Shown: piece after piece, positions 1 to 43,229 of the stretch
How positions within the stretch are numbered: position 1 is the first letter of the stretch
Layout: every line of letters starts with the position of its first letter
From: a virus
Strand: one strand, 5' to 3'
Length of the DNA stretch: 43,229 nt
IMG/VR virus record: IMGVR_UViG_3300046820_000897
Location: 1 to 43,229 of that record
Made by a program: the position numbers and the translations under genes
The notes under the pieces: model-generated
The model's database searches: none
What the model was told of the DNA's origin: nothing
What the model saw: only the letters and a program-made list of their open reading frames with translations

Positions 1-227
1 CAGGTATTTATGACAACTACGAAAGCACTGCAACAAACATTTGCAGATTGTTTACTAAAGTTGTAGACGCTGAAGGTAATGAAGTACCTGGCGAGGAAGT
101 TTCTGCATCAAACCTTGACATTAATGGCCAGGACTACATTAATTGGGGAGACCAACCCGCAATGAGTATAAATGCTTGGATTTATCAGTGGTCAGCGGAT
201 AAATTAAATTTAGTAATTTTACATTAA
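1..227 (+). CDS. 3' end of small post-fibre protein (copy A, cut by window start)
   Basis: This is the open reading frame tail of a 99-residue protein; the first complete codon is at base 3 and the stop at 225-227. It is base-for-base identical to the last 74 codons of the complete copy at 34459-34758, which lies directly after the tail fibre gene. The start is missing because the window begins inside the gene. Function is unknown. Its position between fibre and lysis genes suggests a small tail-associated or fibre-chaperone protein, which is inference only. Confidence 0.8.
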   Translation, partial: GIYDNYESTATNICRLFTKVVDAEGNEVPGEEVSASNLDINGQDYINWGDQPAMSINAWIYQWSADKLNLVILH

Positions 228-237
228 ATTAAATACT

Positions 238-369
238 ATGACACTTGTAGAACTGAAGGCATCCGCTTATGATTGTTTAGCACAGATTGAGTACTTGCAA
301 AAGCAATTGCAAGAAATCAACCAAAAGATTGCAGAAGAACTCCAAAAAGAGAAAAACGAAAATGGATAA
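238..369 (+). CDS. 43-residue coiled-coil peptide, first gene of lysis cassette A
   Basis: A short frame starts MTLVELKASAYD and continues into a Q/E/K-rich amphipathic stretch (residues 14-40) that reads as one helix or coiled coil. It overlaps the next gene by 8 bases. An identical copy lies at 34769-34900. It has no membrane segment. Preservation of start, stop and overlap in both cassettes supports a real gene. I do not recognise a family; a small cytoplasmic phage protein is the most I can say. Confidence 0.6.
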   Translation: MTLVELKASAYDCLAQIEYLQKQLQEINQKIAEELQKEKNENG

Positions 370-637
370 AAAGATTAGTGCATTACCGATTTCATTTGAG
401 CAGTTCAGTAAAGACCCAGTAAAAGGTTTTCTGTTCATTACATTAATCGCGATTGGTTACTTATATGTTGACCAAAAGTTAATGTACACCGAGCAAATTG
501 AAAGTCAAGGTTCAAAGATAGAGAAGTTAGAAGCAAAGATTGATGCACTTGGAATACAACTCAAGAGGTCTGATTCATTGCTCTCTGCAACCACATCTAA
601 AATCTTAGTCCTTCAAGAACTCGGTAAAATCAAATGA
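362..637 (+). CDS. i-spanin-like membrane protein (copy A)
   Basis: The protein has 91 residues from the ATG at 362. An upstream in-frame start at 287 exists, but its extra residues are just the preceding gene read in another frame. One membrane segment sits at about residues 21-37 (GFLFITLIAIGYLYV), followed by a periplasmic coiled coil with heptads around SKIEKLEAKIDALGIQL. This is the Rz-like inner-membrane spanin layout, and the next gene, overlapping by 4 bases, encodes a lipoprotein as Rz1 partners do. The copy at 34893 is identical in protein but differs at silent sites. The spanin role is inferred from topology and context; a membrane-anchored holin regulator is the alternative. Confidence 0.6.
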   Translation: MDKKISALPISFEQFSKDPVKGFLFITLIAIGYLYVDQKLMYTEQIESQGSKIEKLEAKIDALGIQLKRSDSLLSATTSKILVLQELGKIK

Positions 638-987
638 AACGATTAATTGCTATACTATTTATATCATCATGTGCTAACCCTATCAAGGAGGAGAAAGTCC
701 TTTTTGATGGGGTTGACACTATCCTAATGCAATCAAAGGAACATATTGACACAGTTGTTAAGTTCCTACCAAAAGTTGACAAGCATATAGAGAAAGCAGA
801 GAAGGAAGTCTTGAGCAATGTGCAAAGCATCAAATTGCAAAATGCTAAACTCAAAGAGGATGCCAAAATAGTCAAGACAATTACCATAAGGGATACCATC
901 ATCATCAAGGAAAAGACTAATTTTTGGGGCAAGAAAAGAACCTCTACTGACTCCATTACAACAATAGATTCAACTGAACAACAATGA
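634..987 (+). CDS. Outer-membrane lipoprotein, o-spanin-like (copy A)
   Basis: The protein has 117 residues. It begins with a short signal peptide ending in a lipobox (ISSC, acylated Cys at residue 13), so the mature protein should be anchored in a lipid bilayer. The rest is charged and helical (residues 35-90), ending in a strand-rich TITIRDTIII segment and a hydrophilic tail. It overlaps the i-spanin-like gene upstream and the holin-like gene downstream by 4 bases each. With the upstream protein it could form a two-component spanin joining inner and outer membranes during lysis. The family is not recognised by sequence. Confidence 0.6.
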   Translation: MKRLIAILFISSCANPIKEEKVLFDGVDTILMQSKEHIDTVVKFLPKVDKHIEKAEKEVLSNVQSIKLQNAKLKEDAKIVKTITIRDTIIIKEKTNFWGKKRTSTDSITTIDSTEQQ

Positions 988-1202
988 AGCAATTTTTTTG
1001 TGAAGAAAACGGCAGACTATCAATGAAAAGGTTATGTGGATTTATCTGTGTGATCATCATCTGCGTTACAATGTATCATAACTCTTTCTATGAAACTGAA
1101 CCAAGTGAGGCACTTGTTTACTCTGTGTCTGCTCTTGCATTTGGGTGCCTTGGTTTGACATCTGCTGAGAAAATATTCAAGAAGGATGAGAACAAAGATT
1201 GA
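984..1202 (+). CDS. Holin-like protein with two membrane segments (copy A)
   Basis: The 72-residue protein has hydrophobic segments at about residues 17-32 (CGFICVIIICVTMY) and 44-60 (VYSVSALAFGCLGLTSA), a short loop between them and a charged C-terminus (KKDENKD). Size, two-segment topology and position three genes upstream of the peptidase fit a class II holin, which would make inner-membrane holes that trigger lysis. A second ATG at residue 14 could give a shorter product, as in dual-start holins. The copy at 35515 is identical in protein. Called by topology and context, not by family signature. Confidence 0.6.
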   Translation: MKQFFCEENGRLSMKRLCGFICVIIICVTMYHNSFYETEPSEALVYSVSALAFGCLGLTSAEKIFKKDENKD

Positions 1203-1677
1203 TGCACCAACATTGCTACTTATTGCAATTGCATTGCTTTTGTTATTCCTTTGGGTAACATCTTGCAATCCAGTAAAGCGAGTTCTCAACAATCAAGAGA
1301 TGTTGGAAGAAGTAGCAAAGGTTGTGGTAAAGGGAGGATGGTGTGCTTCAGACACTACATTCATTGTAAAATCAGACACCTTAATTGAGGTTGATACTTT
1401 GGTGAGGATTGATACCCTTACCGATACCTATGTACTAAATGATACAACCTACATAACCAAGTGGAAAACAAGGGACATCACCAAGTCAATCACCATTCAC
1501 GATACCATTAAGTCATTCATCGTTGATAATGCTCGTGTGAGATTATTACAAGCTGATTCAGCACGTTTAACAACTGAGGTAGGTGAATGGAAAGGAAAAG
1601 CAAATAATCGTTTATCTTGGTTAATATCACTTCTTATCATCATTGGAGTATTTATATATTTAAAACTTAGGAAATGA
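1186..1677 (+). CDS. Unimolecular-spanin-like protein (copy A)
   Basis: The 163-residue protein has an N-terminal lipoprotein signal (LLLLFLWVTSC, lipobox VTSC, Cys27) and a C-terminal membrane segment (about residues 144-160, LSWLISLLIIIGVFIYL) followed by LRK. A lipidated N-terminus plus a C-terminal inner-membrane anchor is the defining topology of u-spanins such as phage T1 gp11. The periplasmic part is rich in spaced Asp-Thr pairs (SDTL, VDTL, IDTL, TDTY, NDTT), suggesting beta strands, as u-spanins have. It overlaps the holin-like gene by 17 bases and the peptidase by 4. Copy B at 35717 is about 90 percent identical by eye. Confidence 0.7.
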   Translation: MRTKIDAPTLLLIAIALLLLFLWVTSCNPVKRVLNNQEMLEEVAKVVVKGGWCASDTTFIVKSDTLIEVDTLVRIDTLTDTYVLNDTTYITKWKTRDITKSITIHDTIKSFIVDNARVRLLQADSARLTTEVGEWKGKANNRLSWLISLLIIIGVFIYLKLRK

Positions 1678-2141
1678 AATTGTCGGAACACCTTGACCTA
1701 TCGGAAGTAATCCGGTCTGAATCAGCAAAAAGAAAAGGAATAAGCAATATGCCAACACCAGAGCATATTGAGAACTTTAAATTATTGGCAGAAAAGATAT
1801 TCCAACCAATTAGGGAACATTTCAGATGCCCTATCCACATCTCATCTGGTTACAGATCAAAGGCGCTGAATGATACGATTCCAGGGGCATCTTTGACCTC
1901 ACAGCATTGTCAGGGCGAAGCGATAGATATAGATATGGATGGCACACCAAATGGTGTAACAAATAGAATGGTGTTTGATTACATCAAGGATAACCTTGAG
2001 TTTGATCAGCTTATCTACGAATTTGGTGATGCAAATAATCCAGACTGGGTACACGTTTCCTACGAGTCAAGCGGTAAACAAAGAAAGCAGATACTAAGAG
2101 CAGTTAGAACTAACGGCAAGACTTCGTATCTGCCTTATTAA
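1674..2141 (+). CDS. M15-family peptidase, phage endolysin (copy A)
   Basis: The 155-residue protein has the conserved marks of the Peptidase_M15 (VanY/D-Ala-D-Ala carboxypeptidase-like) fold: ISSGYRSKALN at about 57-67, the zinc motif SQHCQGEAIDIDMDG at about 75-89 (His and Asp ligands), and DWVHVSYE near 123-130 (third His ligand). These enzymes cut peptidoglycan cross-links or stem peptides. There is no signal peptide, so it would reach the wall through holin lesions. It is the last gene of the cassette and is followed by a terminator. Copy B at 36205 carries the same motifs, with a variable loop before the zinc motif. Confidence 0.9.
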   Translation: MKLSEHLDLSEVIRSESAKRKGISNMPTPEHIENFKLLAEKIFQPIREHFRCPIHISSGYRSKALNDTIPGASLTSQHCQGEAIDIDMDGTPNGVTNRMVFDYIKDNLEFDQLIYEFGDANNPDWVHVSYESSGKQRKQILRAVRTNGKTSYLPY

Positions 2142-2166
2142 GGCCAGAGCATAATGATTGTTTTCA

Positions 2167-2194
2167 CCCCCTTATGTCTATGAGGGGGTTTTTT
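2167..2194 (+). terminator. Rho-independent terminator after lysis cassette A
   Basis: A C5 run (2167-2171) pairs with a G5 run (2184-2188) around a 12-base AT-rich spacer, directly followed by six T (2189-2194). It lies 26 bases after the peptidase stop and ends the late transcript. Confidence 0.85.
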
Positions 2195-2222
2195 AATATT
2201 ATTAAAAAAAATATATATCAAC

Positions 2223-2256
2223 TTTGTGTTTTGTATATAAAACCTATATATATTTG
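2223..2256 (+). promoter_or_regulatory. Bacteroidota-type early promoter
   Basis: TATATTTG at 2249-2256 matches the -7 box TAnnTTTG. TTTG at 2223-2226 is a -33 candidate with a 22-base spacer. The site lies just after the terminator and 17 bases before the HTH gene, at the expected start of early transcription. Confidence 0.55.
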
Positions 2257-2272
2257 CTAAAACAATAACACA

Positions 2273-2470
2273 ATGAAAGAAATTAGAGAACTAAGAAAAC
2301 AAAAGGGGATAACCCAAGAAAAGCTTGCATACCTAAGTGGTGTCACTACCGTAACAGTCAACAGAGCAGAAAACTCTGGTAAGATGCGCCAAAGCACTTA
2401 TATCAAATTGGTCAACACATTAAACACACTCCAAGATGCTGTATCTATGCCTGTTAATTCTGGGTTGTAG
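2273..2470 (+). CDS. Small HTH (XRE/Cro-like) regulator, module A
   Basis: The 65-residue protein has a classic HTH_3 helix-turn-helix at residues 3-50: KQKGITQEKLAYLSGVT, then TVTVNRAENS as the recognition helix. It is the first gene after the early promoter, so it probably controls early transcription. Early module B carries a related protein at 38284-38454 (TQEKLAELSG, TINRAEKSGK). It is far shorter than a CI-type repressor and has no dimerisation or cleavage domain, so a Cro-like role is more likely than lysogenic repression. Confidence 0.8.
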   Translation: MKEIRELRKQKGITQEKLAYLSGVTTVTVNRAENSGKMRQSTYIKLVNTLNTLQDAVSMPVNSGL

Positions 2471-2774
2471 TTTGGTGGGAATAGTATTGAAAAATTATGA
2501 CAAGTTATCCTCACAAGAAATGGTACAACGCAGAACCTTATACCAAATCCCGTCAGCATTTTGGGATGAGTACAACTCAATCACCCTTGACATCTACTAT
2601 ATGTCAAACGCAAGCGCAGAAGCCATCAGATACAAAATTGAGGATTTTGAGTACAAATATGCTCAAACAATTGACCAAAGCGTTTACAACGATAGGATGG
2701 CAGACATTCTCTCCTCTTACAAAAAGAAGCAAGAATTTTTAAACAATAAAACAAAGCAAAATGGGACTAACTAA
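2436..2774 (+). CDS. Small membrane-anchored hypothetical protein
   Basis: The 112-residue protein starts with a hydrophobic segment (MLYLCLLILGCSLVGIVL) containing a possible lipobox-like LGC at about residue 11. A charged helical region rich in Tyr and Asp follows. It overlaps the HTH gene by 35 bases and the SSB-like gene by 14 bases, both in other frames, consistent with the tight packing of this module. The function is not recognised. The start is uncertain, since no internal ATG would keep the hydrophobic segment. Confidence 0.5.
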   Translation: MLYLCLLILGCSLVGIVLKNYDKLSSQEMVQRRTLYQIPSAFWDEYNSITLDIYYMSNASAEAIRYKIEDFEYKYAQTIDQSVYNDRMADILSSYKKKQEFLNNKTKQNGTN

Positions 2775-3333
2775 CAGTCAAGGCGGATCAAAAGTGTTTT
2801 TATCAATTAGCAATGGCAAGCTTGTAAGAAGCTTCAAAGAAAAGACAGAGGGCGCGGTATCTCGTGTCAACAAAGCCGGTCGCGAAGTATTTGAGATGTT
2901 CTATGACTCTCTTGAGGGGATAATCAAAGAAGTTGGAACAAAAGAGTCCGACTATGGCAAATTCTTGGTAGTACAAGTTGAGTCAAATGGTGTAAACTAT
3001 CAGCTTGAGATGAACTTCTCATCTGGTTACTCAGCATCTTTTCTCAAGACCCTTCCAAATGTCAACCTATCGCAAAGGGTTCAAATCACCCCAAAGCTTA
3101 CAATTGAGGGTGACAAGAAAAAAAGTATATGCTTCCTCAACCAAAATGGTAGTGGCTTAAAGTGGGCATTCACAAAGGACAATCCAAATGGTATGCCTGA
3201 CCTGGTAAAGATCAAAGTAAAAGGCAAGGACACTTGGGATGACTCAGATAGGATGGAGTTCCTTGAGAACTATGCTAAAGGTTTATTTGGTGGCTCTAAA
3301 GCACCAGTTATTGATGATGAAGTTCCTTTTTAA
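2761..3333 (+). CDS. Single-stranded DNA-binding-like protein
   Basis: The 190-residue protein is strand-rich in residues 10-125 and ends in an acidic tail (IDDEVPF) like the C-terminal tip that SSB proteins use to recruit partners. It sits directly upstream of the recombination-type exonuclease. T7 gp2.5-type and other phage SSBs combine an OB fold with such a tail; I infer the OB fold only from strand-rich sequence. It should coat single-stranded DNA during replication and recombination. An unrelated short protein in module B (40125-40388) ends in the same kind of tail (EDQELPF). Confidence 0.6.
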   Translation: MGLTNSQGGSKVFLSISNGKLVRSFKEKTEGAVSRVNKAGREVFEMFYDSLEGIIKEVGTKESDYGKFLVVQVESNGVNYQLEMNFSSGYSASFLKTLPNVNLSQRVQITPKLTIEGDKKKSICFLNQNGSGLKWAFTKDNPNGMPDLVKIKVKGKDTWDDSDRMEFLENYAKGLFGGSKAPVIDDEVPF

Positions 3334-3384
3334 ACCAAATGGAGTGGGCATATTGCTCACTCCTTACTTTTTTAAATACAAAAT

Positions 3385-4137
3385 ATGCAAAATTTCAACA
3401 TTGACATCAACAAAGGCCGGATTGAGTTCGTGGACAATCGGTTTTATGCTACTGAGAACGGCAATTATGTCCCATCAGTCACCACAATTTTAGATGCATA
3501 CCCAAAAGACGCAGCTTTCTTTAAATGGCTCAAAGATGTGGGTCAAGATGCTGACACCATTCGTGATGAGGCTGGTAGGAGAGGATCACTTGTGCATGAA
3601 CTGACTGAGCAGTACGATCAACACCAAGAAGTGACATTTGTCAACCAACATGGAAAGCCTAAGTACAAGATGCTTGAATGGGCGATGTTTGAGAGATATG
3701 TTGACTTCTGCAATACCCAGAGTCCAAAGATGCGAATGATGGAGATGCACTTCTCGTCTGATGTGCTTGGGTTTGCCGGCACAGTTGACAGAGTACTTGA
3801 GATAAATGGCAAAGAGTACCTGGTTGACATCAAGACATCCAACAATATGCACAACTCGTATTGGCTACAATTGGCAGCTTATAATGAGCTACTAAAGGAA
3901 TATGACTACCATGTTGATGGGGTTGCTATATTGTGGCTTAATGCCAAGACAAGGACTGCCGGAAAGGGAGGAGCAATACAAGGCATTGGTTGGCAACTAC
4001 TGACCAGGACACTTGAGGAGTCAGCACAAGATTGGAAAACATTCCAAACAACATTTCAACTCTGGAATTCAATCAATGAGGACATCAAGCCAAAGCGCAC
4101 ATCTTACCAAATAACACATCAGAAGAATGAAGGATAA
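3385..4137 (+). CDS. PD-(D/E)XK exonuclease, RecB/Cas4-like
   Basis: The 250-residue protein shows the ordered motifs of the PD-(D/E)XK RecB-type nuclease family: RGSLVHEL at 66-73 (His71), AGTVDRV at 131-137 (Asp135), LVDIKTS at 146-152 (Asp148, Lys150) and the QLAAY motif at 162-166. Proteins like this resect DNA ends in phage recombination or degrade host DNA. It follows the SSB-like gene with a 51-base gap and overlaps the next gene by 11 bases. No iron-sulfur Cys cluster of the Cas4/AddB type is evident. Confidence 0.85.
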   Translation: MQNFNIDINKGRIEFVDNRFYATENGNYVPSVTTILDAYPKDAAFFKWLKDVGQDADTIRDEAGRRGSLVHELTEQYDQHQEVTFVNQHGKPKYKMLEWAMFERYVDFCNTQSPKMRMMEMHFSSDVLGFAGTVDRVLEINGKEYLVDIKTSNNMHNSYWLQLAAYNELLKEYDYHVDGVAILWLNAKTRTAGKGGAIQGIGWQLLTRTLEESAQDWKTFQTTFQLWNSINEDIKPKRTSYQITHQKNEG

Positions 4138-4315
4138 AATAGTAGAGCAAGTGGTGAACAAGTTTAACGAAAGGTCACAAAGAGGCATTACAAAGTATGG
4201 GTCAACCTTAGAGAGAAATGATCTTGATGTTGTAGATTGGATGAACCACTTGCAAGAGGAGTTAATGGATGCCATCCTTTATTTAGAACGAATGAAAAAA
4301 GACATCAATGGGTAG
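4127..4315 (+). CDS. Small MazG-like phage protein
   Basis: The 62-residue protein carries RGITKYGSTLERNDL followed by WMNHLQEELMDAILYLERM. That second block resembles the helix with paired acidic residues (EE..D) of all-alpha NTP pyrophosphohydrolases, and the 'KYG.TL ... W..HLQEELMDA..YLE' pattern recurs in small phage proteins. It is too short for a full MazG fold alone and would need to oligomerise. It may act on a nucleotide substrate. The family link is from memory of the pattern. Confidence 0.55.
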   Translation: MKDKIVEQVVNKFNERSQRGITKYGSTLERNDLDVVDWMNHLQEELMDAILYLERMKKDING

Positions 4316-4640
4316 CTCAGTTGTATCATGTATCCATCACCTAAAGCTTGCTGATGAGTATGCAAAGGACTTTGTTCGTGCCAACCCTGGCACTCGTGGC
4401 TCAGCAATCTTTGCCAATTATTCGTTAAAGCTAAATTGGATACTACGAGATGTTGTAACTTACCCTCACTTTGATGATGATGTGAGAGAAGGGATGAGAA
4501 AGGAGATTGCATCTGATGCATTTTCCTATGACTCACTGACTGAGAAGCTTGCACTTCTTAACCCTGATCAACGTGAGGAACTTGATGGACTTTTGACTGA
4601 TATTTTGAAAGGAAAAACAATTGAAGTAATAATCAAATAA
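4308..4640 (+). CDS. Hypothetical protein, 110 residues
   Basis: A helical, soluble protein with no signal or membrane segment and no recognised motif. It overlaps the MazG-like gene by 8 bases, and its C-terminal half is acidic (NPDQREELDGLL). The frame is real by length, codon pattern and tight packing. It probably belongs to the same early transcript as the exonuclease. Function unknown. Confidence 0.6.
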   Translation: MGSSVVSCIHHLKLADEYAKDFVRANPGTRGSAIFANYSLKLNWILRDVVTYPHFDDDVREGMRKEIASDAFSYDSLTEKLALLNPDQREELDGLLTDILKGKTIEVIIK

Positions 4641-4645
4641 ACACA

Positions 4646-4900
4646 ATGCAAAAACAAAAAATACATACTCAAACAGCAGTTGAATGGTTATGGAATGAAA
4701 TAGATAATTTAATACCATATCAAGATATTAATAAAGCAGAAAAATTTATTGAATTGCTTAAAGAGGCCAAAGAAATTGAGAAAGAGCAAATTGAGGAAGC
4801 ATTCAGTATTGGTGAAATGAACAATGATTCACACCATTATACTGGCAGGAAAATACACAAAGATCAAGCAGATTACTTCAACAAAACATATGCCAAATGA
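4646..4900 (+). CDS. TAVEWL-family small protein 1
   Basis: The 84-residue protein has two recognisable blocks: TAVEWLWNEIDN near the N-terminus and AKEIEKEQIEEAFSIGEM in the middle. The same two blocks recur in 5461-5712 and 6255-6488, so this window holds three paralogues. Small proteins of this pattern recur in Bacteroidota phage and mobile DNA, but I know no function. It ends in an ATGA overlap with a 30-codon frame. Confidence 0.65.
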   Translation: MQKQKIHTQTAVEWLWNEIDNLIPYQDINKAEKFIELLKEAKEIEKEQIEEAFSIGEMNNDSHHYTGRKIHKDQADYFNKTYAK

Positions 4901-4989
4901 CACCTTACGAACTTTGGCAACTTGAAACTTATGGCAACTATTACGAAGAAGATGAAACGCAACATGATGTTGAATCCGATTTGGATTAA
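4897..4989 (+). CDS. 30-residue acidic peptide
   Basis: An ATGA overlap with the preceding stop opens a 30-codon frame: MTPYELWQLETYGNYYEED, then an acidic end (ESDLD). It is too short to identify. The start overlap is typical for this phage. No equivalent is visible in module B. It overlaps the zinc-ribbon gene that follows. Confidence 0.4.
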   Translation: MTPYELWQLETYGNYYEEDETQHDVESDLD

Positions 4990-5113
4990 ATGCCGATGCT
5001 GTAAATCTTTATACACAATAACACTAAAAAAACAATCACTATGTCCAAAATGCAATTGCCTAAATGGGTTGATATGTCAACCTACGAAAGACACAAACTC
5101 CTTGGAGAGTTAA
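4967..5113 (+). CDS. Small zinc-ribbon protein (copy A)
   Basis: Residues MLNPIWIKCRCCKSLYTI are followed about 16 residues later by LCPKCNC, giving two CxxC knuckles as in a zinc ribbon. The start at 4967 (or 4964) is chosen because module B has a clear homologue (37602-37727, IWVKCRLCKSLYTI, CPRCHCLNG) that begins at the matching place. The 3' end overlaps the next gene by 73 bases in another frame; the same arrangement exists in module B. It may bind nucleic acid or a protein partner. Confidence 0.6.
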   Translation: MLNPIWIKCRCCKSLYTITLKKQSLCPKCNCLNGLICQPTKDTNSLES

Positions 5114-5295
5114 TTGATGCCATGATCTACTCTGGCGAAGCCGTACAACACCTCAAAGTAACTGTTGAGCAGTTCAGATTGATGGGGTATGTTAGGTCGG
5201 TAATCTTGCCTCAAAATGAGCCTGATGAGGTATGCCCAGACTGCGATGGCAAAGGATGCGATAATTGTACATTCGTAAAACCAAGTGAACTATGA
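5041..5295 (+). CDS. Small protein with fused CxxCxGxGCxxC zinc motif (copy A)
   Basis: The 84-residue protein has two parts. Residues 1-60 (LPKWVDMSTYERHK to VRSVILPQNE) are nearly identical to the 62-residue protein at 37691-37879. The C-terminal part (VCPDCDGKGCDNCTF) is a DnaJ-like CxxCxGxG zinc motif that in module B ends a separate protein (37876-38103). So this is either a fusion or the ancestor of a split. The ORF starts inside the zinc-ribbon gene in another frame. Function unknown. Confidence 0.7.
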   Translation: MSKMQLPKWVDMSTYERHKLLGELIDAMIYSGEAVQHLKVTVEQFRLMGYVRSVILPQNEPDEVCPDCDGKGCDNCTFVKPSEL

Positions 5296-5450
5296 AGAAG
5301 TGTTCAAAATGCAAAAAAGAAAAGCCAAAGTCTGAGTTCTATGTCAGCAACAGAAGGCTTGATAAGCTTGCGGTCTATTGCAAAGACTGCGAGAAGAAAG
5401 GAAGAAAGAAAAAGGAAGATGAATACGCAAGCCTTTATGGTTTGATTTAA
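5292..5450 (+). CDS. CxxC zinc-finger protein, 52 residues (copy A)
   Basis: MKKCSKCKKEKPKSEFYVSN and then YCKDCEKKGRKKK give two CxxC knuckles about 25 residues apart in a very basic protein. This resembles the small HNH-like/zinc-finger 'CxxCxxxKPxxxF' proteins common in phages, but the catalytic HNH residues are absent. It overlaps the preceding gene by ATGA. Module B has the homologue at 38100-38264 in the same order. Nucleic-acid binding is likely. Confidence 0.7.
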   Translation: MKKCSKCKKEKPKSEFYVSNRRLDKLAVYCKDCEKKGRKKKEDEYASLYGLI

Positions 5451-5460
5451 AAAAAATAAC

Positions 5461-5712
5461 ATGGCACAACAAAAAGAAAACATGACCGCTGTTGAGTGGT
5501 TAGAATATTTACATAGAGAAGAAATACTTATTAAAAAGTCTTTTGAAATGGCAAAACAAAAGGAGAAAGAGCAAATAGATAATGCTTGGTTAAATGGGTT
5601 CGGGAAAGTAATTGAGGAACAAAAGTATTGGAACGGATTTATTTTAGGCATATTCGTAGGAGGTATTTTGGGTATTATAGTTGTTAGGTTAGTAGACAAT
5701 GGTATATTATAA
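5461..5712 (+). CDS. TAVEWL-family small protein 2, membrane-tailed
   Basis: The 83-residue protein starts MAQQKENMTAVEWLEYLHRE, contains AKQKEKEQIDNAW, and ends in a strongly hydrophobic segment (FILGIFVGGILGIIVVRLV, about 60-78). It is the only one of the three paralogues with a membrane anchor, which suggests that the shared part binds something which is then held at the inner membrane. That is inference. Confidence 0.65.
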   Translation: MAQQKENMTAVEWLEYLHREEILIKKSFEMAKQKEKEQIDNAWLNGFGKVIEEQKYWNGFILGIFVGGILGIIVVRLVDNGIL

Positions 5713-5725
5713 AAACAAATAAACA

Positions 5726-5923
5726 ATGGCACAATGTAAATGTTGCGAAAGAGAAAAAGAGTTAAGATTTGGATTTTGTTTCGACTGCGCAGATGCTGAA
5801 TCTGTAGTAGCAGATGGTGTGGATATGTATGATAATGAAATTATCAAAGAAAATGATATGTCAACATCAATGTCTAAAGTGAAATGGATACTTAAAAAAT
5901 TCAATGTAATTATAAACAAATAA
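5726..5923 (+). CDS. Small Cys-rich protein
   Basis: The 65-residue protein has an N-terminal CKCCEREKELRFGFCFDC pattern, two CxxC pairs about 13 residues apart that can make one zinc site. An acidic middle and a basic C-terminus (KVKWILKKFN) follow. It is preceded by the repeated start context AAATAAACAATGGCACAA seen at several genes here. Function unknown. Confidence 0.6.
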   Translation: MAQCKCCEREKELRFGFCFDCADAESVVADGVDMYDNEIIKENDMSTSMSKVKWILKKFNVIINK

Positions 5924-5926
5924 ACT

Positions 5927-6082
5927 ATGGAACAACAAACGAAAATTGACGCAGCTATTCAAGAGATTAAATATAAAATTGAATTAGCGGAAAGGGAGTA
6001 TCAATCTGCTGTCACTAAGATTAATACTCTTAGAGATGTACTTGATAATCTTGATAAGATTAAACGAGAAAAATTGCAATAA
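5927..6082 (+). CDS. 51-residue coiled-coil peptide
   Basis: The frame MEQQTKIDAAIQEIKYKIEL continues as one long amphipathic helix to NLDKIKREKLQ. It starts in the repeated context AAATAAACTATGG and ends one base before the next ATG. No membrane segment or Cys. It is likely a small coiled-coil adaptor; function unknown. Confidence 0.6.
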   Translation: MEQQTKIDAAIQEIKYKIELAEREYQSAVTKINTLRDVLDNLDKIKREKLQ

Positions 6083-6083
6083 C

Positions 6084-6251
6084 ATGGCACAACAAACAGA
6101 ACAAAAAAAAGCAATTGGATGGTATTGTATTGGTCATGCAGGGTTCAATAACACCACTGCATTCGCTACTTACTACAAGCCTAATGCTATCAAAAGATTC
6201 TTTATGAGAACTCTTTTGGATTTTTATTGGATTAAAGATGAAAACAAATAA
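6084..6251 (+). CDS. Hypothetical protein, 55 residues
   Basis: The start is placed at ATG 6084 (MAQQTEQKKAIGWYCIGHAG) rather than an upstream in-frame start at 6036 that would lie inside the previous gene. The MAQQT start resembles those of 5461 and 6255. The C-terminus is aromatic and basic (IKRFFMRTLLDFYWIKDENK). Function not recognised. Confidence 0.55.
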   Translation: MAQQTEQKKAIGWYCIGHAGFNNTTAFATYYKPNAIKRFFMRTLLDFYWIKDENK

Positions 6252-6254
6252 ACT

Positions 6255-6488
6255 ATGGCACAACAAACAGCAGTTGAATGGTTTTTTAAATGGTTTAACG
6301 ATAATCAAGAAGCTACACATAAGCAATATGCTAAAGCATTTGAACAAGCAAAAGCAATGGAGAAAGAGCAGCTTTGGTATAGTAAAGAAGATGTATTAAA
6401 AGCGGGAGAAATTGGAGAAATAAATCATCACGATTATAAACACATTGTTTCATTATTAGATGAAGCAAGAGAAATAAATAACAAATAA
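6255..6488 (+). CDS. TAVEWL-family small protein 3
   Basis: The 77-residue protein starts MAQQTAVEWFFKWFNDNQ and contains AKAMEKEQLWYSKEDVLKAG, so it is the third paralogue of the family at 4646 and 5461. The C-terminal half resembles the region after the EKEQ block in other members. The gene begins three bases after the previous stop. Confidence 0.65.
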   Translation: MAQQTAVEWFFKWFNDNQEATHKQYAKAFEQAKAMEKEQLWYSKEDVLKAGEIGEINHHDYKHIVSLLDEAREINNK

Positions 6489-6511
6489 CATTACAACAAA
6501 AAATACACAAA

Positions 6512-6733
6512 ATGAACACAGCTATCTCAGAATTGATGAAAGACTTGGTGCAAAATGGTATGCAAGTTGACTTTGCGAAGTATTTACAAATGGAACGTGA
6601 TCAGATACAAAATGCCGTAATCTACGGACTTGATGAAGATGGTCATACCGGAAATTGGAAACTATCAGTCGCACAAAACTACTACAATGAAAAGCACCTT
6701 GAGATTAAGGGATTATCAGGAGGAGATAAGTAA
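6512..6733 (+). CDS. Hypothetical protein, 73 residues
   Basis: The sequence MNTAISELMKDLVQNGMQVD continues through FAKYLQMERDQIQNAVIYGL to a short polar tail. 'L..ERDQIQNAV.YG' suggests a distant echo of the EKEQI block of the TAVEWL family. It overlaps the helicase start by 47 bases in a different frame. Function unknown. Confidence 0.5.
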   Translation: MNTAISELMKDLVQNGMQVDFAKYLQMERDQIQNAVIYGLDEDGHTGNWKLSVAQNYYNEKHLEIKGLSGGDK

Positions 6734-7937
6734 TAAGGCGGTTGAACTGCTGAGAAAGTATAAGATTGCTTATTTGGCGATGGAGGTGCGTTGTGGCAAG
6801 ACTTTGACCTCAATGGCTGCTGCCCATAAGTTTGGTGCTAAGTCAGTCTTATTTGTAACCAAGAAGAAAGCCATCATTGATATTGTCAACCAATTTAGTG
6901 GTAGTGGCATTGAGATGGGGATTTATGTCACCAACTATGAGCAACTTGGCAATGTGCATGAGTCATTTGACCTGATCATAATTGATGAGGCACATAGTTT
7001 GGCTGCCTTTCCGGTACCATCTGCTCGTGCAAAGGAGTTGAAACGCATCTGCTTTGGGAAGCCAATAATTTATTTGAGTGGTACACCGAACCCCGAGTCA
7101 TTCTCTCAGCTTTACCATCAGTTCTGGGTGAGCAGTTACTCGCCATTTGACCACTATCAGAATTTCTACAAATGGGCTACTCAATTTGTGAACGTGAAGA
7201 AGATGAAGATAAATGGTCAGTCCTTCAACAATTATGACCAGGCTGACAAGAAAATGGTTATGGATTTATGTGGTCATTTGTTTCTCACGTTCACACAAGA
7301 ACAAGCAGGGTTTGAGTCACTTGTAAATGAACACATCCATCACGTTGAGATGCTTGAGTCAACCTATACACTTGCAAATAGGCTTAGGATTGATAAGGTG
7401 GTGAGGAATAAAGAAGGGCAGGTGGTTCTTGGTGATACGGCAGTTAAGTTGTTGCAAAAATTGCACCAAGTGTATAGTGGCACTGTCATTGTTGATGAGC
7501 CTGAACGAATGGCAAAGGTTGTTGATTATAATAAAGTCCAATATATTAAGGACAAATTTGTAGGATTAAAGATTGCCATATATTATAAATTCATCGCTGA
7601 AGAAATGGCAATTAGGTATGTTTTCGGGTCTGATAGAATCACTACTGAGGCAAGTGTGTTCAATGAGTCAACCAATTTGATTTTTATATCTCAGATTCAG
7701 TCTGGTCGCGAAGGGGTCAACATCTCAACTGCTGATGCTCTGGTGTTCTTAAATATTGACTTCTCGGCAGTATCGTATTGGCAAGCAAGAGCAAGAATTC
7801 AGACCAAAGATCGGGTTAAAGAGGCAAATATTCATTGGATATTTAGTCGTGGAGGTATTGAGGATAAGATATATGAGGCAGTGATGAACAAGAAAGACTA
7901 CACCACCTATCACTTTAAAAAGGACTTCAATATATGA
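6687..7937 (+). CDS. SNF2/DEAH-type superfamily 2 helicase
   Basis: The 416-residue protein has a Q-like RDYQEEISNKAVELL start, Walker A MEVRCGKTL at 32-40, the DEAH box at about 100-103 (LIIIDEAHSL), motif III LSGTPNPE near 131, and a C-terminal helicase domain ending in the arginine-finger motif QARARIQTK near 365. This is the compact phage form of the SNF2 family that remodels or unwinds DNA. The start at 6687 is chosen because the motif-bearing region begins there; an upstream in-frame ATG at 6630 lies deep in the preceding gene. It overlaps the next peptide by ATGA. Confidence 0.88.
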   Translation: MKSTLRLRDYQEEISNKAVELLRKYKIAYLAMEVRCGKTLTSMAAAHKFGAKSVLFVTKKKAIIDIVNQFSGSGIEMGIYVTNYEQLGNVHESFDLIIIDEAHSLAAFPVPSARAKELKRICFGKPIIYLSGTPNPESFSQLYHQFWVSSYSPFDHYQNFYKWATQFVNVKKMKINGQSFNNYDQADKKMVMDLCGHLFLTFTQEQAGFESLVNEHIHHVEMLESTYTLANRLRIDKVVRNKEGQVVLGDTAVKLLQKLHQVYSGTVIVDEPERMAKVVDYNKVQYIKDKFVGLKIAIYYKFIAEEMAIRYVFGSDRITTEASVFNESTNLIFISQIQSGREGVNISTADALVFLNIDFSAVSYWQARARIQTKDRVKEANIHWIFSRGGIEDKIYEAVMNKKDYTTYHFKKDFNI

Positions 7938-8101
7938 AAACAATCCCTTACATCCTAATGGTAATTTATTTTTTCATTGTATCAATTCCCATATTTATCA
8001 TTATTTTTATCATCACTCACACATTTTATACACTTAAAAACACAACACAATGCATCAAAAAAAGACTCACTCAATCTCTGAGTACATCCAAGGCAACTTA
8101 G
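7934..8101 (+). CDS. Membrane micropeptide with VSIP motif (module A)
   Basis: An ATGA overlap with the helicase opens a 55-codon frame with a very hydrophobic segment at residues 6-29 (YILMVIYFFIVSIPIFIIIF). The tail (NTTQCIKKRL) is basic and overlaps the next gene. A similar 36-residue peptide at 40803-40913 has YFIFVSIPVAIIVHLL in the same membrane position. Retention in both early modules suggests a small inner-membrane phage protein. Function unknown. Confidence 0.5.
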   Translation: MKTIPYILMVIYFFIVSIPIFIIIFIITHTFYTLKNTTQCIKKRLTQSLSTSKAT

Positions 8102-8265
8102 ATAGGAAGAACGTAAGATGGCGGTTAAAAGATGGAGAATGGATGTTTGAGATCCATCCTAAGATTTGGGGGTCAGAGGAGATGTTTGACCTATATTACC
8201 CATCTTATGAGTACATCAAATTCAATGATAAAGGAAGCAATCCTGATAAAACTAAGATAAAATGA
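8050..8265 (+). CDS. Hypothetical protein, 71 residues
   Basis: A soluble protein beginning MHQKKTHSISEYIQGNLDRK, with WRLKDGEWMFEIHPKIWG in the middle and a basic tail. It overlaps the membrane micropeptide upstream in another frame and the methyltransferase downstream by ATGA. No family recognised. Confidence 0.6.
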   Translation: MHQKKTHSISEYIQGNLDRKNVRWRLKDGEWMFEIHPKIWGSEEMFDLYYPSYEYIKFNDKGSNPDKTKIK

Positions 8266-8882
8266 AAATACTTGAACTATTTGCTGGCAGTAGATCAATA
8301 GGAAAAGCTGCTGAACAACTTGGTATGACTGTATTTTCATCTGACTTAATACCTTTTGAAAAGATAGATTACGCAGTAAGCATAATTGATTTTGATGTAA
8401 ATAAAGTACCTTTTGTGCCAGATGTAATATGGGCATCACCTCCTTGTACATCATTCTCAGTTGCAAGCATTGGTAGACATTGGAATATTGACAATACACC
8501 TAAAACTGAAAGTGCTGCATTTGGGGTAAAACTGGTTGAAAAGACAATTGAAATAATTAAATATTTTCAAGAATTAAACCCAAATCTTATCTACTTTGCA
8601 GAAAACCCAAGAGGTAAGCTCAGGAAACTTCCGGTAATAAATTTTTTTGATAAAAGGCACACAGTCACATATTGCCAATATGGTGATAAAAGAATGAAGC
8701 CAACAGATATTTGGACTAATTCTGAAAGATGGAAACCAAGAAAGATGTGCAAAAATGGTGATACTTGCCACGTTTCCGCACCAAGAGGATCACAAACTGG
8801 TACTCAAGGCATGGAATCGCCATACGAAAAAAGCAAAATACCAGAACAATTGTGCCTTGAAATACTTAAATCTACAATATGA
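8262..8882 (+). CDS. DNA cytosine-C5 methyltransferase-like protein
   Basis: The 206-residue protein has the AdoMet-binding start LELFAGSRSIGKAAEQLG (4-21), the catalytic loop WASPPCTSFS (58-66, nucleophile Cys62) and AENPRG (113-118) in place of the usual ENV motif. QYGDKRMKPTDIW (139-151) matches a late conserved block. It is much shorter than typical Dcm proteins (over 300 residues), with little room for a target-recognition domain. This short phage type probably protects phage DNA from host restriction. It overlaps the VRR-NUC gene by ATGA. Confidence 0.85.
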   Translation: MKILELFAGSRSIGKAAEQLGMTVFSSDLIPFEKIDYAVSIIDFDVNKVPFVPDVIWASPPCTSFSVASIGRHWNIDNTPKTESAAFGVKLVEKTIEIIKYFQELNPNLIYFAENPRGKLRKLPVINFFDKRHTVTYCQYGDKRMKPTDIWTNSERWKPRKMCKNGDTCHVSAPRGSQTGTQGMESPYEKSKIPEQLCLEILKSTI

Positions 8883-9151
8883 AAGAATCAACACTCCAGA
8901 CAAAGATAAGTAACCGATTAAAAGAGCATGGGTGGTTTGTGACAAAGCTGATCAGCACCTCAACACCTGGGATTTGCGACTTGATGGCGATACGCAAAGG
9001 CACAGTCATAATGCTTGAGGTCAAGACTGACACCGGAGTTGTGTCTGAACTGCAACAATACATGATTGACAAGCTTAATGCAATGGGCATTTTTGCTCGT
9101 GTGGTTAGGGATGTTAGCGATGTGGATGTTTTTTGCTATAAACTACAATAA
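8879..9151 (+). CDS. VRR-NUC domain nuclease (module A)
   Basis: The 90-residue protein is a single VRR-NUC domain: STPGICDLMAIRKG (28-41, Asp34), MLEVKTDTG (45-53, Glu47 and Lys49) and the SELQQYMIDKL helix. Phage proteins of this type act as structure-specific nucleases, for example on Holliday-like junctions. It lies between the methyltransferase and the primase. Module B has its own VRR-NUC at 42695-43000, diverged in sequence. Confidence 0.85.
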   Translation: MKESTLQTKISNRLKEHGWFVTKLISTSTPGICDLMAIRKGTVIMLEVKTDTGVVSELQQYMIDKLNAMGIFARVVRDVSDVDVFCYKLQ

Positions 9152-9153
9152 TT

Positions 9154-11652
9154 ATGAACTACTTACAACTCGGCATCAATACTATTGCTGTAAATGAAAA
9201 TAAGCAGGCTATTTTCCCTTGGAAGGTCTACCAAGAGGAAATGATAAAGGAGGAGGAATTAAGCCGTCAAATGGCAGATAATAGGGCAAAAGGTGTGGCT
9301 ATTATTTGTGGAGCGGTGAGTGGTAATCTTGAGGTCATTGACATTGATACAAAGTATGAAACATATGACCTTTGGGAGGCCATACAATCAGCTATTCCTT
9401 CCGAATTATATGCGAAACTTCACATTGTAAAAACTCGTTCCAATGGCAAACACCTCATCTATAAATGCGAGGCGATTGAAAAGAATCAAAAACTTGCACA
9501 GCGACTACCAACATTGGAAGAAAGTAAGAATAACCCTTCCATTAAATCTTATTGCATTATTGAGACAAGGGGAGAAGGTGGATATGTTGTTGCACCGCCT
9601 ACACAAGGCTACGAAATTGAACAAGAAGGGATTTATGTCATCTCGCTTGATGAGCGCGAGGTATTGTTTGAGATTATGCGTTCCTTCAACGAAATCTTTG
9701 AAGAAGCGATAATTGAGGCACATCAAAGGCCGTCAACAAAGGAGTACGGACTCTCGCCATTCGATGATTATAATAGGCGAGGAGATATTGTTGACCTGAT
9801 GACTCGTAATGGGTGGGTTGTGGTGAAAGAAAATAGTGAGCGCATTTTTTTTTTAAGACCAGGGTCAAAGGCTGAGCATAGCGGATCATGGAACAAGGGT
9901 TTGGGGTTATTTAGTGTTTTTTCGGTCAATACACCATTTACTGTGCAAAAAGGCTACAAGCTATCAGCAGTATTTTCCATTTTGGAAACATCTGGTGACT
10001 TTAAGTTGGCTGCCAGGCGGTTGCTTGACATGGGATTCGGAGAAAAAAAAACATCCTTCGGTGACAAAGTAGAAAGGGAGTTATTCTCCAAGAAGAATGA
10101 TGGGGCAAGTAAGGATGATATGGTGACTTTGCTTGTCAAGAAGCACAACAAATCCCTTGATGATGCCAAAGTAATGGTTGATGAGCTTGATGCTCGTTGG
10201 GGAGAGGAGATTTGCACGTTCTGGGATGTTGATGACAAAGGAAAAGCAAGTATTAATCGGTACAAATTGCAAGTGTTTCTTACTACAATTGGGGGTTTTA
10301 GGCTATACTTTTATGACTCTTGGTCAACCATTTACAGATTGGTGAGGGTCAAGGATGGATTTGTTGAAGAGGCATCAACTGAGCAGATTAAAAGATTTAT
10401 CAAGGATTATGTGGATAAGTTGCCAGACTCGTTTGATGGAGGGGTTACACCTCAAGATTTACTTGAGTTGATTTACAAAGGCGCAACTGTTCTGTTTTCG
10501 GATGCGTTTTTTGAGTTTTTTGAGAGAGCAGAGCTATCATTTTTGAAGGATACCAAGAATGAGGGGTATTTTCCATTTAAGAATGGTGTAGTAGTGGTTG
10601 GAAAAGAGCGGATTGAGCTGAAAAGCTATGGAGAGTTGGGCAAGGTAGTCTGGAAATCGCAAGTAATTGACCATTTTATTGTCATTGATGGGGATATTGA
10701 ACTTGAGAAGATAGAATATTTTAGGTTTATTGAGAAGATTAGTGACTCCGACAAGGATAGGTATATCTATGCTTTGGGGTTGATTGGATATTTATTGCAC
10801 AATTATAAAGACCCATCAAGGCCATTTTCGGTGATCCTCGCAGAAGAGACTGAGAAGGAAGCCAATGGAGGAGGAACCGGAAAGGGGATATTCGTTAAAG
10901 CATTGGGGTATCTGCTCAATATTGTTCGAGTGGATGGTAAGAACTTCAAATTTGATAAGTCATTCGCCTTTCAAAGGGTTGACCTTGATACAAGGATACT
11001 GGCAATTGAGGATACAAGGAGAAACGTTGATTTTGAGGGATTTTATAGTATAATTACTGAAGGTATCACCGTAGAGAAGAAGAACAAGGATGAATTGTTT
11101 ATACCTTATTCGGACTCACCAAAGGTGATGTTCACCACGAACTATACAATACCAAACTCAGGGAATCATGCCAAACGTAGGCAGAAGGTGTTAGAATTTA
11201 GCGGTTATTTTGGGCCTAAGCGGACACCAGAGGATGAGTTTGGACATAAGCTTTTTGATGATTGGGACAAAGATGAGTGGAACCGGTTCTATAATTTAAT
11301 GTTTGATTGCGTACAAGGATACCTTGGTTTTGGGGTATTGGAAGTGGCATCTTCGGAGAAAATTAAACGCAAGCAGATCAGAGTCCAGTTCGGAGAGGAG
11401 TTTTTAGAGTACTTTTTGAGTGTTGTGGAGGAGCAATGTGGATGGATAAAGTTAGAGCAATTATATAACGATTTTATGACAATGAGTGGGTTTGATAAGA
11501 AGGATTATAGCGTAAAAAGGTTCACCAAAGGAATTGAAGAATCGTGTACCATTTTAAATATCGCGTACCTAAATAAGCGAGAAAAAAGTGCTGGAGGTAA
11601 AAAGATGTATAACTTTAATAGCGTAAAAATAACACATGATGATTTATTCTAA
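9154..11652 (+). CDS. Bifunctional primase-polymerase with superfamily 3-like helicase
   Basis: The 832-residue protein has an N-terminal Prim-Pol domain (residues 1-165): catalytic VIDIDTKYE (61-69, Asp63 and Asp65), TRSNGKHLIYK (94-104, His100) and ETRGEGGYVVAPPT (137-150). The C-terminal half is a D5/SF3-like ATPase: Walker A GGGTGKG (about 572-578), an acidic Walker B-like LAIEDT (about 614-619) and sensor VMFTTNY (about 658-664). Fused proteins of this kind prime and unwind DNA at phage origins. It is the last gene of early module A, and its 3' end carries two of the iteron-like repeats. Confidence 0.88.
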   Translation: MNYLQLGINTIAVNENKQAIFPWKVYQEEMIKEEELSRQMADNRAKGVAIICGAVSGNLEVIDIDTKYETYDLWEAIQSAIPSELYAKLHIVKTRSNGKHLIYKCEAIEKNQKLAQRLPTLEESKNNPSIKSYCIIETRGEGGYVVAPPTQGYEIEQEGIYVISLDEREVLFEIMRSFNEIFEEAIIEAHQRPSTKEYGLSPFDDYNRRGDIVDLMTRNGWVVVKENSERIFFLRPGSKAEHSGSWNKGLGLFSVFSVNTPFTVQKGYKLSAVFSILETSGDFKLAARRLLDMGFGEKKTSFGDKVERELFSKKNDGASKDDMVTLLVKKHNKSLDDAKVMVDELDARWGEEICTFWDVDDKGKASINRYKLQVFLTTIGGFRLYFYDSWSTIYRLVRVKDGFVEEASTEQIKRFIKDYVDKLPDSFDGGVTPQDLLELIYKGATVLFSDAFFEFFERAELSFLKDTKNEGYFPFKNGVVVVGKERIELKSYGELGKVVWKSQVIDHFIVIDGDIELEKIEYFRFIEKISDSDKDRYIYALGLIGYLLHNYKDPSRPFSVILAEETEKEANGGGTGKGIFVKALGYLLNIVRVDGKNFKFDKSFAFQRVDLDTRILAIEDTRRNVDFEGFYSIITEGITVEKKNKDELFIPYSDSPKVMFTTNYTIPNSGNHAKRRQKVLEFSGYFGPKRTPEDEFGHKLFDDWDKDEWNRFYNLMFDCVQGYLGFGVLEVASSEKIKRKQIRVQFGEEFLEYFLSVVEEQCGWIKLEQLYNDFMTMSGFDKKDYSVKRFTKGIEESCTILNIAYLNKREKSAGGKKMYNFNSVKITHDDLF

Positions 11653-11862
11653 TATGACATATAAATTGGGTACGTCAGATTTGGTCGGGAACGTCAAGGG
11701 TACGCGATTTTTACACGATTTTGGTAACGTAAGTGGTTGAGAATCAATGCGGATACGTCATTTACACGATTTTTTCTATTTTTTAGGGTATATCTGTTTT
11801 TTTTTCTGATTCTTATATATATAGAGAAAGAAGGAATGATGAAAATATCGTGTAATCGTGTA
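11541..11862. repeat. Iteron-like ATCG(T/C)GTA repeats, candidate replication origin
   Basis: The 8-mer ATCG(T/C)GTA or its complement occurs at 11541-11548, 11560-11567, 11701-11708, 11712-11719, 11763-11770, 11847-11854 and 11855-11862. The last two are in perfect tandem. The first two fall in the primase-helicase gene, the rest in the spacer after it. Clustering between a primase-helicase gene and a DnaA domain IV gene fits an origin recognised by one of these proteins. Confidence 0.55.
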
Positions 11863-12067
11863 CCCAAGGTTTTTTAGGGTGGGATTTTTGTTAGGGATTT
11901 TTGGATGTGGTAAAAGGGGTTTTTTGCTACCAGGGTAAACCTCGGATATACATAGTTACATGATTACTTAATAATATACTTTTCATTGATAAAAGGTCAA
12001 TTCAGTTATAAGAAGAAAGGGTACTGTGCAATGCAAGGTACTATTTAATACACTTTAATACTTAATT
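11653..12067. other. 415-base non-coding spacer, AT- and G-rich
   Basis: There is no credible gene. It holds five of the iteron-like sites, a T-rich tract (11771-11815) followed by TATATATA (11813-11822), and a G-rich stretch near 11875-11905 containing TTAGGGATTTTTGG, the same unit found many times at 12488-12615. This is the likeliest replication origin of the 34.5-kb unit. The promoter of the DnaA-like gene must also lie here, but I see no clear TAnnTTTG box. Confidence 0.55.
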
Positions 12068-12472
12068 ATGCTTACTAAGGAAAATTTGCTGTCAGTTATT
12101 TCATTTGTTAGTGGTTTACCAGAGGATGCGATTAGAAGCCAAAATAGGAGCCGTGGCTTGGTTCTTTGCCGTCATGCTTACTATTTCCTTGCTCGGCAAA
12201 ATATGGGCCTTAAATTGGCTGAAATAGGGGAAGTTTTTGGTGCTGATCATACTACTGTCATTCATGGGGTTCAAAAGGTCAAGGATATGCTCTCAATAGG
12301 GGATGAAATTACCTCCCAGTTCATTGACCAGGTCAATCTGTGCATTACTGAAAAGTATCTGATCCCAACAAGGTTGATCATATCAATACCAGGTGAAATT
12401 GAATCTGATGAAGTCATAGATTATCTAAAAGGGATTGGATGTGAGATTGAGAAAATAAATTATAATTTATAG
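12068..12472 (+). CDS. Free-standing DnaA domain IV protein
   Basis: The 134-residue protein matches the DNA-binding domain IV of DnaA (Bac_DnaA_C): NRSRGLVLCRHAYYFLARQN (26-45), LAEIGEVFG (50-58) and the signature ADHTTVIHGVQKV (59-71). The N-terminal ATPase domain is absent. About 45 extra residues follow (RLIISIPGEIESDEVIDYL). In DnaA this domain binds DnaA boxes; here it sits alone beside candidate iterons. It may bind the phage origin or compete for host DnaA sites. No exact DnaA box was seen nearby. Confidence 0.85.
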   Translation: MLTKENLLSVISFVSGLPEDAIRSQNRSRGLVLCRHAYYFLARQNMGLKLAEIGEVFGADHTTVIHGVQKVKDMLSIGDEITSQFIDQVNLCITEKYLIPTRLIISIPGEIESDEVIDYLKGIGCEIEKINYNL

Positions 12473-12487
12473 GATTTTTGTTTTGTT

Positions 12488-12615
12488 GTTGCGGAAATTT
12501 TTGTTGGTCGGGAATTTTTGGCGCGGGAATTTTTGGCGGGCGTGAATTTTTTGGGGTTTTTGGGGTTTTTGGCGGTTAGGGATTTTTGGGGGTTAGGGAT
12601 TTTTGGGGTTTTTGG
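12488..12615. repeat. Degenerate G-rich repeats, about ten units of GGG(A)ATTTTTGG
   Basis: Short units alternate G runs of two to five with T5 runs, for example GGGAATTTTTGGCGC, GGGGTTTTTGGGG and TTAGGGATTTTTGGGGG. The strand asymmetry is strong (G and T on the plus strand). The unit resembles ciliate telomere DNA (TTTTGGGG) and could fold into G-quadruplexes. One or two further units lie at about 11880-11903, so the repeats flank the DnaA-like gene. Confidence 0.75.
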
Positions 12616-12659
12616 CAAAAGTCAAAAAATGATCTAAAATGCTCAAAAATTGAAAAAAT

Positions 12660-12698
12660 CAACAGCATAAAGCTTACCAGCCAACAGCATAAAGCTTA
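12660..12698. repeat. 17-bp direct repeat, 22-bp period
   Basis: CAACAGCATAAAGCTTA occurs at 12660-12676 and 12682-12698, and a partial third copy CAACAG lies at 12711-12716. It lies between the G-rich repeats and the terminator. It could be a protein-binding site; no function is assigned. Confidence 0.7.
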
Positions 12699-12723
12699 TT
12701 AGATGACAGCCAACAGAAAAAAA

Positions 12724-12745
12724 AGCCCATAAAGGGCTAATTTTT
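12724..12745. terminator. Bidirectional terminator between convergent gene blocks
   Basis: AGCCC (12724-12728) pairs with GGGCT (12734-12738). An A-run precedes it and T5 (12741-12745) follows, so it can work in both directions. It separates the plus-strand replication block from the minus-strand block that ends here. Confidence 0.75.
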
Positions 12746-12911
12746 AGTAATTATAAACTTGAACATCATTGCTTTCATCAATCCAATGTGAAACGTGTTT
12801 TTCGCCATCAATTGAAACATCAATGTAAACGGTTAACCCTTCAATTGAGATATAAAAAGCATCTTGGCTGCATTGCTCAATTTTAAGGCCGTTAAAGGTA
12901 AAAGTATTCAT
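12744..12911 (-). CDS. Hypothetical protein, 55 residues
   Basis: The minus-strand frame starts at 12911: MNTFTFNGLKIEQCSQDAFY, then ISIEGLTVYIDVSIDGEKHV and an acidic C-terminus. It reads as a small all-beta protein. Its stop overlaps the T-run of the terminator. It is the last gene of the minus-strand block. No family recognised. Confidence 0.6.
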   Translation of the reverse strand: MNTFTFNGLKIEQCSQDAFYISIEGLTVYIDVSIDGEKHVSHWIDESNDVQVYNY

Positions 12912-12923
12912 GTAGTGTATTTT

Positions 12924-12982
12924 TGGTTAATACATGGCTTTGAGGGCCATGTTTCGGCTATTTAAGCCTCTTCAGTTAACCT
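12924..12982. repeat. 59-bp direct repeat, copy 1
   Basis: A 59-base sequence is exactly repeated at 13315-13373. It includes TAAGCCTCTTCAGTTAACCT, which encodes the end of the 112-residue minus-strand gene (RLTEEA and stop), plus 38 bases beyond. See the second copy for interpretation. Confidence 0.9.
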
Positions 12983-13300
12983 CTCATCAACTTTGAACCA
13001 TGTCCAATTACAAAATCCTATAGAATAATAATCAACACCTTCAACAGTAACTACAGGGAAAAAAAATACTCCATCTTCGTATTTATCAATAATGCCCTTT
13101 GGATATTCTGATAACTCATAAAAGCTACATGAATAATCTTTGCACTCGTCTAAAGATGCCTGAGATTCAAGGATTGATTTAGCTGTATCTAAATCAAATA
13201 AAGGACATTTCCACCCATTCCAACTTTTTGAAGGGTCATAGATTCCATTATAATTGATGCCGTCATCACCTGCTTGAAATAATCCGAATTGATAGCTCAT
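12962..13300 (-). CDS. Hypothetical acidic aromatic protein, 112 residues
   Basis: The protein begins MSYQFGLFQAGDDGINYNGI and is rich in Tyr, Trp, Asp and Glu. It has no membrane segment and no recognised motif. The last codons lie inside the 59-bp repeat. It belongs to the minus-strand block between the replication genes and the terminase. A host-takeover role is possible by position but not supported by sequence. Confidence 0.65.
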   Translation of the reverse strand: MSYQFGLFQAGDDGINYNGIYDPSKSWNGWKCPLFDLDTAKSILESQASLDECKDYSCSFYELSEYPKGIIDKYEDGVFFFPVVTVEGVDYYSIGFCNWTWFKVDERLTEEA

Positions 13301-13314
13301 AAAATTTATTTAAA

Positions 13315-13373
13315 TGGTTAATACATGGCTTTGAGGGCCATGTTTCGGCTATTTAAGCCTCTTCAGTTAACCT
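13315..13373. repeat. 59-bp direct repeat, copy 2
   Basis: An exact copy of 12924-12982. Here it overlaps only the last two bases of the hydrophobic micropeptide gene on the minus strand. The copy looks like a remnant of a duplicated gene end, with a different gene now upstream of it. Confidence 0.9.
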
Positions 13374-13464
13374 ATAGGCAATAAGGGTCTTGAAGTTGTC
13401 CAATAATAATGGCAGCGATAATAAGCGCGATAATTAAGCGTAAAAGTTGTTTATCTATTTTCAT
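13372..13464 (-). CDS. Membrane micropeptide with GQxQDxxC tail (module A)
   Basis: A 30-codon minus-strand frame starts at 13464: MKIDKQLLRLIIALIIAAII and then GQLQDPYCL. It has a basic N-terminus, one hydrophobic segment and a conserved tail. A 28-residue peptide at 37516-37602 in module B has the same plan and ends GQIQDQFCR. That similarity across opposite strands and different modules supports a real small membrane protein. It overlaps the upstream gene by 14 bases. Confidence 0.55.
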   Translation of the reverse strand: MKIDKQLLRLIIALIIAAIIIGQLQDPYCL

Positions 13465-13675
13465 GGCTGTAATTTAGAGATATGAATTTATCAAAATAGG
13501 CCTCTTCCTGAGCTTGTACATAGTATTTCGTATTTTCGCACTCTCTTTGATTATCTATGTACTTTTTACAGTATACTTTGCGCTCTTGATAATCGTAATA
13601 AAATAAATCTCCTTTATTAATCTTTGCGCCTGTTTTGTGGCACTTACTGGTAAATTTTGCTGTTAATAATTTCAT
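13451..13675 (-). CDS. Hypothetical Cys/Tyr-rich protein, 74 residues
   Basis: The protein begins MKLLTAKFTSKCHKTGAKIN, with GDLFYYDYQERKVYCKKY in the middle. The pattern 'A.F.SKC..TG..I.KGD..YYD...R..YC' resembles small phage proteins that hold one treble-clef-like zinc site, though I count only three or four candidate ligands. It starts four bases downstream of the Gp88-like stop. Confidence 0.6.
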   Translation of the reverse strand: MKLLTAKFTSKCHKTGAKINKGDLFYYDYQERKVYCKKYIDNQRECENTKYYVQAQEEAYFDKFISLNYSHENR

Positions 13676-13679
13676 GGTA

Positions 13680-14486
13680 TTAATATTGATTAATTACGAA
13701 ACCTGATAAATCTTTTTTAGCATCGCCTTTCGCCTTCAATCCAACTATAACACCAGAAGGGTCAAAGTACCTTAAATCTGATTCATCCCCATTGATTACG
13801 GAAATGCCGCCGTACGTATCGGGCAGCTCAGCTGCGAAAACTGCAGCAATATTGCCACCTAAACTAATTACCTCTAAACATTCATCAAAATTGCTTTCTG
13901 ACTTGCTAAAAGTTAGTTTGTAGTTTGTACCAAAATAGCGCCTAAATACGTTAATATTTTTAGTGTAATCGTAAAATAAAAGATTGGAATAAAAACCGTC
14001 AAGAAAATCAATACCGGTATATTTTTTTATAAGGCTCAAATGGTCAATATCACTTGTGCCGTTAAGCCTAATAGCGATTTGCTCAAATGTACCGTTCAAT
14101 AAATCTGTAGCTTTATTATGTATTTTTAAAATCTCATTTGCAAGCTGAATATAAAAAGCTTGCCTGTCATAGGCCCAAAATTTGGCTTTATTAATTCGGG
14201 ACAATTGCACATTTGAAAACCTGCCACGGCCTGCGCTGTATAGGCAACTTTTAATGCATCCCTTGCTTGCCATTGGGCAAAGATTGTGCGTCCCAATTGT
14301 ATTGGCGGGAGCAAGGTATAAGATATAAGTTGTTAACTCATTCTTTGCAGTTTTACTGTTGGTGCTGCCCTCGCTTAACAAGTTCTTTACTGCTTTATAC
14401 TTTTGTTCTGGCTTGTAAAGTGAGCGACCTGAATAGTTTAAACTTGTGGGTTTGCATCCGTTTTGCTCTTGTTTTGTAGTGTACAT
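13680..14486 (-). CDS. Gp88-family protein
   Basis: The 268-residue protein (start at 14486; an upstream in-frame start at 14558 would add a hydrophobic low-complexity lead) matches the phage Gp88 family. Its core is KTAKNELTTYILYLAPANT, LCPMASKGCIKSCLYSAGRG, then VQLSRINKAKFWAYDRQAF. The three closely spaced Cys are conserved in that family and suggest a metal or iron-sulfur centre, reminiscent of radical-SAM-like folds. Its molecular job is unknown. It is the longest gene of the minus-strand block. Confidence 0.75.
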   Translation of the reverse strand: MYTTKQEQNGCKPTSLNYSGRSLYKPEQKYKAVKNLLSEGSTNSKTAKNELTTYILYLAPANTIGTHNLCPMASKGCIKSCLYSAGRGRFSNVQLSRINKAKFWAYDRQAFYIQLANEILKIHNKATDLLNGTFEQIAIRLNGTSDIDHLSLIKKYTGIDFLDGFYSNLLFYDYTKNINVFRRYFGTNYKLTFSKSESNFDECLEVISLGGNIAAVFAAELPDTYGGISVINGDESDLRYFDPSGVIVGLKAKGDAKKDLSGFVINQY

Positions 14487-14542
14487 TTTTTTAGTTTTAG
14501 TTAGAGTGAAAAATAAAAGTAGAAAATAAAAAAAATGAGGTG

Positions 14543-14620
14543 TTAAATTACACCCCATGCGCTAAGGTTAACCAATACGATAGCTGCGAAAATTGCGATA
14601 ATGGCGAAAATAGATTTCAT
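14543..14620 (-). CDS. Hydrophobic micropeptide, 25 residues
   Basis: The frame MKSIFAIIAIFAAIVLVNLS ends AWGVI. It is essentially one membrane segment with a single Lys at the start. It lies between the Gp88-like gene and another membrane peptide. A real gene is plausible in a block with several such peptides, but the evidence is thin. Confidence 0.4.
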   Translation of the reverse strand: MKSIFAIIAIFAAIVLVNLSAWGVI

Positions 14621-14649
14621 GAATTTGTGTTTTATTTGTTTTTTGTTAA

Positions 14650-14760
14650 TTAGTTAAGTATGAAATAAAAAGATACGAGCAATGAAATAAAAAAAATTCC
14701 TGTAGAAATGATAATGAAATCTGAAACATTATCTTTTTCTTTTTTAGTCATTCTGTACAT
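14650..14760 (-). CDS. Membrane micropeptide, 36 residues
   Basis: The frame starts at 14760: MYRMTKKEKDNVSDFIIIST, then GIFFISLLVSFYFILN. A charged N-terminus leads into one membrane helix. It is the first gene behind the minus-strand promoter candidate. No family recognised. Confidence 0.45.
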   Translation of the reverse strand: MYRMTKKEKDNVSDFIIISTGIFFISLLVSFYFILN

Positions 14761-14796
14761 GGCGAATTGTTTTTTTTGTTTGTGTTAATTGTCTCA

Positions 14797-14829
14797 CAAA
14801 TATAGATATTAATATCATTACAATATCAA
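14797..14829 (-). promoter_or_regulatory. Promoter candidate for the minus-strand block
   Basis: On the minus strand, TATATTTG (plus 14797-14804) matches TAnnTTTG. A TTG at 14827-14829 gives a 22-base spacer; another at 14821-14823 gives 16. It lies 36 bases upstream of the first minus-strand gene, in an AT-rich divergent region (14761-14920). Confidence 0.5.
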
Positions 14830-14920
14830 TATTATATAATTATATTTAAATATTTATTTCAATGATATGTAAACAAATAAAAATCAATACTTTATATTAA
14901 TTCTATTTATTTTTGACTAT

Positions 14921-15139
14921 ATGAAAAGAAAGGGATTCTATATTAAAAAGTCTGACAATGGTTTATATCTTAATATATTTAAACAGGATTTCATTCAATA
15001 TATAAATGATGCACCTGGTGAATGGGTTAAATTTAAAATATATGAAAAATTGAATGATCCGAAAGGGTTTAGCCATAATATGGAGATAATACAGCAAAAG
15101 CAAAATGCAACAATGTTGCAAAATGATAGCGACAAATAA
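14921..15139 (+). CDS. Hypothetical protein, 72 residues, with palindromes in its 3' end
   Basis: The protein begins MKRKGFYIKKSDNGLYLNIF and reads as a small basic strand-rich protein, ending in a polar tail (QQKQNATMLQNDSDK). TATTTTTG at 14908-14915 is a -7 candidate just before the start. The end of the gene contains one TGCAAC-N3-GTTGCA palindrome and a second lies just after it. It could be a DNA-binding regulator of the late operon; this is position-based inference. Confidence 0.55.
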   Translation: MKRKGFYIKKSDNGLYLNIFKQDFIQYINDAPGEWVKFKIYEKLNDPKGFSHNMEIIQQKQNATMLQNDSDK

Positions 15140-15156
15140 AATGCAACCAAGTTGCA
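15106..15156. promoter_or_regulatory. Paired palindromes TGCAAC-N3-GTTGCA, possible operator
   Basis: Perfect 6-bp half-sites flank three bases at 15106-15120 and 15142-15156, with centres 36 bases apart (about 3.4 helical turns). They lie just before the terminase small-subunit gene. Two like-spaced copies suggest a dimeric DNA-binding protein. Confidence 0.5.
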
Positions 15157-15209
15157 AATATGTTAACTTTATTACATTTGAAAGGTTGAATAACCAAACA
15201 GAACCAACT

Positions 15210-15548
15210 ATGAGCGAAGCTGAAATAATAGAGACAAAGAAACCAAAAGGACAGTGGGGCGGCCCACGTCCGAACTCAGGTAGACCTAAGAGAATGGATG
15301 AGGACGCAATCAGAGAGAAGCTACACCCCATGGCCACCACTGCATTCACTAAACTACATGAGAAGATCAAAGAGGGTGACATGAAAGCAATACAGCTATT
15401 TTGTGCGTACTATATTGGTCTCCCAACCCAAAAGATAGAAAGCAAAATTGAGGGTAATTTAAATCAAATAGCCATTGAGATAATCAAGCCTAACATATTG
15501 CTTCAGGATAATAGGACAGTGCAAATAGATGACAATAAGGCAGAATAA
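15210..15548 (+). CDS. Terminase small subunit-like protein
   Basis: The 112-residue protein starts at 15210 (MSEAEIIETKKPKGQWGGPR); an upstream in-frame start would include the palindrome region. GGPRPNSGRPKRMDEDAIRE is the basic, Pro/Gly-rich entry found in many small terminase-like proteins, followed by helices (LHPMATTAFTKLHEKI). It precedes the large terminase and probably recognises the packaging site. An alternative is a general DNA-binding protein with the GxRPxSGRPK entry. Confidence 0.6.
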   Translation: MSEAEIIETKKPKGQWGGPRPNSGRPKRMDEDAIREKLHPMATTAFTKLHEKIKEGDMKAIQLFCAYYIGLPTQKIESKIEGNLNQIAIEIIKPNILLQDNRTVQIDDNKAE

Positions 15549-15920
15549 GTATACATTATAACTATCTTTATTTATAACGTATTGATATATAAGTCTTTAC
15601 CGCTCTACTTAACATAATATTAGTTATAGGGTAACCAATACTCACCTATTTACTCACCTACTTTGTTTGTGTATTGGCAAGGTTGACGGCAAGCGCTGGC
15701 ACGATGGGGGGGACTTAAAGGATCTACTTTTTTGGGCCGGCCATATAAATCCCCAAAAATAATAGTCGTTTAACCAACCTTTATAAAATTGCCATATACG
15801 ATGACCCCCTTTCCAACCATACTTTTCAATTCGCAAATTGCATCCCAAATTTTTTTTTTCGCTCCAAAGTCGCATACCTTTGGTTGACCCAACTATGACT
15901 CATAATTAAACTCAAGTAAA
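15549..15920. other. 372-base non-coding spacer before the large terminase
   Basis: I find no convincing gene. It contains an 8-bp inverted repeat TTTTTGGG (15729-15736) and CCCAAAAA (15752-15759) around a GGCCGG-containing loop, and an inverted repeat CCAAAG (15864-15869) and CTTTGG (15878-15883). TACCTTTG at 15875-15882 fits a -7 promoter box 38 bases before the terminase. Base composition is richer in C runs than its surroundings. It may hold the packaging site (cos or pac) and the late promoter. Confidence 0.45.
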
Positions 15921-17066
15921 ATGAATGCCACCCTCCAAACCAACAAAATTTACGAAATCCTCAACGAAAGTGACAAGCGCATCTCGGTGATGCAAGGAGG
16001 ATCAAGGTCGGGCAAGACGTATAACATACTTATCTGGTTTATTGTGAAGTTGCTTCAAGAAAACAACAAGACTCTCACAATTGTGAGGCAATCGCTTCCA
16101 TCTATTAAGGGTTCAGTTCTCAGAGACTTTGTGGACATACTTACTAAGCTTAACATATATTCAGAGGACAACCACAACAAGACTGAGCAGATATACTCCT
16201 TAAATGGGAATACGATTGAGTTTGTGAGTGCCGACCAACCTCAAAAGATAAGGGGTAGGGCAAGGACATATCTTTTCTGCAATGAGGCAAATGAACTGTC
16301 ATACGAGGCTTGGATGCAATTGATCATGCGTACTGAGGGAAAGATAGTGATTGACTACAATCCATCTGATGTGGCGAGTTGGATTTATGACTCAGTTATT
16401 CCAAGGGATGATGCCGACTTCAACATCACTACTTTCAGAGACAACCCATTCCTCCCTAAAGAATTGGTTGACGAATTGGAAAGGCTAAAGGATGCTGATC
16501 CTAACTACTGGCAAATCTATGGACTTGGTGAACGTGGGTTGAGTCAGGACTTGATATATACCCATTACAAGACAACTGCGGATATGCCAGAAGATGGTGA
16601 GGTGGTGTATGGTCTTGACTTTGGGTTCAACGTGCCAAGTGCATTGGTCAAGGTCACATTTGTTGAGGGTGCTGCTTATGCGCAGGAATTACTGTATGAA
16701 ACCAGGTTGACCACAAATGATTTGGTGGATAGGCTAAAGCTTCTTAATATTGACCCGTACGATGAGATATTTTGCGATGCAGCCGAGCCAAAGACCATTG
16801 AGGAGTTGGTGAGAAATGGTTTTAATGCCAAGCACGCAAACAAAGATGTGACGGAAGGAATTAGGACTATAAAAGGCACTCCCTTGTTTATTCATCAAGA
16901 TAGTGTAAATTTACTAAAGGAATTGAAGAATTATCGGTGGAAAACCGATAGAAATGGCAATAAACTTGATTCACCCGTAAAGTTTGGTGACCACATACTT
17001 GATGCCTTACGATATAGCATTTTTAGTAAGTTAACAATCCCTAAGATAACTTGGGGGGCAATATAA
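15921..17066 (+). CDS. terL: Terminase large subunit
   Basis: The 381-residue protein has Walker A GGSRSGKT (26-33), Walker B YLFCNEAN (117-124), the coupling motif DYNPSD (145-150), and the RNase H-like nuclease residues in GLDFGFN (231-237), CDAAEP (285-290) and DHILDALRY (357-365). It resembles the PBSX XtmB/Terminase_3 group. It cuts concatemers and pumps DNA into the prohead through the portal encoded next. Length is slightly below the family mean but all motifs are present. Confidence 0.93.
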   Translation: MNATLQTNKIYEILNESDKRISVMQGGSRSGKTYNILIWFIVKLLQENNKTLTIVRQSLPSIKGSVLRDFVDILTKLNIYSEDNHNKTEQIYSLNGNTIEFVSADQPQKIRGRARTYLFCNEANELSYEAWMQLIMRTEGKIVIDYNPSDVASWIYDSVIPRDDADFNITTFRDNPFLPKELVDELERLKDADPNYWQIYGLGERGLSQDLIYTHYKTTADMPEDGEVVYGLDFGFNVPSALVKVTFVEGAAYAQELLYETRLTTNDLVDRLKLLNIDPYDEIFCDAAEPKTIEELVRNGFNAKHANKDVTEGIRTIKGTPLFIHQDSVNLLKELKNYRWKTDRNGNKLDSPVKFGDHILDALRYSIFSKLTIPKITWGAI

Positions 17067-18548
17067 ATGAAAATGGGTCTATTTGATATTTTTGGTAAGA
17101 AGAAGGGGTTGAATCCGAATCAAAATGTTCCTCCTTCGTTTCAAGGTATAAATGGTGCGGTCTTACAACAATACAATCAAGAGTCTTATGTAAAGGATGG
17201 CTACCTTGGCAATGCTGATGTGTATGCCATTGTGAGCTTTCTTGCAAGAAAGTCAGCAAGTATTCCTTGGTATGTGTACCGACTCAACAATGGTGAGAAA
17301 GCAAGGACATCCTTGATGAGGTACAAGCAACTTTCAAGAGGATTACAAGCCGGACAAGGTGCATACGAGCAAGCCATCATGGCGAGGAAGAACGCATACT
17401 CTGAGAATGTGGTGATGGGTACTCCATTATCAAATCTCCTTGAGAGACCCAACCCTAGCCAAGCACAAGATCAGTTCCTTGAGAACCTAATTGGTTACCA
17501 TTTCCTATCGGGTGAGGGGAACATTTACGGCAACACCGGAATATCGGGCAATAAAGTGTTGGAGATGTTCGTTTTGCCAACGCAATTCTTGGACATATAC
17601 CCAGACCCGAATGACCTATATGGCATCCTTGGGTATAAGTTAATGGTTGACCAAGGTATTGACATAGAGAAAAGCAGGGTATGCCAATGGAAAACATGGA
17701 ATCCAGACTTTAATGCAAGCACCAGGTCACACCTTCGTGGTCTATCACCATTGAGAGCATCTTACAAGACCCTAAGAATGTCAAACGCTGCTGCTGATGC
17801 CTCTGCGATGATGGCATACAATGGTGGTGCAAAGGGAGCATTGACCCCAAAGGTAGTCGGTTCAATCTCTGCTCAACCATCAATGGAGCAAGCCAATTTA
17901 ATTAAGAGGAAGCTCAACGATGATGTGAATGGTACACAAAACAAAGGAAGGATTGATGTACTTCAAACACCTTGGGACTATCTTAATTTTGGATTGAGTA
18001 GTGTTGACATGGAATTGGTCAAGACAATGCAGATGTCAATGCATCAATGGTGTAGGGTGTTCGGTTTGCCTGCTGTGTTGTTTGACACAGACACATCAAG
18101 CTACAACAACTACCAGAACGCAATGCGTGACTTGGTGACTAACACAATTGTTCCAAAGTTGTGCCAATTGAGGGATGAGCTGAACAAGTGGTTAGTGCCT
18201 CAATATGGTGAGGACTTGTATATTGATTTTGATATTACTGCATTGCCAGAGATGCAACAAGACATGGAGAGGATGACAAGATCACTTCGTGATGCGAATT
18301 GGTTGACCTTTGATGAGAAGCGAGTGGCGATGAACTACTCAGAGAAAGAAGGTGCTTATGAGTATAGCTATGTAAATGGTGGACTTGTAAGGCTTGATCA
18401 AGTTGGGATGGATTTGACAGTGCCAGGTATGGTAATGACTCAACCGGAAGATGATGAAGATAACAGCATGGACAACGGACGAGATGATATGGTCAATGGT
18501 GATGACTCTGCATCCCAAGACGGTGTCGGAGAGGAAATGCCGAACTGA
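17067..18548 (+). CDS. Portal protein, HK97-like
   Basis: The 493-residue protein fits the Phage_portal (HK97 gp3) family: AIVSFLARKSASIPWYVYR near the N-terminus, LLERPNPSQAQDQFLENLIG and GEGNIYGNTG in the core, QMSMHQWCRVFGLPAVLF and SSYNNYQNAMRDLVTNTIVP in the stem, and an acidic, Asp-rich tail. Twelve copies form the ring through which DNA enters and leaves the head. It begins directly after the terminase stop. Confidence 0.92.
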   Translation: MKMGLFDIFGKKKGLNPNQNVPPSFQGINGAVLQQYNQESYVKDGYLGNADVYAIVSFLARKSASIPWYVYRLNNGEKARTSLMRYKQLSRGLQAGQGAYEQAIMARKNAYSENVVMGTPLSNLLERPNPSQAQDQFLENLIGYHFLSGEGNIYGNTGISGNKVLEMFVLPTQFLDIYPDPNDLYGILGYKLMVDQGIDIEKSRVCQWKTWNPDFNASTRSHLRGLSPLRASYKTLRMSNAAADASAMMAYNGGAKGALTPKVVGSISAQPSMEQANLIKRKLNDDVNGTQNKGRIDVLQTPWDYLNFGLSSVDMELVKTMQMSMHQWCRVFGLPAVLFDTDTSSYNNYQNAMRDLVTNTIVPKLCQLRDELNKWLVPQYGEDLYIDFDITALPEMQQDMERMTRSLRDANWLTFDEKRVAMNYSEKEGAYEYSYVNGGLVRLDQVGMDLTVPGMVMTQPEDDEDNSMDNGRDDMVNGDDSASQDGVGEEMPN

Positions 18549-18553
18549 ACAAA

Positions 18554-18660
18554 TGATGATGGCCAAACTGAGGTTGTGGCATAAAAAAAGACTTGAAGAT
18601 GAACGCGAAGCAGAGAGAGCAATATTGGTTGAAAGTGGAGAGGTTGAGAAACCAACTTGA
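18554..18660 (+). CDS. Short basic/acidic peptide between portal and MuF-like gene
   Basis: A 35-codon frame starts five bases after the portal stop: MMMAKLRLWHKKRLEDEREA, then ERAILVESGEVEKPT. It is a charged helix that overlaps the next gene by 62 bases. Position and clean start favour a gene, but overlap and size leave doubt. Confidence 0.4.
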
Positions 18661-19429
18661 TGCCAAGTATATTGCTCTTTTTGCAAATGCGATTGACAAG
18701 GACATGAAGCGGTTTATTGTGATGCTCAAGAAGAACGGCCCAGAGGCAACAAGGAGCATGATGGGTACTTATGCGTGGAATGAGGAGATGTTCAGCATAA
18801 TGCAAGAGTTGTATAAAGAAGCTGCCATACTTTTCGGAAATGCGAGTTATAGGGCGGTGGGAATAATGAGCAGAAAGGCAAGCAATCTATTTGGCTTAAA
18901 TTTAGATTGGGTCAATGAGATGCTTACTTTTTTAACTAAATTTGGACTGCAATTGGTCGCTAACATGACCAACACTACTAAAGTTAAGATTGACACTATT
19001 ATTTCACTTGGGATAGCAGAGGGATTGAGCAGTGATGAGATTGCTAAGATGATAATGGAGGATGAGGAGCTTGGATATGCAAAGATGAGGGCAACAAGGA
19101 TAGCAAGGACTGAGGTTATGAGAGCAAGTAACTATGCTGCGTTTGTTGGAGCCAGCAAGCATGATTTTCTGGTTGACAAGATTTGGATTGCAACGAGAGA
19201 TAGTAGGACAAGGAGGATACCCAAAGACTCTTACGATCATTGGGATATGGATGGGCAAGTGGTTGCATTTAATGAGAACTTCACCAGTAAAGATAAACTT
19301 GGGAGACCTGTGGTAGCTGAGATACCTGGTGACCCAAAAAGTCCTAAAGGATTTACTATAAATTGTAGGTGTACGGTTGGATTCATTCCAAAACGTGATG
19401 CCAATGGTAGGTTAATTTTAAAACAGTAA
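18599..19429 (+). CDS. MuF-like minor head / head morphogenesis protein
   Basis: The 276-residue protein starts at ATG 18599. The C-terminal part has the Phage_Mu_F signature: RIARTEVMRASNYAAFVGAS, KIWIATRDSRTRRIPKDSYD, HWDMDGQ, and a final FTINCRCTVGFIP with the paired Cys. These minor capsid proteins sit near the portal and act in head assembly or DNA ejection. N-terminal helices (residues 1-120) precede that domain. Confidence 0.85.
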   Translation: MNAKQREQYWLKVERLRNQLDAKYIALFANAIDKDMKRFIVMLKKNGPEATRSMMGTYAWNEEMFSIMQELYKEAAILFGNASYRAVGIMSRKASNLFGLNLDWVNEMLTFLTKFGLQLVANMTNTTKVKIDTIISLGIAEGLSSDEIAKMIMEDEELGYAKMRATRIARTEVMRASNYAAFVGASKHDFLVDKIWIATRDSRTRRIPKDSYDHWDMDGQVVAFNENFTSKDKLGRPVVAEIPGDPKSPKGFTINCRCTVGFIPKRDANGRLILKQ

Positions 19430-19431
19430 CA

Positions 19432-20604
19432 ATGCCGATATATAGTTGCGGTGACGGGACATTTAGGATAGGAGACGGAGAGTGTATGTACAGGTCAAGA
19501 GCAAGTGCTGAACGTGCTTATGTAGCATATCTTGCACAAGAGGAAGATGACAATGATGACCGTAAAAATACTTACAAAGAAGAAACGTACAATGACTACC
19601 CAGAAGCTGCAACCAATAACGCAAAAAGGGTGTTGAAGTGGAGAGAGGAGTATGGAGATGAAGTTACTGGCATGACAAGTGTGGGGTGGAACAGAGCCAA
19701 CCAACTTGCCAACAAAGAGAGACTCAGTAGGGAAACGATAGCAAAAATGGCTGCTTTTGAAAGGCATCGTAAAAATGCAGAAGTAGCACCAGAGTTCAGA
19801 GATACTCCTTGGAGAGACAATGGTCATGTAGCATGGCTTGGTTGGGGAGGAAGTGCAGGTATTGAATGGGCGCAAAGAAAATTAAATCAAATAGACAATA
19901 AAAAAAGTATGATATACAATTACAAATCATTTGAGGCCAATGTCAAGGATGTTGACTCAAAGAAAGGAGAGGTAAGCGGTTATTTTTCGGCATTTGGAAT
20001 GGTTGACTCCGATGGAGACATCATGATGCCAGGTGCCTTCAAAAGGTCAATCCAAGATTGGGGGCCAGAGGCAAAGGGTAGGGTAAAGCATTTGCTCAAC
20101 CATGATCCAAGCCAACCACTTGGTAAGATTATTGAGTTAAAGGAAGATAGCTATGGATTGTATTATAGGTCACAAGTTGGAACGCATAGGCTTGGGCAAG
20201 ACTTCATCAAAATGGTTGAGAGTGGGTTGATTGGTGAACACTCAATCGGTTTTAGGACTCTGAGAGAGCAGAAAAGCGATAGTGCTAATGAGATACATGA
20301 AGTGATGCTTTTTGAGGGTTCAAGCCTTACTGCTTGGGGTGCAAATGAATATACACCAATTTTGGGGATAAAAAGTTTGGAGCAAAGTGCCAAGATACAA
20401 GAACAAATTAAGAGCTTTGAGAAGTTTATAAGGAACAGTGATGTTACCGATGAAACAATTGAACTATGCTTGATCAAGGTCAGGCAATTGGCACAAGCGA
20501 TAGAGAAAACGAGTAGCACAAAGGCAGTTGAAGAAACACCGGCGCAGCAAAAGAACAACGAGGAACTTGAGCGATCACTAATATCAATTTTGAATAAATT
20601 CTAA
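19432..20604 (+). CDS. Prohead protease with extra N-terminal domain
   Basis: The 390-residue protein is a fusion. Residues 1-155 form a domain with YPEAATNNAKRVLKWREEYG, VGWNRANQLA and AWLGWGGSAGIEWAQRKL, a module I recall ahead of or near phage proteases and in stand-alone phage proteins. Residues 158-330 are an HK97-family (S78) prohead protease: YFSAFGMVDSDGDIMMPGAF, LLNHDPSQPLGKI (His224) and GEHSIGF (Ser271). The tail is helical. It matures the capsid by cleaving scaffold segments. It lies directly before the capsid gene. Confidence 0.88.
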   Translation: MPIYSCGDGTFRIGDGECMYRSRASAERAYVAYLAQEEDDNDDRKNTYKEETYNDYPEAATNNAKRVLKWREEYGDEVTGMTSVGWNRANQLANKERLSRETIAKMAAFERHRKNAEVAPEFRDTPWRDNGHVAWLGWGGSAGIEWAQRKLNQIDNKKSMIYNYKSFEANVKDVDSKKGEVSGYFSAFGMVDSDGDIMMPGAFKRSIQDWGPEAKGRVKHLLNHDPSQPLGKIIELKEDSYGLYYRSQVGTHRLGQDFIKMVESGLIGEHSIGFRTLREQKSDSANEIHEVMLFEGSSLTAWGANEYTPILGIKSLEQSAKIQEQIKSFEKFIRNSDVTDETIELCLIKVRQLAQAIEKTSSTKAVEETPAQQKNNEELERSLISILNKF

Positions 20605-20616
20605 AGTAAAATTAAA

Positions 20617-21786
20617 ATGGAAGATTTAAAAAAGTTTGAAGCTGCTCTTGAAGCCAAATTGGCTGAGCAGAAGGCTGAAGTAGCCGTAAACACAGAGAAG
20701 GCTGCAAAAGCTTTTGAATCAAGGATTGAGCAAATCAACGAGGAGTTGGTTAAAGCTAACAAGACTGCTGCTGAAGCAAGAACCGAGGTTCTTGAAGCTA
20801 AAGCTGCTTTCGGAAAGTTGCAAGCTAAAGAAAGTGCAAAAGTTGCAACTTCTTATGGTGAGCATATCTTGAACATAAAGAACGAGATTGGTTCTGCTAT
20901 TGAGAAAGGATGGAACGATATCAAAGCTGCTGCTCGTGGCAATGGTAAAGGTTTCAACTACGAAATGGATGCCAAAGCTGTTGGTGTAATGACTATCGGT
21001 AACAACCTTACTGGTTCTGTTTACACCTCTTATGTTGACAATGCATACTTGAGGTCTTATGTTAACCCACATCTGCGTTCAGTTTTCAACATCATCCCCG
21101 TTTCTACCGGTTCAGTTTCTTTCCCAAGGGGTAACACTCCAGTAGGTGAAGGTTCTTTTGGTAAGCAAACTGAAGGTTCTGCTAAGCCTCAAGTTGATTA
21201 TGATGTAACAGTTGTAAACACCGCTCTTTCTTTCATCGCTGGTTATGCTAAAGTAAGCCGTCAGATGATTGATGATTTGCCATTCTTGCAAGCTTATCTT
21301 CAGCAGTCTTTGATTGAAGATTTCCAAAAGGCAGAAGATACTTATTATCTTAATGCCATTGCATCTTCTGCAACCGCAGGTTCTTCTTCTGGTGCTAACA
21401 CCGCTGAGAAGTTCATTGATTACGTTGCTCAGTTGGGTGCTTTGAACTGGATGCCGAATCTGTCTTTGACCACTCATGCTGGTTGGGCCGGATTGTTGAA
21501 AACCAAGCCTGCTGATTATTCAATCCCTGGTGGAATGACTATTGACAACAATGGTAATGTAAGAATCGTTGGTATCCCAGTTATCCCTCACTCTTTGGTT
21601 ACAGCTTCTAAGATTTATGTAATGGACACTACCAAGTTTGCCATTGCTCAACAATCTGGTTTGAATGTTCGTAGCACTGAGTTTGATCAGGATGACTTCA
21701 TCAAGAACCTCATCACATTCCGTTGCGAAGCTCGTTGTGAACTGCTTCAGTTCCAGCCTTCAGCAGCAGTTTATGGTGCAATCTAA
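20617..21786 (+). CDS. Major capsid protein, HK97 fold
   Basis: The 389-residue protein begins with a long coiled coil (about residues 1-120, alternating Glu, Lys and Ala) equal to the HK97 delta/scaffold segment removed by the protease. The core follows: VGVMTIGNNLTGSVYTSY, NIIPVSTGSVSFPRGN, AGYAKVSRQMIDDLPFLQ and a C-terminal FRCEARCELLQF. Codon use is C- and T-richer than its neighbours, as expected for a highly expressed gene. The fold call rests on context and general pattern. Confidence 0.9.
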   Translation: MEDLKKFEAALEAKLAEQKAEVAVNTEKAAKAFESRIEQINEELVKANKTAAEARTEVLEAKAAFGKLQAKESAKVATSYGEHILNIKNEIGSAIEKGWNDIKAAARGNGKGFNYEMDAKAVGVMTIGNNLTGSVYTSYVDNAYLRSYVNPHLRSVFNIIPVSTGSVSFPRGNTPVGEGSFGKQTEGSAKPQVDYDVTVVNTALSFIAGYAKVSRQMIDDLPFLQAYLQQSLIEDFQKAEDTYYLNAIASSATAGSSSGANTAEKFIDYVAQLGALNWMPNLSLTTHAGWAGLLKTKPADYSIPGGMTIDNNGNVRIVGIPVIPHSLVTASKIYVMDTTKFAIAQQSGLNVRSTEFDQDDFIKNLITFRCEARCELLQFQPSAAVYGAI

Positions 21787-21816
21787 GGTGTTGTTTTTTT
21801 AGAGTGTATATTTTGG

Positions 21817-21845
21817 GGGGCGGTATTCTTATCGCCCCTTTTTTT
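21817..21845 (+). terminator. Terminator after the major capsid gene
   Basis: GGGGCG (21817-21822) pairs with CGCCCC (21833-21838) across a 10-base loop, followed by T7 (21839-21845). It would reduce transcription into the glycosyltransferase genes and so boost the capsid message relative to them. Confidence 0.9.
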
Positions 21846-21852
21846 AACTTTG
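21845..21852 (+). promoter_or_regulatory. -7 box candidate for the glycosyltransferase genes
   Basis: TAACTTTG matches TAnnTTTG but lies only four bases before the ATG at 21857, so the transcript would be nearly leaderless. No well-spaced TTG -33 box is present. It overlaps the last T of the terminator. Confidence 0.3.
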
Positions 21853-21856
21853 TACT

Positions 21857-22414
21857 ATGGAAGTAAAAATACTATCTACTAACAATTCAAAAATGCTTTA
21901 TGGGGCATTGAAAGAGATGCACCGAAACTCATTGAGTGGTGAGGTTGTTTATGCTGTTCCACATGAAAACCCAAAGACATCATTCAATCTATCAATGCAG
22001 AAAATAATGAATAGTACCGATGGTGTACTATTGCTCTTTGAGGATGATGTTGAGATAAAGGATTTCAGTCATTTTGAGGAGGCTATTTCTCAGTTACCAA
22101 GTGATTGGGAGTTGTGCTACCTTGGGGCGAATCTTATTGCTCCTATTGAAAAGTATAGTGAGAACCTTTACAAGACATTTGGGTCATGGACTACTCACGC
22201 AGTGATGTATAACAACCCTAAAGAGTTGTGCAAAGGATATACCGATACAAGCATAATGTTTGATGATTGGTTAAAGACATGGATACACCCAAGAGGCAAT
22301 ACTTATATAATTAAACCCATGATAGCTTGGCAGAGACCACACCAAAGCGATTTATGGAATCACTTTGCCGATTATACAAGAATATTTGATGATTCGGCAG
22401 CTAAACTAATTTAA
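21857..22414 (+). CDS. Glycosyltransferase, GT25-like
   Basis: The 185-residue protein has LLLFEDDVEIKDF (about 54-66), the acidic metal-binding motif of GT25/LgtB-type enzymes, followed by LPSDWELCYLGANL and later GSWTTHAVMY and IIKPMIAWQRPHQSDL. These resemble the conserved blocks of family 25 transferases that move sugars such as galactose onto acceptors. It lies between capsid and connector genes, so a capsid or tail protein is a likely acceptor. It is short for the family (about 250). Confidence 0.8.
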   Translation: MEVKILSTNNSKMLYGALKEMHRNSLSGEVVYAVPHENPKTSFNLSMQKIMNSTDGVLLLFEDDVEIKDFSHFEEAISQLPSDWELCYLGANLIAPIEKYSENLYKTFGSWTTHAVMYNNPKELCKGYTDTSIMFDDWLKTWIHPRGNTYIIKPMIAWQRPHQSDLWNHFADYTRIFDDSAAKLI

Positions 22415-22416
22415 CT

Positions 22417-23388
22417 ATGAACATTGTAGCTTCTATTCACTTATACCCTCCTGAACACGTTTGCGGTGCAGAGATGATGATTCATTGGATGCTAAAAGAC
22501 TTGCAATCTAAGGGCCACAATATTAGGGTTCTTTTACATGATGCGAATAGGCACAAGATCACCAACAATTATGTGTTTGATGGTATTGATGTATTTCCTC
22601 CAAACCCAAATGTGATTGATGGAATGATGAGGTGGGCAGATGCGGTATTTACTCATTTGGACTATACAAGGTGGACAATCCATATTGCAAAGATGTATAG
22701 AAAGCCTGTTTTCCATCTGATTCACAATTCTCACCCATATCCAGAGATCATTGATGCAGAGAAAAAACAACATATCATTTACAATTCTTTGTGGTTAAAA
22801 GAACTTTTGAACTATAATTTTAGTAATTTTATAGTGACTCCACCAGTAGACTATAATTACTATGACTTGGGGAATGAGCCTGAGAAGTCCGAATATATCA
22901 CTTTAATAAACTTAAACGAGAACAAGGGTGGGAAGATATTTGGGGAGATTGCAAGAGCAATGCCACACAAGTCATTTTTAGGCGTTTATGGCTCGTATGA
23001 TGAGCAAATAACACCAAAGCTTCCAAATATGACTTATGTGCCTAATTCGCCAGATATAAAGCAATGGTACGCAAAGACAAGGATACTCTTGATGCCATCA
23101 AAGTATGAGAGTTGGGGAAGGACAGCAACAGAGGCAATGTGTAGTGGGATTCCGGTAATTTGTACTGATACACCTGGGTTGAAAGAGAATTGTGATAAGG
23201 CAGGAATTTATATTAAAGATAGAAGCAATGTCAAAGAGTGGGTTGAAGCCATTACAAAGTTGGATGACAAAAAAGCCTATTCATGGGCATCAAGAAAAGC
23301 AAAAGCGAGATCAAGAGAGTTTGACACAAGAAAAACGCTTGATGAGTTTGAGAACTGGTTCAGAGAAAGTGTTAATAAATATAATTAA
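22417..23388 (+). CDS. Glycosyltransferase, GT4-like (GT-B fold)
   Basis: The 323-residue protein starts MNIVASIHLYPPEHVCGAEM, the N-terminal GT-B entry with Gly for the donor, and has the family 4 EX7E motif in KYESWGRTATEAMCSGIPVI (Glu231 and Glu239) followed by CTDTPGLKENC. Such enzymes use nucleotide sugars with retention. It follows the GT25-like gene by two bases, so the two probably build one glycan, most plausibly on the virion. Modification of host surface glycans is the alternative. Confidence 0.88.
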   Translation: MNIVASIHLYPPEHVCGAEMMIHWMLKDLQSKGHNIRVLLHDANRHKITNNYVFDGIDVFPPNPNVIDGMMRWADAVFTHLDYTRWTIHIAKMYRKPVFHLIHNSHPYPEIIDAEKKQHIIYNSLWLKELLNYNFSNFIVTPPVDYNYYDLGNEPEKSEYITLINLNENKGGKIFGEIARAMPHKSFLGVYGSYDEQITPKLPNMTYVPNSPDIKQWYAKTRILLMPSKYESWGRTATEAMCSGIPVICTDTPGLKENCDKAGIYIKDRSNVKEWVEAITKLDDKKAYSWASRKAKARSREFDTRKTLDEFENWFRESVNKYN

Positions 23389-23390
23389 AG

Positions 23391-23954
23391 ATGACATATA
23401 TAGACGGCATAACAATATTAGCTGACGCGGTTGTAGAACCCGTTAGTCTTACTGATGCTAAGAATTGGTTGAGAATTACCAACTATGATACAGATGATGT
23501 GTTGATTGGTGATTTATTGAGTGCTGCAAGGGTGCATATTGAGAAGCTGACCGGTTGTTCTTTGGTTAACAAGTCAGTAAGAATAAACGTAGAACTAACT
23601 CCACAGAGTCAAGGGTTTTGGATTCTTGATGTACCTTATGGGCCATTGCTTTGCGTTGATGAGGTTAAGTTAAAAACAGGTATGAATACTTACGAAGTAT
23701 TAACCAAAAATACTGACTTTGAGGTTATAGGCGGTAAGATTTGGGTATATACGGCAGGAGTATATATTATAAAGTATCAGTGCGGATTCAGCACCATTCC
23801 AGAGGACTTGGCAACTGATATACTTACTTTGGTTGCTTGGTCTTATGAGAATAGGGGTAAGAAGTTCCAAGGTGATGCCAAGCAAGGAATGTTGAAAGAA
23901 TATCCTAATTGGGATGGTCTTAACTATCATCAGTATAAAAAAGTTGTGATATAG
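23391..23954 (+). CDS. Head-tail connector protein, HK97 gp6-like
   Basis: The 187-residue protein matches the Phage_gp6 family: VVEPVSLTDAKNWLRITNYD with TDDVLIGDLLSAARVHIEKL, then strands, and a C-terminal ATDILTLVAWSYENRG helix. It forms the ring under the portal that begins the neck. It follows the second glycosyltransferase after two bases, returning the operon to structural genes. Confidence 0.85.
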   Translation: MTYIDGITILADAVVEPVSLTDAKNWLRITNYDTDDVLIGDLLSAARVHIEKLTGCSLVNKSVRINVELTPQSQGFWILDVPYGPLLCVDEVKLKTGMNTYEVLTKNTDFEVIGGKIWVYTAGVYIIKYQCGFSTIPEDLATDILTLVAWSYENRGKKFQGDAKQGMLKEYPNWDGLNYHQYKKVVI

Positions 23955-24437
23955 ATGGCAAGAAGTCCATTAAATATTAAGATAACTGGTGTTGAGTCAA
24001 CCTTTGCTACATTGAAGGATAAATATAATTCAGCAATGATGGAGGTAGACAGAGAGATGGCTGCATCTACTGAGCAAATGGCTACTACTGCCAAGTCTTT
24101 ATTTCCAGGTGGTAATCCTGCTATTAATGGAGAGACACAAAAGTATGCTGAGATAAGGGCATCAATAAGGGCAGAGAAAAATAGACCATTTGGTTATAGC
24201 TTAGTTGCAGGAAAAAGCGGAGATGATATGCCTGCATATATTGAGTTTGGAACAGGTAGGTATTTTCCAAAATACCCTGGCAAGGAGAAAGAATGGCAAG
24301 ACTTGGCAAAGCAATACTATAAAAATGGTAGAGGTTGGATGTATCCATCACCATACTTTTACCCAAGTGTGACAGGTGGAATCGTATCGCTTGTTAATAA
24401 TATAAAGCAGATATTTAAGAGGAATGAAAGATTGTAG
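23955..24437 (+). CDS. Neck/tail completion protein, HK97 gp10-like
   Basis: The 160-residue protein has the gp10-like core: MATTAKSLFPGG, RPFGYSLVAGKS, PAYIEFGTGRYF and GWMYPSPYFYPSV. The 'YIEFGTG' and 'P.P.F.P' pair is typical of the HK97_gp10 family, which joins connector and tail. It overlaps the next gene by 14 bases. Confidence 0.82.
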   Translation: MARSPLNIKITGVESTFATLKDKYNSAMMEVDREMAASTEQMATTAKSLFPGGNPAINGETQKYAEIRASIRAEKNRPFGYSLVAGKSGDDMPAYIEFGTGRYFPKYPGKEKEWQDLAKQYYKNGRGWMYPSPYFYPSVTGGIVSLVNNIKQIFKRNERL

Positions 24438-24855
24438 CAATAATATAAGGGTTCAATACCTTTCAAAATTAAATGGTAATATTTCTTACGGTGGTAAGAA
24501 TGTCCCCGTTTATGGTAATGATACATTTCAGACTGTGCCACAGAATTATGTAATTATTGGTGATATAACAGAAAGTGCTGACAATAACAACCAATTGTTC
24601 GTAACTGGTGCTGATGTGGTAATTGATATATTCAGCGAGCAGTACATGACAAGAAATAATAGTATTATTGATGATATTGCTGACCAAATCTTAACTTTGT
24701 TAATACCTACTACGGGTGTTCAAGATATGGGAGATGCTGAATTTCAGATATATGCCACAGCGAGAACATCATCACGTTACTTAACAATGCAAGAAGGCAA
24801 CAATTTTATCAATAGAAAGATTTTAATTATCAACAATTCAATAATTCAAAAATAG
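24424..24855 (+). CDS. Tail terminator-like protein (DUF3168-like)
   Basis: The 143-residue protein has a helical start (NIRVQYLSKLNGNISYGGKN) then FQTVPQNYVIIGDITESADN and VVIDIFSEQYMTRNNSIIDD. This order fits the DUF3168/gpU-like tail-terminator fold that caps the tail tube at the neck. Its place just before the tail tube gene supports that. The sequence signature is weak. Confidence 0.7.
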   Translation: MKDCSNNIRVQYLSKLNGNISYGGKNVPVYGNDTFQTVPQNYVIIGDITESADNNNQLFVTGADVVIDIFSEQYMTRNNSIIDDIADQILTLLIPTTGVQDMGDAEFQIYATARTSSRYLTMQEGNNFINRKILIINNSIIQK

Positions 24856-24861
24856 AATAAA

Positions 24862-25293
24862 ATGGGACAGATTTTAGGATCATTGCAAAACATAGAGATT
24901 GATGTAGCTGGTGGCTCATCTTATAAGAATCTCGTGTGTCTGCGTACATCATCAGTTAATACAACTGTTGATTCAACAACCGAGCAAACAAATTGTGGTG
25001 CATTGACAAGTGTAGCAGAACCAACAATGAGTGTTGATTTTGATGCAATTTGTGAAGTTGCTCCAACTATTGCACAAATTTCTTATGAAGATGTGCTTGC
25101 AGCAATGGTAAACAAGACACTCGTTGCAGTAAGAGTACAGAACCCAGTTGTTAGTGGTTCAAGTGCAGGTGCTACTTACTACCATCAGTTCCTTGGCTAC
25201 ATCACTTCACTTACTCTTAATCAATCAACTACTGAATTTATTAATTTCTCTGGTACTGTTACCTCTACTGGAACTCTTGATGTTACTCCTTAA
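24862..25293 (+). CDS. Major tail tube protein
   Basis: The 143-residue protein is strand-rich: NLVCLRTSSVNTTVDSTTEQ, LTSVAEPTMSVDFDAI and YHQFLGYITSLTLNQS. It resembles the TP901-1/Lambda-type tail tube monomer, which stacks in hexamers. It lies directly before the chaperone frameshift pair and tape measure, the usual place for this gene. Confidence 0.8.
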   Translation: MGQILGSLQNIEIDVAGGSSYKNLVCLRTSSVNTTVDSTTEQTNCGALTSVAEPTMSVDFDAICEVAPTIAQISYEDVLAAMVNKTLVAVRVQNPVVSGSSAGATYYHQFLGYITSLTLNQSTTEFINFSGTVTSTGTLDVTP

Positions 25294-25295
25294 TT

Positions 25296-25658
25296 ATGAA
25301 CTACACTACTATTACTATAAACGGAACTAAGATTGGACTTAAATTCGGGATGGCATCTTTCAGATACCTTTCCGATAAGTTCGTAGAAGGCAAGGCTTAT
25401 ACAAATAACGAGTTAAATGAGATTGGGATTGCCCATATTTTGTATAGCGGTTATTACAACAATTGCCTGATTAAGGATGCAGAGATTGAGCATAGCTTTG
25501 AGTCTTTTGTTGACTTTATAGAAGCAAATCTGAACAACGAAGGTGTACTATCCGATATTAAGGATATAATACAAATATGGAGTCAGAATGAGTTTCTGAA
25601 GCAGAAAGAAGAACCAAAGCAAGAAGCAAAAAAAAAGACTACTCGTGGGAAGAAATAG
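25296..25658 (+). CDS. Tail assembly chaperone, short form (gpG-like)
   Basis: The 120-residue protein begins MNYTTITINGTKIGLKFGMA and has a helical body with an acidic middle and a Lys-rich tail. It binds the tape measure during tail assembly. The frame ends shortly after an A9 run where a -1 frameshift produces the longer form. It is a short frame between the tube and tape measure genes, as for lambda gpG. Confidence 0.82.
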   Translation: MNYTTITINGTKIGLKFGMASFRYLSDKFVEGKAYTNNELNEIGIAHILYSGYYNNCLIKDAEIEHSFESFVDFIEANLNNEGVLSDIKDIIQIWSQNEFLKQKEEPKQEAKKKTTRGKK

Positions 25659-25936
25659 AATCATTTGCGTTTGGTGACTTGTGTTTACTGCCGAATGATT
25701 TCTATGCAATTAGTCCGAGAGAGTTTTCTTTAATGATAAGAGGAAGTGAATCAAGGAAAATTGACACTTATAAGCAAACAAGACTTTTGATGTTTACAAT
25801 GGTGCGGTTAATGGGTGATCCTAAGACCGCACCAAAAACACCAGAAGCATTGTGGCAATTGCCAGGTGATGAGGAAAGTGGCAATGTGATGAGTGATGAT
25901 GAGATGCGAGAAATATTTAAAAGGTTGGGTAAATGA
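25296..25936 (+). CDS. Tail assembly chaperone, -1 frameshifted long form (gpGT-like)
   Basis: A run of nine A (25628-25636) followed by G gives the slippery heptamer A AAA AAG (25631-25637) in the correct frame. After a -1 slip, reading continues from GAC at 25637 through DYSWEEIESFAFGDLC and LPNDFYAISPREFSLMIRGS to the stop at 25936. The product is about 213 residues. 'W.EI..FAFG' and 'SPREF' are typical of the T part. The second frame has no good ATG of its own. Confidence 0.85.
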
Positions 25937-27576
25937 GTTTACAAATACAAGTTACGGCTGATGTTGCAGGTGCTGGTAAGCAAATTGAGGACTTTTCTAA
26001 AAAGTCACGCATTGCTTTAACAAATTTAAGTCTTGTTGCTCAAGATTTACCTTTTGGATTTATTGGTATTCAAAATAACCTTCCAGGTGTTATAAGCTCA
26101 TTTGGCGATTTGACAAGAGAGGCTGGAAGTGTTGGTGGTGCATTAAAACAACTCGTAAGTTCATTGGTTGGCCCTGCCGGATTGTTTCTTGCATTTAGTG
26201 TAGTAACATCAGCAGTTACATATCTTATACAAAAATATGGTTCATTAGGTGCAGCAGTAACAGCTCTCGTTAGCAATAATGCAAAATTGGTGCAAGTCCA
26301 AAATGCATTAAACAAAGAGATGGCAACATCAATTGGTGATACTGCTGCTGAAACTGCCAAAATACAAATTTTAGTTAAATCCATAAATGATACATCTAAG
26401 CCTATGAAAGATAGGCAAGATGCTTATGTTGCTTTAAAGAAAATTGCACCTGAGATTGCAAGAGGTATAGGAGAGGAAAATACCCTTACACAAAAAAATA
26501 TTGACTTAATAAATGAAAACTCAAAAGCAAGAATTGAGTACATAAAATTAAGGGCAAGAGAAAATGCCATTAATAATATTATAAATAAAAACGAAGAAGA
26601 AAGAATTGGGTTAGAGCAAGAGTTTCCTGCATTATTAGCAAGAAAACAAAAAGCTGAAGCAGCTTATAATAAAGTAAAAGGAATATCTTTTGATGGAACT
26701 AAAACATTTAATGCAGGATTACAGACTGAAGCAATTAACCTTGAGTCAGCCACTAATGCATTAGATAAAAATGCTAAACAAAGAAGGGATTTATTTAAAA
26801 TAAATGATGGGTTAATAAAACAATTAACTCCATTGGTTGATGGTACTGCAAAATACGATGCAGCTACAAAGGAGTTTACTGAAAGTTTAAAGAAGCAAAG
26901 ACAAGTAAAAGAAAAATCAGTTGTTCAAAAGGGAGAATTAGGCCCTGGAACACTACTTGATACGGCAGCAGCATTTGCAGCTTATGTAAAAGGTAATATC
27001 AATATTCAGAAAGCATCTATTGATAAGATGCTAAGAGATAGAAATTCATACAGAAGAAAAGAAATTGATGAAAATTTCTTATTGCCTAAAAAGATAGATA
27101 AAAGAGCATCAGCACCTCTTAGTGCTGCTCTTGAGGCACAGCTTGGAGCATATCAAGTATTTATTGGTAAGCTACAAGAAAGCCAAGCTTTACTTACAAA
27201 TACATTTTTTATGCCATTGGAAAATGCATTTATTAATTTATTTGAAACAGGAAAGTTTGGATTTAAGGCATTTGCCGATGCAGTATTAAAGCAGATACAG
27301 CAATTGGTTGCAAAGATGTTGGCAAGTGGTATTATATCACTTATTGCAAACTTAATGACTGGTGGATTTAGTGGTGTAGGTGGTGCAGCAGCAGGTTTTG
27401 GTAGAGTGTTAGGAGATATATTTGCAAATTTTGGAGGTGGTGTTGCCAACCCATCATTCGGTGGTGTTGGCCCAGGATCAATGGGAATGAGTGGACAAGT
27501 TAATGTAGTCCTACGAGGGTCAGACCTTGTTGGGGCATTGAATAGAACAAACGCTACAATCAATAGAGTTGGCTAA
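25933..27576 (+). CDS. Tape measure protein
   Basis: The 547-residue protein is mostly helical, with a coiled-coil centre (AREN.INNIINKNEEERI), hydrophobic segments near 70-120 (LVGPAGLFLAFSVVTSAVTY) and near 460-500 (LLASGIISLIANLMTGGFSG), and a Gly-rich C-terminus. It overlaps the chaperone stop by 4 bases. It sets tail length and is short, pointing to a tail shorter than lambda's. It also serves in DNA ejection. Confidence 0.85.
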   Translation: MSLQIQVTADVAGAGKQIEDFSKKSRIALTNLSLVAQDLPFGFIGIQNNLPGVISSFGDLTREAGSVGGALKQLVSSLVGPAGLFLAFSVVTSAVTYLIQKYGSLGAAVTALVSNNAKLVQVQNALNKEMATSIGDTAAETAKIQILVKSINDTSKPMKDRQDAYVALKKIAPEIARGIGEENTLTQKNIDLINENSKARIEYIKLRARENAINNIINKNEEERIGLEQEFPALLARKQKAEAAYNKVKGISFDGTKTFNAGLQTEAINLESATNALDKNAKQRRDLFKINDGLIKQLTPLVDGTAKYDAATKEFTESLKKQRQVKEKSVVQKGELGPGTLLDTAAAFAAYVKGNINIQKASIDKMLRDRNSYRRKEIDENFLLPKKIDKRASAPLSAALEAQLGAYQVFIGKLQESQALLTNTFFMPLENAFINLFETGKFGFKAFADAVLKQIQQLVAKMLASGIISLIANLMTGGFSGVGGAAAGFGRVLGDIFANFGGGVANPSFGGVGPGSMGMSGQVNVVLRGSDLVGALNRTNATINRVG

Positions 27577-29995
27577 AGCAGAAAAATATCGTTATACTTT
27601 TAAATCACATGAAGGTCAGACTTGCGTTGTAAGATTTGACTTTGAAGGATTTACTGGAAGTTCAACAACACTTGTTGGAGCAGCAAGACCATTTGTGTTA
27701 AAGGAGTTCAATACTGATGATGAGATATTCAAACCATTGAGGCCACAGATGGCAGAGATGAGTTTTATCGCATCAGCAAGTGGTGTGTCAATTGATAACT
27801 TCTTAATGGATAATGATGATGACATTATTGTTTATTTTGATTTTGGAACTTGGACAAATTATTGGAAAGGTTATATGTTGCAAGATGACTTCCAAGAGTC
27901 ATGGATAAACACGAACCACATCATTACACTTAGAGCAACTGAGGGAATTGGTCAACTTAAAGATGTTGAGTTAACCGAGTCAGGCACAGAGTTAAATGGT
28001 AGATACACACCACTTGAGTTGATTCAGTATGCAATGGCACAAACTGTACAAGGCTTTAGTGACTATAAAGTTTTCAGCAATTTGTTTCATTCATCAATGA
28101 CTGATACATCAACAAACACAGGCCTTGACCAATGTTATGTTGATGCAAAAACATTTGCAATTAACCCATCTGAGTATGATGACTCATACTTGGCTCTTGA
28201 GAAGATAAACAAGTCATGGAATCAGACTTTGTATATGTACAAAGGCAAATGGGTTATTTTTAGACAAGAGGAGTTATACATTCCATATACTGATGAAATA
28301 AGAGGTTATAGGCAAAATGGAGCATCAAGAAGCGATGCATCTCAAAGGTTTGATGCACTTGTTGGTGTAGGTGAGACAGTCAAGCCTATAACACCTGAAA
28401 TGCTTAGATTTATACAAAGAAGAACTAAGTCAGATACTATTCAGTTTAATTTAGAAAGATTTGATGAGATAGTATGTAATGGTTCTTTCTCAAGAGGCAG
28501 TTTGGTTAGTTCAACTGCAAGTACAAAAGTTTATAACCTTGATCAATGGAACTGGAAGGAAGGAACCCCAGGTTCTCCAACAACTCCCACAGTTGGATTA
28601 TACGGAAGAAAAGAAATATTTGACGGAGCTGGTAAACTTGATGACCAATTTGCGTTTCAGCAACAAAAACCAACATCTGGCAATAGGTGGTTATTATCTT
28701 GCGGAATAGATGTACTAAAGAATGAACCATTCTCATTTAGTATTGATCATAGGTTTAAGGAAACATTTGCTGGTATTGCTACATTATTTACCGTATCATT
28801 CCAATTAGTTACTGCAACTAATTATTACACTCTTGATGATGATGGTACTTGGTATCAGAGTAATGCATCTTGGACAACAAATTATAAAGTTTTACAAACA
28901 TATTATAATGGAACAAACGCACCTGTTCCTACTGATTGGGTAACAACACAAGTTGAATCTAAGAGTATTCCGGATGATGGTGTGTTAAGTATTTTGTTAT
29001 GGTGTATTGGAACACCAAACACAGCAGATCAAGAAAAATGGTTTAAAAACCTTCAGTTCAATCCTGAATTGAGATTTAATGGAATAAACATTGAAACAAT
29101 TGATGCCGTTCAGTCAATATTTACAAAGGCTGCTACACTAAAGCCTAAGTTCTTTGATGAGATATATCTTGATGATGGATTGAGCAAACTTTATAAAGGT
29201 AGCTTGTATGAAAATAATCAAAGTACACTAACAACTACTGAATGGTATAGGTTTAGGTATCCTGATGAATTAAATGGATTTAGGAAGCAAAATAGTATAG
29301 CACATTGGAGCCAAAATAGGATTAATAGAAATAAGATTGATGTTAACTTCTATGGTCTTACTTGGAGTAGTGGAACTGAGCCGATAGGCTTAATTAATAC
29401 AGTTAGGTTTGTAGATGATGACCCAAATAGGATTTATGGCATTGCCAACCTAAAAGAGATGGACTTCAGCTCATCAACCTGGCAAGCTACTCTTGTTGAA
29501 GTGTTTGATATGGATGCTGATGCAACGGGAGGAAGTGTTACAAGGATATTTGAGGCAGAGCCTATAAATGGTAATTATCTTCCATCAGGAGAATTTGTTA
29601 TACCATTTAACGTAATAGCTGCTGCTGACTTTACATATAATAGCACTACGAAGAAATTTACCTATACCGGAAGTGTAACTTTAACTGACTTGTTTATTTG
29701 TAACATAACTGGAGATATTAATGCAATAAATCCTTTAAATACAACAGCTACATTTAAACTTTATATAAATGATATTGTAGTAGATACCGATACTTATGTT
29801 GCATCAGTAACACCATCACAATTTACTATATCTTTGAATGGTACTTATACTATTGCTCCTACTAACAATTTGTACGTTACGATTAGTTCAAATGTTGGAG
29901 ACTTTGATATAAATGGTGGTGAGTTGAGTGTCACTTATGACTATCCTACTACTTTGACATACGATCCTTACGAAGATAAATATATATATAAATAA
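27569..29995 (+). CDS. Tail tip / baseplate protein, 808 residues
   Basis: The frame begins at a TTG (MAKAEKYRYTFKSHEGQTCV), 8 bases before the tape measure stop, and no better ATG exists for 50 codons. The protein is strand-rich with repeated Trp/Tyr and no clear enzymatic motif. Its place after the tape measure suggests a distal tail/Tal-like tip hub, the C-terminal part (FTYNSTTKKFTYTGSVTLTD) being a possible Ig-like domain. The exact family is not identified. Confidence 0.7.
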   Translation: MAKAEKYRYTFKSHEGQTCVVRFDFEGFTGSSTTLVGAARPFVLKEFNTDDEIFKPLRPQMAEMSFIASASGVSIDNFLMDNDDDIIVYFDFGTWTNYWKGYMLQDDFQESWINTNHIITLRATEGIGQLKDVELTESGTELNGRYTPLELIQYAMAQTVQGFSDYKVFSNLFHSSMTDTSTNTGLDQCYVDAKTFAINPSEYDDSYLALEKINKSWNQTLYMYKGKWVIFRQEELYIPYTDEIRGYRQNGASRSDASQRFDALVGVGETVKPITPEMLRFIQRRTKSDTIQFNLERFDEIVCNGSFSRGSLVSSTASTKVYNLDQWNWKEGTPGSPTTPTVGLYGRKEIFDGAGKLDDQFAFQQQKPTSGNRWLLSCGIDVLKNEPFSFSIDHRFKETFAGIATLFTVSFQLVTATNYYTLDDDGTWYQSNASWTTNYKVLQTYYNGTNAPVPTDWVTTQVESKSIPDDGVLSILLWCIGTPNTADQEKWFKNLQFNPELRFNGINIETIDAVQSIFTKAATLKPKFFDEIYLDDGLSKLYKGSLYENNQSTLTTTEWYRFRYPDELNGFRKQNSIAHWSQNRINRNKIDVNFYGLTWSSGTEPIGLINTVRFVDDDPNRIYGIANLKEMDFSSSTWQATLVEVFDMDADATGGSVTRIFEAEPINGNYLPSGEFVIPFNVIAAADFTYNSTTKKFTYTGSVTLTDLFICNITGDINAINPLNTTATFKLYINDIVVDTDTYVASVTPSQFTISLNGTYTIAPTNNLYVTISSNVGDFDINGGELSVTYDYPTTLTYDPYEDKYIYK

Positions 29996-30618
29996 TGGCA
30001 GATACATTAAAAGCTGAAGGGTTAGTTATAACGGCAACATATAGCAATGGTGATGTGTTCCCTTTTGCTTGTGCCAAAAGCTCAACTATAAATGTAAGCA
30101 GAGATTTCATTGAACTTGCTCCTAAGACAAGTGGATATTACAGAGAATATATAATTGGTAGAACTGGGTTTACAATTAGTGGCAGTGGGTTGATAAAACT
30201 TGCTCAGAGCTTTATGCAACCATTCTACTTCTTTGACCAATTTGTCCTTAATACAGATACCAAGTTCAAGGCTTATCTTGATATGATTGACAATCAAAAT
30301 AATTATAAAGTTTATAAATTTGATTGTATAATGCAAGATTTGACTCTTGACTCAACAATTGGAGCCACACCTACTTATGACTATACTTTACAAGGTACTG
30401 GCCCGATAGAACTTATTAACATTGTTGACCAGGCGGTTGTGGCAAGTGGTGTGATAACGGGAAGGAATCCTGCTAACTTTAAACTCACAGCAGTTGGTTA
30501 CAGAGGTCAATGGTATTTTAATTATACTGTGACTGAGCCATCATCCGGAGTATTTGTTATATCACTTGGAGCAGCACTAAATGGGGTGACAGTCACTGCA
30601 TCATATTTATCTTTATAA
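29995..30618 (+). CDS. Tail-tube-like tail protein, 207 residues
   Basis: The protein has INVSRDFIELAPKTSGYYRE, YIIGRTGFTISGSGLIKL and YKFDCIMQDLTLDSTIGATP, an order resembling tail-tube (TP901-1-type) monomers. As the true tube gene lies at 24862, this may be a distal-tail ring or minor tube protein. A C-terminal domain (about residues 155-207, GYRGQWYFNYTVTEPSSGVF) is added. Function is inferred. Confidence 0.6.
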   Translation: MADTLKAEGLVITATYSNGDVFPFACAKSSTINVSRDFIELAPKTSGYYREYIIGRTGFTISGSGLIKLAQSFMQPFYFFDQFVLNTDTKFKAYLDMIDNQNNYKVYKFDCIMQDLTLDSTIGATPTYDYTLQGTGPIELINIVDQAVVASGVITGRNPANFKLTAVGYRGQWYFNYTVTEPSSGVFVISLGAALNGVTVTASYLSL

Positions 30619-30643
30619 TCATAATAAATCTTAAATTTACAAT

Positions 30644-30982
30644 ATGATAGGCGAACATAATTTAAGGGCAATAAAGAGGGGTGATACATGGGCATTACCA
30701 TTATCATTTTGGGAAGATGAGTGTCAAGAGGTGGCGATTAATGTAAGTACATATACTTTTAAACTTATGGCAAAGAATAGCTCAGGCACTACAATTTTTA
30801 CATGGAATGATGCTATTTTTGTTCAAGGTGCTACTAATGAGAGGACAGTCACATTGAGTGGTGTCACAACTGCTACTTATGCTCTTGGTGAGTTCAACTA
30901 CGAACTCCAAGTTACTACTGGTTCTGGTGTATTTACATGGATGCAAGGCTTTGTCCAAGTTGTTGATCAAATAACAAGTTAA
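30644..30982 (+). CDS. Small baseplate-like protein (BppU N-domain-like)
   Basis: The 112-residue protein starts MIGEHNLRAIKRGDTWALPL, followed by FKLMAKNSSGTTIFTWNDAI and YELQVTTGSGVFTWMQGFVQ. 'I.RGDTW.L...' and 'L.AK...G..I..W' recall BppU-type baseplate N-terminal domains that dock receptor-binding proteins. It ends two bases before the fibre gene, so it may link the fibre to the tail tip. Confidence 0.6.
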   Translation: MIGEHNLRAIKRGDTWALPLSFWEDECQEVAINVSTYTFKLMAKNSSGTTIFTWNDAIFVQGATNERTVTLSGVTTATYALGEFNYELQVTTGSGVFTWMQGFVQVVDQITS

Positions 30983-30984
30983 CG

Positions 30985-33900
30985 ATGGTAATCAAGATTA
31001 ATTATACAAGTAGTGATGTGTATGTCAGCACATCAGTCTCACCCGTTTATGTGGTTGTGAATTATAGTGCTGTGAACAATGGCGGTGGTGCGGTTTGGGG
31101 TGGCATTACGGGGACACTTAGTGACCAGACTGATTTGCAAGATGCTCTTGATGACAAAGTGCCTTATACGGGTGCTATTGCAAATGTTGATCTTGGTGAG
31201 TATGAGCTGAAGGCCGGTCAACTTACCCTTGACGTATCTCCAACCGGCACGGCTGCGGTAGGTACAACTCGTTGGAATAACACAATAGGCAGCAGCGAAA
31301 CAACTCTGAAGGGTGGTAGCGTTATTCTAAAGAATGGCGTTGACTTGGTCGCAAGGATTGTCAATAAGGTTACACCGAATACTACACTAACAAAGGCAGC
31401 ATACCAAGCGGTAAGAGTAAGCGGTGCGCAAGGTCAGAGGTTAGCGGTGGCATTTGCTCAAGCGAATAACGATGCAAATAGTGCTGACACGATAGGACTT
31501 GTTACCGAAACAATACCAACAAATCAAGAGGGGTTTATTATCACAGTTGGGCAGATTGAGAACATCAACACAACGGGTAGTCTACAAGGTGAAACGTGGG
31601 CAGATGGTGATGTACTTTATCTTTCTCCTACAACTCCTGGTGCAATTACAAAGGTCAAACCAACGGGTGCAGGTCATATCGTAGTAATCGGATACGTTGA
31701 GTATGCTCACGCAAACAATGGCAAGATATATGTCAAGGTGATGAACGGATGGGAGTTGGATGAACTACATGATGTTAGCATTACATCAGTAGCAAACAAT
31801 GAGGCACTAATCTACGAATCAAGTTCTCAACTTTGGAAGAACAAGACAATAGCAACCGCATTAGGATTCACACCCGTTCCAACCACACGCACACTAACCA
31901 TCAATGGCACATCGCTTGATTTATCATCCGATAGGTCATGGACAATCGCAGCAGGAATAACGGGTAGCGGTGCAACGGGACAGGTTGCATATTGGAATGG
32001 AACGAGTTCACAGACGGGGAGTGCAGGATTGGTCTATAATGATTCTACGGGGTTAATGACTTTGAGCAAAAATCAAAATGCTGTTACTGAATTATTGGTT
32101 AGCAACACAACATCGGGAACTGCATCTGCTTCAAATATTAGACTAACATCAGATGCTTCAGCAGGGAATGGTGGAATTTCTAAAAATTCAACTAATATAA
32201 CACCATACAAAATTGTTGCATCAAAAGATTTGTCAATCTATAACACCTCAACGGGTGGAGATATTGCAATACTAAATGATTTTGCAACGGGCAATATTAA
32301 ATTTGCAGCAGGTGCATCCTCAACCGCACAAATGACATTACATAGTAATGGGAATTTAACGGCAAGAAGTACACTACCATCAACATTAGGAGCATCAAGT
32401 TTTAATTTTTTCTTGGGGTTATCGGGATTAATAGGTGCGAGTGCAACAATTAATGATATTAGTATAAATAACAATGCATATTTTAATGGAACAAATGTTA
32501 TTTATAAAAATAATGGTACTGCATCTAATTTGTATTTTGATAGTTCAGGAAACATTGGATTTTCAACTGCACCAAGTGGAACTGCTGGTGGTATTGTAAC
32601 ATTTACAGAAAGGTTTAGATTATTTAATACGGGTAATCTCCTCCTCCAAAACGGAGGCACATTCACCGATGGCGGTCAGCGTTTGCAGGTGATTGGTGAT
32701 GCGTTTATTAGGGGGAGTGGAAGCATTGCATTAGAAATTCAAAATAGTAGCGGTGTTTCATTAGCACAATTTAGGGGTGATACCCGTTTAACACTTGGGG
32801 GGAAAATTGATATAGGACTAACCAATACTGCATTTAATGCCTATTCAAATTCACTTAACATATTAGGTATAATTCCATCGGCATCTTGGGCAACAGAAGG
32901 TACGGGTGTTTGGGTTTTTGACAGAGCAGCATCATCAACAAGTGGTACATTAAGGCAAATTAGATTTGGAGGTATTGGTAGTGGTTTTGCTCCGTCAAGT
33001 GGAACTGCAACACATACACATTTAGAAATCAATTCCACCATCAACCAAACAGGCGGTGCTAACGGCATCACTCGTGGATTGTACGTTAACCCTACCCTCA
33101 CCGCTGCTGCTGATTGGCGTTCAATTGAATGGTCAAACAATAGCGGTTGGGGATTGTATGGGGCGGGGACTGCGCCGAACTTTCTTGGGGGGAACTTGAC
33201 TGTGAGTAGGAATCAGAATGGGGGAACAATAATAACTGTTTCAAATACTACAAGCGGAAATAATAGTCAATCGGGATTAGTTATAACTTCTGATAGTTTA
33301 TCGGGTAATGGATATTTCGCAAAGTATTCATCTGCAAAAACAGCATACAAAATAGTTAATGCAAGTGATTTTTATTTAATCAATGATACGGCAGGTGATA
33401 TTTCTATCCTAAATGATTGGAGCAGTGGTAAAATAAAGTTTAGCGGAGGTGCAGCATCAACCGCCCAAATGACCCTCACCGCAGCAGGGCGATTGCTTTT
33501 GGGGACAACGACAGAGGGAACACAAATTCTACAAGTAAATGGTGATGCCTATATAAAAGGAACGGGAACAACAAGTGCAACAAATGCTTTATTAGTTCAA
33601 AATAGTGCTGGTAATACTACATTTCAAGTTTTGAATGCTGGTGGTATTTTAGTTCATGATCCATCATTTAATCAAGCCTTGCAAATAAATGGAATTGCTG
33701 GTTCACAAGCAATGGCAATAGGATCTATTGGTTCGTATGCTAATGCTTCTGGTTCTGGCGCTACGGCTATTGGAAGAACCGCAAATGCTTCTGGCGCACA
33801 ATCTGTATCATTAGGGATTCAATCAACTGCGTCTGGACTAACCGGAATTGCAATCGGTTATTTATCTGTTGCAAATAGTTCTTATGGTATTGCTTTAGGT

Positions 33901-34440
33901 TTTCAAGCAAGTTCTGGTTTTGGTACATATTCAATAGCATTTAATGCTCAAGCAAATGCATCAAATCAATTTGTCGCCGGTCAAATAACAGATGTTTATT
34001 TTGGTAGTGGTGTAAGAACATATAACACTAATGGATTAAGTTATACAATTCATGGAAGCGGTGGCGGTACAAATACAAGTACTGCTGGTGGTGATATTAC
34101 TATCGCTGGCGGTAAAGGTATAGGAACACAAGAACCGGGAAGGGTATATTTCGCAACTCCTATAAAAAATGCAACTAACGTATTGCAAACATTAGTAAAT
34201 AGATTTGCAATTATTCAAGATACGGGGAATGTTGTTATACAAAATGGTGGAACTTTTACAGATGAATTATCATCCAGATTAACAGTTAATTCAACTACGC
34301 AAGGTTTTTTAACTCCTCGCATGACAAATGCGCAAAGATTGGCAATAAGCAGTCCGGCAATTGGATTAGAGGTTTATTGTACGGATATGGTTGAAGGTAA
34401 ATACATTTACAAATCAACGGGGTGGACATTCATCATATAA
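30985..34440 (+). CDS. Tail fibre / receptor-binding protein with YadA-like repeats
   Basis: The 1151-residue protein has an N-terminal attachment part (GGAVWGGITGTLSDQTDLQD), then WELDELHDVSITSVANNEAL, then two diverged copies of a repeat at about residues 360-452 and 740-835 (SKNQNAVTELLVSNTTSG and SRNQNGGTIITVSNTTSG). Residues about 912-992 carry YadA/Hia-head-like short repeats (SGSGATAIGRTANASGAQSV). The end (QGFLTPRMTNAQRLAI, WTFII) is typical of Bacteroidota fibre C-termini. It binds the host receptor. Confidence 0.85.
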   Translation: MVIKINYTSSDVYVSTSVSPVYVVVNYSAVNNGGGAVWGGITGTLSDQTDLQDALDDKVPYTGAIANVDLGEYELKAGQLTLDVSPTGTAAVGTTRWNNTIGSSETTLKGGSVILKNGVDLVARIVNKVTPNTTLTKAAYQAVRVSGAQGQRLAVAFAQANNDANSADTIGLVTETIPTNQEGFIITVGQIENINTTGSLQGETWADGDVLYLSPTTPGAITKVKPTGAGHIVVIGYVEYAHANNGKIYVKVMNGWELDELHDVSITSVANNEALIYESSSQLWKNKTIATALGFTPVPTTRTLTINGTSLDLSSDRSWTIAAGITGSGATGQVAYWNGTSSQTGSAGLVYNDSTGLMTLSKNQNAVTELLVSNTTSGTASASNIRLTSDASAGNGGISKNSTNITPYKIVASKDLSIYNTSTGGDIAILNDFATGNIKFAAGASSTAQMTLHSNGNLTARSTLPSTLGASSFNFFLGLSGLIGASATINDISINNNAYFNGTNVIYKNNGTASNLYFDSSGNIGFSTAPSGTAGGIVTFTERFRLFNTGNLLLQNGGTFTDGGQRLQVIGDAFIRGSGSIALEIQNSSGVSLAQFRGDTRLTLGGKIDIGLTNTAFNAYSNSLNILGIIPSASWATEGTGVWVFDRAASSTSGTLRQIRFGGIGSGFAPSSGTATHTHLEINSTINQTGGANGITRGLYVNPTLTAAADWRSIEWSNNSGWGLYGAGTAPNFLGGNLTVSRNQNGGTIITVSNTTSGNNSQSGLVITSDSLSGNGYFAKYSSAKTAYKIVNASDFYLINDTAGDISILNDWSSGKIKFSGGAASTAQMTLTAAGRLLLGTTTEGTQILQVNGDAYIKGTGTTSATNALLVQNSAGNTTFQVLNAGGILVHDPSFNQALQINGIAGSQAMAIGSIGSYANASGSGATAIGRTANASGAQSVSLGIQSTASGLTGIAIGYLSVANSSYGIALGFQASSGFGTYSIAFNAQANASNQFVAGQITDVYFGSGVRTYNTNGLSYTIHGSGGGTNTSTAGGDITIAGGKGIGTQEPGRVYFATPIKNATNVLQTLVNRFAIIQDTGNVVIQNGGTFTDELSSRLTVNSTTQGFLTPRMTNAQRLAISSPAIGLEVYCTDMVEGKYIYKSTGWTFII

Positions 34441-34458
34441 ACTTAAAATAAAATAAAA

Positions 34459-34758
34459 ATGGCAAAACAAATCCAACCCATCAATGTATGGGTAAATGGC
34501 GAAGAAAAGACGGCAGAATTTTTATCGGTAACAGGTATTTATGACAACTACGAAAGCACTGCAACAAACATTTGCAGATTGTTTACTAAAGTTGTAGACG
34601 CTGAAGGTAATGAAGTACCTGGCGAGGAAGTTTCTGCATCAAACCTTGACATTAATGGCCAGGACTACATTAATTGGGGAGACCAACCCGCAATGAGTAT
34701 AAATGCTTGGATTTATCAGTGGTCAGCGGATAAATTAAATTTAGTAATTTTACATTAA
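34459..34758 (+). CDS. Small post-fibre protein (complete copy)
   Basis: The 99-residue protein begins MAKQIQPINVWVNGEEKTAE and contains TKVVDAEGNEVPGEEVSASN, with a C-terminal WIYQWSADKLNLVILH. It is strand-rich and has no signal peptide. It follows the fibre after 18 bases and may be a fibre chaperone or tail accessory protein. The same gene's end opens the window (1-227), identical in sequence. Confidence 0.75.
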   Translation: MAKQIQPINVWVNGEEKTAEFLSVTGIYDNYESTATNICRLFTKVVDAEGNEVPGEEVSASNLDINGQDYINWGDQPAMSINAWIYQWSADKLNLVILH

Positions 34759-34930
34759 ATTAAATACTATGACACTTGTAGAACTGAAGGCATCCGCTTA
34801 TGATTGTTTAGCACAGATTGAGTACTTGCAAAAGCAATTGCAAGAAATCAACCAAAAGATTGCAGAAGAACTCCAAAAAGAGAAAAACGAAAATGGATAA
34901 AAAGATTAGTGCATTACCGATTTCATTTGA
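34532..34930. repeat. 399-bp exact repeat of the window start
   Basis: These bases equal 1-399 of the window without mismatch, covering most of the post-fibre gene, the coiled-coil peptide and the start of the i-spanin-like gene. The first difference is at 400 (G) versus 34931 (A). Beyond it the two copies stay homologous but differ often. Confidence 0.95.
34769..34900 (+). CDS. 43-residue coiled-coil peptide (copy B)
   Basis: Identical in DNA and protein to 238-369, opening lysis cassette B. It overlaps the following gene by 8 bases. See copy A for features. Confidence 0.6.
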   Translation: MTLVELKASAYDCLAQIEYLQKQLQEINQKIAEELQKEKNENG

Positions 34931-35168
34931 ACAGTTCAGCAAAGACCCAGTTAAAGGTTTTCTGTTCATTACATTGATTGCGATTGGTTACTTATATGTA
35001 GACCAAAAGCTGATGTACACCGAGCAAATTGAGAGTCAAGGTTCAAAGATAGAGAAGTTAGAAGCAAAAATTGATGCTCTTGGGATACAACTCAAGAGGT
35101 CTGACTCATTGCTCTCTGCCACAACATCTAAAATCTTAGTCCTTCAAGAACTTGGTAAAATTAAATGA
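34893..35168 (+). CDS. i-spanin-like membrane protein (copy B)
   Basis: The 91-residue protein has no amino-acid change from copy A, but many third-codon bases differ from position 34931 onward (for example GAG/GAA, AGT/AGC, GTA/GTT). One membrane segment precedes a coiled coil. Silent change with no protein change shows strong purifying selection. It overlaps the lipoprotein gene by 4 bases. Confidence 0.6.
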   Translation: MDKKISALPISFEQFSKDPVKGFLFITLIAIGYLYVDQKLMYTEQIESQGSKIEKLEAKIDALGIQLKRSDSLLSATTSKILVLQELGKIK

Positions 35169-35518
35169 AACGATTAATTGCTATACTATTTATTTCATCA
35201 TGTGCTAACCCTATCAAGGAGGATAAACTTATTCTTGATGGGGTTGACACTATCCTGATGCAATCAAAGGAACATATTGACACTGTTGTGAAGTTCCTCC
35301 CAAAGGTTGATAAGCATATTGAGAAAGCAGAGAAGGAAGTCTTGAATAATGTTCAAAGCATAAAATTGCAAAATGCTAAACTCAAAGCAGATGCCAAAAT
35401 AGTCAAGACAATTACAATTAGAGATACTATCATCATTAAGGAAAAGACTAATTTTTGGGGTAGGAAAAGAACCTCTACCGATTCAATATCAACAATAGAT
35501 TCAACTGAACAACAATGA
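35165..35518 (+). CDS. Outer-membrane lipoprotein, o-spanin-like (copy B)
   Basis: The 117-residue protein keeps the lipobox (ISSC, Cys13). Compared with copy A, substitutions lie at residues 20-24 (EDKLIL versus EEKVLF) and a few later positions (S to N, E to A, K to R, T to S). The layout and the 4-base overlaps are the same as in cassette A. Confidence 0.6.
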   Translation: MKRLIAILFISSCANPIKEDKLILDGVDTILMQSKEHIDTVVKFLPKVDKHIEKAEKEVLNNVQSIKLQNAKLKADAKIVKTITIRDTIIIKEKTNFWGRKRTSTDSISTIDSTEQQ

Positions 35519-35733
35519 AGCAATTCTTTTGTGAAGAAAACGGCAGACTATCAATGAAGCGTTTATGCGGTTTTATCTGCGTGATAATCATTTGCGTTAC
35601 AATGTACCACAATTCATTCTACGAGACTGAACCAAGTGAGGCACTTGTTTACTCTGTGTCTGCTCTTGCTTTTGGGTGCCTGGGGTTGACATCTGCTGAG
35701 AAAATATTCAAGAAGGATGAGAACAAAGATTGA
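35515..35733 (+). CDS. Holin-like protein (copy B)
   Basis: The 72-residue protein is identical to the cassette A copy. It has two hydrophobic segments, a charged tail and a second in-frame ATG at residue 14. Many codons differ silently between copies, so the amino-acid sequence is under strong constraint. Confidence 0.6.
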   Translation: MKQFFCEENGRLSMKRLCGFICVIIICVTMYHNSFYETEPSEALVYSVSALAFGCLGLTSAEKIFKKDENKD

Positions 35734-36208
35734 TGCACCAAGGTTGTTGCTCATTGCAATTGCATTGCTTTTGTTATTCCTTTGGGTAACATCTTGCAAT
35801 CCAGTTAAGCGAGTTCTGAACAATCAGGAGATGCTTGAGGAAGTGGCAAAGGTTGTTGTTAAAGGTGGGTGGTGTGCAAATGATACCACCTTTGTTGTCA
35901 AGTCAGATACCTTGGTTGAGGTAGATACATTGGTGAGGATTGATACCCTTACCGATACCTATGTCTTAAATGATACAACCTACATCACCAAGTGGAAAAC
36001 AAGGGACATCACCAAGTCAACCACAATACATGACACCATCAAGTCCTTCATTGTTGACAATGCCCGTGTGAGGTTATTACAAGCTGATTCAGCACGTTTA
36101 ACGGGTGAGGTGATACAATGGAAAGGGAAGGCAGATAGTCGCTTAAACTGGTTGATATCACTTTTACTTGTAATTGCATTATTCATTTATTTAAAACTTA
36201 GAAAATGA
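35717..36208 (+). CDS. Unimolecular-spanin-like protein (copy B)
   Basis: The 163-residue protein has the lipobox VTSC (Cys27), spaced Asp-Thr strands and a C-terminal membrane segment (LNWLISLLLVIALFIYLKLR). About 16 substitutions separate it from copy A, clustered around residues 128-157. It is the most diverged membrane protein of the cassette. The overlap pattern is as in cassette A. Confidence 0.7.
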   Translation: MRTKIDAPRLLLIAIALLLLFLWVTSCNPVKRVLNNQEMLEEVAKVVVKGGWCANDTTFVVKSDTLVEVDTLVRIDTLTDTYVLNDTTYITKWKTRDITKSTTIHDTIKSFIVDNARVRLLQADSARLTGEVIQWKGKADSRLNWLISLLLVIALFIYLKLRK

Positions 36209-36672
36209 AATTATCTGAGCATCTTGATTTGTCAGAAGTAGTAAGGTCAGAATCTGCAAAGCGTAAAGGCATCTCAAATATGCCAACTGCTGAACACATT
36301 GCAAACTTTAAAATACTTGCAGAGAAGGTATTTGAACCAATAAGGCAACATTTTAGATGCCCTATACATATCTCAAGTGGTTACAGGTCCAAAGAGTTGA
36401 ATCAAGCGGTTGGGGGAAGTAGTTCTTCACAACATTGCACGGGTGAGGCGATTGATATAGATATGGATGGAACACCGAATGGAATAACTAACAGAATGGT
36501 CTTTGATTATATCAAGGATAACTTAGAGTTTGACCAACTTATATATGAGTTCGGAGATTCTAATAATCCTGATTGGGTACACGTTTCTTATGAAACTACT
36601 GGTAAGCAGAGAAAACAAATACTGAAGGCATCAAGGGTAAACGGGAAAACAACTTACTCACCTTATAAATAA
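36205..36672 (+). CDS. M15-family peptidase, phage endolysin (copy B)
   Basis: The 155-residue protein has the M15 motifs: ISSGYRSKELN, SSQHCTGEAIDIDMDG and DWVHVSYE. The loop before the zinc motif differs from copy A (QAVGGSS versus DTIPGASLT), and the C-terminus ends YSPYK. The catalytic set is intact in both, so both should be active peptidoglycan peptidases. Confidence 0.9.
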   Translation: MKLSEHLDLSEVVRSESAKRKGISNMPTAEHIANFKILAEKVFEPIRQHFRCPIHISSGYRSKELNQAVGGSSSSQHCTGEAIDIDMDGTPNGITNRMVFDYIKDNLEFDQLIYEFGDSNNPDWVHVSYETTGKQRKQILKASRVNGKTTYSPYK

Positions 36673-36746
36673 TGTAAAAAACACAGGTTTGCTGCTATTT
36701 AACGATGACATTTGACTGTACATTGTGTTTATTTTAATGTGATTCT

Positions 36747-36778
36747 CCCCTGATATTTTTATATCGGGGGTTCTTTTT
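36747..36778 (+). terminator. Terminator after lysis cassette B
   Basis: CCCC (36747-36750) with TGATAT pairs, with one bulged T, with ATATCGGGGG (36761-36770), followed by TTCTTTTT. It lies 75 bases after the peptidase stop; the terminator of cassette A is 26 bases after its stop and unrelated in sequence. Confidence 0.7.
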
Positions 36779-36822
36779 ATGGGTAAACAACAAAAAATAT
36801 TTTAAAAAATATAAAAAAAGTG

Positions 36823-36852
36823 TTGTTTGTATGAAATAAAGTGTTATCTTCG
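36823..36852 (+). promoter_or_regulatory. Early promoter of module B
   Basis: TTG (36823-36825), 19-base spacer, TATCTTCG (36845-36852, one mismatch to TAnnTTTG). It is 31 bases before the first gene of module B and follows the terminator, mirroring the layout of module A. Confidence 0.55.
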
Positions 36853-36882
36853 CTTTATCAATCACAAACAAAAACACAAAAA

Positions 36883-37116
36883 ATGACAAACGTAACATTA
36901 AAAATCACAGTTTCACACAATCAAGTAACCGAGAAAATCTCTGTAATGTCTGAAAATTCAACAATGGTTGTAAGTCTTGATGACAACAAAACTAAAGTAT
37001 GGAACGAGATTGGAAAGTTTAACCCTTCTATTGTTTACACTTGGGGTCAACAAATTTGGAATATGTTTCACCCAAATGTTTACGGAAAGGTTATTAATGT
37101 AGATATCTTAAATTAA
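36883..37116 (+). CDS. Hypothetical protein, 77 residues, first gene of module B
   Basis: The start at 36883 (MTNVTLKITVSHNQVTEKIS) is preferred to an upstream in-frame one at 36841 that overlaps the promoter. The protein is strand-rich with a C-terminal WGQQIWNMFHPNVYGKVINV. No family recognised. First position behind the promoter implies very early expression. Confidence 0.6.
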   Translation: MTNVTLKITVSHNQVTEKISVMSENSTMVVSLDDNKTKVWNEIGKFNPSIVYTWGQQIWNMFHPNVYGKVINVDILN

Positions 37117-37174
37117 ATCAATCACGGGGCGAGGCATCCTACACCTCATTAAATCACACTTAAAAAACACAGTT

Positions 37175-37498
37175 ATGAAATTAGACTTTACCAAATTAGA
37201 AGGATGGGAATTAACAAAAGCAATCTACTTGGTTCAATGTGCTAAGAAACTTTGTATGAATCTTAATTCATACGGGGAAATAGCAGTTAATCCCAACTCA
37301 GGTTACACTTATTTATGGTCAGAAGATTACCCATTTACTTTGTATATGGAAATAGATTGCAGGTTAAATGAGAATGATGTTTGGGTTCAGTTCACAGATT
37401 TGGAAGATGGGGAAGAAACAGAAAGAAGGTTATCTGAATTTGAAAGTATTGAGGATATTTATGAGTGGATTGAATCTTTAGAAAACTTTGAAGATTAA
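37175..37498 (+). CDS. Hypothetical acidic protein, 107 residues
   Basis: The protein begins MKLDFTKLEGWELTKAIYLV; GYTYLWSEDYPFTLYMEIDC and a strongly acidic C-terminus (FESIEDIYEWIESLENFED) follow. 'Y.WSED...TLYM' occurs in small phage proteins I recall only as unknowns. Many Glu and Asp suggest a soluble, possibly DNA-mimicking or protein-binding role; that is a guess. Confidence 0.6.
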   Translation: MKLDFTKLEGWELTKAIYLVQCAKKLCMNLNSYGEIAVNPNSGYTYLWSEDYPFTLYMEIDCRLNENDVWVQFTDLEDGEETERRLSEFESIEDIYEWIESLENFED

Positions 37499-37515
37499 TA
37501 GTAAAACCAAAAACA

Positions 37516-37602
37516 ATGAAAGTAAAAAGAATCATCACTTGGGCAACAATTATCGCAATGCTTTGGGTAGTCGGGCAGATTCAAGACCAATTTTGTAGGT
37601 AA
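37516..37602 (+). CDS. Membrane micropeptide with GQxQDxxC tail (module B)
   Basis: A 28-codon frame: MKVKRIITWATIIAMLWVVG then QIQDQFCR. It has a basic start, one membrane segment and a tail like GQLQDPYC of the peptide at 13372-13464. The stop overlaps the next ATG (TAATG). Between the two, membrane residues vary while the tail stays. Confidence 0.55.
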   Translation: MKVKRIITWATIIAMLWVVGQIQDQFCR

Positions 37603-37727
37603 TGAATGCCAAGAAACTCCTGCAACCAATATGGGTAAAATGCAGATTATGCAAATCACTTTACACAATCACAATAAAAATACAAAGCAAATGCCCGAGA
37701 TGCCACTGCCTAAATGGATGGACCTAA
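37602..37727 (+). CDS. Small zinc-ribbon protein (copy B)
   Basis: The 41-residue protein MNAKKLLQPIWVKCRLCKSL continues to CPRCHCLNGWT, giving two CxxC knuckles. The homologue is at 4967-5113. Its 3' end overlaps the next gene by 37 bases in another frame, as in module A, where the reading frame runs about 13 codons longer past the shared CLNG. Confidence 0.6.
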   Translation: MNAKKLLQPIWVKCRLCKSLYTITIKIQSKCPRCHCLNGWT

Positions 37728-37879
37728 ACACCTTTGAACGACACAAGTTGCTCGGTGAACTTATTGATGCTATGATTTATAGCGGAGAAGCCGTACAACA
37801 CCTAAAAGTAACTGTTGAGCAGTTCAGATTGATGGGTTATGTTAGGTCTGTTATTTTACCTCAAAACGAAGAACAATGA
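37691..37879 (+). CDS. Small conserved protein, N-domain of the split pair (copy B)
   Basis: The 62-residue protein from ATG 37691 (MPEMPLPKWMDLNTFERHKL) matches residues 1-60 of the 84-residue protein at 5041-5295; LIDAMIYSGEAVQHLKVTVE is identical. It stops at QNEEQ where module A continues into the zinc motif. It overlaps the next gene by ATGA. Confidence 0.7.
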   Translation: MPEMPLPKWMDLNTFERHKLLGELIDAMIYSGEAVQHLKVTVEQFRLMGYVRSVILPQNEEQ

Positions 37880-38103
37880 AACCAAAAACATTAAAAGAAT
37901 TTAAGCAATACCTTCAGCAAGAACTTGATTATGGATGGTCAGAACGCACTGATTGGAATAGAGGTTTTGATGCTTGTCTAATTAGGTACATAGAAAAGAT
38001 AAGCGAGTTTATCGGAGAAGAACCAGTTAAAGAAGAAACCTGTCCCGAATGTGAGGGAAGAGGTTGCAAAGATTGTACATTTTTAAAACCTGAAGAACTA
38101 TGA
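37876..38103 (+). CDS. Small protein with C-terminal CxxCxGxGCxxC motif
   Basis: The 75-residue protein has a new N-terminal part (MKPKTLKEFKQYLQQELDYG, WNRGFDACLIRYIEKISEFI) followed by TCPECEGRGCKDCTFLKPEE, which matches the C-terminus of the module A protein at 5041-5295. So the zinc motif is a mobile C-terminal module. It overlaps the next gene by ATGA. Confidence 0.65.
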   Translation: MKPKTLKEFKQYLQQELDYGWSERTDWNRGFDACLIRYIEKISEFIGEEPVKEETCPECEGRGCKDCTFLKPEEL

Positions 38104-38264
38104 CAAAAGTATGCGGTAGGTGCAAGAAAGAGAAACCTAAAACCGAGTTTCACAAAAGCAACACAAGGGTAGATAAGTTATCAAATCGTTGCAAGGTTTG
38201 TGAGAAGATAGTCAAGAGCAAGAAGCATAATGACCCTTATGCGGACCTTTACAGAATATTTTAA
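38100..38264 (+). CDS. CxxC zinc-finger protein, 54 residues (copy B)
   Basis: MTKVCGRCKKEKPKTEFHKS and then CKVCEKIVKSKK give two CxxC pairs in a basic protein, homologous to 5292-5450 and in the same order after the zinc-motif gene. The C-terminus (DPYADLYRIF) aligns with EYASLYGLI of copy A. Confidence 0.7.
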   Translation: MTKVCGRCKKEKPKTEFHKSNTRVDKLSNRCKVCEKIVKSKKHNDPYADLYRIF

Positions 38265-38283
38265 TCAATAAAAACCAAAACAA

Positions 38284-38454
38284 ATGACAAGGCAAGAACT
38301 TAGAAGATTGCGAAGAGCAAAAGAAATCACACAGGAAAAGTTAGCAGAACTTTCAGGAATCTCACTGGCAACAATCAACAGGGCAGAGAAAAGTGGTAAG
38401 GTCAGACTTTGTACAATGCAAAAATTATTTCAAGTTTTAGAAGAAATTAATTAA
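38284..38454 (+). CDS. Small HTH (XRE/Cro-like) regulator, module B
   Basis: The 56-residue protein MTRQELRRLRRAKEITQEKL, then ISLATINRAEKSGKVRLC, is a single HTH_3 domain related to that at 2273-2470. Here it is not the first gene but comes after the zinc-protein block. A change of place with conserved sequence suggests modular exchange. Confidence 0.8.
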   Translation: MTRQELRRLRRAKEITQEKLAELSGISLATINRAEKSGKVRLCTMQKLFQVLEEIN

Positions 38455-38482
38455 CTTTAACATTAAATAAATCACAAACGCA

Positions 38483-38764
38483 ATGAAAAAACAAGTCACA
38501 ACAAATGTCCGCATACCTGCGGAATGGTTAAAAATCAGCATCTCAGACATTATGATTATGGTCACTGCTACCATCAACGATGCAGGTGATTACATTGATG
38601 TAAATGTTAGAGAGATTCTAATGCCAGGTTACCACTGCCTAAACATTTTACCTGAGTATCATTCTGCCTTTTATGAATTGGTAGAGCAGAAGTGTCTTGA
38701 TGCTTATACGTTCAAGATGGATTCAGAGTATGACCACGAATACTATGCAGACTATGCCATCTGA
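38483..38764 (+). CDS. Hypothetical protein, 93 residues
   Basis: The protein begins MKKQVTTNVRIPAEWLKISI and ends in an acidic, Tyr-rich stretch (DSEYDHEYYADYAI). No membrane segment or motif is recognised. It overlaps the next gene by 11 bases. Confidence 0.6.
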   Translation: MKKQVTTNVRIPAEWLKISISDIMIMVTATINDAGDYIDVNVREILMPGYHCLNILPEYHSAFYELVEQKCLDAYTFKMDSEYDHEYYADYAI

Positions 38765-39098
38765 TAGAATAGAGATGACCCTTGAGGTTAAAGGCGAAGT
38801 CAGAGCAACTGCATTCCCACAAAGAACCTACGAAGGAATATCTAACCAAAGAAGGCAATGGTATTACTTTTACGGATTGAAAAGCATCAAGGATTGGGAA
38901 ATATACATTTCTCACATCTCACCAATGAAAGAGAACACACCATTTAAAATAGAAAAACCATTTCCATATTTACTAAAATCACAACAAAATGACACAGAAG
39001 AATCAGAATCAAGACCAGTCAGTCTCTATTGCGAACCAGTTAATCTTGCAGGGGGACTTATCCAAGTTGTCGGCAGGAGACAAAGTGAGGTACTATAA
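38754..39098 (+). CDS. Hypothetical protein with 110-base overlap into the annealing-protein gene
   Basis: From ATG 38754 (MPSDRIEMTLEVKGEVRATA) the frame runs 114 codons. The core FPQRTYEGISNQRRQWYYFY is plausible protein. The last 37 codons lie inside the start of the RecT-like gene in another frame. Either the overlap is real or the true protein is shorter and the end is read-through. Confidence 0.5.
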   Translation: MPSDRIEMTLEVKGEVRATAFPQRTYEGISNQRRQWYYFYGLKSIKDWEIYISHISPMKENTPFKIEKPFPYLLKSQQNDTEESESRPVSLYCEPVNLAGGLIQVVGRRQSEVL

Positions 39099-39708
39099 CG
39101 GGTATTGTGAAAGGATGGGACTTGACCCGTTTACTAAACCATTTGATATCTTGCGACTTAATGGCAAAGAGGTCCTCTACTGCACCCGTTCAGGGACTCA
39201 ACAACTCAACAAACTGCACAAAGTTTCTCACTTGATTACATCAAGGGATACAAATGCAGAAGCAGGGGTTTATATTGTAACAAGCAAGGCATCTCTTCCT
39301 GATGGTAGATGTACTGAATCTATTGGTGCAGTAAACATTGCAGGTCTTAAAGGTGAGGCTTATGCCAATGCAATTATGAAGGCAGAAACCAAGGCAAAAA
39401 GGAGGGCAACGCTTGACCTCTTGGGATTAGGTGTATTGGATGAATCAGAGGCAGAAACCATCCCTAATGCAACAACATTGGCAATCAACACAATGGTAGA
39501 AGCATTGCCTCAGATGGAAGTAGAATCTGTTGAGGTTATTGAAGAAGATGCTGAGTTAAGCATTGGCAGACTTGCTATTGCAATTAAAAAGGCAAGTAAC
39601 ATTGTAGAACTCAAAGCGGTCTATGATGCCAATAAGCATAAGATTGAGACAAACCAATTTATTAAAGACCAACTAAAAGCAAGAAAAAATGAGTTACTTA
39701 AAGGTTAA
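38989..39708 (+). CDS. RecT-like single-strand annealing protein
   Basis: The 239-residue protein has LILQGDLSKLSAGDKVRYYN, CERMGLDPFTKPFDIL, GKEVLYCTRSGTQQLNKLHK and AGLKGEAYANAIMKAETKAK followed by RRATLDLLGLG. This order resembles the RecT/Bet and Rad52-like phage annealing proteins ('R..Y...C..LGLNP.T.PF'). It should pair complementary single strands with the nuclease and SSB-like genes downstream. Module A has no obvious homologue. Confidence 0.7.
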   Translation: MTQKNQNQDQSVSIANQLILQGDLSKLSAGDKVRYYNGYCERMGLDPFTKPFDILRLNGKEVLYCTRSGTQQLNKLHKVSHLITSRDTNAEAGVYIVTSKASLPDGRCTESIGAVNIAGLKGEAYANAIMKAETKAKRRATLDLLGLGVLDESEAETIPNATTLAINTMVEALPQMEVESVEVIEEDAELSIGRLAIAIKKASNIVELKAVYDANKHKIETNQFIKDQLKARKNELLKG

Positions 39709-40120
39709 TGAAATTAAGGTGGGGGATATTGCCCCTACCAAATTTGGCATTGAGTTAATGGCAGATGCCATTCAAGAGCAGGTTAATGAAGGACTGCTTG
39801 ACCCATTAGAGGTGGCAATAAAGTTCAATAGTTTAGAGCAACTGGTTAAGTCGGTTAAATCCAGAATTACCGAGAATGTTCTTGCAGAACTAATGAAACA
39901 TCCGAAGGGTAAGGCAGAGGTACTTGGTGCAGTTGTTTCCAATATGGAAAGTGTTAAGTATGACTTCTCAGACCTACCTGGTTGGTCAGAATACGAAGAG
40001 CAGATACTTGCTTTAAGGTGGAAGCAAAAGGAAATAGAAGACAAAGAAAAGGAATACCATAAGGGTGACCTACCAATTAAGTCAGTAACTTCAACCTTCA
40101 AAATTCAACTACAAAAATAG
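39689..40120 (+). CDS. Hypothetical recombination-module protein, 143 residues
   Basis: The protein MSYLKVNEIKVGDIAPTKFG has helical blocks and a C-terminal coiled coil (LRWKQKEIEDKEKEYHKGDL). It overlaps the annealing gene by 20 bases and is followed by the SSB-like gene. The block 'SVKYDFSDLPGWSEYEEQIL' recurs in phage genes near annealing proteins, to my recollection, with no known function. Confidence 0.6.
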   Translation: MSYLKVNEIKVGDIAPTKFGIELMADAIQEQVNEGLLDPLEVAIKFNSLEQLVKSVKSRITENVLAELMKHPKGKAEVLGAVVSNMESVKYDFSDLPGWSEYEEQILALRWKQKEIEDKEKEYHKGDLPIKSVTSTFKIQLQK

Positions 40121-40124
40121 AAAT

Positions 40125-40388
40125 ATGCAAAAGTTAATCAGTCTGAACATTGACGTAAGTAAAATTGATTCCAAGCGTTTGTACAAGGGTAAAAAGGGGC
40201 AGTACCTATCTGCTACCTTATTCCTTAAGGAAGAGGTGGACCAGTACGGAAACAATGGTTTTATAGTTGAATCCATCACCAAGGAAGAAAGGGAGAAAGG
40301 ACTTAAAGGTACAATCATCGGAAATGCTAAATTTATGGCAGCAGGTGGACCTCAAAAACAAGAAGAAGACCAAGAATTGCCATTCTGA
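40125..40388 (+). CDS. SSB-like protein with acidic tail (module B)
   Basis: The 87-residue protein MQKLISLNIDVSKIDSKRLY, GKKGQYLSATLFLKEEVDQY, then FMAAGGPQKQEEDQELPF ends in an SSB-type acidic tip. Strand-rich, OB-fold size, and located after the annealing protein. It probably binds single-stranded DNA. It is not clearly related in sequence to the 190-residue SSB-like protein of module A. Confidence 0.6.
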   Translation: MQKLISLNIDVSKIDSKRLYKGKKGQYLSATLFLKEEVDQYGNNGFIVESITKEEREKGLKGTIIGNAKFMAAGGPQKQEEDQELPF

Positions 40389-40435
40389 TTGAAAACCACA
40401 GGGGAGGTTGTAATGACCTCTCCTAATTGTACTCT

Positions 40436-40801
40436 ATGTTAGTTGGACACCTACAAAAGAACTTTGATATAGATTTACGCTTTGGTAACGATGGGGAAAG
40501 TATTGTGCTATCACTTCTAAATGGAGGTCAGAAAATAGAAGTCAAAACAGATAGACTTGCACACCTAACAGGGAACATTGCAGTAGAATTTAGATACAAA
40601 GGTTATCCATCAGGAATCAGCACAACTGAGGCAGACTATTGGGCATTTGTTTTGTATAATCATTTACGGATATTTTTTATTGAGATAAATGAGTTGAAAG
40701 CAATTGCAAGGGAATGCTACAAAGAAGGTAAAGTTAAAAATGGTGGAGATAACAATAGGTCAGAAATGGTATTAATTCCGTTAACCAAATTAATCAAATA
40801 A
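40436..40801 (+). CDS. PD-(D/E)XK-like endonuclease or resolvase
   Basis: The 121-residue protein starts at ATG 40436. KIEVKTDRLAHLTGNIAVEF, followed by SGISTTEADYWAFVLYN, resembles resolvase-like PD-(D/E)XK nucleases of phages (D...D/ExK with the later W). An upstream in-frame TTG is a poor start. Position between SSB-like and initiator genes fits junction or end processing. Confidence 0.6.
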   Translation: MLVGHLQKNFDIDLRFGNDGESIVLSLLNGGQKIEVKTDRLAHLTGNIAVEFRYKGYPSGISTTEADYWAFVLYNHLRIFFIEINELKAIARECYKEGKVKNGGDNNRSEMVLIPLTKLIK

Positions 40802-40802
40802 C

Positions 40803-40913
40803 ATGAAAAGAATCTTTGAATGGGTTTACTTCATCTTTGTATCTATACCAGTTGCAATCATTGTCCATCTGTTAGCATCAATTGCCTTAATGCTTAAAAT
40901 TAAATTCAAATGA
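40803..40913 (+). CDS. Membrane micropeptide with VSIP motif (module B)
   Basis: The 36-residue frame MKRIFEWVYFIFVSIPVAII, VHLLASIALMLKIKFK matches the 55-residue peptide at 7934-8101 in its VSIP centre. It starts one base after the nuclease stop and overlaps the next gene by ATGA. Probably an inner-membrane peptide of unknown role. Confidence 0.5.
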   Translation: MKRIFEWVYFIFVSIPVAIIVHLLASIALMLKIKFK

Positions 40914-41158
40914 GGGACATAACCTATCACTTAGAGAACGCAGTTGAGTATCTTGTTTATGACCTTAGCATACTTGACATAGAAGAACGCAGAGCAAAGG
41001 CGGTCACCTATCGGTCAGGTAAGTGCGTGTGTAACTTTATGGGATATCCACCCAATAAAATTAGCGACTTGAGGCAGGTTGGCAGGAGGGTAACCAGTAG
41101 GATTGATGGCAAAACCTATGCGGTCCGAGTCAAGAAAAAGGTGGAAGATGTTAAATAA
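40910..41158 (+). CDS. Hypothetical protein, 82 residues
   Basis: The protein MRDITYHLENAVEYLVYDLS, LDIEERRAKAVTYRSGKCVC continues to a basic C-terminus (GKTYAVRVKKKVEDVK). Soluble, with no recognised motif. It overlaps the membrane peptide by ATGA. A possible role in DNA binding follows only from its basic end. Confidence 0.55.
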   Translation: MRDITYHLENAVEYLVYDLSILDIEERRAKAVTYRSGKCVCNFMGYPPNKISDLRQVGRRVTSRIDGKTYAVRVKKKVEDVK

Positions 41159-41223
41159 ATTTTGTATATTAGGGGTACTTGGTAGGGAAACCCAAGTGCA
41201 AGTAAAAATTATTAATGCCTTAG

Positions 41224-41271
41224 AAAGGTTTGGAAGTTCTGCGAAAGCAAACTTGTTTCCCCCGAACCTTT
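41224..41271 (+). promoter_or_regulatory. Nested hairpin in the leader of the initiator gene
   Basis: AAAGGTTTGG (41224-41233) pairs with CCGAACCTTT (41262-41271) with one G-T pair. Inside, GTT-C-TGC pairs with GCA-AAC around a GAAA tetraloop (41243-41246). A T-rich stretch follows before the ATG at 41288. It could be an attenuator, terminator or protein-binding leader. Confidence 0.45.
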
Positions 41272-41287
41272 TTAAGGTATTTTTTTT

Positions 41288-42034
41288 ATGAATACTGGAC
41301 AAATAGTAAAGAGCAAGTCAACCGAAAGGTTTACAACTTTACCAAATGAATTGATAAAGTCCAAGTCTTTGTCACTTGATGAAAAGGGTCTTTTGAGTTA
41401 TTTATTATCACTTCCATCAGATTGGGTTATCTACAAAAAGAATCTGTACAACAACCTTCCCGATAAACCAGGTAGTATAGATAGGGCATTTAAGGGGTTG
41501 CAGTCTAAAGGTTATATCTTATCAATAAAGATGCATGACCAAACCACAGGAAGGTTTGTAGGTTGGAATCATATTGTCTATGACATACCTGCCGAAAGTG
41601 AACCTATCCGAGTTCGGGAAAACCCGACATCGGAAATTACCGACCTCGGTGAAAGTGCCATTATACAAAAGACTAATTCCATACAAAAGAAAGATTTAAT
41701 ACAAATAAAAGAATTAGAGTTCATTTCTGATGATTGGGAAAATGTTTGGAAAGGATGGATGGAATATAAAAAGGTTGAGCATGGTAACAAGTTCAAAAGT
41801 TCTAAAACAGAACAAACTGCCATAAACAACTTGGTTGAACTTTCGGGAGGTGATTTAGAAACTGCGAAAAAAGTTATCAATCAAAGCATATCAAACAACT
41901 ATAAAGGATTATTCAAACTTAAAGAAACCAAAAATGTTACCACTAAATCAAGTTCTGACATCTATGCAGAACGCAGAGCAGAACTCCATCAGTACACAGA
42001 CAAAATTGACTTCCTCAGAGGCATTAGACCTTGA
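41288..42034 (+). CDS. Replication initiator-like protein with winged-helix N-domain
   Basis: The 248-residue protein begins FTTLPNELIKSKSLSLDEKG, LLSYLLSLPSDWVIYKKNLY, then a winged-helix-like DKPGSIDRAFKGLQSKGYIL, the usual N-domain of phage replisome organisers. The C-terminal half (DDWENVWKGWMEYKK, AINNLVELSGGD) resembles DnaD-like or initiator tails. It probably binds the origin and helps load a helicase, perhaps the host's, as module B shows no helicase within the window. Confidence 0.65.
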   Translation: MNTGQIVKSKSTERFTTLPNELIKSKSLSLDEKGLLSYLLSLPSDWVIYKKNLYNNLPDKPGSIDRAFKGLQSKGYILSIKMHDQTTGRFVGWNHIVYDIPAESEPIRVRENPTSEITDLGESAIIQKTNSIQKKDLIQIKELEFISDDWENVWKGWMEYKKVEHGNKFKSSKTEQTAINNLVELSGGDLETAKKVINQSISNNYKGLFKLKETKNVTTKSSSDIYAERRAELHQYTDKIDFLRGIRP

Positions 42035-42695
42035 GAGGTTTAAACTATCAAGAACCAGTGAACCTGTTAAGAATTTAAGCAGTGGATTGGTAATTGATGA
42101 ACTTTTGAACGGGATGCAGAAACTTGGTGTTAAAGGTGATAAGATGCCAAACAACGCAGACCTATTGCTTATGTACAAGTCAATCATGGAGGAATACCCT
42201 AACATCAAGATAGGGGAAATCTCACTTGCTTTTGACTTGGCAGCAAAGGGTAAACTTGACATAGAAGCAGAAACATATCAAAATTTCTCAATGCTTTATT
42301 TGCACAGGTTGCTCAGAGCATTTGCAAGGTATGGAATGCAGAAACTTAATGAGATTAAACCAGTTGAACAAGAGTCTAAATGGCAACCAAGGTACATATC
42401 TGACGATGAAAAGATAGAAACTGCATTTGATTGCTACTCTAAATTCAAGCAATGGGATAACATTGTCTTTGGTATTGATGTATTCCATATCCTCCACAAA
42501 CGAGGTAAAATCGTTGTAGAGGTTGAGGACACCTATGATAAGGTCCTAAAGGCAATGAATGAGAAGATGTTTGAAGGTTCAAGGCAAGACAAGATAGACA
42601 TTAAGAACAAGATGAAGGATGATGACTACATGGAGCATCAATGCTATCGGATGGCGGTAGCAGATTATTTCACTAAACTCATAAACAGAGGATAA
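41964..42695 (+). CDS. Hypothetical replication-associated protein, 243 residues
   Basis: The start is taken at ATG 41964 (MQNAEQNSISTQTKLTSSEA); an upstream one at 41934 lies further inside the previous gene. The helical body (ISLAFDLAAKGKLDIEAETY, LYLHRLLRAFARYGMQKL) and its position after the initiator suggest a helicase loader or replication accessory protein. The family is not recognised. It overlaps the initiator by 71 bases. Confidence 0.55.
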   Translation: MQNAEQNSISTQTKLTSSEALDLERFKLSRTSEPVKNLSSGLVIDELLNGMQKLGVKGDKMPNNADLLLMYKSIMEEYPNIKIGEISLAFDLAAKGKLDIEAETYQNFSMLYLHRLLRAFARYGMQKLNEIKPVEQESKWQPRYISDDEKIETAFDCYSKFKQWDNIVFGIDVFHILHKRGKIVVEVEDTYDKVLKAMNEKMFEGSRQDKIDIKNKMKDDDYMEHQCYRMAVADYFTKLINRG

Positions 42696-43000
42696 TGGAC
42701 TTGACCGCAGGAATGATAACAAAGTTTGCATTAATGAAGTTGGAATCTAAAGGATACTATGTGTGGCGGAACAACAATCTCAGTGTACCTGGTAGGAAGT
42801 TCATTGGCGAAAGAGGTGTGGCAGATATCATAGGATTCTGCAAGAGTACAGGCAAGGCGGTTTATTGTGAGGTTAAAACTATTAAGGATAAAATTAGCGA
42901 CTTTCAGATAGTTTTTCTCAATCGGGCAAAGAATGCAGGTGCTTTGTGTTACCTTGCAACAGATAACAAAGGCATCCCTGAACTATCAGAATGGGTCTGA
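42695..43000 (+). CDS. VRR-NUC domain nuclease (module B)
   Basis: The 101-residue protein has RGVADIIGFCKSTG (40-53, Asp44), YCEVKTIKD (57-65, Glu59 and Lys61) and the SDFQIVFLNRAKNAG helix. It is a single VRR-NUC domain like 8879-9151, but more similar to tRNA-nuclease-like forms in its longer N-terminal helix. It probably cuts branched DNA. Confidence 0.8.
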   Translation: MDLTAGMITKFALMKLESKGYYVWRNNNLSVPGRKFIGERGVADIIGFCKSTGKAVYCEVKTIKDKISDFQIVFLNRAKNAGALCYLATDNKGIPELSEWV

Positions 43001-43229
43001 CAAAGAACGATATCATCGCAGGTCTATACACCGACAAGGATATAGACAATGCCATAAAGAAGATGCAACCTTTTGAGTTGCAGGATGACTTGAGGCAGGA
43101 GATGTTCATGGTACTATGTGAGATGGATGAAGAAAAGTTTATGTCATACCATAAAGGAGGGTTCTTGAAGTTCTACTTGGTCCGCACAATGCTAACAATG
43201 ATAAAGTCTGATAGGTCAACCTTCTTCAA
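42991..43229 (+). CDS. Sigma-factor-like phage protein (5' part, cut by window end)
   Basis: A frame opens at ATG 42991, overlapping the VRR-NUC end by 10 bases, and is still open at the window edge (79 codons). MGLTKNDIIAGLYTDKDIDN, then LQDDLRQEMFMVLCEMDEEK and GGFLKFYLVRTMLTMIKSDR resemble the region 2-like helix of small sigma-70-type phage proteins. If so it may switch transcription to late genes. The rest of the gene lies outside. Confidence 0.55.
   Translation, partial: MGLTKNDIIAGLYTDKDIDNAIKKMQPFELQDDLRQEMFMVLCEMDEEKFMSYHKGGFLKFYLVRTMLTMIKSDRSTFF

Follow-up and report, generated by a model that had tools for sequence, protein, structure and literature searches.

The window, which is the entire IMG/VR record IMGVR_UViG_3300046820_000897 (43,229 bases), carries two lysis cassettes on the plus strand, where the other modules described below also lie. 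The first opens at the very start of the contig (1–399) and continues from base 400 with small membrane or lipoprotein genes, ending in an M15 endolysin gene at 1674–2141. The second, whose diverged part spans 34931–36672, ends in an endolysin gene at 36205–36672. The endolysin matches M15 peptidases (Pfam PF08291, 2e-19; PHROG 894 'endolysin', 6.5e-37), which makes the lysis label given to these genes in the original prediction a reasonable one, while the small membrane genes can be called only putative holin or spanin genes. Direct comparison within the window confirmed that bases 1–399 equal 34532–34930 exactly. Past base 399 the homology extends to ~2102/36633 at 88.6% identity overall, with the identity per 100 bases dropping along the cassettes from ~93% to 71–75%; with the identical run set aside, the cassettes are ~86% identical (85.7%). 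After base 399 there are 0.13 differences per base and every later identical run is shorter than 60 bases. At such a density, a 399-base identical run has a chance of ~1e-24.

The left edge of identity is the contig end itself, because base 1 falls inside a 99-aa gene, truncated here, whose full copy lies at 34459–34758. Gene order and overlaps are preserved between both cassettes, as had been predicted, but the predicted count of six genes becomes seven in-frame genes if a 43-aa ORF at 34769–34900 is included. The prediction that the differences from base 400 are mostly silent held for the first genes (17/0, 20/11 and 18/0 silent/other codon differences) and was weaker for the later ones (50/25 and 36/15). 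Recombination had been offered to explain the sharp identity edge and is not needed for it: 1–399 and 34532–34930 are most simply explained as a single locus read twice.

Bases 1–34531, which we call unit A, contain a lysis cassette, early and replication genes of one type (A-type), and terminase, portal, protease, major head protein, tape measure and tail genes. The early region (2273–12472) encodes an HTH regulator, a PD-(D/E)XK nuclease, a ResIII helicase, a primase/helicase and a DnaA C-terminal-domain protein, an order repeated in five relatives (G021, G024, G053, G058 and G063). The structural module (15921–34440), with PHROG matches to terminase, portal, protease, major head protein and tape measure, ends in an 1151-aa tail protein. 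Two of the relatives are closed: G021 (33,222 bases, 25-base exact end repeat, unit of 33,197 bp) and G024 (34,400 bases, 121-base exact end repeat, unit of 34,279 bp). In G021 the terminase reading frame, with an intein-like insert inside, passes the contig ends as one uninterrupted frame, which confirms the closure. Both closed genomes are colinear with the window over the structural genes and the tail, past the 34531→1 join, and on through the cassette to the A early genes from 2147, and each has one cassette. Unit A likewise closes on itself inside a gene. Its order is also seen in G058, G063 and G059, and in G053 with a more diverged cassette. Given these colinear closed relatives, the best reading of 1–34531 is a complete circular genome 34,531 bp long, in support of the earlier suggestion that the distance between the cassettes equals the length of such a genome.

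Unit A has several features of its own. A 59-base exact direct repeat occurs at 12924–12982 and 13315–13373, 391 bases apart, and is predicted to fold into two hairpins closed by GGTTAA...TTAACC (-21 kcal/mol). Contigs L353 and L351 have the same repeat pair, ~388 bases apart; over the stretches shown, the two copies match one another and differ from those of the window, and both arms of the first stem have changed (CATGGC/GCCATG vs CGGTG/CACCG). The repeat had no match in Rfam, and it is possibly an undescribed structured element held identical within each genome. Adjoining the pair, on the minus strand, is a gene for a Gp88 family protein (13680–14558; PF17338, 3e-34; PHROG 1617), one of the few substantial minus-strand ORFs of unit A. 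In G021 and G024 the terminase large subunit has an in-frame insert of ~300 residues with intein-like ends (CFTG...HN before S), positioned in the ATP-binding loop (GGSR/SGKT); the window terminase (15921–17066) has no insert and is 96–99% identical around the insert site. The gene-start motif ATGGCACAACAAACAGCAGTTGAATGGTT (MAQQTAVEW) is present, whole or in part, at short A early ORFs (4670, 5449, 5709, 5914, 6078 and 6242), and a search with the 6220–6300 copy returned 23 matches in related loci.

The DNA that follows the second cassette is of another kind. The region 36673–43229, cut by the contig end, is an early region of a second type (B-type), with a Rad52-like gene (38989–39708), a replication-initiator-like gene (41288–42034) and a VRR-NUC-like gene (42695–43000). 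From 34437 to 43229 the window is colinear with G035, a relative of 33,235 bases whose 127-base exact end repeat closes it into a circle of 33.1 kb; 5.8 kb of this stretch aligns at 88.6%, and the second cassette corresponds to G035 11617–13305. DNA comparison shows no match between the structural genes of G035 and the A structural genes, and what the two have in common is limited to one small early gene, the cassette and the tail end. Within the window, DNA homology between 1–34531 and the remainder is confined, beyond the cassette, to one small gene (4976–5216 vs ~37626–37866, 77%), and at the protein level the A and B early regions have just this gene in common. A and B thus share their tail end and lysis genes despite different replication modules: a primase/helicase and a DnaA C-terminal-domain protein in A, an O-like replication initiator and a Rad52-like protein in B. 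Both early regions occurred together in none of the relative loci fetched for this comparison, the five apparent cases having only 331–370 bases in the A set.

The B genome continues in another IMG/VR contig, from IMG taxon 3300046820, the presumed source of the window. The window ends (43103–43229) in 127 bases that are identical to the first 127 bases of G050 (IMGVR_UViG_3300046820_000267, 27,552 bases), used reverse-complemented. The ORF cut at the window end, which begins at 42991, extends in frame through this overlap to encode a 171-aa protein. G050 then tracks G035 from 21543 via the G035 origin to 11971, that is, through the B structural genes back to the cassette start. Window 34845–43229 and G050 together make a B unit of 35,810 bp, near the 29.8–35.4 kb of the closed relatives, all of which are single units. 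Several closed relatives also have end repeats of 127 bases, a length typical of assembler k-mers. With the overlap, the in-frame ORF and the colinearity with G035 taken together, G050 and the window most likely represent adjacent edges in a single assembly graph.

To find relatives, IMG/VR was scanned with the endolysin, tail, Rad52-like and terminase proteins, which returned hundreds of them; the longer ones were located as whole records and 45 of these were compared end to end. Two M15 endolysin genes were found in none of the 46 long relatives searched first, and exactly one in 27 of the 46. Contigs of 49–69 kb were considered as possible dimers; none had more than one M15 copy and none matched the A terminase. 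Exact end repeats were present in 12/45 relatives, and in ten (G001, G013, G017, G023, G031, G038, G042, G045, G046 and G054) the ends overlap themselves in diverged form, over 138 bases to ~2.6 kb at 87–99% identity. The doubled places in these ten vary (early genes, Rad52-like gene, portal, tail, cassette), and this scatter over the genes argues that they reflect where contigs end and not a fixed biological duplication. Judged by their sequences, the ten are probably complete circles missed by a test for identical ends. Such a circularity test would label complete genomes as linear and keep their over-run ends. Outside IMG/VR, megablast of window 1–25000 against named phages gave no match, and the nearest named phages by terminase (Bacteroides and Thermoanaerobacterium phages) share only ~35% protein identity. 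Scanning 85k bacterial and archaeal genomes with the terminase turned up no relative, and there is thus no sign in these genomes of a prophage origin.

Where the two genomes meet, the shared cassette start is read a second time (34531–34931), and the path leaves A for B at or before 34931. A contig from another assembly, L020 (IMGVR_UViG_3300043419_000201, IMG taxon 3300043419), passes through the same place. It is identical to window 250–6092, and left of 250 it matches the tail tip of G050, identical across 589 bases. L020 therefore runs from the B tail tip into the A early genes, the reciprocal of the window, which runs from the A tip into the B early genes. Window A, window B and L020 agree in all of the 150 bases 250–399 (=34781–34930), which form the common core of a cassette start with at least two left flanks and at least two right flanks. 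Since the A tip and the B tip (G050/L020) lead in and the A and B early regions lead out, this is a shared crossing point. That the contig starts at base 1 hints at one more left branch in this position; exact patterns from window 1–42 and from across 34531/34532 were found in no other IMG/VR contig, and a third left branch was not found. Another contig from the L020 taxon, G047, was considered as the missing piece and turned out to be a different phage.

Among relatives, the cassettes contain exact runs of 340–1750 bases amid 84–92% identity elsewhere, and the tail-tip allele does not track the early-region type. An attempt to assign the left flanks to A or B by tail-tip similarity failed, both types having B-like tips. 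With tip alleles independent of early type, tip linkage cannot tell which left flank belongs to which early region. By these patterns, tail tips and cassettes recombine among these phages.

We consider it very likely that the record is a mis-join of the complete circular phage A with the first 8.3 kb of a related phage B, and that its two lysis cassettes are no true duplication. Two related dsDNA phages, of ~34.5 kb (A) and ~35.8 kb (B), would have lived in one sample, with genomes that assemble as circles (circularly permuted or circular DNA). If the two were nearly identical at the start of the lysis cassette, their circles would share a node and form a figure eight. A short-read de Bruijn assembler could have circled A once, returned to the shared start (1–399 = 34532–34930) and exited along B, failing to close circle A. 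The path would have ended 8.3 kb on, after entering the next edge by a single k-mer (127 bases); that edge was deposited separately as G050, and the '88% second cassette' would be B's own sole cassette. This account builds on what was observed directly: how the sequences relate to one another, that closed relatives exist for both types and are colinear with the parts, and that the window end overlaps G050 by 127 bases. Each part has complete, separate counterparts (closed A types G021 and G024; B type G035), from which we infer that the A and B strains of the sample were complete genomes as well. The join lies in common sequence at least one k-mer long (399 identical bases, 150 of them also in L020), and the second genome goes on in a contig that overlaps by k. 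The chimera, one of the options left undecided by the original prediction, is thus supported by the closed relatives and by G050, which completes the second genome; the switch was presumably made by the assembler and not by a natural recombinant molecule.

The main counterpoint to a chimera comes from L020, as its crossing and that of the window, taken at face value, describe one 70-kb circle. A real molecule of 70.3 kb, with A and B fused head to tail via their cassettes (a cointegrate or concatemer from mixed infection) and hence two cassettes, would be closed by the A-tip-to-B-early path of the window and the B-tip-to-A-early path of L020. In an assembly graph, however, any two circles with a common node also allow a reading as a single large circle, and window 1–249 puts the A tip allele upstream of the A early region, which this model forbids. 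With the closed relatives all single units and no pair of cassettes in the 46 long relatives, we regard such a molecule as highly improbable. Very unlikely, too, is the wider proposal that sequence is truly and repeatedly exchanged at the junction, whether in a 70-kb head-to-tail A–B fusion or in a pair of phages frequently trading tail tips at the cassette start. A natural recombinant with the A tail tip and B early region, present beside separate A and B so that the junction at 34531–34931 is real in some virions, is unlikely but deserves more weight: cassette starts are exchanged among relatives, as the long exact runs show, tip alleles do not follow early types, and L020 is the reciprocal combination in another assembly. 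Against it, exact patterns from the tip sequence of the window matched no other IMG/VR contig and the junction was seen only once. Such a recombinant is compatible with an assembly chimera, and the 43-kb contig as one genome is unsupported either way.

The two other options of the original prediction fared worse. For a true duplication of the lysis cassette in one phage genome of 43 kb or more, the copies are contiguous in the record and both have intact frames that differ mostly at silent sites. Copy 2 nevertheless leads into a second early region belonging to another circular genome type and, via G050, into a second structural module, and no long relative has two M15 genes, making this reading extremely improbable. 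Tandem or permuted copies of a single genome would account for a spacing equal to the unit length of A, yet a second pass through one genome would show no differences, and here the second copy is ~14% different outside the identical run and is followed by an unrelated early region; we give this reading almost no weight.

Benchmarks have documented, as an error of assembly, chimeric contigs formed between similar viruses that occur together (Roux et al., 2017, PMC5610896). According to CheckV (PMC8116208), k-mers of the assembler are the likely origin of odd end-repeat lengths, and some IMG/VR contigs contain concatenated genome copies. The window resembles these chimeric and over-run contigs (PMC5610896, PMC8116208) in that similar co-occurring viruses appear joined at a shared stretch, and in having a unit length plus extra sequence with k-mer-length end overlaps. 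The duplicate-content test of CheckV looks for one sequence that recurs (PMC8116208); the extra 8.3 kb here comes from a diverged relative, and that test would probably miss the over-run. The IMG/VR phages of the A type (G021, G024, G053, G058, G063) and the B type (G035, G001, G045, G039) share its gene order, at ~71–92% DNA identity over matching modules, but each has one early region and no second cassette. In permuted phages such as T4, terminal-redundancy heterozygotes occur, the redundancy being a few percent of one genome. Diverged unit ends could arise in this way in mixed infections; unlike such a redundancy, the second part of the window is 8.3 kb long and leads into a different genome.

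The record is best handled as a circular unit A (1–34531) and a B fragment (~34845–43229) that belongs with G050. For the phages themselves, the shared cassette start marks the place where they swap tail tips and early modules.
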